From Lachnospiraceae bacterium (GTDB taxonomy: Bacteria > Bacillota > Clostridia > Lachnospirales > Lachnospiraceae): DNA of 32,788 bases. The notes beneath the pieces were generated by a model. That model ran no database searches. It saw nothing but the letters and a program-made list of their open reading frames with translations, and was not told the origin of the DNA. How positions within the stretch are numbered: the first letter of the stretch is position 1; every line of letters starts with the position of its first letter. Both the position numbers and the translations under genes were made by a program. This document shows, piece by piece, positions 1 to 32,788 of this stretch. Where the stretch lies: contig JAAWNY010000031.1 of NCBI GenBank assembly GCA_022799175.1, forward strand, positions 1-32,788, read 5' to 3'.

Positions 1-165
1 TTGTCTGAGCGGAGCGAGTTTGTATATTTTCGTTTCGTTTTTAGCAAAAGTCAGGGGCTTTAGGAATTCTTAATCTCGAAACCGGAAAAAGGAGCAGACA
101 GTTTGGCGTTGGTTCTCGCCTCATTTCCTGGCTTATGCTTCTCGTTTCCTTATCTAAATGACATT
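1..165 (+). repeat. Half-copy of a long intergenic inverted-repeat element
   Basis: The first ~165 bases closely match the reverse complement of 11957-12118. Shared blocks include TTTAGCAAAAGTCAGGG, CTTAATCTCGAAACCGGAAA and CTAAATGACATTGG. At 12 kb the element is a full two-armed palindrome. Here only the arm right of the centre is inside the window, and the other arm, if present, lies upstream. The stretch contains no convincing gene. Together with the 12-kb copy it flanks the whole 0.3-11.7 kb gene block in inverted orientation. Confidence 0.75.
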
Positions 166-179
166 GGAGAAGCAACTTT

Positions 180-193
180 GTGACAATTGTCAC
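180..193. promoter_or_regulatory. Perfect 14-bp palindrome, possible operator
   Basis: GTGACAATTGTCAC is a perfect palindrome about 95 bases before the ATG at 286, in the only intergenic space upstream of the large membrane-protein gene. Its size and position suit a dimeric repressor site, but no regulator in the window can be assigned to it. Confidence 0.35.
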
Positions 194-285
194 GAGCAGA
201 TGTGATGGCTAGCATCTAGGCGATTCTTGCAAAAGATGGTATCGTAGATATATCACAAGGAAGAATACGCCGGGAGGGGAATATT

Positions 286-3200
286 ATGTGGCTTCTGCTT
301 GTATTATGGTTGGTAGCTCCGCTGGTGGAGCTAGTTGTTATTGTGGGATTATGTGTCGAAAATGACAAAAAAAAGAGAAGGCTTCGGGAACTGGAAGAAG
401 AATTGAAAAAATATGGCAGACCAGAACTGGGACAAAGGACTGGAGCGGAAGCGGCGATGCCAGCGGAACCAGTGCCAGCCGTCGAAGAAAATCGCGTGGG
501 ACAGTCACAGCAACTCTTGGAACAACCAAACAAACGAATGGCATCCGTAAGGGGAAAGACAGAGAATATAAAAGGCGGCGGCATGGGGATCCTGGCATTG
601 TTGACTGGGGTGGTGTTTGTGGTGCTGGCGGGGTTGATTTTTGCGACTACAGCATGGAAGATTTTATCAAATCCGGCTAAGGTTTATCTGGTATTGGCAT
701 TTTCTGTAATGTTTTTTGGCGTCAGTTTTGTGGCGGAGAAGCGGCTGCATATTCATAAGACCGGGAATGCGCTATATATTCTGGGAAGCATTTTTTTGTT
801 TTTGTCTGTGTTAGCGGCAGCTTATTTTCAGTTGCTGGGACCGGAGTATGTGCTGGTGGGACAAAATCGGTGGCGGGTATTGTGGATTGGTAGTTTGCTG
901 ACAGTGGTTATGCTGTTTGGAGGAATCGGTCGGTTTCGGGATCGGATCTATACCCAGGTATGTTTTGGGGGAATGACGGTTAGTATGACATTTTGGGCAT
1001 TGGCTCATGGGCTGAATCAAGGTGGAGAGTGGCTCAGTATGATGATGGGCTATGCCTGGCTTTTGATGTTGGGAAAATGGTTATTGGAAAAACAGGGGAC
1101 AAAAAAGAATACGCCGATTTTTCATCTGCCGGTAGATGGACAGAGTATCGAATTGGTAAGAGAAGGATTCTCCTGGTTTGCACCGGTACATTTTTGGTTT
1201 TTTTCCACCCTGGTTGTCGGTCTGGGAACGGTAAGCGGGATTTTTTTACTTACACCATGGCTTCGCTGGTATCTGGCTTTGGCGTTAGGAGCAGTGCTTT
1301 TGGGGATAGTGATGCAGAAAAAGGAAACGGAATGCAAATGGAAAAAGGCGTTTTTCTGTTTAGCGATGATCGGGACGGTTCACTATCTGACAGCCTGGAT
1401 TGGCTTTGAGATAGCGGGCCGGCAGAAACCGGAGGGGATGGGGGCACTGGTGGTGGCTGGAATGATCGTGGCTCTGGGTTTTCTGGCTGGAAACCGAAGG
1501 AAAAGTGGTTGGGATAGCGGAATAGAAGAATGGCTATGCCTGGCATTTTTATCGTGGGATGCGTTTTTACCGGGATTTCAGGTTTTTTTAATAAAAGTAT
1601 TTGGGGCGAATGATGCATCAAACTTTTTGCGGGAGCATGCGTTCTGGGCATTGGCGGGGGCACTGATTTTAACTGTGACAATGGCAGTGAGGCGAAGAAA
1701 ATCCGAGCTGGTGCAATGGGCGTTGCCATTTCTTCTATGGTACATGGTTTTTTGGCCGTTGGATCTATGGTTGCGGTGTGAGATTGGGTATGGTCTGGAG
1801 AAAAACCAGGCAGAGTTGGCATTGTGTTTGCTGGATCGGGGAATGCCAGGATTTTTACTTTTGTGTGGAATGATTTCCTGGGAATGGAAGCGACAGGAAG
1901 GCTATGGCTGGGCAATTCTCATTCTGGGAACCTGGATGGAGATGATTTATTTTTCTGAGACAGAAGTGACATTCCCGTTTTTCCTATTATTGGCAGGATA
2001 TCTGTTGTCGGAGATACGGACAGAAAAAAGGAAGGAAGACAGAGCATATAAGATGCTCGAAAAGCTTTCTGTGCTTGCGCGAGACAAGGTTGGTTGGAGA
2101 AATGTTTTTCAGAAAAAATCGTGGCTCTGCCGATGGGGAACTTTGTATGCCATGATGGGAACGGCTCTTTGGTTGGCTCCGTTTACAATAGATAATCGGA
2201 TGCTGCGGCTGGTGGGGGCGCTTGGGACTTATGTGGCAGGATTAGTTTTGGAGAGAACGCTGGCAAAAGATCCGCACGTGACAAAAGGCAGATCGGTATT
2301 TTGGGATATCTGCGGGAGTTTTTTAGCTGTTTTTATAATATGTGAATGCTATACCAGTTGCTACGATAGTATCTATATCAGCTGGTCTGGCAGCGGGAGT
2401 AAAGAATTTTGGAATTTACTGTTTTGCTTGACAGTATTTGTCGGCTTTTATCAGATGTTTTATTTGGGGAAACGGTTCTGGCCACATCTGATCATCAGTA
2501 TTGCAATGATGCCAATGCCGCTTGTGCTGGCATTATGTTATGACTGGACGGAGAATCAACTGTATTTAACCGTATTGGGATCGTTGCTGTTTACGGGAAT
2601 TGTAGCCCGCTGTCATGGTCGTATCTGTGAACCGAAGAAAGAGATTTATGGCGGCTGGCGTGTGGACTGGTATCATGTGACGGCAATATTTTTGTTGATT
2701 TTGCTGGCGGGAATGAATGAAGAAGGGCATTGGCGGCTGGTTTGTCTGCTCTATTTGAGCATATATATTCTGCAGTTTTCGGCAATCCCGGAGTGGCGGA
2801 GGGCAACTTGGTCGGCGGTGGGGTTGTTGTTGGTTCTGGCATATTGGAGTCAACCGTTTTTCGAGTTACCATCACAAATTAAGCTCGAGTTGGAGCTTTT
2901 GCCGGTAGCAGGATATTTCTGGTATCTGGGAAAAGTATGGGAGGTAAAGCGGAGGAAAGAGACAAAAGAGAAGGAAAAGATAAAAGAAGAAAAAACAAAG
3001 AAAGAGTGGGAACTTTTGCAGACCATGGGATATTTTTTCTGTTTGTTAGTTCTGATGGTTAATGCCTGGCTCTGTGGGGAAGTAGTCCATGCTTTGATTC
3101 TGGAAGGAATTTGTCTGACCATATTTGTGTGGGCATTGGTGAGACATTGCCGACATTGGATAGGAATGGCCGGAACTATCCTGATTTTGGTGGCATTGTA

Positions 3201-3309
3201 TATGACGAAGGAATTCTGGCTGAGCATTTCGTGGTGGGTATATCTGTTGGCGGCGGGAATGGGATTGATTGTGTTTGCAGCAGTCAGCGAGAAAAGGAAA
3301 CGGGAATGA
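286..3309 (+). CDS. Large polytopic membrane protein of unknown function (DUF2157/SCO7613-like)
   Basis: A 1007-residue protein. It has a hydrophobic N-terminal helix (about 1-25), a charged lysine/glutamate- and proline-rich linker (about 26-95), then many hydrophobic segments to the end, interrupted by a very basic/acidic stretch (about 885-910, rich in K and E). The first membrane region after the linker (GILALLTGVVFVVLAGLIF..., then FYILGS-like text) resembles large Firmicutes membrane proteins grouped loosely with DUF2157 or SCO7613. That assignment is by eye and uncertain. The start is supported by GGGAGGGG 8 bases before the ATG. No catalytic motif is recognisable. The gene is followed after 59 bases by a sensor kinase that has its own promoter, so a functional link is possible but unproven. 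Tryptophan is unusually frequent. Confidence 0.75.
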   Translation: MWLLLVLWLVAPLVELVVIVGLCVENDKKKRRLRELEEELKKYGRPELGQRTGAEAAMPAEPVPAVEENRVGQSQQLLEQPNKRMASVRGKTENIKGGGMGILALLTGVVFVVLAGLIFATTAWKILSNPAKVYLVLAFSVMFFGVSFVAEKRLHIHKTGNALYILGSIFLFLSVLAAAYFQLLGPEYVLVGQNRWRVLWIGSLLTVVMLFGGIGRFRDRIYTQVCFGGMTVSMTFWALAHGLNQGGEWLSMMMGYAWLLMLGKWLLEKQGTKKNTPIFHLPVDGQSIELVREGFSWFAPVHFWFFSTLVVGLGTVSGIFLLTPWLRWYLALALGAVLLGIVMQKKETECKWKKAFFCLAMIGTVHYLTAWIGFEIAGRQKPEGMGALVVAGMIVALGFLAGNRRKSGWDSGIEEWLCLAFLSWDAFLPGFQVFLIKVFGANDASNFLREHAFWALAGALILTVTMAVRRRKSELVQWALPFLLWYMVFWPLDLWLRCEIGYGLEKNQAELALCLLDRGMPGFLLLCGMISWEWKRQEGYGWAILILGTWMEMIYFSETEVTFPFFLLLAGYLLSEIRTEKRKEDRAYKMLEKLSVLARDKVGWRNVFQKKSWLCRWGTLYAMMGTALWLAPFTIDNRMLRLVGALGTYVAGLVLERTLAKDPHVTKGRSVFWDICGSFLAVFIICECYTSCYDSIYISWSGSGSKEFWNLLFCLTVFVGFYQMFYLGKRFWPHLIISIAMMPMPLVLALCYDWTENQLYLTVLGSLLFTGIVARCHGRICEPKKEIYGGWRVDWYHVTAIFLLILLAGMNEEGHWRLVCLLYLSIYILQFSAIPEWRRATWSAVGLLLVLAYWSQPFFELPSQIKLELELLPVAGYFWYLGKVWEVKRRKETKEKEKIKEEKTKKEWELLQTMGYFFCLLVLMVNAWLCGEVVHALILEGICLTIFVWALVRHCRHWIGMAGTILILVALYMTKEFWLSISWWVYLLAAGMGLIVFAAVSEKRKRE

Positions 3310-3316
3310 ATTCGCT

Positions 3317-3346
3317 TTGACAAAGGATAAGAATAACGTCTATAAT
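3317..3346 (+). promoter_or_regulatory. Sigma-A-type promoter for the histidine kinase/response regulator pair
   Basis: TTGACA (3317-3322), an 18-base spacer, and TATAAT (3341-3346). It starts 8 bases after the stop of the membrane-protein gene and ends 22 bases before the kinase ATG. Both hexamers are consensus, so the two-component genes can be transcribed independently of the gene upstream. Confidence 0.75.
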
Positions 3347-3368
3347 GGAAAAGAGGTGAGGAAAAAGC

Positions 3369-5024
3369 ATGGTTCCTATTCTGCTGATTATCTTATACCT
3401 GATCACGATCGGACTTTCGACGTACAATTGTGGCTGGCTTCTTTTGCGGGCGGACAGAAACGGCACAACTGGCGCACTGGCTGCCTGTCAGTTGTTGGTA
3501 ATATTGTGGTGTGTACCGCAGCTTTTTGCCGGATTTCTTATGACGAAAGAGATGAAATACCTGATTTACGGCATTTCTTATCTGGGAATTAGTTTTATCG
3601 GACCGGCCTGGTTGATATTTTCCTTTTTGTATTGCCGGCGCCAGCTTCCGAGATGGTTGCCCGTTTTGTTGTTCGGCTTGTCTGGGTTGCATTATTTGGC
3701 GTTTTTGACTAATGAGTATCATCATTGCTTCTATCAGCAATTTGCGGTGGAGAAGGTAGTGTATGGCTGGGTTTTTTATGAGCATATGGGATATACCTAT
3801 CTGTGCGTGCTGTGCGGACTGGCGGTGGTGCTGCGAGAATTTCACAAAAAACGGGTGGCGGCGGTACATTTGGTAGTGATTCTTTTATCAGCGACAGTTC
3901 CTTTGGCGTTCAATCTTCTGTATTTGTCGGGATGGTTGGCAGTATCCTTCGATTTGACGCCGTCGGCGTTTGCTCTTTCTAGCTTTTTGATGTTGCTGGC
4001 AGTTTTGCGCTATGATTTTCTGGATGTGAATGCGTTGGCATTCGGACAGATTTTTTCTTCGATTACCGAAGGGGTGGCGGTTTATAATAAACGGGGAAAT
4101 GTAGTCTACTGTAATGAGGCGGCGGCCTGCTGGCTGGGAATCCAGGCGGGAGATAATTTTGAACAAATCCGGATGTATCTGAGCAGTCAAGGACTGGAAG
4201 TGGAGTGCGGGCAGGAATTGCTGACAGAGGAGGCGGAGTTTGTTCCGGAGACGAAAGAACGGGTCCGGGTGCGGCAGTATGTCCGGCGTAGCCAGAACGG
4301 AGAGCTTACCGCTGGTATTTTTCTTTTGACGGATGTGGGAGAGTATTATGAGCAGCTTAAGCAGAGTCGGGAATTGGCAGTCGCGGCGCAACGATTGGCG
4401 ATCGAGCAGGAGCGCAATCGAATTGCGCAGGAAGTGCATGACACGACAGGACATACTTTGACGATGATTCAGTCGTTACTGCGGTTAGCAAGAGTGGAGT
4501 GGGAACGGACGAATGTGCGGATGGAGAAGGAAACAGGAATGATAGGAGAGTATTTGACGCAGGCGCAAGAGCTGGCAGTGAACGGAATTCGTGAGCTGCG
4601 CATTTCCATCAATCGGTTGCGTCAGGAAACCGGATGTGAATTGGTCACACAGGGAATTTGCCAGTTGGCAAAGAGCGTTCGGGAACTGGAGGTAGAGGTG
4701 GACATTCAGGGAGAGGATGGTCCTGGTTACTCTCATTTATCCCTGGTGATTTATGATTGCTTTCGGGAGGCAATTACTAACTGTCTAAAATATGCCCACG
4801 CCACACATATGGATGTGATTGTAAAATTTGAGACAAGCAGTCTTCGTTTGTATATCTTTGATGATGGTCTCGGCTGTGGGGAGATAGTGGAAAGCAATGG
4901 AATCCGTGGGATTCGAAAACGGGTGGAGCAGGCCGGGGGGCAGGTACGAGTTTTGTCTTCGAAAGGAGAAGGTTTTCAGATCTATATCTGGCTGCCGGTA
5001 AAAATGGGAGGTCCGGCGAAGTGA
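3369..5024 (+). CDS. Sensor histidine kinase, 7TM N-terminus, NarL/LiaS-type (HisKA_3)
   Basis: A 551-residue membrane sensor kinase. Residues 1 to about 220 form seven or so membrane helices of the kinase '7TM N-terminal' type. Next comes a PAS-like segment (about 225-330, containing GVAVYNKRGNVVYCNEAA). The dimerisation/phosphoacceptor region reads ERNRIAQEVHDTTGH with His at about 357, typical of HisKA_3. A HATPase_c domain follows, with DCFREAITNCLKYAHA as the N box and DDGLGCG as the G1 box. The ATG has a GAGGTGAGG ribosome site. The response regulator begins 72 bases downstream and is the obvious partner: HisKA_3 kinases pair with LuxR-type regulators. The signal sensed is not evident. 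The large membrane protein upstream may be part of the same sensory module, but this is a guess. Confidence 0.93.
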   Translation: MVPILLIILYLITIGLSTYNCGWLLLRADRNGTTGALAACQLLVILWCVPQLFAGFLMTKEMKYLIYGISYLGISFIGPAWLIFSFLYCRRQLPRWLPVLLFGLSGLHYLAFLTNEYHHCFYQQFAVEKVVYGWVFYEHMGYTYLCVLCGLAVVLREFHKKRVAAVHLVVILLSATVPLAFNLLYLSGWLAVSFDLTPSAFALSSFLMLLAVLRYDFLDVNALAFGQIFSSITEGVAVYNKRGNVVYCNEAAACWLGIQAGDNFEQIRMYLSSQGLEVECGQELLTEEAEFVPETKERVRVRQYVRRSQNGELTAGIFLLTDVGEYYEQLKQSRELAVAAQRLAIEQERNRIAQEVHDTTGHTLTMIQSLLRLARVEWERTNVRMEKETGMIGEYLTQAQELAVNGIRELRISINRLRQETGCELVTQGICQLAKSVRELEVEVDIQGEDGPGYSHLSLVIYDCFREAITNCLKYAHATHMDVIVKFETSSLRLYIFDDGLGCGEIVESNGIRGIRKRVEQAGGQVRVLSSKGEGFQIYIWLPVKMGGPAK

Positions 5025-5096
5025 GCGGCTTTTTTGTATCGGTTGTGCAGAAATAGAATGGTATAAAGACAATGGTTTGCAGGAAAGGGGAAGTTT

Positions 5097-5741
5097 ATGA
5101 TTCGTATCGTGATTGCGGATGATATTCAGATTCTGCGACAGGGGCTGGCGGCTATCTTAAGCCAGGATAAGGAGATTATTGTGGTGGGGCTGGCTGCTGA
5201 TGGGAAGGAAGCCTGGGAATTGTGCGGGACGGAAAGACCAGATGTGGTGTTGATGGACATGCGTATGCCAGAGTATGACGGGAGCTGGGGCATTAGCCGG
5301 ATCAAAGAGGATTTTCCGGAGGTGAAGATTCTCGTTCTGACGACTTTTGATGATGCGAAAACTGTGGAAGCAGCAGTGGGCAGCGGTGCAGATGGTTATA
5401 TTTTAAAGGAGATGGAGGATGAGCGGGTCATCCAATCGATCAAGGCCGTCTGCGGCGGGATACGAGTGTTTGGAGACAGTGTATTTGAAGAATTGCGGCG
5501 GCAGATGGTATCATCGGCAGAACCGAAGCCGCTGGAGGCAACAGAGGTAGCAAAGCTTACGAAACGAGAACGGGAATTCATGCGGTGTGTGTCACGGGGG
5601 ATGGATAATAAAGAGATTGCAGCGGAGCTGTTTCTGGCAGAAGGCACCGTGCGCAATGGGATTTCGCGTTTGTTGGAGAAGTTAGGACTGAAAGATCGGA
5701 CTCAACTGGCCGTGTTTACAGTAAAGAATCGCTTGGACTGA
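5097..5741 (+). CDS. Response regulator, NarL/FixJ (LuxR HTH) family
   Basis: A 214-residue DNA-binding response regulator. The receiver domain (about 1-120) shows the acidic pair D8/D9, the phosphoacceptor D54 in VLMDMRMP, the conserved T in VLTTFDD and the K of GYILKE. The C-terminal LuxR-type helix-turn-helix (about 150-212) reads LTKREREFMRCVSRG...NKEIAAELFLAEGTVRN. The length is standard for the family. A strong AGGAAAGGGGAAG ribosome site precedes the ATG. It most likely forms one operon with the kinase just upstream. The targets are unknown. The neighbouring membrane protein and the hybrid kinase downstream are candidates by position only. Confidence 0.95.
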   Translation: MIRIVIADDIQILRQGLAAILSQDKEIIVVGLAADGKEAWELCGTERPDVVLMDMRMPEYDGSWGISRIKEDFPEVKILVLTTFDDAKTVEAAVGSGADGYILKEMEDERVIQSIKAVCGGIRVFGDSVFEELRRQMVSSAEPKPLEATEVAKLTKREREFMRCVSRGMDNKEIAAELFLAEGTVRNGISRLLEKLGLKDRTQLAVFTVKNRLD

Positions 5742-6059
5742 GCGCTGGGGGACAAAATATTCTGTGATTTTTGTGCTGTAAAATTTTCTTTACACAAAAT
5801 TTGTTTTAACCGAAGCGACTTTTGGTGCTCTGGATTTTTTAGGATGTTTTTCAACCGTTCCTATATTGACGGGATTGGGGGCACGTGGTATTATGACACA
5901 GGAGTTGCTGCTTTTTGCGGTGAAGTTGTGGAATTTGTGAAAGCAAAAAGTAGAACTGTACCAGTATTCAGAAATCGTGTTTTCCGGGGGGGCTCTTTTA
6001 GGAATCTCTTCGTATTTAGAAGTTGTGGGTACAGCGACTATGACCGGAAGGAGATCGAG
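5742..6059 (+). other. Intergenic region and leader of the first hybrid kinase
   Basis: These 318 bases separate the response regulator from the hybrid kinase. The reading frame of the kinase stays open back to an ATG at 5844, but that extension of 72 codons has no domain character. It also contains a consensus promoter (5866-5894), so it is better read as untranslated leader. No terminator hairpin with a T tract was found after the response regulator. Confidence 0.55.
5866..5894 (+). promoter_or_regulatory. Promoter of the first hybrid histidine kinase
   Basis: TTGACG (5866-5871), a 17-base spacer, and TATTAT (5889-5894). Transcription would start near 5901, giving a leader of about 160 bases before the preferred ATG at 6060. 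The promoter lies inside the longest open frame, which argues against the start at 5844. Confidence 0.6.
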
Positions 6060-8660
6060 ATGGAGGGCAGGTTTATGGATGATTCAAAGGGAGGTTTTGT
6101 ACAGGCCAGCGAATGGGTGCCAGTCGTTGGGAGCCGTGAGCAGCACAGCAGCATGAAAAGTGTCCAAAATCTGGAGGTCGTCATCAATGAAGGACTTCGC
6201 GTCGCCCTATTGGAGGAGACGCCGGATCAGTCGTTGGAGGTGTTGTTGGAGCATTTGGGAAAAGCACTGAATGGAGATCGCACTTATATCTTTGAGCAGA
6301 ACGATTCTGGCGGCGATGACAACACCTATGAATGGGTGGCCGACGGGGTAGCGCCAGAAAAGGAGAACCTTCAAAATGTTCCCTCAGAAGTGTGCGACAG
6401 CTGGTATCGGAATTTCCGCATTGGCAAACATATCATCATTGGGAGCTTGGAAGAGATTCGGGAGGTTGAACCTCTTCAATATGAGAATCTAAAGCGGCAG
6501 AATATCCATTCTCTTGTTGTGGTTCCCCTTTATGATGGAAAAAGGATTATTGGATTTTATGGCGTGGACAATCCGCCTGTAAAGTCATTGGAATATGCAT
6601 CGAATATGCTCCAGACAGCGGCGTATTTTATTGTATCCTCTCTGAAGCGGCGCAATCTGGTCCGTGAGCTTCAAAAGCGCAGTTATAATGTTCTACATGC
6701 TCTCAGTGTGGACTATCTGGGGATTTATCGGGTAGATTTCAATACGGATAAATGTGAGATATACCGGGACAGCGAACAGATGGGGATGGATTGGTCGGGC
6801 AATTTTGAGGACGGCTATCAGAAAGCTATGGAACGGTACATTTCCTGGTATGTGGTTCCTCGGGATCAGGAACGGCTTCGTGCTGTGACGAAAAAAGAAT
6901 ATGTGCTCGCTCAGTTCAGGCAAAAGAAAAAGTTCTCTGTCCGATACCAGGTGAAAAACAGTTCCTCTGGATTGAAACATCTGGAGATTCATTTTTCTGC
7001 TACGGAGAAAACAGAGGAAAAGCACTGTGCGATTTTTGCTTTGCGGGATGTCAATGCCGTGGTGGAGCAAGAAGAGAAATACAAGTTGGAGGCAAGACAG
7101 AGTCTGGAGGATATTCTAGAGGGGGCCAGAACGGGTATTTGGACGATCGAACTAGAAGAAGGCTGTCAGCCGAGAATGTATGCCGATCGAACCATGCGGA
7201 TTCTTCTTGGAGTATCGGATGAGATCGAGCCGGAAGAGTGCTATCGACATTGGTTCCAAAACATTGAACCGGATTATGTGGAAATGGTGCAGGGAGCGGT
7301 ACAGGAAATATTGGAAACCGGGCGTTCTGAGGTGATTTATCCCTGGAATCATCCAAATCTTGGAAAAATTTATGTTCGTTGCGGCGGCGTGCCGGACAAA
7401 TCATTTAAAAAATCAGGTGCTTGTCTGAACGGATACCATCAGGACATCACGGAAACAATGGTGGCGAGGAAGAAACAGGATCAGGCCATTATGGAGCTGT
7501 TGGAGAAGGTTAGGCGGGCCAATTCAGCAAAGAGTGAATTTCTTTCCCATATGTCGCATGATCTGCGCACCCCTATCAACGGGATTTTGGGAATGCTATC
7601 TATCATGGAAAAAAGTCAGGATGACCAGGAAAGGCAGCGAGAGTGTCAGAAGAAAATTTGTGTGTCAACGGAGCATCTGTTGTCGCTGGTTAACGACGTC
7701 CTTCAAGTCAGCAAGTTGGATAGCGGAAGACCGACGGTCGTAGAGGAGCCGTTTGATCTTCACGATATCTTAGAAAACTGCATTACGATCTTATCCGCTC
7801 AAGCGGAGGCAGCGGGAATCCAGCTAGTGTTGGAGGAGGTCGACTTACAGCATACAAGACTGATTGGAAATCCGCTTCATTTGAAGAAAATTTTAATGAA
7901 TATTATCGATAATGCTTTCAAATATAACCGGCCCCATGGTTCTGTATTTGTTCAGGTAAAGGAGATCGCCTGCCAGGGAGGGATTGCAAACTACCAGTTT
8001 GTGATTGAGGATACTGGAATTGGCATCGGGGAGGAATTCAAAAAGCACATTTTTGAGCCGTTTACGCAGGAACATCAAGGAGCAAGAACCCATTATAATG
8101 GAGCTGGTCTTGGCATGTCGATTGTTAAGAAATTAGTAGACCAGCTGAAGGGAACCATAGAGGTGGACAGTCAGATTGGCAAGGGAAGTGTGTTTCAGAT
8201 CACGTTGCCTCTGCAAATCGATGGGAGGTGGAGTGCGCCGTCTGTGGATGAGCAGCGGAATGTGCAGGAAAATATTACCGGCATGTGTGTCCTTTTGGTG
8301 GAGGATAATGAGATCAACTGTGAGATCGTAGAGTTCATGCTTAAGGAGGCGGGGGCAAAGGTGGTGACTGCGAATGATGGAAAAGTTGCTGTGGATGCGT
8401 TTGTAGCATCTGCCCCAGGAACGTTTGATTGCGTGCTTATGGATTTGATGATGCCGGTTATGAGCGGATATGAGGCGGCTCGTGTGATTCGCGATTTGGA
8501 TCGGCCAGATGCAAAGGTTGTGCCCATCATAGCATTGTCGGCTAATGCATTTGAAGAGGACATCGTAATGGCAAAGGATGCTGGCATGAATGAGCATTTG
8601 GCGAAACCGGTGGATATCAGAAAAATGTTTAAGGTTATGAGACGGTTGAGCAGCCGATAA
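6060..8660 (+). CDS. Cytoplasmic hybrid histidine kinase (GAF-PAS-HisKA-HATPase-REC)
   Basis: From the preferred start the protein has 866 residues. The order is: a GAF-type sensory domain (about 35-200), two PAS-like segments (about 205-335 and 350-465), a HisKA domain with His500 in SHMSHDLRTP, a HATPase_c domain (IIDNAFKYN N box, DTGIGIG, GAGLGMSIVKKL) and a receiver (about 743-866, VEDNEIN acidic pocket, phosphoacceptor near D795 in LMDLMMP, AKPVD lysine). No membrane helix or signal peptide is visible, so it should sense an intracellular ligand. The ATG at 6060 follows GGAAGGAG. An ATG at 6075 with its own GGAGGG is an equally workable start, and 5844 is disfavoured. No HTH output or Hpt domain is present, so it probably feeds a separate phosphotransfer or regulates through its receiver. 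It resembles the second hybrid kinase next to it in its C-terminal half. Confidence 0.9.
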   Translation: MEGRFMDDSKGGFVQASEWVPVVGSREQHSSMKSVQNLEVVINEGLRVALLEETPDQSLEVLLEHLGKALNGDRTYIFEQNDSGGDDNTYEWVADGVAPEKENLQNVPSEVCDSWYRNFRIGKHIIIGSLEEIREVEPLQYENLKRQNIHSLVVVPLYDGKRIIGFYGVDNPPVKSLEYASNMLQTAAYFIVSSLKRRNLVRELQKRSYNVLHALSVDYLGIYRVDFNTDKCEIYRDSEQMGMDWSGNFEDGYQKAMERYISWYVVPRDQERLRAVTKKEYVLAQFRQKKKFSVRYQVKNSSSGLKHLEIHFSATEKTEEKHCAIFALRDVNAVVEQEEKYKLEARQSLEDILEGARTGIWTIELEEGCQPRMYADRTMRILLGVSDEIEPEECYRHWFQNIEPDYVEMVQGAVQEILETGRSEVIYPWNHPNLGKIYVRCGGVPDKSFKKSGACLNGYHQDITETMVARKKQDQAIMELLEKVRRANSAKSEFLSHMSHDLRTPINGILGMLSIMEKSQDDQERQRECQKKICVSTEHLLSLVNDVLQVSKLDSGRPTVVEEPFDLHDILENCITILSAQAEAAGIQLVLEEVDLQHTRLIGNPLHLKKILMNIIDNAFKYNRPHGSVFVQVKEIACQGGIANYQFVIEDTGIGIGEEFKKHIFEPFTQEHQGARTHYNGAGLGMSIVKKLVDQLKGTIEVDSQIGKGSVFQITLPLQIDGRWSAPSVDEQRNVQENITGMCVLLVEDNEINCEIVEFMLKEAGAKVVTANDGKVAVDAFVASAPGTFDCVLMDLMMPVMSGYEAARVIRDLDRPDAKVVPIIALSANAFEEDIVMAKDAGMNEHLAKPVDIRKMFKVMRRLSSR

Positions 8661-9088
8661 AAGGAAACGTTTGAAAGAGTTATGATGATATTTCTGAGCA
8701 GGAATTTAATCTCGGGAATTTTGCTTATATAAAACAAAAGGCTCTGCCATGAAAAATCTTATCGTTTCGATTGCTGCATAGATTAAAAATTTTTCAAAAA
8801 GGCGCAGATTGCTGTTGCTTTTTAAGAGTGGTTGCTGTAAAATACATAATGTGAAATTTTGGACGAAAACAGGCGCAAAATAGGGTCCGCTTTTTGTAAA
8901 TAGAAATTGACAGGTTATGCTTTACTGCAATATACATAATAATAGACAGACGAAGTCTGTCCTTTTTGCTGCCTTTTATGGCAAATCTAGTTTTCATGGA
9001 CGCATTGTACCTGCGATTTTTGGTAGGTGTGACGTGTCCTTTTGCTTTGCGCCTGAAACAAAGCTCAAAGAATGGAGATAGAAAAAGT
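8661..9088 (+). other. Intergenic region between the two hybrid kinases
   Basis: These 428 bases have no convincing gene. They are AT-rich and hold one good promoter (8907-8936). The second kinase's frame is open back to a TTG at 8966, but that extension reads like non-coding sequence and lacks a ribosome site. Similar strings TGTAAAATACATAAT (near 8835) and TGCAATATACATAAT (near 8926) occur about 90 bases apart. I saw no terminator with a T tract. Confidence 0.5.
8907..8936 (+). promoter_or_regulatory. Promoter of the second hybrid histidine kinase
   Basis: TTGACA (8907-8912), an 18-base spacer, and TATACA (8931-8936), which continues into TAAT. The predicted transcript starts near 8943 and has a leader of about 145 bases before the preferred ATG at 9089. 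Confidence 0.55.
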
Positions 9089-11674
9089 ATGAAAACCATG
9101 GCTTTGCCGCGTTCTTTAAAAATTAGCATAGCAGTGATAATTTGCTTGAATATTTTCGTTTTTTTGTTTTTAGGTATGTCCATTAACAAAATGAGTGAAA
9201 AGACGATTGAGCGTATCGGAACTACTTATATGGACAGAATGAATGACCAAGTGTCTTTACATTTTGAGACGATTATTGCACTTCGCCTGACTATGGTGGA
9301 ATCCATAGCGCACATTGCAACCGATGAGAAAAATTCCAGTTATGGCTCAAAAGAGGAAATTGAATATGGCGCAAGAGCAAGGCATTTTTTATGTGCTGCC
9401 TTATATTCCCCAGATGGCAAAATGGAAACAATTTTTGGCGATTCTGTGGAGCCAAACAATGCGGAATCATTTTTGGACAGTTTGAAAAAGGGGGAACGTA
9501 AAATAGCGTCGGCTACTGACAGCAGTGGAAACGATATAATTTTGTTCGGTGTTCCCTGTGAATACCCTATGTCTGATGGAAGTAACAGTGTTGCTATTGT
9601 TGCAGGGCTTTCTTCCAAATATATGGGCGAGGTGCTTTTTCTTGATACAGATAATCCTTTGATTTATTCCTTTGTCATACGCAAAGACGGCAGTTACGTT
9701 ATTCGCGATCAGGGAGGTGTAAATGAAAATTATTTTGATCGGCTTTATCGTATCTTTGACGGCCAGAATGAGGAAGCAGATTTCTATATTGGGCAACTGA
9801 CGGCGGCAATGAACGCAAATGAAGATTATTCCGTTATTCTAAAAAGCAGCGAATCGCGTCGCCATCTGTATTGTACCAGTTTGCCCAATTGCGAATGGTA
9901 TTTAGTGACGGTTCTTCCTTTTTCTGAATTAGATAATATAATTTCAGGTATGGGCAGTTATTGGCTTATCATCGTTTATGTGGCTTCTTTTACTGTAATT
10001 ATCATGCTTTTGTATATATTCTTTCAGTATTTAAGAGTATTCAAAAAACAAGTATCCGAATTAAAATGTATGAACACAGAACTGGAAGCAGCGTGTAAAG
10101 CTGCTGAAAAGGCGCAGAGAGAAGCGGAATACGCCAACGCAGCAAAACAGGAATTTCTGTCTAGCATGAGCCATGACATACGCACTCCCATGAATGCCAT
10201 AATTGGTATGACATCAATAGCCATAGCCAATGTACATAATCAAGAACAGGTCCAGGAGTACCTGCGTAAAATCACATTATCCAGTAAGCATTTGCTGGGG
10301 CTTATCAATGATGTACTAGATATGTCTAAGATTGAAAGCGGAAAAATGACGATGAATATTGCTCCGGCTTCGTTAAGAACGGTTATGGATAGCATTGTAA
10401 ACATCGTACAACCGCAGGTTAAGGAAAAAAATCAGCAGTTCAACGCAGTCGTCTATGAGATTCTTGCAGAAAATGTATATTGTGACAGTGTGCGGATTAA
10501 TCAAGTTTTGATTAATTTATTGGGGAACGCGGTTAAATTTACGCCGGATAACGGCATTGTTCAAGTATCTCTATATCAGGAGGCGCTGCCTGAAGATACT
10601 TCTTGCGTCCGTACACATTTCATAGTAAAAGATACGGGGATTGGTATGTCCAAGGAATACCAAAAGAAAATATTTGATTCCTTTAGCAGAGAGGACAATG
10701 CCCGTGTGCAGAAAACAGAAGGTTCTGGGCTGGGAATGGCAATTACCAAATATATAGTAGACGCTATGGGCGGTGCCATTTCTGTCAAAAGCGAGCAGGG
10801 TAAGGGAAGCGAATTCCATGTTGTTCTTGATTTGGTAAAAGCAAAAGACGAAGAGATCGATATGGCGCTTCCTGACTGGAATATGCTTGTAGTTGATGAG
10901 GATGAGCGGTTATGTATAAACGTGGTTAATTCCTTAAAGTCGATCGGTATCCGTTCGGAATGGTGTCTGAGTGCGGAACGTGCGATGGCAATGATAGAAG
11001 AACACCATCATCAGAATAACGATTATCAGATCGTTCTTTTGGATTGGAAACTGCCAGACAGGAATGGGATTGAGGTGGCAAGAGCAATCCGTTTGAAATA
11101 CCAAAAAGATAGTCCGATCTTACTAATCTCGACTAGTGATCGGAGTGAGATTGAAGAGAAAGCCAGAAAAGCAGGGATTTCTGGATTTATTTCCAAGCCC
11201 GTGTTCAAGTCTTCTTTGTTCTGTGCTCTGAAAGTATTTGCTGGTACTCCTGGCGAAAAAGTTACAGAAGCCAGAGAAGAGATCGATGGACAGCTTAGAG
11301 GAAAACATATTTTATTGGCGGAAGATAACGAGCTTAACTGGGAAGTGGCCAGGGAGTTGCTTTCTAGCCTTGAAATGGAATTGGATTGGGTTGAAAACGG
11401 ACAAATTTGTCTTACCAAATTCGAACAATCTCCTGTTGGATATTATGATGCGATTATCATGGATGTACGGATGCCGGTATTAGACGGCTATGAGGCTACC
11501 CGGGCTATCCGAGAGCTGGAACGTGTAGATGCAGATATTCCAATTATTGCTATGACGGCCGATGCTTTTTCGGAAGATATTCAAAAGTGCTTAGAATGTG
11601 GTATGAATGATCATTTGGCTAAACCGATTGAAATTGAGGTCGTCGCTCAAAAATTAAAAAAATATCTAAAATAA
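9089..11674 (+). CDS. Membrane hybrid histidine kinase with two receiver domains
   Basis: From ATG 9089 (GGAGAT about 9 bases upstream) the protein has 861 residues. It has a first membrane helix (about 10-32), an extracytoplasmic sensor of about 255 residues that looks like a Cache-type domain, and a second helix (about 291-315). A coiled linker rich in A/E/K follows, then HisKA with His362 in SMSHDIRTP and HATPase_c (LINLLGNAVKFTP, DTGIGMS, GSGLGMAI). The receiver pair ends the protein: REC1 (about 597-715) has an acidic DED pocket and D652 in LLDWKLP; REC2 (about 740-861) has AEDNELN and D792 in IMDVRMP. Known relatives are tandem-receiver hybrid kinases that sense small organic ligands or feed into phosphorelays. 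The ligand here is unknown. There is no Hpt domain in the window. Confidence 0.92.
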   Translation: MKTMALPRSLKISIAVIICLNIFVFLFLGMSINKMSEKTIERIGTTYMDRMNDQVSLHFETIIALRLTMVESIAHIATDEKNSSYGSKEEIEYGARARHFLCAALYSPDGKMETIFGDSVEPNNAESFLDSLKKGERKIASATDSSGNDIILFGVPCEYPMSDGSNSVAIVAGLSSKYMGEVLFLDTDNPLIYSFVIRKDGSYVIRDQGGVNENYFDRLYRIFDGQNEEADFYIGQLTAAMNANEDYSVILKSSESRRHLYCTSLPNCEWYLVTVLPFSELDNIISGMGSYWLIIVYVASFTVIIMLLYIFFQYLRVFKKQVSELKCMNTELEAACKAAEKAQREAEYANAAKQEFLSSMSHDIRTPMNAIIGMTSIAIANVHNQEQVQEYLRKITLSSKHLLGLINDVLDMSKIESGKMTMNIAPASLRTVMDSIVNIVQPQVKEKNQQFNAVVYEILAENVYCDSVRINQVLINLLGNAVKFTPDNGIVQVSLYQEALPEDTSCVRTHFIVKDTGIGMSKEYQKKIFDSFSREDNARVQKTEGSGLGMAITKYIVDAMGGAISVKSEQGKGSEFHVVLDLVKAKDEEIDMALPDWNMLVVDEDERLCINVVNSLKSIGIRSEWCLSAERAMAMIEEHHHQNNDYQIVLLDWKLPDRNGIEVARAIRLKYQKDSPILLISTSDRSEIEEKARKAGISGFISKPVFKSSLFCALKVFAGTPGEKVTEAREEIDGQLRGKHILLAEDNELNWEVARELLSSLEMELDWVENGQICLTKFEQSPVGYYDAIIMDVRMPVLDGYEATRAIRELERVDADIPIIAMTADAFSEDIQKCLECGMNDHLAKPIEIEVVAQKLKKYLK

Positions 11675-11701
11675 GGGATATTTGTAGAAAATGAAAAAAA
11701 T

Positions 11702-11743
11702 GAAGCATGAAAGGCAGGGAACTACTTTTCATGCTTTATTTTT
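11702..11743 (+). terminator. Rho-independent terminator after the second hybrid kinase
   Basis: AAGCATGAAAGG pairs with CTTTTCATGCTT across a short loop and is followed by a T-rich tail (TTATTTTTAT). It lies about 30 bases after the kinase stop codon. Confidence 0.75.
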
Positions 11744-11956
11744 ATATATTGGTTGGTTTGTCTGCGGGTGATATATCTTCGGCATAGTTAGAATGGTTGT
11801 TCATCAATTTTGATAGTGTTGGGGGATGGCATGGTTCCATTACCATTTGCCTTGTTTTTTCTAGAACTAAGTTCATAAGCTATACCGGTTTATTTGGCTA
11901 AGATTTTAGTGTCACAGGGACAGGGAAAACAAAAATGACTGGTTATAAGAGCAATG

Positions 11957-12266
11957 TCATTGAGACAAGTAGTGGTAAAAGGTACGCCAAGGAAGAGGGG
12001 AGAGAAGTAACAGGAAATCATCTGTTCCTTTTTTCCGGTTTCGAGATTAAGAGTTCCTAAAATCCCTGACTTTTGCTAAAAACGAAACAAAAATATACAA
12101 ACTCACTCTGTTCAGACAATGTATATTTTCGTTTCAACGCCAAATTCAGGGATTTAAGGACTTCTAAATCTCTGCAAAGTCAAAATATCCACAGATGATT
12201 TCCTGTTACTTCTCTCCCCTCTTCCTTGGCTGATTTTCTTGTTTTCTTAATCTAAATGATAGTGGG
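11957..12266. repeat. Long inverted-repeat (palindromic) element
   Basis: Two arms of roughly 150 bases are arranged around a centre near 12109. The inner parts are imperfect (GAAACAAAAATATAC at 12084-12098 against GTATATTTTCGTTTC at 12121-12135). The block 11986-12025 is a perfect 40-base reverse complement of 12191-12230. The outermost parts are again imperfect. RNA or single-stranded DNA from it would fold into one very long hairpin. The left arm matches the first 165 bases of the window in inverted orientation. No transposase or ORF is inside, so it behaves like a non-autonomous, MITE-like repeat or another dispersed palindromic repeat. Confidence 0.85.
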
Positions 12267-12378
12267 GTATATGTGAACTTCTACTCATATCTGAAATGTC
12301 GGAAAAGTTTGGAGATACAGGCCATTTCGACATATAAGAATTTCAAAAGAGATAATCTAAATTTACCAATAATTTTTG

Positions 12379-12406
12379 TTGAAAATTATGTCAGATTCGA
12401 TATAAT
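12379..12406 (+). promoter_or_regulatory. Promoter of the GMP synthase-like gene
   Basis: TTGAAA (12379-12384), a 16-base spacer, and a consensus TATAAT (12401-12406), 42 bases before the ATG. I did not recognise a guanine riboswitch or other aptamer in the short leader. Confidence 0.65.
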
Positions 12407-12448
12407 GGAAAAAGAGATAATAAATCAGCGAACAAAGGAGAATCCATC

Positions 12449-13741
12449 ATGAAGCAGGATATGATTGTTATTCTGGATCTTGGAAGTACGGAGAATACGG
12501 TGATTGCCCGGCAGATTCGGGAGCTGGAGGTGTACAGTGAGATTCATCCCCATGATATTACGATGGAGCAGTTGAAAGCACTGCCAAATGTGAAAGGAAT
12601 CATACTAAACGGAGGAGAGAATCGGGTTGTGGACGGAATGGCAGTGGATGTGGATCCGGCTGTTTATGAACAGGGGATTCCGGTTCTGGCCATTGATCAT
12701 CCGACAGCAAAGTGCGAGCGAAGACTGGAAGCAATGCCAGAGATGGCAGTATTGAAGGATTTTGTATGTAATGTTTGTCAGGCGCAGGCGAACTGGAATA
12801 TGAAGAATTTTATCGAGGATCAGGTGGAGTTGATTCGCAATCAAGTAGGTGAAAGAAAAGTGCTATTGGCGCTTTCCGGCGGTGTGGATTCTTCGGTGGT
12901 GGCGGCTTTGTTGATTAAGGCGATCGGGCAGCAGCTGATATGTGTCCATGTGAATCATGGTTTGATGCGCAAGAATGAGTCAGAGAGTGTGGTGGAGGTA
13001 TTTAAGAACCAGCTTCATGCCAATCTCATCTATGTGGATGCGGTGGAGCGTTTCCTGGGCAAACTGGAGGGAGTGTCAGATCCAGAGAAGAAACGTAAAA
13101 TTATCGGTGGTGAGTTTATCCGTGTCTTTGAGGAGGAAGCTAGAAAACTAGAAGGAATTGATTTTTTGGGACAGGGAACGATCTATCCAGACATCATTGA
13201 GAGTGGCACTAAGACCGCAAAGATGGTCAAATCTCATCACAATGTAGGCGGATTGCCGGAGGACTTAAAGTTTGAATTGGTGGAGCCGCTCAAGCAGTTG
13301 TTTAAGGACGAAGTGCGTGCTTGTGGTGTAGAGTTGGGACTTCCGCCCCACATGGTATACCGTCAGCCGTTCCCAGGGCCAGGGCTTGGAGTACGATGCC
13401 TGGGAGCGATTACCAGAGACCGTCTGGAAGCTGTGCGAGAGTCAGATGCCATTTTACGGGAGGAATTTGAGAAGGCAGGACTGGATAAGCAGGTATGGCA
13501 GTATTTCACGGTGGTACCGGATTTTAAGTCTGTGGGAGTGAAAAATAATGCCAGATGTTTTGATTATATGGTAATTATCCGGGCGATCAATACCATAGAT
13601 GCTATGAGCGCGACAATTGAAAGAGTGGATTGGGATGTACTGGAGCGGATCACAGAGAGAATTTTAGCTGAAGTAGAGAATGTGTGCCGGGTTTGTTATG
13701 ATATGAGTCCGAAGCCGCCGGCTACGATTGAGTTTGAATAG
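12449..13741 (+). CDS. guaA: GMP synthase lacking a functional glutaminase domain
   Basis: A 430-residue protein; full GMP synthases are about 510-525. The C-terminal synthetase is complete: the ATP-pyrophosphatase loop SGGVDS at 143-148, the conserved LGQGTIYPD and QPFPGPGLGVRCLG regions, and the dimerisation domain ending in KPPATIEFE. The N-terminal class I amidotransferase is a stump. Residues 1-80 still resemble it, but the nucleophile motif GxCxGxQ is replaced by text around AIDHPTA (Asp83 where Cys is expected). About 90 following residues, including the His-Glu pair, are missing, and the chain resumes at NWNMKNFIEDQ. It should therefore convert XMP to GMP with free ammonia, or need a separate glutaminase. 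The frame is clean and has its own promoter and terminator, so it looks maintained rather than decayed. Confidence 0.9.
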   Translation: MKQDMIVILDLGSTENTVIARQIRELEVYSEIHPHDITMEQLKALPNVKGIILNGGENRVVDGMAVDVDPAVYEQGIPVLAIDHPTAKCERRLEAMPEMAVLKDFVCNVCQAQANWNMKNFIEDQVELIRNQVGERKVLLALSGGVDSSVVAALLIKAIGQQLICVHVNHGLMRKNESESVVEVFKNQLHANLIYVDAVERFLGKLEGVSDPEKKRKIIGGEFIRVFEEEARKLEGIDFLGQGTIYPDIIESGTKTAKMVKSHHNVGGLPEDLKFELVEPLKQLFKDEVRACGVELGLPPHMVYRQPFPGPGLGVRCLGAITRDRLEAVRESDAILREEFEKAGLDKQVWQYFTVVPDFKSVGVKNNARCFDYMVIIRAINTIDAMSATIERVDWDVLERITERILAEVENVCRVCYDMSPKPPATIEFE

Positions 13742-13748
13742 TATAATA

Positions 13749-13787
13749 AAGCCCAGAAGCCTTATAAATCAAAGGTTTCTGGGCTTT
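13749..13787 (+). terminator. Rho-independent terminator after the GMP synthase
   Basis: AAAGCCCAGAAGCC and GGTTTCTGGGCTTT form a strong stem with a loop of about 12 bases, starting 8 bases after the stop codon. The stem reads similarly in both directions. Confidence 0.8.
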
Positions 13788-13837
13788 GTGCTTGCAAAAT
13801 GCTTGCAGTTTGAGGAAAATGCAACGAATAAACAAGC

Positions 13838-13866
13838 GAGGAGCCGATAAGGCTCCTTATTTTTTT
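13838..13866 (+). terminator. Second hairpin with T tract, overlapping the end of the XRE gene
   Basis: GAGGAGCC, a GATA loop and GGCTCCTTA are followed by TTTTTTT on the + strand. The T tract covers the stop codon (13857-13859) of the convergent XRE gene. It is best oriented for rightward transcription and could back up the guaA terminator, while the stem may also serve the leftward gene. Confidence 0.6.
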
Positions 13867-14372
13867 GCACTTTGTATGAGCATTTGAGAATCAACCATTC
13901 GGAGTTCCAATTCTTGCTCAATTTCATCAGCACGGTTAAGTAAAAATGCTTTTGTTGTTTCATCTGGAGAAAATTGAGCTTCATCTCTTAAATGGTCGAT
14001 GATAACTTTACTGTCTGCCCATTCCTTTAGAAAATGTTTTAATACAGGAGAATCAAAAGATATGGTCAGAGTATTTAGGTCAAATTTTCCATCAGCATCT
14101 TTGTTACCATGAAACTGAACTTTGCCAACTTTGGAGATAGCAAATAGATAAGGTGCAACTTCTCCAATGGTTTCTAAATGAATGTCTTGAAAAGAGGTGA
14201 TACTAATATGTAAGGCATCAGCAATGCGTTGTAAAGGTTCTTGTTTGGGATTTCTATTACCTGTTTCGTATTTTTTTAGTGTACCCAGAGGAATACCAGA
14301 AAAATCCGCAAGTTGTTGTTGAGTTAACCCACGGAGTTCTCTATAATATCTGATTTTTTCACTGACATTCAT
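13857..14372 (-). CDS. XRE-family transcriptional regulator
   Basis: A 171-residue protein from the preferred ATG at 14372. The N-terminal helix-turn-helix (about 6-60) reads KIRYYRELRGLTQQQLADFSGIPLGTLKKYETGNRNP, a canonical Cro/CI-type domain. The C-terminal 110 residues match no family I recognise. An upstream in-frame ATG at 14390 has no ribosome site, whereas 14372 is preceded by GGAGAT, so the shorter form is chosen. The gene has a near-perfect promoter whose spacer contains repeated ACAATGTA, suggesting autorepression. It is divergent from a second promoter that drives a broken gene at 14555, the layout of a mobile-element repressor whose element has since been lost. Confidence 0.88.
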   Translation of the reverse strand: MNVSEKIRYYRELRGLTQQQLADFSGIPLGTLKKYETGNRNPKQEPLQRIADALHISITSFQDIHLETIGEVAPYLFAISKVGKVQFHGNKDADGKFDLNTLTISFDSPVLKHFLKEWADSKVIIDHLRDEAQFSPDETTKAFLLNRADEIEQELELRMVDSQMLIQSAKK

Positions 14373-14399
14373 AATAATATCTCCAATCATATTTCTTTT

Positions 14400-14428
14400 A
14401 TTCTAATACATTGTACATACATTGTCAA
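14400..14428 (-). promoter_or_regulatory. XRE promoter with repeated operator-like motif
   Basis: On the minus strand: TTGACA (14428-14423), a 17-base spacer, and TAGAAT (14405-14400). The spacer contains ACAATGTA twice as an 11-base-spaced direct repeat (one helical turn) around a central TGTACA palindrome. A repressor bound there would block its own promoter. Confidence 0.7.
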
Positions 14429-14459
14429 GAACAAAATGAGAACTAAAACACAATAAAGA

Positions 14460-14488
14460 TTGACAAAAAGTATTACATGAAATAATAT
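14460..14488 (+). promoter_or_regulatory. Rightward promoter divergent from the XRE gene
   Basis: TTGACA (14460-14465), a 17-base spacer, and TAATAT (14483-14488). It is followed by GGAGG and an ATG at 14555. It now leads into the truncated and fused sequence described next. Confidence 0.65.
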
Positions 14489-14554
14489 AAATACAATGGG
14501 GGACAAAATGGTTGCCAAATAACAAAAAAGAGAACAAAATGGAGGCTGTGAATA

Positions 14555-14632
14555 ATGAGTACATTAAAAAGTGAACAGCTTTTTGTGAGAGTAGAAACGG
14601 TGATGCATGATTTACAGATTTATGTTTGCCGT
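14555..14632 (+). pseudogene. 5' stub of an unidentified gene fused to permease debris
   Basis: A good ribosome site (GGAGGCTGTGAATA) and ATG begin a frame MSTLKSEQLFVRVETVMHDL... with no recognised family. About 25 codons in, the downstream sequence becomes AI-2E permease coding in another frame. The apparent 86-residue ORF is therefore a chimera, and only the first part can be original. The junction lies roughly at 14600-14635. Confidence 0.4.
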
Positions 14633-15084
14633 CACGTTAAGCATTTTGAAAATGCCCTATGCACTGCTGATCGGAACCCTGATCGCCTTTACTGCATTGA
14701 TCCCAATCTTTGGCGCGTTTATCGGATACGCATTGGGCTGTTTTCTGATTTTTATGGTAAGTCCGAAACAGGCAATGCTGTTTATCCTTGTATTTCTGCT
14801 GCTTCAGCAGATTGAAGGGAATCTGATCTATCCACATGTGGTCGGAGGTTCCGTCCATCTGGGTCCTTGCTGCAGTTACCATTGGCGGAAATCTTATGGG
14901 AATTGCGGGGATGCTCATCTTTATTCCGCTTGTCTCCGTTTGTTATACTGTTTTCAGGGAAGTTGTGTATCTGCGTCTGAAGGAAAAGCATATAAAACGG
15001 GTGACAACGACAGCGGTGGAAGAATATACCGCGCAGGAATGGATGGCTGCGGAAAAGAAATTGCAGGAAGGAGCGGCGAAATGA
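14607..15084 (+). pseudogene. C-terminal remnant of an AI-2E/PerM-family permease, frameshifted
   Basis: Two overlapping frames together give the last third of a DUF20/PerM (AI-2E exporter family) permease. One frame (to about 14855) reads MPYALLIGTLIAFTALIPIFGAF... to IEGNLIYPHVVGGSV. The next frame continues PSIWVLAAVTIGGNLMGIAGMLIF... to the stop at 15084. The shift falls near 14850, between GGSV and PSIWVL. The N-terminal two thirds are absent. The stop overlaps the following ferredoxin gene's ATG by four bases (ATGA), a relic of translational coupling. Confidence 0.82.
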
Positions 15085-15299
15085 CAAACGAAATGGAATC
15101 CCACAAGAAAAAAGCAACATACTATATTTTGGACACCTGTACCCACTGCGGGCGATGCGCTCAGAAATGCCAACTTCATGCGCTGGTGCCGCGTCAGGGA
15201 CATTACCGGATCGATTTACGCTTTTGCGATGGCTGCGGAATCTGTTATGAGATATGTCCGATCGGGGCGGTGGCCAAGGGAAGCGAAGCGGATCAGTAG
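15081..15299 (+). CDS. Small 2x[4Fe-4S] ferredoxin-like protein
   Basis: A 72-residue protein with two CxxCxxCxxxC clusters: Cys 20/23/26/30 (CTHCGRCAQKC) and Cys 49/52/55/59 (CDGCGICYEIC), each capable of holding a [4Fe-4S] cluster. It ends GAVAKGSEADQ. Its ATG overlaps the permease stop, and AAGGAG lies upstream within the permease reading frame. It is complete in length for a bacterial-type ferredoxin and undamaged, unlike its neighbours. It may still be expressed from the rightward promoter near 14460, but being stranded among pseudogenes its partner is unknown. Alternatively it is a C-terminal ferredoxin module left from a larger redox protein. Confidence 0.72.
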   Translation: MTNEMESHKKKATYYILDTCTHCGRCAQKCQLHALVPRQGHYRIDLRFCDGCGICYEICPIGAVAKGSEADQ

Positions 15300-15343
15300 T
15301 GAGAAAATGAACGGAAGCAGGGCTGGAAGTTAGCAGAAAAAGC

Positions 15344-15680
15344 AAACTGGAATTCTTTGCGGTTACAGGACTTACGGCCACAGCCGGGATCGGAACCAAT
15401 CTGTATCTGGCGAAGCTTGCGGACAATGGCATGTATACGATGAGAGATGTGGCGCGCGGTTCTATTGGAAAGCCAGGTGCTTATCACAATGAAGAACTGT
15501 TATACCGGTTGTTCGGAATCAATGCCGAGCTTTTGATCGATCTTGCCTGGGGCTATGAGCCCTGCCGCATGGAACACATCAAGGCATACCAGCCGGAAAA
15601 CAACAGTGTCGGTTCCGGACAGGTGCTGCACTGTCCTTACACGGCAGCAGATGCCCGCCTGGTGGTGAAGGAGATGACAC
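15344..15680 (+). pseudogene. Internal fragment of a Y-family (ImpB/MucB/DinB-type) DNA polymerase
   Basis: In one frame, LTATAGIGTNLYLAKLADNG is followed directly by MYTMRDVARGSIGKPGAYHNEELLYRLFGINAELLIDLAWGYEPC... to SGQVLHCPYTAADARLVVKEMT. These are two conserved regions of the Clostridia Y-family polymerase normally separated by some 50 residues (the GVRIAELDE... helix-hairpin stretch), so an internal deletion sits near 15425. The N-terminal catalytic half and the C-terminal little-finger end are missing. The family performs error-prone translesion synthesis; this copy cannot. Confidence 0.8.
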
Positions 15681-15950
15681 GGCAGACGGAGCGGAAACAG
15701 GAACTGGACGAGTACGAGAAAGCCGCGCTGGATGAGCAGCTGCATGAACTGGATGTGCAGCTGCGGAGTGAAATACTGTCAGGCACACAGTCAGCAGAAC
15801 CGCAGGCAGCATGTGCACAAACAGCAGGCGCAGAACCACAACCACGGGTCATCATCACCTATTTCGTCCAGGACGACTACAAAGAAGGTGGTGCCGGTGG
15901 ATGATATACTGAAACTGGATATCCATGTGAATTTCCATTCCCGGATATGA
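15681..15950 (+). pseudogene. YolD-like domain remnant fused to the polymerase fragment
   Basis: RQTERKQELDEYEKAALDEQLHEL runs on in frame from the polymerase piece. It matches the middle of Clostridia YolD-like proteins, which usually sit next to Y-family polymerase genes. A Q/A-rich insert follows, then ITYFVQDDYKEGG. After a frame change near 15885 the text continues KVVPVDDILKLD. The deletion thus joins two neighbouring SOS genes into one broken ORF. Confidence 0.72.
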
Positions 15951-16089
15951 TAAGATAATCAAATATGGGAAAGTGGATTGGGACCGGAAAATAAAACCTC
16001 ACAATTTCAAAGCCTTTCTTTTGGGAACATTTGTAAAGTTTATTTGTTACAATGAACTTAAAAGAAAACCCAAAGAGAGGATGAGGATC

Positions 16090-16620
16090 ATGAAAAAGGA
16101 ACTGTTGAAAATCATGAAGGAAAGACGCTCTGTGCGCAGTTATAAAAAGGATCTTATGATCCCGGAAGATGTATTGCAGGAGATTCTGGAGACTGCAACT
16201 TATGCACCGACAGGCGGCGGTAGACAGTCACCGGTCATCATTGCAGTTACAGATAAAACCATGCGGGATCACATTGCGCATCTGAACGCGAAGATCATGG
16301 GAGATGAGAATGCAGATCCGTTCTATGGAGCACCGGCTATTGCGTTGGTTCTGGCAGATGGCAGCAAGAGCACTTGGGTGGAAGATGGTACAAACGTACT
16401 TTGCTATCTGATGCTGGCAGCAAAAGCGTGTGATGTTTCCAGTGTATGGGTACACAGGGAAAAAGAAATTTTTGACAGTGAAGAAGGAAAGAAGCTTCTG
16501 AAACAGTGGAATCTTCCGGAAAACTTAAGAGGTGTCGGTGCAGTGGCACTTGGATACCTGGAAGGCGAGGAGCCGAAAGCAGCTCCCCGCAAAGAAGGTT
16601 ATATCGTAGAAGTACGTTAA
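16090..16620 (+). CDS. Nitroreductase-family FMN oxidoreductase
   Basis: A 176-residue flavoprotein of the nitroreductase fold. The N-terminus carries the family's FMN-phosphate-binding pattern RRSVRSYKKD, followed by ILETATYAPTGGGRQ, and the C-terminal half has GVGAVALGYLEGE. The small size suits the short nitroreductases common in Clostridia. Members transfer hydride from NAD(P)H to nitro compounds, quinones or other acceptors; the substrate is not predictable. Of two in-frame ATGs (16081 and 16090) the second is preferred because GAGAGG abuts the first. The gene is convergent with and overlaps the PucR-type gene by three bases. Its transcription terminator appears to lie inside that gene's 3' end. 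No clear promoter was found upstream, although TTGTAA and TTACAA (16031-16052) form an inverted repeat there. Confidence 0.88.
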   Translation: MKKELLKIMKERRSVRSYKKDLMIPEDVLQEILETATYAPTGGGRQSPVIIAVTDKTMRDHIAHLNAKIMGDENADPFYGAPAIALVLADGSKSTWVEDGTNVLCYLMLAAKACDVSSVWVHREKEIFDSEEGKKLLKQWNLPENLRGVGAVALGYLEGEEPKAAPRKEGYIVEVR

Positions 16621-18218
16621 AACCGGACCTTAAATTTATAAAGATAGACAGCGGCCTCCAGCAGGAAATGATCATTCCTGTTATGGAGGTCTTTTTTTGT
16701 AATTTCCTGGATACTCTTGATGCGGTACGCAATGGTATTGTAATGCGTAAACATTTCTTCTGAGATTCTTTTTACATTTCCGGCATATTCAAAATAATAA
16801 TCCAGAGTCTTTAAGAGATCTGTGTGTTTCTGGTGATCGGTTTCAATCAGCGGACCAAGCAGTTCCTGGACGAATAGGCTGGTTTCTTTTTCTGGGTCCG
16901 CAGCGTACAAAAGACGTAACAGACCGAGATTTTCAAAATCAAGAACAGTCTGTTGGTTCAGCAGCGCAGTGCGCAGTGCGGTGCGGGCTTCAGTATCGCT
17001 CTGGACGATTCCGCGGATACCCGGGTGAGGGCGGCCACAGCCGGCAGAAATATGAAGATCCGGATATTCCTGGGCAAGTGATGTGATCAGCTTTGGAATA
17101 TGGTGTAATAAATGTTCCAGATCAGAACTGGATGCAGGGGCGTTCAGCAGGATCAGGTAATCATCGGAAGTAGGGACAATCCGTACGTCCAGTCCCAACC
17201 TTGAAAAAACAGAACGGATATTGCCCATAAGGAGTGTGTGCTGAAAATCTTTTTTATATTGATTTTTTTCATCCTGAATCTGTGTTTTTAAACGCAGGAT
17301 TAGGTGGTTGTCAGCGAGTGTGAGCTTAAATTCATCGGCGCGGTTTTGTTCAAGCTGATGGTCTACGATAGGGTCTGATAGAAGATGGAGTAGAAAACTG
17401 GTGAAAAGAGAATCTCCCTGTTCCCGGACACTTTGTTTCCGCGTGATTTCCAGTGGAATGGCGGTGAGAACCTGCGATAAAAGCTCCGGGGGAAGCGCCG
17501 GAGACTGGGTCGGGTTGTAGATATAAAGGCAGCCGTAGGAGTGGTCTCCTAATGTCAGATCGTGTGCCTGGGAGCGCTGGATAAGTGTATTGATCATCTG
17601 AGATTCGGAGTCTTCCTTAAAATCGTTGCGGTCTTCTTCCTTAAGAAAGATACTGTGGCGGTTGTTGACGCTGTCTACAATCAGGATACTGCCGCCGGTA
17701 AGCTGGGAAATCATGAAAGCAATCTCATCTAGATTGGCTCCCTCGGTGATGGTCTGGGTCAGCATCTGGTTTACAGAAAGGGTATTTCGCAAAAGCGCAG
17801 TCCGGCGACGGGTCAGTTCGTCGGAAAGTACCCGGGTAATACGGGAAAACTGCATGTCGGGCGGAAGTACAATGAGCGGAAAGCCAGCTTCATTGGCTTG
17901 TTGGATCATAATGGGGGGAACAACGTTGTCGAGGTATTGTGAAGGTTTGATGCAGAATGCGGCCATCTGGTTTTGCACTAAAGTAGGAATATAGGCATTC
18001 ATGGCATCAGGGTCCTGATAGACAGAAAAACAGGTGGATATCATCAGCTCACCCGGGGAAATCCACTGTCCGTAATCAGGGTTGTCGCTTAAGTTAATGC
18101 CGGAAACAGTGCGGTTTAACCCACTTTCACCGGCAGCAAGATAGCTGGTCGAAAAAATAGGGAGTTTTAAAAGCTCCTTTACGGTTGGGTAATAGGTTTC
18201 TTCAATATAGTAGTTCAT
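16617..18218 (-). CDS. PucR-family transcriptional regulator of the catabolic operon
   Basis: A 533-residue regulator. The N-terminus (about 8-130) is a PucR purine-catabolism domain (TVKELLKLPIFSTSYLAAG..., ISPGELMISTC). The middle is a GGDEF-like regulatory region. The C-terminus (about 475-530) is the PucR helix-turn-helix (YFEYAGNVKRISEEMFTHYNTIAYRIKSI). The family usually activates purine, ureide or other nitrogen-catabolic genes in response to the substrate or an intermediate. The start at 18218 has GGAGG at the right spacing; an upstream ATG at 18233 does not. It is divergent from the DUF2877/FdrA operon and is its likely activator. It has a near-consensus promoter (18257-18285) overlapped by an operator-like motif that recurs before the operon, suggesting coordinated and self-controlled expression. 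Confidence 0.9.
   Translation of the reverse strand: MNYYIEETYYPTVKELLKLPIFSTSYLAAGESGLNRTVSGINLSDNPDYGQWISPGELMISTCFSVYQDPDAMNAYIPTLVQNQMAAFCIKPSQYLDNVVPPIMIQQANEAGFPLIVLPPDMQFSRITRVLSDELTRRRTALLRNTLSVNQMLTQTITEGANLDEIAFMISQLTGGSILIVDSVNNRHSIFLKEEDRNDFKEDSESQMINTLIQRSQAHDLTLGDHSYGCLYIYNPTQSPALPPELLSQVLTAIPLEITRKQSVREQGDSLFTSFLLHLLSDPIVDHQLEQNRADEFKLTLADNHLILRLKTQIQDEKNQYKKDFQHTLLMGNIRSVFSRLGLDVRIVPTSDDYLILLNAPASSSDLEHLLHHIPKLITSLAQEYPDLHISAGCGRPHPGIRGIVQSDTEARTALRTALLNQQTVLDFENLGLLRLLYAADPEKETSLFVQELLGPLIETDHQKHTDLLKTLDYYFEYAGNVKRISEEMFTHYNTIAYRIKSIQEITKKDLHNRNDHFLLEAAVYLYKFKVRF
16654..16698 (+). terminator. Nitroreductase terminator embedded in the pucR-like 3' end
   Basis: GCCTCCA pairs with TGGAGGT, an inner CAGGAAATGATCATTCCTG palindrome extends the stem, and a TTTTTTT tract follows (16692-16698). 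It lies 34 bases after the nitroreductase stop and is entirely inside the last codons of the convergent PucR-type gene. Confidence 0.7.
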
Positions 18219-18256
18219 CTGGGCTTCCTCCATTCAAAATTGAAACGCTTACCAAA

Positions 18257-18285
18257 AGTATAAGAATTTTATTGTGAAAAGTCAA
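18257..18285 (-). promoter_or_regulatory. Promoter of the PucR-type regulator gene
   Basis: On the minus strand: TTGACT (18285-18280), a 17-base spacer, and TATACT (18262-18257), 38 bases before the ATG at 18218. The ATTGTGAAAAGTCAACA motif at 18271-18287 covers the -35 box. Confidence 0.72.
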
Positions 18286-18287
18286 CA
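18271..18287 (+). promoter_or_regulatory. Operator-like motif, copy 1
   Basis: ATTGTGAAAAGTCAACA matches 14 of 17 positions of the motif at 18359-18375 in the same orientation. It overlaps the -35 region of the regulator's own promoter, consistent with autoregulation by the PucR-type protein. Confidence 0.45.
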
Positions 18288-18358
18288 TAGAAAATGACAA
18301 AATTAGTGATTATAATATAAAACATAACAAAGATAAAAAAACAAAGCAAACAAAAAAT

Positions 18359-18376
18359 ATTGTGAAGAGTTCACAA
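18359..18376 (+). promoter_or_regulatory. Operator-like motif, copy 2, with perfect inverted repeat
   Basis: ATTGTGAAGAGTTCACAA contains TTGTGAA-GAG-TTCACAA, a perfect 7-3-7 inverted repeat, 24 bases before the first operon ATG. It repeats the motif at 18271. A TATAAT-like -10 (18311-18316) with only a poor -35 (TAGAAA, 17-base spacing) lies between the two copies, as expected of an activator-dependent promoter. Confidence 0.5.
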
Positions 18377-18399
18377 GACGGAGAAGGGAGGAGTGGAAA

Positions 18400-19272
18400 A
18401 TGAAGGTGCGGGTTCGGATCTGCAGCCGCTTATACGAAGCACTGTCGGAACAGACACTGGAAGGAACTTTACATTCCTGTTTTCACAGAGCCATGAATAT
18501 GGCATATGAAAACGGCCTGGTTACCTTTCTTGTAAAAGAAAAGAGCCTTCAGCCTTTTTCACTAAATCTCGACTGGAGAGGCGATTTCCTGTTTATGAAA
18601 GAACTGGTACGTTCCAGGGGAACAGAAATGCGGTTAAATCTGCAGGGGCTCTGGATTGGAACTTATCAGGTGTTTGAGTTTGAAACGTTTGAGATTCTGA
18701 ATCTGAAGAAAAGGCAGAGTGAGATCCTGAATCCGGAAGCAGCCAATTTCATCCGAAGTTTTCTTTCACATCAGGAGGAAAAAGGAATTCATGGGTTAAT
18801 TGAAGGAAGAACAGAGGATGTGTTTTCCGCTTTTCTTGCATCGAAGATCGAAGCCTTTCGAGAAGCAGTGCAGAATGGGGAACGGGAAACAGCGGTGTAT
18901 GCGGCAGGGCAGCTGGCTGGAGGAGGGCCGGGCCTGACACCTTCTTCCGATGATTTTCTCTGTGGCTATATAGTAGCGTGGCCAGAGAATTATCCCTGGG
19001 AAGGGTTTGCGGAAACAGTCACCGGTGCAGCGGCATCCAGAACAAACGATGTCAGTGGATCTTTGTTGAAACATGCGGGCGAAGGAATGTTTTCAGAGGA
19101 TGTTCTTGGTCTTCTGGAAGGATTTGCAAACTGCGACGCAGAACAGATTCGCACAGCGCTGAAACGTGTTGCCTGTTTCGGAAGCAGCTCGGGATGTGAT
19201 TTCCTGACCGGCATGTATTATGGAATTATCGATAGCAATGAGATGGGAGGAAACAGATGTGGTAAAGCTTGA
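18400..19272 (+). CDS. DUF2877 protein (AllH/YlbF-like), carbamoyltransferase component
   Basis: A 290-residue cytoplasmic protein with the DUF2877 signature GGPGLTPSSDDFLCG at about 175-189. In E. coli the relative YlbF is one of three subunits (AllFGH) reported to make up oxamate carbamoyltransferase in anaerobic allantoin breakdown. Here it is the first gene of the operon, right after the PucR-controlled intergenic region, with GGGAGGAG before the ATG. Its last codons overlap the start of the FdrA-like gene, so the two are translationally coupled. By context it is part of a carbamoyl-transferring complex, but its acceptor substrate need not be oxalurate because no allantoin genes are present. 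Its exact biochemical contribution is unclear even in relatives. Confidence 0.85.
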   Translation: MKVRVRICSRLYEALSEQTLEGTLHSCFHRAMNMAYENGLVTFLVKEKSLQPFSLNLDWRGDFLFMKELVRSRGTEMRLNLQGLWIGTYQVFEFETFEILNLKKRQSEILNPEAANFIRSFLSHQEEKGIHGLIEGRTEDVFSAFLASKIEAFREAVQNGERETAVYAAGQLAGGGPGLTPSSDDFLCGYIVAWPENYPWEGFAETVTGAAASRTNDVSGSLLKHAGEGMFSEDVLGLLEGFANCDAEQIRTALKRVACFGSSSGCDFLTGMYYGIIDSNEMGGNRCGKA

Positions 19273-20815
19273 AATCAGAAAAAACACCTATTACGATTCA
19301 GTAACCCTGATGATCATCTCGAAAGATGTAAAAAATCTGTCAGGTGTTTCCGAAGCACTGGTAGGCATGGGAACGGATCTGAACCGTGAGATTGCGGGAA
19401 ATCTTGGCTTAGATGCAGATGGCTTTGAGGAAGTAACCGCAAATGACTTTTTTGTGGCAGCGGATTGTGATGACGAGAACTGCTTCAAAAAAGTAGTGGA
19501 AAAGGTAGATGAACTGCTGAACAAGAAAGCAGAAAAAAGCAAGGCAGAGTATTTCCCGCCGACTCTGGATGGAGCCATAAAAGTGGAAAAAAATCTGAAC
19601 ATGGCAGTGATTTCAGTTCCGGGACGTTTTGCGGCAGATGTTGCAAAAGACTGCCTGGATCGTGACATCAACGTTATGCTGTTCAGTGATAATGTCACCA
19701 TTGAGGAAGAAAAAGCACTGAAAGAGTACGCAGTATCCAAAGAACTCCTGATGATGGGTCCAGATTGCGGAACCGCAGTTATCAATCATGTACCGCTTGC
19801 ATTTGCAAATGTGATTAAGCCTGGAAAAATCGGTCTTGTGTGTGCATCCGGAACCGGTGCGCAGGAAGTTTCCACTATTATCGACCAGCTTGGTGAAGGT
19901 GTTTCCCAGCTCCTCGGAACTGGTGGAAGAGATTTAAAGAGTGAGATTGGCGGAATCATGATGAAGCAGTGCCTGAACGCACTAATTGAAGATCCGAAGA
20001 CAGAAATTATTGTGCTGGTGTCCAAACCGCCGGCAAAGGATGTGGAGGATCAGATTTTAAAGATTGCTGCTAATGCTGGCAAGCCGGTTGTAGTCTGCTT
20101 CATTGGCGGTGACGCAGAGAAAATTAAAAAAGCCGGATTATATGCAGCAGTATCCCTGGAAGATGCAGCGCATAAGGCAGTGGCACTGGCAAAGGGAGAG
20201 GCCGTATCGGATTTTGAAGATTTCACCATGGGCCTTGAGAAAGCGGAAGCGCTGGCCGTAGAGGAAAAAGCCGGCATGATCCAGGGGCAGAAATATGTGA
20301 GAGGCCTTTATACCGGCGGAACCATTTGCGATGAGGCAATGAAACTTCTGATCGGAAGTATGGGACATATTTATTCCAATATCCCGCTGAAAGCGGAAGA
20401 TAAACTGGAAAACGCAAGAAATGGAAAGTCACGGGAAAATACTTTCCTGGATTTCGGAGATGATGAGTTTACTGTTGGCCGTCCGCATCCGATGATTGAT
20501 CCATCCCTGAGAGCAGAGCGTGTGGTCGAGGAGGCAAAGGATCCGGAAACCGCTGTGATCCTGGTAGACTGTGTGATTGGCTATGGTTCCCACGAGGATC
20601 CGGCAAAGGATTTATCCGATGCGATTCGGAAGGCAAAGGAACTGGCAGCAAAAGAAGGCCGTTACCTGTCTGTGGTAGCTACTGTATGCGGCACAGAGAG
20701 TGATCCGCAGAATCGTACAGCAACATCTCTCCAACTGGCAGGAGCAGGGGCAATTGTACTTCCGTCCAATGCACAGGCAGCGAGATTTGTAGAACTGATC
20801 ACGAAAAATCTGTAG
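19259..20815 (+). CDS. fdrA: FdrA-like acyl-CoA-synthetase-fold protein (AllF-type carbamoyltransferase subunit)
   Basis: A 518-residue protein of the FdrA family, which shares the fold of succinyl-CoA synthetase. Visible landmarks are MGPDCGTAV (about 166-174), the Rossmann-like GLVCASGTGAQEV (about 192-204), LGTGGRDL and, in the C-terminal half, LYTGGTICDEA. The old 'fumarate reductase' name is historical; E. coli FdrA is now reported as AllF of oxamate carbamoyltransferase. The chosen start is GTG at 19259, because GGGAGG sits at proper spacing and the homologous region begins right there. ATGs at 19220 and 19238 lie deep inside the preceding gene and lack ribosome sites. The gene overlaps DUF2877 by 14 bases and is followed after 15 bases by DUF1116. 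The set plausibly catalyses phosphorolysis of an N-carbamoyl compound to carbamoyl phosphate. Confidence 0.9.
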   Translation: MVKLEIRKNTYYDSVTLMIISKDVKNLSGVSEALVGMGTDLNREIAGNLGLDADGFEEVTANDFFVAADCDDENCFKKVVEKVDELLNKKAEKSKAEYFPPTLDGAIKVEKNLNMAVISVPGRFAADVAKDCLDRDINVMLFSDNVTIEEEKALKEYAVSKELLMMGPDCGTAVINHVPLAFANVIKPGKIGLVCASGTGAQEVSTIIDQLGEGVSQLLGTGGRDLKSEIGGIMMKQCLNALIEDPKTEIIVLVSKPPAKDVEDQILKIAANAGKPVVVCFIGGDAEKIKKAGLYAAVSLEDAAHKAVALAKGEAVSDFEDFTMGLEKAEALAVEEKAGMIQGQKYVRGLYTGGTICDEAMKLLIGSMGHIYSNIPLKAEDKLENARNGKSRENTFLDFGDDEFTVGRPHPMIDPSLRAERVVEEAKDPETAVILVDCVIGYGSHEDPAKDLSDAIRKAKELAAKEGRYLSVVATVCGTESDPQNRTATSLQLAGAGAIVLPSNAQAARFVELITKNL

Positions 20816-20830
20816 GGGAGGAGGAAGAAC

Positions 20831-22258
20831 ATGAGCAAGGTAAATGAGTTATTTGAGAAAGAATTATGCGTAGTCAATTTCGGTATTGAGTCTTTTTATC
20901 AGGACCTGAAAAAGCAGAATGTCAAATCGGTCCATGTTGCGTGGAAACCGGTGGCTGGCGGAGATAAAAAGATTGCCGGTTATTTAAAACAGTTAAAGGA
21001 TCCGAATCTGGCAGAGAAGATCGCAGCCGCAAACAAGGAGGCACTTGGCAGAATCCTTGCGGCTCAGCCGGCGCTGGTAGGAATGTCAACTGCCGGAGAA
21101 GCAATTCCTGGCATGACAAAAACGACGATCCTTCATGCTGGCCCGCCAGTGAAGTGGGAGGACATGTGCGGTCCTATGAAAGGCGCTGTTATGGGCGGCT
21201 TGATCTATGAGGGACTGGCAAAGGATATGAAGGAAGCGGAAGAACTGGCCGGAAGCGGAAAGATTACCTTTGATTCCTGCCATCATCACAATGCAGTAGG
21301 TCCGATGGCTGGTATTGTTACTTATTCTATGCCGGTATGGCATGTGGTAAACAAAACATTCGGAAATGATGCGTACTGCACTATGAATGAAGGACTTGGA
21401 AAGGTACTGCGGTTTGGAGCTTGTGATGAAGAGGTATTTGACCGCCTGAGAAAGATGGAAAAGGTTTATTATCCGGTACTGAAAGAAGCACTGGAAATCC
21501 ATGGCGAGATCGATATGAAAGTTATGATTGCGCAGGCTCTGCAGATGGGAGACGAGGGGCACAACAGAAATAAGGCTGGCACGTCCTTGTTTATCCGTGA
21601 GATTCTTGCGGATGTTTACAAGACCCATTTTCCGCTGGAGCAGCAGCAGGAGGCAATTGCATTTATCAATGGAAATGACCATGCATTTCTGAATCTGTCT
21701 ATGCCGTCCTGTAAAGCTACGATGGATCCGACTCTGGGAATTCCGTACAGCACCATTGTTTCTACCATGAGCAGAAATGGTGTGGAATTTGGCATCCGGA
21801 TTTCCGGACTTGGCGCAGACCAGTGGTTTACGGCACCGTCCGAATATATCCGCGGCCTTTATTTCCCGGGATATTCCGAAGCGGACGCAAATCCGGATAT
21901 CGGAGATAGCTGTATTACAGAAACAACCGGAATTGGCGGATTCTGTATGGCAGCTTCACCAGCTATCGTACAGTTTGTAGGAGGCCAGGTTCAGGATGCG
22001 ATCAACTACTCTTCTCAGATGTACGAGATTACAGAAGGGGAAGGAAATGCCTATAAAATTCCGGTACTGGACTTCAGAGGCAGCGCAACTGGAATCGACA
22101 TTGTAAAGGTTTTGGAGACTGGAATCCGTCCGATCATCAATACTGGTATTGCTCACAAGGATTACGGCGTTGGACAGATTGGAGCAGGTCTTGTAAATCC
22201 GCCGGAAGGCTGTTTTACAAAAGCCATCGAAGCATGCGCAAAAGCATGGACAAACTAG
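20831..22258 (+). CDS. DUF1116 protein (YlbE/AllG-like), carbamoyltransferase component
   Basis: A 475-residue protein of the DUF1116 family; the E. coli relative YlbE is the AllG subunit of oxamate carbamoyltransferase. It starts MSKVNELFEKELCVVNFGIESFYQDL and contains the conserved VHVAWKPVAGG near the start and FDSCHHHNAVGPMAGIV in the middle. Length is typical. It follows FdrA by 15 bases with a GGGGAGGAGG ribosome site, so the three subunits come from one message. The family's gene order DUF2877-FdrA-DUF1116 is intact, which strongly supports a functional complex. The acceptor for the carbamoyl group is phosphate if the downstream carbamate kinase is its partner. No membrane segments. 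Confidence 0.9.
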   Translation: MSKVNELFEKELCVVNFGIESFYQDLKKQNVKSVHVAWKPVAGGDKKIAGYLKQLKDPNLAEKIAAANKEALGRILAAQPALVGMSTAGEAIPGMTKTTILHAGPPVKWEDMCGPMKGAVMGGLIYEGLAKDMKEAEELAGSGKITFDSCHHHNAVGPMAGIVTYSMPVWHVVNKTFGNDAYCTMNEGLGKVLRFGACDEEVFDRLRKMEKVYYPVLKEALEIHGEIDMKVMIAQALQMGDEGHNRNKAGTSLFIREILADVYKTHFPLEQQQEAIAFINGNDHAFLNLSMPSCKATMDPTLGIPYSTIVSTMSRNGVEFGIRISGLGADQWFTAPSEYIRGLYFPGYSEADANPDIGDSCITETTGIGGFCMAASPAIVQFVGGQVQDAINYSSQMYEITEGEGNAYKIPVLDFRGSATGIDIVKVLETGIRPIINTGIAHKDYGVGQIGAGLVNPPEGCFTKAIEACAKAWTN

Positions 22259-22297
22259 AAAATAAAAATATTTATATATAAAGGAGGATTTATAATT

Positions 22298-23098
22298 ATG
22301 AGTAAGTGGTCTGACATCAAAATCTACGATTTAAGTATTCCGATTGGAATCAGCACTCCGCCGTGGCCAACCTATGAGCCGCTTCAGGTGAAGTATTTCA
22401 AGCGTCTGGCACCGAATGGAGCAAACGGACAGCTTGTGACCCATTCTAATCATGTAGGAACCCATCTGGATGGCCCACGTCATTTCGACACCGCAGGAAG
22501 AGATATTGCAGCTCTGGAATTAACCAAGCTGTGTGCACCGGGTGTTGTGGTTGATTTGTCTGATATGGCAGAGGATTTCGGCATCTATACCCCGGAAGAT
22601 ATCGAGAAGCGCGTTGAGGTACGTGAGGGAGATATCCTGATCATCAACACTGGTTATCATAAGTATGGATTTGACCAGCCGGAGGCAGATGAGCGCCGCT
22701 ACATGCTGCGTCACCCGGGGCCGTCTCTTGATTTTATCAAGTGGGTACGTGAAAAGAAGATTAAATGGCTGGGAGTTGACTGCGGTTCCGCAGATCATCC
22801 GATGAATACTAAGATCCGTGACTGGGAGCCGATGGAGGCTGAAAAGTGCGATGCTATTTTCCGCAAGAAATATGGCAAGTCCTTAAATGAGATTTATCCG
22901 TGGCCGGAGCATTACCAGGCGATGCATTTAGAGTTGTTTGGCCAGCCGTATGAGGCAATCCACGCAGAGTGCATGGGTGGTGAGATTGATAAGCTGTCCA
23001 ACAAGCGTGTTGTAATCGGATGCTTCCCGTGGAAGTTCCAGGATGGAGAAAGCTGCATCAGCCGTATCGTGGCATTCGATGGTTTCGAGGATGTATAA
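22298..23098 (+). CDS. Cyclase-fold metal-dependent hydrolase (kynurenine formamidase/isatin hydrolase-like)
   Basis: A 266-residue member of the cyclase family. The metal site motif HxGTHxDxPxH is present as HVGTHLDGPRH (His52, His56, Asp58, His62). Further family landmarks are GDILIINTG (about 111-119), the D161-x-x-S-x-D166 segment (GVDCGSADH), and the C-terminal His210 and Glu224. Characterised members hydrolyse formamide, cyclic amide or lactam bonds: kynurenine formamidase, isatin hydrolase. In this operon it is the best candidate for hydrolysing a ring amide to give a ureido acid that the FdrA/DUF1116/DUF2877 complex could attack. A very strong AAAGGAGG ribosome site precedes the ATG, suggesting high expression. 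The specific ring substrate cannot be deduced. Confidence 0.9.
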   Translation: MSKWSDIKIYDLSIPIGISTPPWPTYEPLQVKYFKRLAPNGANGQLVTHSNHVGTHLDGPRHFDTAGRDIAALELTKLCAPGVVVDLSDMAEDFGIYTPEDIEKRVEVREGDILIINTGYHKYGFDQPEADERRYMLRHPGPSLDFIKWVREKKIKWLGVDCGSADHPMNTKIRDWEPMEAEKCDAIFRKKYGKSLNEIYPWPEHYQAMHLELFGQPYEAIHAECMGGEIDKLSNKRVVIGCFPWKFQDGESCISRIVAFDGFEDV

Positions 23099-23118
23099 AG
23101 AACAGTAACAGGTTGGCT

Positions 23119-23145
23119 CAGAGGGTTTCGTGGGGGAGCCCTCTG
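23119..23145 (+). other. Intra-operon stem-loop
   Basis: CAGAGGG (23119-23125) pairs perfectly with CCCTCTG (23139-23145) across a 13-base loop. There is no T tract, so it is not a terminator. It ends 8 bases before the GAAGGAG ribosome site of the next gene and could be a processing or stability element, or modulate translation. Confidence 0.4.
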
Positions 23146-23165
23146 AACGATAAGAAGGAGTCTGT

Positions 23166-24572
23166 ATGGGGACAACGCTATATAAAAATGCTGACTGGAT
23201 CATTACCATGAACGAGAAAAGAGAGAAAATCCGTCATGGTGATCTGCTGATTTCAGGAAAAGAAATTCTGGATGTAGGAACAGATCTGGAGAAAAAATAT
23301 GAAGGAATATTAAAGATTGACTATGTGGTAGAGGCAGAAGGAACGGTGATTCTTCCGGGTTTTGTAAATGTGCATCATCATACATGGCAGTCTCTGATCC
23401 GCAATATCCAGGCAACAAGAGGACTGAAGCTGGAACCGTGGCTGACTGTTATGTATGAGATCTATAAAGATCTGAATACGGATGTGGCCCGTGCCGGTGT
23501 TTATTCTGGTCTGGGAGATATGCTTAAAACTGGATGTACGACATCCAATGATCTTTGGTATCCGCATCCTGTGGGAGTAAAATATCTGGTTGACGCGGAA
23601 ATTGAGGCCGCGGCAGAAATTGGAATCCGTTTCCATCCGACCAGAGGATTCCACTCTGTACCTAGCAATATTGTACCGCCAGAAGTTGTGGATACAAAAG
23701 AGAGTGTTGTGGAAGACACGATCAGACTGGTGAAAAAATATCATGACCGGTCCCGTTTTTCCATGTGCCAGGTTGGCATCGCTCCGAGCATTGCCCAGTA
23801 TGAAACGGAAGATATCATTGAAGCTGTAGTAGATTTGGCAGAAGAGTATGACATTATGGTTCACGGTCATCTGGCAGAGAGCCAGCATGAGGTGGAATAT
23901 ACGCTGAAGACTTGGGGATGCCGGCCATTTGAGTGGTTTAAACGGCACCGTTTGCTTGGCAAACGGTTTTATTTTGCCCACTGCATTCATTTGAATGAAG
24001 AAGAAATCGCACAGATGGCAGAGACCAGAACCGGAGTGGCACATTGCCCGATCTCTAATATGCTTTTAAGTTCCGGTGCATGTCCGGTGCCTTCTTATCT
24101 GGAACACGGTCTCACAAGAATTGGTCTTGGTGTAGATGGAGCTGCCAGCAGCAATTCATCGAATATGCTGGAGGAAATCCGGTGCGCATATCTGTTAAAT
24201 CGTCTTACCTGGGGTGATAAGGCGGCAACACCGGATGATTATCTGTATATGGCAACGGCAGGCGGAGCAAAAGTTCTTGGACGGGATGACATCGGTTATC
24301 TGGCACCTGGAATGGCAGCAGATTTCACCCAGATGGACTGGAATCAGCTGACTTATGCAGGCGGATGCTATGATCCGGTGGCATGCATTGTAGAGAGCGG
24401 AGATCCTCGTCTTGTTAAAAATGTAGTAGTAAATGGGGAATTAGTAGTATCTTCTGGAAAACTTACAAAGGTAAGCGAAGAGGAGAAGCGTGACTACGTA
24501 AACCAGGTAGGAAAAGATCTTCTCACCAGGGCATCCGCAAGGATTGAAAGTCTGAAAGAGGATATTGGTTAG
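23166..24572 (+). CDS. Amidohydrolase, 8-oxoguanine deaminase/triazine hydrolase-like
   Basis: A 468-residue amidohydrolase of the SsnA/AtzB/8-oxoguanine deaminase branch. Metal and catalytic residues are all visible: H70-x-H72 (NVHHHTWQ), His235 and Glu238 (HGHLAES), His272 (AHCIHL) and Asp324 (LGVDGAASS). The C-terminal MATAGGAKVLGRDDIGYLAPG and YDPVACIV segments resemble bacterial 8-oxoguanine deaminases most. That family removes an exocyclic amino group from purines, pyrimidines, pterins or s-triazines, releasing ammonia. It is the fifth operon gene, 67 bases after the cyclase gene, with a good GAAGGAG site. An amino-heterocycle deaminase fits a pathway fed by the NCS2 permease downstream. 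Whether 8-oxoguanine, isocytosine or another compound is the real substrate cannot be told. Confidence 0.88.
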   Translation: MGTTLYKNADWIITMNEKREKIRHGDLLISGKEILDVGTDLEKKYEGILKIDYVVEAEGTVILPGFVNVHHHTWQSLIRNIQATRGLKLEPWLTVMYEIYKDLNTDVARAGVYSGLGDMLKTGCTTSNDLWYPHPVGVKYLVDAEIEAAAEIGIRFHPTRGFHSVPSNIVPPEVVDTKESVVEDTIRLVKKYHDRSRFSMCQVGIAPSIAQYETEDIIEAVVDLAEEYDIMVHGHLAESQHEVEYTLKTWGCRPFEWFKRHRLLGKRFYFAHCIHLNEEEIAQMAETRTGVAHCPISNMLLSSGACPVPSYLEHGLTRIGLGVDGAASSNSSNMLEEIRCAYLLNRLTWGDKAATPDDYLYMATAGGAKVLGRDDIGYLAPGMAADFTQMDWNQLTYAGGCYDPVACIVESGDPRLVKNVVVNGELVVSSGKLTKVSEEEKRDYVNQVGKDLLTRASARIESLKEDIG

Positions 24573-24611
24573 CAAAAATGTTGAATTACGTAAAATAATG
24601 GAGGTTTACAT

Positions 24612-25814
24612 ATGCTGGATATTAAGATTACGAACGCGAAAACAAGAAATACCGGAAAAGAACTAGTTGAGATCGGAATTGAGAACGGAAAGATAACGGC
24701 AATCGCGTCTGCAGTAGAGGGCGAGGCAAAGCAGGTTATCGATGCAAAAGGAAACCTGGTAACCGAGTCCTTTGTAAACGGACACCTTCATCTGTGTAAG
24801 GTTTATACTCTGGAAATGGCCGGACAGGCTGCATTAAAAGAGTACAACGACAATAACATGGGCGGTGCTATGACTTCCATCGAGAGAGCAGCAGATTTCA
24901 AGGCATGCTATGATGAAAAGTGGATCATTGAGAATGTCCGTAAGGCATGCGATCTTGCTGTGAAATACGGCAATACCCATATCCGCGCATTTGCAGATGT
25001 GGACAGCAAAGCCAGACTGGAAGGCGTAAAAGGCGTTATCCGTGGAAGAGAGGAATATAAGGACCGCCTGGATATTCAGGTCGTTGCATTTCCGCAGGAT
25101 GGTGTTGCCAGAGAGCCGGGAGCAAAAGAACTGATCAAACAGGCTATGGATCTTGGTGCCGATGTAGTAGGTGGAATCCCGTGGATCGAGTTCACTGAAG
25201 AAGAGGAGTTAGACCATGTAAATTCTATGTGTAACTACGCAAAAGAGTATGACAAAGACATTTCCATGCTTCTGGACGATGTAGGTGATGCAGAGGAGAG
25301 AACCCTGGAGATGTTATGCAAAAAGGTCATCGAGATGGGCTGGCAGGGAAGAGCAACCGCACAACATTGCCGTGCCATGGAGCTGTATCCGGAGAACTAC
25401 TTCAGAAAGCTCGTTTCCCTCTTAAAGAAAGCCCAGATTGGTGTGGTATCTGATCCGCATACCGGTCCGCTGCATGCAAGAGTCAAAGACCTTCTGAAGG
25501 CAGGCGTGCCGGTTGCTCTTGGACAGGATGATATAGCAGATGCTTACTATCCATACGGTGAGTGCAATATGCTTCAGGTAGCTTTCCTGGCAAGCCATTT
25601 ACTCCACATGGTAAGCTTCGACGACATGGAGCTGCTTTACGACATGATCACAACAAGCGCCGCAAAGGTTCTTGGAATCAAAAACCATGAACTGAAAGAA
25701 GGCGGAGATGCAGATCTGGTAGTACTTCAGGATGAGGATGTATACCATGCAATCTGGCATCACACAGCACCGGCTTATGTTATTAAGAACGGCGTTGATA
25801 TTACCGTAAAGTAA
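24612..25814 (+). CDS. Cytosine deaminase-like amidohydrolase with altered active site
   Basis: A 400-residue protein aligning by eye over its length with E. coli cytosine deaminase (CodA). Shared landmarks: VNGHLHL (His58, His60), VGGIPWIEFT, AQHCRAM (His252, matching CodA His246), LGQDDIADAYYPYG (Asp306, matching Asp313) and NMLQVAFLASH. The HCDE motif that supplies CodA's third metal histidine and its catalytic glutamate is LLDD here (residues 220-223), and CodA's HDD is QDD (305-307). The fold and part of the metal site are kept, but the chemistry or substrate probably differs from cytosine. Relatives also include the triazine enzyme AtzC and creatinine deaminase-type enzymes. It lies 39 bases after the other deaminase with GGAGG before the ATG. 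Confidence 0.85.
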   Translation: MLDIKITNAKTRNTGKELVEIGIENGKITAIASAVEGEAKQVIDAKGNLVTESFVNGHLHLCKVYTLEMAGQAALKEYNDNNMGGAMTSIERAADFKACYDEKWIIENVRKACDLAVKYGNTHIRAFADVDSKARLEGVKGVIRGREEYKDRLDIQVVAFPQDGVAREPGAKELIKQAMDLGADVVGGIPWIEFTEEEELDHVNSMCNYAKEYDKDISMLLDDVGDAEERTLEMLCKKVIEMGWQGRATAQHCRAMELYPENYFRKLVSLLKKAQIGVVSDPHTGPLHARVKDLLKAGVPVALGQDDIADAYYPYGECNMLQVAFLASHLLHMVSFDDMELLYDMITTSAAKVLGIKNHELKEGGDADLVVLQDEDVYHAIWHHTAPAYVIKNGVDITVK

Positions 25815-25836
25815 CAGCTTTAAAAAGGAGAAGCAT

Positions 25837-26538
25837 ATGGAAAATAAGAAAGGAAGATTTGCAGAGATTGCGTATGTCCTGGGAATAATTCTGTGCCCAC
25901 TGGGGGTCTGCCTGTCGGCGAAAAGCGGATTTGGCGTGTCAATGGTAGTTGCACCGGCCTATGTGCTTTATTTGCGTATTTCAGAAACAATTCCCTGGTT
26001 TACTTTTGGAAAATCAGAGTATATCTTTCAGGGATTGCTGCTGATCGTGCTGACCTTTGCTGTGCGGCGCTTTAAGTGGAAGTATCTGTTATCTTTTGTT
26101 ACGGCGTTTATTTACGGAAATATTTTGGATCTGTGGTATGTTGTATTAGGTTCGGAACAGTATACCGTATACTGGCAGCGCGGAATGGCTTGTGTTTTTG
26201 GAATTCTGATCACTTCACTGGCCATAGCTTTTTTTCTGAGAACGTATCTTCCTCAGGAAGCTTATGAAATGTTCGTAAAGGATGTAGCGGATTCGTATCA
26301 GAAAGATATGACAAAAGTGAAATGGCTGTTTGATTTGTCAGCGCTTTTGATCGCAGTAGTTCTTATGCTGGTGTTATTCCGGCGGTTTGCTTTTAATATG
26401 GTCGGATTAAACACAGTTCTTGCAACAATCGTAAATGCTCCGCTGATCGGCTTTTTTGGAAAAATGCTGGATCGTGCCGGAAGTTTTGATTCTTCATTCC
26501 CGGAGTTTTACCAGAAATTTCAGAAGATTATGAATTAA
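25837..26538 (+). CDS. DUF6198/YczE-like membrane protein
   Basis: A 233-residue integral membrane protein with about five hydrophobic segments, opening FAEIAYVLGIILCPLGVCLSAKSGFGVSMVVAPAYVL. This matches the YczE/YitT-like family (DUF6198) of poorly understood Firmicutes membrane proteins. The G-[FV]-G-V-S-M motif after the first helix is typical. The last 30 residues are hydrophilic. AAAAAGGAG precedes the ATG, 22 bases after the previous gene. In an operon with two other transporters it may help movement of a substrate or product, but no function has been shown for the family that I can rely on. Confidence 0.75.
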   Translation: MENKKGRFAEIAYVLGIILCPLGVCLSAKSGFGVSMVVAPAYVLYLRISETIPWFTFGKSEYIFQGLLLIVLTFAVRRFKWKYLLSFVTAFIYGNILDLWYVVLGSEQYTVYWQRGMACVFGILITSLAIAFFLRTYLPQEAYEMFVKDVADSYQKDMTKVKWLFDLSALLIAVVLMLVLFRRFAFNMVGLNTVLATIVNAPLIGFFGKMLDRAGSFDSSFPEFYQKFQKIMN

Positions 26539-26544
26539 AAGTGA

Positions 26545-26571
26545 GAGCTGCCTTATAAACAGGGCGGCTCT
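26545..26571 (+). other. Stem-loop between membrane-protein and AtoE-like genes
   Basis: GAGCTGCC and GGGCGGCTC can pair around a TTATAAACA loop, 6 bases after the stop at 26538. It is followed by CTACTTG rather than a T run, so it is at most a weak attenuator or processing site. Confidence 0.35.
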
Positions 26572-26630
26572 ACTTGAAAAATCTTAGAACCAGGAAACTG
26601 GAAACTTTTGGGCAGAACGAGGTGAAAATT

Positions 26631-28043
26631 GTGAAAAAAATATTTGATGCACTGGTAGATGGCAGTGTGGCATTAATCAGCCGTTTTCTTCCGGATGCGT
26701 ATATTCTGGTGTTGCTTCTTACGGTAATCCTGTTTGTGGTTGCGGTTCCAGTTACAGGAATTGCGCCGGCAGAGGGAATTACCGTGGCGGATCGGCTGGT
26801 GAATCTGGTGTACGATGGCTGGTATGGCGGTTTCTGGAATCTTCTTGGCTTTGGGATGCAGATGGTTCTGATTGTGGTGACGGGAACGATGTTTGCCAAT
26901 ACAGAACCGGTTCACCGCATCATCGTAAAGATTGCGTCTATTCCGAAAACTCCGAGACAGGCACTGCTTTTAGTTTCCGCAGTGGGTATGGTCGCGTATT
27001 TTTTACAGTGGGGAGCCGCTTTGATTGTATGTGCGGTCTTGGCACAGGAAGTGGCAAAGCAGGTAAAGGGAATTCATTATCCGCTTCTGGTAGCGGCCGC
27101 TTATGTTGGAAACGCGTTTTGCCTGGTAGGAATATCCGGAACGATTGCACTCAATGTTGCCGGAGGCTGGACATTTGATGGGGGATGGAGTACAACGGGA
27201 ATTCCTTTTCGTGAAACGGTATTTGCGCCATACAACCTGTTTATTTATCTGGTAGGAGCAATTGTGCTTTGCCTTTTGATTACGGCTATGCATCCGTCTC
27301 CTGAAAAAACAAAAACTGTGGATCCGGCAATCTTCGCTGAGGAGACGGTGGAAAAACAGTATAGGCCACGCAGTGAGATGACGCCGGCTGAAAAGTTGGA
27401 AACATCTGTACTTTTAAATGGTCTGATTGCGTTTATTGGCTTTTTCTGCGTAATCTGGAGTTTTGTAGATTCTCTTTATATCAAAAAACAGTCATTTTCA
27501 CTTTCTATTAACCAGGTGAATATGCTCTTTCTGTTTGCATCGATCGCAATGTATAAAACTCCTGTACGTACGGTAGCGGCAGTAAAAAAATCTCTGGGCG
27601 GAGCGGTTGGCGTTGTGCTTCAGATGCCGTTTTATGCCGGAATTGCCGGATTGATCAGCTATCACGGCGGTTCAACCGGTGTTTCCATCGCACAGGTGAT
27701 TGCCGGATTTTTTGTACATATTTCCAATGTGCAGACCTTTCCGCTGTTCACTTGCCTGAGCGCGGTGATCGTAAAGCTGTTTGTACCAAGCGGCGGAGCC
27801 CAGTGGGCGGTTCAGGGGCCGATTGTAATGCAGGCGGTCCAGAGCTTTATGCCGGCTGTGTCGGAAGGAAAGGCAGCAATGGCACTTTCCTGGGGCAATT
27901 CCTGCTGTAATCTGCTTCAGCCGTTCTGGCTGATTCCGGTGCTGGAAGTCGCAAAACTGAAAGTCAGGGATGTTATGGGATATTGTGTGATTTGTCTGCT
28001 GGCACTTCTGGTGATTATATCCGCAGGATTGTTATTTTTATAA
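26631..28043 (+). CDS. AtoE-like short-chain fatty acid transporter family (TIGR00366)
   Basis: A 470-residue polytopic membrane carrier of about 12 helices. Family landmarks: FLPDAYILVLLLTVILFV, WNLLGFGMQMVLIVVTG, KTPRQALLLVSAVGMVAYFLQWGAALIV, HYPLLVAAAYVGN, and VPSGGAQWAVQGPIV in the C-terminal half. E. coli AtoE imports acetoacetate and other short-chain acids. The chosen start is GTG 26631, with GAGGTG six bases upstream; the longer frame from TTG 26574 overlaps the stem-loop and lacks a ribosome site. In this operon a small carboxylic acid is a likely end product of ring cleavage, so the protein could export it. Import of an acidic substrate is the alternative. The NCS2 permease further down is the better candidate for heterocycle uptake. 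Confidence 0.88.
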   Translation: MKKIFDALVDGSVALISRFLPDAYILVLLLTVILFVVAVPVTGIAPAEGITVADRLVNLVYDGWYGGFWNLLGFGMQMVLIVVTGTMFANTEPVHRIIVKIASIPKTPRQALLLVSAVGMVAYFLQWGAALIVCAVLAQEVAKQVKGIHYPLLVAAAYVGNAFCLVGISGTIALNVAGGWTFDGGWSTTGIPFRETVFAPYNLFIYLVGAIVLCLLITAMHPSPEKTKTVDPAIFAEETVEKQYRPRSEMTPAEKLETSVLLNGLIAFIGFFCVIWSFVDSLYIKKQSFSLSINQVNMLFLFASIAMYKTPVRTVAAVKKSLGGAVGVVLQMPFYAGIAGLISYHGGSTGVSIAQVIAGFFVHISNVQTFPLFTCLSAVIVKLFVPSGGAQWAVQGPIVMQAVQSFMPAVSEGKAAMALSWGNSCCNLLQPFWLIPVLEVAKLKVRDVMGYCVICLLALLVIISAGLLFL

Positions 28044-28063
28044 AAGACGAAGGGAGAATGATT

Positions 28064-29005
28064 ATGGGAAAACGAATTGTGATAGCTTTGGGCGGAAATG
28101 CGCTTGGTAAGACAATTTCCGAGCAGGCAGAGGTAGTAAAAGGAACTGCAAAGGCCGTAGCCGGACTGGTTCGGGCCGGTCATCAGGTTGTAATTTCACA
28201 TGGAAATGGACCACAGGTCGGAATGATCCAGAAGGCAATGACTGCTTTGCATAAGCAGGATCCGGAGCATTATGAGCTTTGTCCGCTGTCTGTGTGCACC
28301 GCAATGAGCCAGGGCTATATCGGACTGGATCTGCAGAGGGCACTGCGCAATGAACTCGAGAAATGTGGAATTTTAAAGTCCATCACAACCATTCTTACGC
28401 AGGTGGAAGTAAATCCAGATGATGATGCGTTTAAAAAACCATCTAAGCCGATTGGTGCGTATGTCACCGAAGTAGAGGCAGAAGTTCTGAGAAAAGAAAG
28501 AGGATTTGAGTTTGCGGAGGATGCAGGAAGAGGCATCCGCAGAGTTGTTCCGTCTCCAAAGCCGCAGCAGATTCTGGAACTGGAATCGATCCGGAAAATG
28601 GTAGAAGACGGACAGATTGTGATTGCCTGCGGAGGCGGAGGCGTTCCGGTAGTAAAAGAGGAAGACGGATATTTTGGAACAGAAGCCATTATCGATAAAG
28701 ACTTTGTTTCAGAAAAACTGGCGGAAGGGTTAAATGCAGATTACCTGATTATTTTAACAGCTGTTGAAAAAGTTGCGATTTTTTACGGCACACCAAGGCA
28801 AAAATGGCTGGAGCATATGAGTGTAAGAGAAGCAGAATTTTATATAGAGGATGGGCAGTTTGCTCCGGGCTCCATGCTTCCGAAAGTAGAGGCAGCGGTC
28901 GCCTTTGCAAAATCTGGTCATGGAAGAAAGGCTTTGATTACGCTTCTTGAAAAAGCGGAAGAAGGAATTGAAGGCCGGACTGGAACAGAAATATCTATGG
29001 TTTAA
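28064..29005 (+). CDS. arcC: Carbamate kinase
   Basis: A 313-residue cytoplasmic carbamate kinase, the normal length. Motifs: IALGGNALG (7-15), VISHGNGPQVG (43-53), RRVVPSPKP, IVIACGGGGVPV and IDKDFVSEKLAEGLNADYLIILTAVEKV. It converts carbamoyl phosphate plus ADP to ATP, CO2 and ammonia, the energy-yielding last step in fermentation of arginine, allantoin/oxalurate and related compounds. The second of two close ATGs (28064) is preferred because GGGAG is eight bases upstream; the long upstream frame overlaps the transporter gene. No arginine deiminase or ornithine carbamoyltransferase is nearby. The carbamoyl phosphate most probably comes from the FdrA/DUF1116/DUF2877 complex in the same operon. 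Confidence 0.95.
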   Translation: MGKRIVIALGGNALGKTISEQAEVVKGTAKAVAGLVRAGHQVVISHGNGPQVGMIQKAMTALHKQDPEHYELCPLSVCTAMSQGYIGLDLQRALRNELEKCGILKSITTILTQVEVNPDDDAFKKPSKPIGAYVTEVEAEVLRKERGFEFAEDAGRGIRRVVPSPKPQQILELESIRKMVEDGQIVIACGGGGVPVVKEEDGYFGTEAIIDKDFVSEKLAEGLNADYLIILTAVEKVAIFYGTPRQKWLEHMSVREAEFYIEDGQFAPGSMLPKVEAAVAFAKSGHGRKALITLLEKAEEGIEGRTGTEISMV

Positions 29006-29044
29006 AAAGAACAGGAAGATTTAAAATGGGAAGGGAGAGATTTT

Positions 29045-30412
29045 ATGTATAATCCAGAACAGCCGGTTTTTGAAGAACAGCCTGAATCAAATATTGAAAT
29101 TGCATATGGAATTGAGGATGTGCCAAAACCATGGTGGAAGGCTATTCTTTTTGCATTGCAGATTACTCTGGTAGATTTTACACCGTTTATGTGGGCAGCA
29201 GGGTTTGCCTCTTTAGCAGGAATTGACCAGCCGGATTTTGTTCCGACGTTGCTTTGCGCATGTTTCTTCTGTATGGGAATCTGCACATTTTTACAGACAA
29301 CGGTAGGTAACCGCCTTCCCATTGTTCAGGGATCCTCTTCCGCACTTATGTCATCCATGGGAAACATTGCGGCTGTTTATGGTCTGCCAGCAGTGTGGGG
29401 AGCATCGCTGATTGGAGGTTTGATTCAGACAACCCTCGGAATTACAAAGACAGTAAGCAAGGTAAGAGCTTTCCTTCCTCCGGTAGTAGTTGGTTCTGTG
29501 GTGACAGCAATTGGGTTTGTCGCAGCGAGAATCGCGGTTCAGTGGACTTTTTCCAGACAGGAACCATTATATCTGGTTCTTGCGCTGATTTCGTTTTTGT
29601 TGGCGCTTATACTGAAATTTAAAACGAAAGGAATGGTATCCCAGGGTTTTATCCTTATTACGGTTGTTATCGTCGGAGTTGTGGTTTCTTCATTTCTGGG
29701 AATTTTTGACTGGAATGCAGTTTATGCCGCACCGTGGATAAAGATTCCACGTTTATTTCCATTTACAGGGCTGTCAGGACAGCCAAACGCAGTAATCACG
29801 TTTACGGCAGCGGCCATTATTGGTGGATTCAGCGGCTATATGGGAGCTATTTTTGAATCTGTCGGGGATTATGCGGCAACCTGCGCAGCCTGTGATGAGA
29901 TTTACCGTGTGAAACATATTGATAAAGGAATCATGGCCAGCGGACTAGGCTGCATGATTACAGCCCTCTTTGGAGGCTTGCCGTGTACTTCCTACACGCA
30001 GAATATTGGCATTGTTGCAGCTACCGGCGTGGCATCCAGGCGGGTAACCCAATATGCAGGTGTTTTATTCCTGTTGTATGGCTTTTGCCCGAAAATGGCA
30101 TATATTCTTGCCGGAATTCCGAAACCAGTTATTGGGGCAGTGTTCCTTATCTCTGCGGCTTCCATTATGTTTTCCGGAATTGACTCCATTGTGTCATCAC
30201 CGAGAACTCTGAGAAACACGCTGGTAGCAGGAATTACTCTGACGCTGGCAGTTATGCTTCCGTATCAGTGTACTTCTACTTATAAAGAGTGGGCAGACAG
30301 CCTTCCTCCATTTTTAAATATGTTGTGCACCTCACAGGTTTTTATTGCTGTACTTTGTGGTGTGGGACTGAATATATTGCTGAATTTTGTTTTACGGGAT
30401 AAAGAAGAATAA
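29045..30412 (+). CDS. NCS2 family nucleobase (uracil/xanthine) permease
   Basis: A 455-residue, about 14-helix transporter of the nucleobase-ascorbate (NCS2) family. Landmarks: the N-terminal LQITLVDFTPFMWAAG, GNRLPIVQGSSSALMSSMG in helix 3, ESVGDYAATCAACDE in helix 8, and the family signature near QNIGIVAATG (319-328) following GGLPCTSYT. Members import uracil, xanthine, urate or related heterocycles with H+ or Na+. Which ligand this one takes cannot be read reliably. It begins 40 bases after carbamate kinase with GGGAGAG before the ATG. It is the strongest evidence that the operon's substrate is a purine- or pyrimidine-like ring. Confidence 0.92.
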   Translation: MYNPEQPVFEEQPESNIEIAYGIEDVPKPWWKAILFALQITLVDFTPFMWAAGFASLAGIDQPDFVPTLLCACFFCMGICTFLQTTVGNRLPIVQGSSSALMSSMGNIAAVYGLPAVWGASLIGGLIQTTLGITKTVSKVRAFLPPVVVGSVVTAIGFVAARIAVQWTFSRQEPLYLVLALISFLLALILKFKTKGMVSQGFILITVVIVGVVVSSFLGIFDWNAVYAAPWIKIPRLFPFTGLSGQPNAVITFTAAAIIGGFSGYMGAIFESVGDYAATCAACDEIYRVKHIDKGIMASGLGCMITALFGGLPCTSYTQNIGIVAATGVASRRVTQYAGVLFLLYGFCPKMAYILAGIPKPVIGAVFLISAASIMFSGIDSIVSSPRTLRNTLVAGITLTLAVMLPYQCTSTYKEWADSLPPFLNMLCTSQVFIAVLCGVGLNILLNFVLRDKEE

Positions 30413-30452
30413 AAGAATGTGGTACGTTGTACGTGCTGATAAGGAGAAGACC

Positions 30453-31370
30453 ATGATTCAGAAATTAATTGAAAAGATTCAGAAAACAAAGGCACCGATC
30501 TGTGTTGGACTGGATCCGATGTTAAATTATATTCCGGAATATATTTTAAAGAAGTCCTTCAGAGAGTTTGGTGAGACGTTAGAAGGAGCAGCAGATGCTA
30601 TCTGGAATTTTAATAAGGAGATTGTGGATCATACCTGGGACCTGATTCCGGCTGTGAAGCCACAGATTGCCATGTACGAGCAGTTTGGTATTGAAGGATT
30701 GAAGGCATATGACAGGACTGTGAAATATTGCCATGAGAAAGGCCTTGTGGTTATTGCTGACGCAAAACGCGGCGATATCGGTTCTACCTCAGCAGCATAC
30801 GCATCAGCTCATCTGGGCAGAGTGAAAGTTGGAAACAATAGTTGTTCTATATTCAATACAGATTTTATTACTGTGAACCCGTATCTGGGAAGTGACGGAG
30901 TAAAACCCTTTATTGATGTTTGCAATGCAGAGGATAAAGGCATTTTTGTGTTGGTAAAAACCTCGAACCCCTCCAGTGGGGAGTTTCAGGATAGGCTGAT
31001 TGATGGTAAACCGCTTTATGAGCATATTGCTGACAGGGTGGTTGAGTGGGGCAGGATATCTATGGATGGCGCATACAGTAATGTCGGAGCGGTCGTAGGA
31101 GCAACCTACCCGGAGATGAGCGTTATTTTAAGAAAACTCATGCCCAAAACCTACTTCCTGGTACCTGGTTATGGTGCACAGGGCGGTACGGCAAAAGATT
31201 TAAAGAATTGTTTCAATGAAGATGGACTTGGAGCAATTGTCAATTCTTCCCGCGGCATTATTGCAGCGTATCGTCAGGAGAAATACGCAAAGTTTGGTGC
31301 AGAGCACTTTGCAGAAGCATCCAGACAGGCAGTTGTTGATATGTCTGCAGATATTAACAGTGTTCTGTAA
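30453..31370 (+). CDS. pyrF: Orotidine 5'-phosphate decarboxylase, long-type
   Basis: A 305-residue enzyme of the longer PyrF subgroup (about 270-310 residues, as opposed to the 230-residue form). Motifs: ICVGLDP (17-22), the catalytic K-D network DAKRGDIGSTS (Asp103, Lys105, Asp108), VNPYLGSDG, and the phosphate-binding PGYGAQGG with VNSSRGI near the C-terminus. It converts OMP to UMP in pyrimidine synthesis. The ATG at 30453 has AAGGAG at good spacing; the longer frame from 30387 overlaps the permease end. It is 40 bases after the permease and probably on the same transcript, which is unusual because pyrF normally sits with pyrK, pyrD and pyrE. It may be a second copy or simply appended to the operon. 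Confidence 0.95.
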   Translation: MIQKLIEKIQKTKAPICVGLDPMLNYIPEYILKKSFREFGETLEGAADAIWNFNKEIVDHTWDLIPAVKPQIAMYEQFGIEGLKAYDRTVKYCHEKGLVVIADAKRGDIGSTSAAYASAHLGRVKVGNNSCSIFNTDFITVNPYLGSDGVKPFIDVCNAEDKGIFVLVKTSNPSSGEFQDRLIDGKPLYEHIADRVVEWGRISMDGAYSNVGAVVGATYPEMSVILRKLMPKTYFLVPGYGAQGGTAKDLKNCFNEDGLGAIVNSSRGIIAAYRQEKYAKFGAEHFAEASRQAVVDMSADINSVL

Positions 31371-31471
31371 GACAGAGCAGGGCACAGAGGAGAAAACAAA
31401 ATTTTATTTTTCAGTGGAATGTGGTAGAATTAAAAGAAAAATCATAATTTATGAAATTTGAGGACACACCT

Positions 31472-31750
31472 ATGACACTGACACAGCTAAAATACATCGT
31501 AGAGACTGCGGAGGCCGGGACCATCAGCAGGGCGGCTGAAAAACTGTATATTTCCCAGCCCAGTCTGACGGCAGCTATCCGGGAACTGGAGCATGAGTTT
31601 GGCATTACCATCTTTCAGAGAACTAACAAGGGCATTATCCTGACTTCGGAGGGTGAGGAATTTCTCGGCTATGCCAGACAGGTTATTACTCAGACAAGCC
31701 TGATGGAGGAACGTTATTCCGGCGCGGCTCCTGTGCGTCATCAGTTCTAG
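31472..31750 (+). pseudogene. LysR-family regulator truncated after the DNA-binding domain
   Basis: From ATG 31472 (GAGGACAC upstream) the frame encodes 92 residues: the winged HTH MTLTQLKYIVETAEAGTISRAAEKLYISQPSLTAAIRELEHEFG..., then the start of the linker (EERYSGAAPVRHQF). It stops where LysR proteins of this type normally continue into the 200-residue effector-binding domain. Beyond the stop, none of the three frames shows effector-domain sequence. The gene was cut by recombination or insertion. The stub could still bind DNA in principle. Its intact form may have regulated the neighbouring operon or pyrF, but that is speculation. Confidence 0.82.
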
Positions 31751-32037
31751 TTGGGTGTTTATGTTGGTTACTCATGGTAATGCTCCTTTCGTTTTGAATG
31801 GCAGTAGAGTGATGATTTTAAATCACTCGCAAGCCACAGTTGATTATTCACAATTAGTATTAAAGATGTAGATTATATCAAGCCTTCAGATAGACTGTTA
31901 TGTGAAATTGCGCTACTAATTTGCTACTAAAAAGTTTCAAAACGATGTGAAAAGCGTGATATTTGGCGAAGCAGATATGCTTGAAATGTAGGAAATATCA
32001 GCATTTGTTGGATGACGATAAAATATAGGGGAAGAGT
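31751..32037. other. Foreign-looking intergenic DNA after the LysR break
   Basis: No convincing complete gene. On the minus strand AAAGGAG precedes an ATG at 31774 whose frame (MSNQHKHPTR...) runs backwards into the LysR remnant and ends there, so it looks like the first codons of another gene cut at the same junction. GAGTGAT (31807-31813) and ATCACTC (31822-31828) form a perfect 7-base inverted repeat upstream of it. A direct repeat of GCTACTAA occurs near 31910-31930. Confidence 0.45.
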
Positions 32038-32448
32038 TTGAATAGCAACATATACCCCGCAAAGCCTTATAAATGGTGTGCTACCCGTCAAGTAGACAAA
32101 TTAAATAACGAAAATTTTGTGTATATTAATGGAAAATATTGCATAGAGAAGGCAGATCTTATGGATGATGAGAGCGTAGTTATGATAAAGGATCAGCATC
32201 AACAGGCAGATTTAGTATATTTGGTAAAACAGGCTACAACATCTTTGAGATTAGCTAATGCGGGAGAAATAGGGGAAAATGTGTTTAATGGACGTAGTGT
32301 ATGCTTATGGATGTTGGTTAATCGAAAGAGTTTAACCAAACTTTCAGACTTTAAATCATTTCATCTATTGGATGCATTGAATGATTTTAAAAAGGCGGCG
32401 GTGGCTCTGAATTTAACACCGGAAATTTGGATTAATTTGGAAAAATAA
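32038..32448 (+). CDS. Hypothetical protein, 136 residues
   Basis: An open frame of 136 codons starting at TTG with AGGGG six bases upstream; an alternative ATG is at 32161. The text (YKWCATRQVDKLNNENFVYINGKYCIEKAD..., ending LNLTPEIWINLEK) matches no family I recognise. There is no signal peptide, membrane helix or clear motif. Composition is lysine/asparagine-rich and the codons are more AT-rich than in the catabolic operon. It lies in the apparently foreign segment after the LysR break, so it may be mobile-element cargo or a remnant. Function unknown. Confidence 0.5.
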   Translation: MNSNIYPAKPYKWCATRQVDKLNNENFVYINGKYCIEKADLMDDESVVMIKDQHQQADLVYLVKQATTSLRLANAGEIGENVFNGRSVCLWMLVNRKSLTKLSDFKSFHLLDALNDFKKAAVALNLTPEIWINLEK

Positions 32449-32475
32449 TTTGTGAAGGAAGACCGGAAATTTTTA

Positions 32476-32504
32476 TTGTATTTCTAAACAAAACCGCTTA
32501 TAAT
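32476..32504 (+). promoter_or_regulatory. Promoter-like sequence in the right-end segment
   Basis: TTGTAT (32476-32481), a 17-base spacer, and a consensus TATAAT (32499-32504). No ORF follows inside the window, so it may serve a downstream gene or a non-coding transcript. Confidence 0.5.
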
Positions 32505-32548
32505 CTGAATCGGAATATATTGCTATTATCCACAGCTACGGAGCGGGT

Positions 32549-32577
32549 GTTATCAATACCGATAACAAATTGATAAC
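32549..32577. repeat. Inverted repeat GTTATCAAT/ATTGATAAC
   Basis: GTTATCAAT (32549-32557) and ATTGATAAC (32569-32577) are perfect reverse complements separated by 11 bases, and a third GATAAC lies in the loop. Flanking CGGG and CCCG can extend the stem imperfectly. It could be a protein-binding site or an element end. Confidence 0.5.
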
Positions 32578-32788
32578 ATTAGCCCGTATAGGCAGGATAA
32601 TATGGATAAATCAAATAATTGAAAGAAAAGCGAACATGGCAATAAATAGTTTCTAAACAAAATTGATTAGTAATTGTCGAGTTTGAGTGAGAGGGTAAAT
32701 CCTCGCAGGTCTTGAAAAATCAAATGTTTACGGTTAGAGGGAAGTAATTTCAGATTAGGCGGTATAGCCCCAATTACAAGGGCTGTAC

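Follow-up and report, generated by a model that had tools for sequence, protein, structure and literature searches.

A widespread gene cluster of anaerobes that may ferment pyrimidine rings at the oxidation level of barbiturate

The window, that is the full 32,788-nt stretch of contig JAAWNY010000031.1 from a Lachnospiraceae bacterium, carries an operon region at 16617..31370. A PucR-type transcription regulator gene (16617..18233, minus strand; Pfam PucR, HTH_30 and GGDEF_2) is divergent from a run of co-directional plus-strand genes whose intergenic gaps range from -14 to 67 bases. An SD-like sequence was seen by eye ahead of most gene starts, while a promoter scan gave no excess over shuffles (31 vs 27.7). 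Families were assigned by Pfam/NCBIfam. The run begins with all three subunits of an oxamate-carbamoyltransferase-type enzyme: AllH (DUF2877; 18400..19272; Pfam AllH 79.5 bits, cut-off 25), AllF/FdrA (about 19259..20815; NCBIfam NF004760 488.9 bits, cut-off 433) and AllG (DUF1116; 20831..22258; Pfam AllG 311 bits). The start of AllF/FdrA is an inferred GTG with an SD-like sequence recognized by eye, the longest ORF starting from 19220. Then come a PF04199 cyclase-fold metal hydrolase, the proposed opener of a barbiturate-type ring (22298..23098; Pfam 124 bits vs 23.1), an 8-oxoguanine/isocytosine-deaminase-like amidohydrolase (Amidohydro_1; 23166..24572) and an AtzC/CodA-like amidohydrolase (Amidohydro_3, nearest cytosine deaminase; 24612..25814). 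They are followed by a YitT-like membrane protein (DUF6198; 25837..26538; Pfam 85 bits), an AtoE-like short-chain acid transporter (26574..28043; Pfam SCFA_trans 398 bits), a carbamate kinase (ArcC; about 28064..29005, start inferred; TIGR00746 362.8 bits, above the equivalog cut-off of 358.25), a PbuX-like NCS2 nucleobase permease (29045..30412; TIGR03173 236 bits, below the cut-off of 414) and pyrF, for orotidine-5'-phosphate decarboxylase (about 30453..31370; TIGR02127 285 bits, cut-off 110.6). Just outside the operon, a gene for a nitroreductase-family flavoprotein (15973..16620, plus strand; Pfam) is convergent to pucR. The family models and the spacing agree with the tight PucR-linked operon of trio, kinase, permease, amidohydrolases, cyclase and carrier described in an earlier note on this DNA.

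The cyclase has at least 583 relatives, the best of which gave 80 named loci; these consequently lean to close relatives, and they span eight named phyla. Among 98 cyclase loci, the 56 with at least 8 kb of flank on each side were counted and the 42 with short flanks were left out. L111, L135 and L141, which duplicate genome-search loci, were dropped before counting, and near-duplicates are still present (L071/L109, L124/L125, L136/L137 and L068/L069). Because the initial gene caller gave false antisense ORFs in GC-rich loci, the counts rest on tblastn. In 54 of the 56 full-flank loci, AllG is no more than 10.5 kb away from the cyclase, and FdrA is found near it in as many. A PucR-type gene is present in 41, the large subunit of a xanthine-dehydrogenase(XDH)-type Mo-hydroxylase in 39, an NCS2 permease in 39 and a class III CoA-transferase in 25. 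As a control for chance, 20 windows of 20 kb, drawn at random from 14 of the genomes that hold these loci, gave no match to any of 40 reference proteins (tblastn, E 1e-10). Furthermore, of 398 genomes of the phylum, 42 have a cyclase match at E 1e-30 or lower; the window genome is one of them, and a few of the matches are distant. AllG is found in 39 of these 42 vs 21 of the 356 others (Fisher 4e-35). The operon is a member of a gene system widespread in anaerobes; no description of its route was found in the literature.

Some genes of the run have a narrower distribution. The YitT-like gene, which the earlier note had left out of its list, is near the cyclase in the window alone (1/98 loci). 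The pyrF gene, which that note's range took in, belongs to the same gene run but is probably a passenger, since its match to the ordinary PyrF model is good and it was seen in 1/98 loci, the window itself; a role as a route enzyme, for example as decarboxylase of an intermediate, is unlikely on the same grounds. The AtoE-like carrier gene is present also in L063 and L045, and counterparts of the permease (66-76%) occur in L063, L068 and L069. The nitroreductase-family gene is linked in close relatives as well (54-64% in L063, L067, L068, L069 and L070).

The same three subunit families and a carbamate kinase form the allFGHK operon of the anaerobic allantoin route of E. coli, in which AllFGH converts oxalurate into oxamate according to PMC11326118, and the predicted end product, carbamoyl phosphate, is the same. 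Unlike allFGHK, the window operon adds a PF04199 ring hydrolase, a permease and amidohydrolases, and AllC, AllD and AllE had no match in the window or in the other 97 cyclase loci (tblastn, E 1e-10); at this threshold, matches were confined to E. coli, L212, L222 and the control L202. The window genome has ten PF01979 rows. Two belong to genes of the window; the remaining eight lie in six ORFs, none of which was matched by allantoinase models at E 1e-40. This is in line with the absence of allantoinase, allantoate hydrolase and ureidoglycolate dehydrogenase reported by the earlier note. In a quick AllG tree without bootstrap, whose E. coli row comes from the annotated CDS, E. coli AllG groups with a Firmicute AllG (L212; SH-aLRT 99) that has an AllC-like neighbour, whereas the window AllG falls outside this lineage, inside a 16-row set of cyclase-linked sequences (100). 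How the five window-type rows group was read off an earlier tree with a wrong-frame E. coli row; their nearest rows are the same in the final tree. Cyclase-linked AllG rows do not form a single clade (5 changes on the tree). Gene content and AllG tree lead us to reject allantoin as the origin of the carbamoyltransferase substrate, and the possibility considered in the earlier note, a trio that acts specifically on oxalurate from allantoin genes located elsewhere in the genome, finds no support as far as it was tested. It should be kept in mind that an AllFGH/FdrA set need not be an allantoin enzyme. The E. coli run yahE-yahF-yahG-yahI-yahJ, annotated as putative or uncharacterized, also joins an AllH/F/G-type trio, a carbamate kinase-like protein and an amidohydrolase, but the stretch has no cyclase and YahJ fits a different amidohydrolase model (PRK06846). 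The ygeW-yqeA genes of E. coli, assigned to the reductive urate pathway in PMC12507026, yield carbamoyl phosphate and ATP in anaerobes by phosphorolytic ureido cleavage, as proposed here, but use a carbamoyltransferase of another family and reductive, purine-based chemistry.

The window cyclase carries the motifs HxGTHxDG..HF and SADHPMNT, whose patterns recur in 96 (HxGTHxD metal motif) and 97 (SADHPMNT) of the 98 cyclase ORFs. Its predicted structure, with a moderate pLDDT of 75.1 that falls below 50 across most of residues 22-65, where the metal motif sits, is nearest isatin hydrolase (4m8d), an enzyme that opens a cyclic amide. It shares fold and HxGTHxD motif with the PF04199 proteins isatin hydrolase and kynurenine formamidase at 12-20% identity in structural matches, and differs from them by its conserved SADHPMNT stretch and its operon context.

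The 8-oxoguanine-deaminase-like protein keeps its metal ligands in the alignment and has a strong PDB match (7ww2, E 6e-96), but it scores below the equivalog cut-off (PRK08203, 424.6 vs 532 bits). The AtzC/CodA-like protein (PDB AtzC 5akq, E 3.6e-54) has, by alignment and motif check, Leu at the position of the zinc ligand His217 of AtzC, the ligands being those given in PMC4577212. In every one of the 10 members, the window protein among them, Leu replaces this beta-5 His (9 by pattern, L064 by alignment), so that the full subtype III ligand set (HxH, beta-5 His, beta-8 Asp) is incomplete. The protein is doubtful as a working deaminase, and of the two deaminase-type amidohydrolases of the earlier note, both present as families, the second may not act as one.

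Relatives carry further enzymes. For their Mo-hydroxylase the best score is with XdhA, although the cut-off is not reached (557 vs 780), and the NCS2 permeases of Mo-type loci score best with uracil permease, below the cut-off of 477 (L043, 268 bits; L102, 330 bits). Cytosine-deaminase-like genes occur in the L048 and L106 clusters, and the cluster of Anaerocolumna aminovalerica is of the Mo type. In window-type clusters (the window, Schaedlerella, bacterium D16-56 and two Flavonifractor), there is no Mo-hydroxylase and there are deaminase-like genes; the PF02738 Mo domain was found in neither the window genome nor that of D16-56. An amidase-signature amidase is present in 14 of the 56 loci and a nitrilase-family amidase in 15, never both together (p 0.012, a statistic that ignores relatedness of loci); the two families would be unrelated solutions to a single amide step. 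Parts of malonate or malonyl-CoA decarboxylase are found in 11/56 loci, 10 of them with an amidase. The malonate decarboxylase alpha of L102 is above its equivalog cut-off (799 vs 789.15), as is a Na+ malonate decarboxylase subunit adjoining the window-type cluster of L068 (648.9 vs 596.9). In a single stretch, L208 combines a cyclase paralogue (48%) with FdrA, AllG, ArcC, NIT, CoAT, MmdA, BCCP and NaDecB. A thiolase set with neither amidase nor CoA-transferase is present in 12/56 loci (p 3e-8 for the exclusivity of the set, again ignoring relatedness), a rule that is imperfect: in L062, MmdA occurs alongside a relative of the GNAT-fold partner.

It is rather likely, judging from gene content, that this system degrades a pyrimidine ring at the barbiturate oxidation level, all substrates and products named here being predicted ones. 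In its general form, the route would start from uracil (or from cytosine that has been deaminated), which the XDH-type Mo enzyme would hydroxylate to barbiturate, and the PF04199 hydrolase would open the ring to 3-oxo-3-ureidopropanoate (ureidomalonate). Like oxalurate, this compound is an acylurea, with one additional CH2, and the next step would therefore be the reaction known for oxamate carbamoyltransferase, on a homologous substrate: the AllFGH-type complex would pass the carbamoyl group on to phosphate, yielding malonamate and carbamoyl phosphate, from which carbamate kinase would make ATP. The chain could end with an amidase and malonate decarboxylation, or with a CoA-transferase and malonyl-CoA decarboxylase. 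Since window-type clusters have deaminase-like genes and no Mo-hydroxylase, the ring probably enters there already at the barbiturate level: the 8-oxoguanine/isocytosine-deaminase-like enzyme, perhaps with the AtzC/CodA-like protein, would yield it from already oxygenated amino-pyrimidines. The window cluster would then probably open a barbiturate-like ring and recover one portion as carbamoyl phosphate for ATP formation, the remaining acid probably leaving via the AtoE-like carrier. Related clusters of other anaerobes suggest malonate as the fate of the rest; this end is taken from relatives because the window genome had no match to nitrilase-type amidase or malonate decarboxylase alpha and only a partial amidase-signature match (39%). 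The sequence of events proposed in the earlier note (import of a ring, deamination, opening, carbamoyl transfer to phosphate, ATP) fits these genes, but its view that sequence cannot choose the substrate gives way, as the relatives favour a pyrimidine/barbiturate ring with malonamate or malonate as product. A more specific version for window-type clusters is possible, though we hold it to be improbable: a redox-free fermentation in which 2-amino and/or 6-amino pyrimidinones (e.g., divicine-like or ring-opened guanine skeletons) would be converted by hydrolytic deaminases to barbiturate-level rings. These would be opened by a PF04199 enzyme, a barbiturase outside the known family, and ATP would be gained through a malonamate carbamoyltransferase, with no Mo-hydroxylase in the route.

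Several observations count against the pyrimidine route: the malonate or malonyl-CoA decarboxylase parts are limited to 11/56 loci, and the thiolase-set loci, the PbuX-like permease, the scattered cyclase-linked AllG, the missing ligand of the AtzC/CodA-like protein, the moderate confidence of the cyclase model, low around the metal motif, and the lack of matches to the malonate-end genes in the window genome have the same effect. One alternative is a purine route, in which the cyclase would open xanthine or urate to a ureido-imidazole carboxylate, AllFGH would take the ureido carbamoyl group and deaminases would supply xanthine or urate from guanine or 8-oxoguanine. The PucR regulator, the PbuX-like permease, the 8-oxoguanine-deaminase-like gene and the XdhA-like score of the Mo-hydroxylase agree with it, and in window-type clusters an 8-oxoguanine deaminase alone could yield urate without Mo enzyme. 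This route is nevertheless unlikely: it gives no role to the relatives' amidases, dicarboxylate CoA-transferases and malonate decarboxylase, and the uracil-permease-like NCS2 of Mo-type loci and the cytosine-deaminase-like genes of two clusters speak against it.

The relatives' CoA-transferase is nearest oxalate CoA-transferases and would equally suit oxalate, as expected if a parabanate- or hydantoin-like ring gave oxalurate and AllFGH were a true oxamate carbamoyltransferase, like that of E. coli (PMC11326118), with oxamate as the amide and oxalate as the acid. An oxalate end is rejected, as the E. coli oxalyl-CoA decarboxylase query found nothing close to the cyclase in any of the 98 loci, vs the malonate-type decarboxylase parts present in 11/56, and the window AllG lies outside the E. 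coli lineage; such a two-carbon route is quite unlikely. Least probable, and indeed very unlikely, is an s-triazine/biuret route in which AtzB-like and AtzC-like deaminases would make cyanuric acid, the cyclase would open it and AllFGH would phosphorolyse biuret. The second amidohydrolase is indeed nearest AtzC in the PDB, the nearest entry to the first is named 8-oxoguanine deaminase / hydroxydechloroatrazine ethylaminohydrolase, and nitrifier genomes have allFGHK adjoining biuret/triuret genes, as stated in PMC12625717. Against it stand the loss of the AtzC zinc ligand and the lack of any place for the relatives' malonate genes, and the spread over eight named phyla among the 80 loci argues against a herbicide as substrate. 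AtzD-family proteins (PF09663; barbiturase / cyanuric acid hydrolase) matched in 0/17 genomes, but the control genomes gave no match either, so that this count carries no weight.

Aerobic actinobacteria have an oxidative pyrimidine pathway that runs from uracil through barbiturate and ureidomalonate to malonate, with a barbiturase of AtzD-type fold and loss of the carbamoyl group as urea. The pyrimidine route proposed here would share its ring intermediates and its malonate product, but would use a ring hydrolase of another family and retain the carbamoyl group as carbamoyl phosphate. If the proposal is true, oxidative pyrimidine degradation has a branch that runs in anaerobes and conserves energy, and its genes are found in eight named phyla among the 80 loci. 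Three enzyme assignments would follow, namely a malonamate carbamoyltransferase, a source of malonate in bacteria and a second barbiturase outside the known family. The cluster is carried by cultured strains of Anaerotruncus colihominis, Flavonifractor, Schaedlerella arabinosiphila and Anaerocolumna aminovalerica.

The window's operon, whose gene families as named in the earlier note were upheld by Pfam and NCBIfam, runs on the forward strand from allH (starting at 18400) to pyrF (ending at 31370). Its genes are co-directional, with intergenic gaps of -14 to 67 bases and an SD-like sequence at most starts (judged by eye). The gene pucR (16617-18233, reverse strand) is divergent from it, 166 bases separating the two starts. 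A promoter scan adds nothing, since its 31 sites are no commoner than in shuffles (27.7). The genome (2.97 Mb, 122 contigs, 91% complete) holds the window as one entire contig (C39), and the nearest relative of the window cyclase (PF04199, 22298-23098) comes from Schaedlerella arabinosiphila, also a Lachnospiraceae (91%).

This cyclase was used as bait for relatives. Within the host family, 2 of 200 genomes match it (E 1e-40 or better), and within the phylum 42 of 398 do (E 1e-30 or better); its own genome is counted in both, and a few of the phylum-level matches reach only about 33% identity. The earlier note had proposed a search for co-occurrence: AllG is present in 39 of the 42 cyclase-positive phylum genomes versus 21 of the 356 negative ones (Fisher 4e-35). 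Named genomes hold at least 583 cyclase relatives, and the best 80 of these, taken for comparison, belong to Bacillota (53), Chloroflexota (8), Synergistota (6), Actinomycetota (3), Spirochaetota (3), Thermotogota (2) and two further phyla (one each), three being unassigned. Together with 20 genome-search stretches, minus three duplicates, and the window, they make up 98 loci (L numbers below denote these and other stretches examined), 56 of which have at least 8 kb on either side of the cyclase.

In these 56 full-flank loci, the genes near the cyclase encode AllG (54), FdrA (54), PucR (41), the Mo-hydroxylase large subunit (39), an NCS2 permease (39), AllH (33), a class III CoA-transferase (25), a nitrilase-family amidase (15), carbamate kinase (14), a CDA-group amidohydrolase (9), a nitroreductase (8) and an 8-oxoguanine-deaminase-like protein (4). 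AllH is highly variable, so its count by tblastn is probably too low. As controls, 20 stretches of 20 kb were drawn at random from 14 of these genomes. None was matched by any of the 40 reference proteins; E. coli AllD, an additional query, gave a 34% match in one of them (L202).

As far as genes can tell, this set reads as an oxidative breakdown of pyrimidines that finishes with a phosphorolysis. Cleavage of a ring amide of barbiturate would give 3-oxo-3-ureidopropanoate, an acylurea. The cyclase model, of moderate confidence overall (pLDDT 75.1) and weak across most of residues 22-65, has as its top structural match isatin hydrolase, an enzyme that opens a cyclic amide. In E. coli, AllFGH turns another acylurea, oxalurate, into oxamate and carbamoyl phosphate (PMC11326118); acting on 3-oxo-3-ureidopropanoate, the homologue one carbon longer, it would yield malonamate. 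An amidase would then release malonate and ammonia, and the malonate would be decarboxylated.

The relatives add a three-subunit Mo-hydroxylase of the XDH group, accompanied in some loci by XdhC/YqeB/YqeC maturation genes. Their CDAb proteins are close to cytosine deaminase (409.6 bits for L048, cut-off 438), and the NCS2 permeases of L043, L102 and L063 have a uracil permease as top model, with scores under the cut-off; the window permease is PbuX-like, which counts against the pyrimidine reading. Amidases of the amidase-signature (14) or nitrilase (15) family never occur together in the 56 full-flank loci, and such use of two unrelated amidases, one per locus, suggests that the amide is a real intermediate. 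MdcA in L102 exceeds its equivalog cut-off and MadB in L068 its own cut-off, and MmdA, a biotin carrier and a Na+-decarboxylase beta subunit were found in L102, L104, L107, L060 and others. Malonate-chemistry parts nevertheless occur in a minority of the full-flank loci (11 of 56, 10 of these with an amidase) and the CoA-transferase of the relatives is closest to oxalate transferases, both of which count against the proposed route. Nothing matching E. coli oxalyl-CoA decarboxylase was found beside the cyclase in the 98 loci. The AllG tree is a further result against: its cyclase-linked rows do not form a single clade (5 changes, compared with 20.0 on average after shuffling), and the Synergistota and Thermotogota rows lie on branches away from the others.

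Some loci carry an alternative set near the carbamoyltransferase, consisting of a thiolase, a zf-ChsH2 zinc-ribbon protein and a third protein, without Pfam match, whose predicted model has a GNAT fold (pLDDT 87.5). It lies at 3879-6099 in L126, with like sets in L043, L064, L065, L072, L073, L075 and L079. The thiolase occurs in 12 of the 56 full-flank loci, none of which also has an amidase, a CoA-transferase or a decarboxylase (Fisher 3e-8, kinship ignored); a relative of the GNAT-fold partner stands on its own beside MmdA in L062. Speculatively, this set may replace the amidase and CoA-transferase steps, possibly turning amide and CoA into acyl-CoA. Six full-flank loci, the window included, show no amidase, no CoA-transferase or decarboxylase and no thiolase, which counts against the proposed route.

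The window, L063, L067, L068 and L069 share a nitroreductase, PucR, AllFGH, the cyclase, a CDA-group protein, carbamate kinase and NCS2, and four of the five an 8-oxoguanine-deaminase-like gene; none has a Mo-hydroxylase within the stretch. Their AllG rows group together inside those of Mo-type loci (SH-aLRT 92) in a quick tree with a faulty E. coli AllG row, and the nearest rows are the same in a tree with the corrected row. Among full-flank loci, the 8-oxoguanine-deaminase-like gene occurs in none of the 39 with Mo-hydroxylase versus 4 of the 17 without. The Mo domain PF02738 was found 4 times in the L063 genome, 4 times in that of L068 and twice in that of L069, outside the compared stretches. 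It was not found in the window's genome, 91% complete, or in that of strain D16-56 (5.5 Mb), so that in D16-56, and possibly also in the organism of the window, the ring would have to arrive at the barbiturate level without Mo oxidation. As 8-oxoguanine deaminases act on isocytosine, a 2-amino-pyrimidinone (PMC6186785), 2-amino barbiturate analogues are by analogy a plausible feed. An amidase-signature amidase adjoins carbamate kinase in L067, L068 and L069, MdcA/MadB lie at the locus edge in L068 and L069, and the D16-56 genome has MdcA away from the cluster. Since a search of the window's genome for these amidase and malonate genes gave only a partial 39% amidase-signature match, its organism may export malonamate, perhaps via the AtoE-like carrier, or the genes may lie in the missing part of the genome.

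The nitroreductase-family gene linked to window-type clusters (15973-16620 in the window) has counterparts at 54-64% in five relatives, and that of L067 (near 9225) sits between allH and the cyclase.

The window's AtzC/CodA-like protein (24612-25814) retains HxH, the beta-6 His and GQDD. His217 is a zinc ligand in AtzC (PMC4577212). At this beta-5 position, all ten members (the window, L063, L064, L067, L068, L069, L080, L122, L136 and L137) have Leu, nine by pattern and L064 by alignment, with the remaining site residues unchanged; the beta-5 His is kept in all six CDAb proteins. Such a replacement would point to a changed metal site or to a function other than deamination.

It also counts against the proposed route that AllFGH sets are not confined to clusters of this kind: in nitrifiers, allFGHK lies next to biuret genes (PMC12625717). 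E. coli K-12 yahE-yahJ (L186) is a second AllFGH/carbamate kinase set, with the amidohydrolase YahJ and without cyclase. In the AllG tree, YahG groups with L218 and L220, away from AllG, so it may act on something other than oxalurate. Cyclase paralogues at 47-51% to the window's are accompanied by their own AllG/FdrA copies in L207-L211; L208 combines in a single stretch cyclase, FdrA, AllG, carbamate kinase, amidase, CoA-transferase and Na+ decarboxylase parts. These paralogue sets could be a thymine/methylmalonate counterpart.

Among the open-access papers listed, no description of this system was found in titles and abstract openings, and a full-text search of the open-access literature gave nothing pairing barbiturase with ureidomalonate or carbamoyl phosphate. 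We judge the individual chemical steps to be known; their combination and the proposed carbamoyltransferase substrate would be new, and the ring hydrolase comes from another family.

Elsewhere in the window, a two-component cluster (286-11674) encodes a 7TM histidine kinase, a LuxR-type regulator and two hybrid sensor kinases; its 1007-aa ORF (286-3309) has no Pfam match. The GMP synthase (12449-13741, 430 aa) has a complete synthase part and a glutamine amidotransferase domain whose match to the 190-position profile stops at position 78; the usual nucleophile motif was not seen by eye, so that the enzyme may depend on free ammonia. The ORF at 14607-15299, in which part of an AI-2E-type transporter is followed by an unmatched stretch and then a 4Fe-4S ferredoxin domain, has the look of a gene that has decayed or been rearranged.
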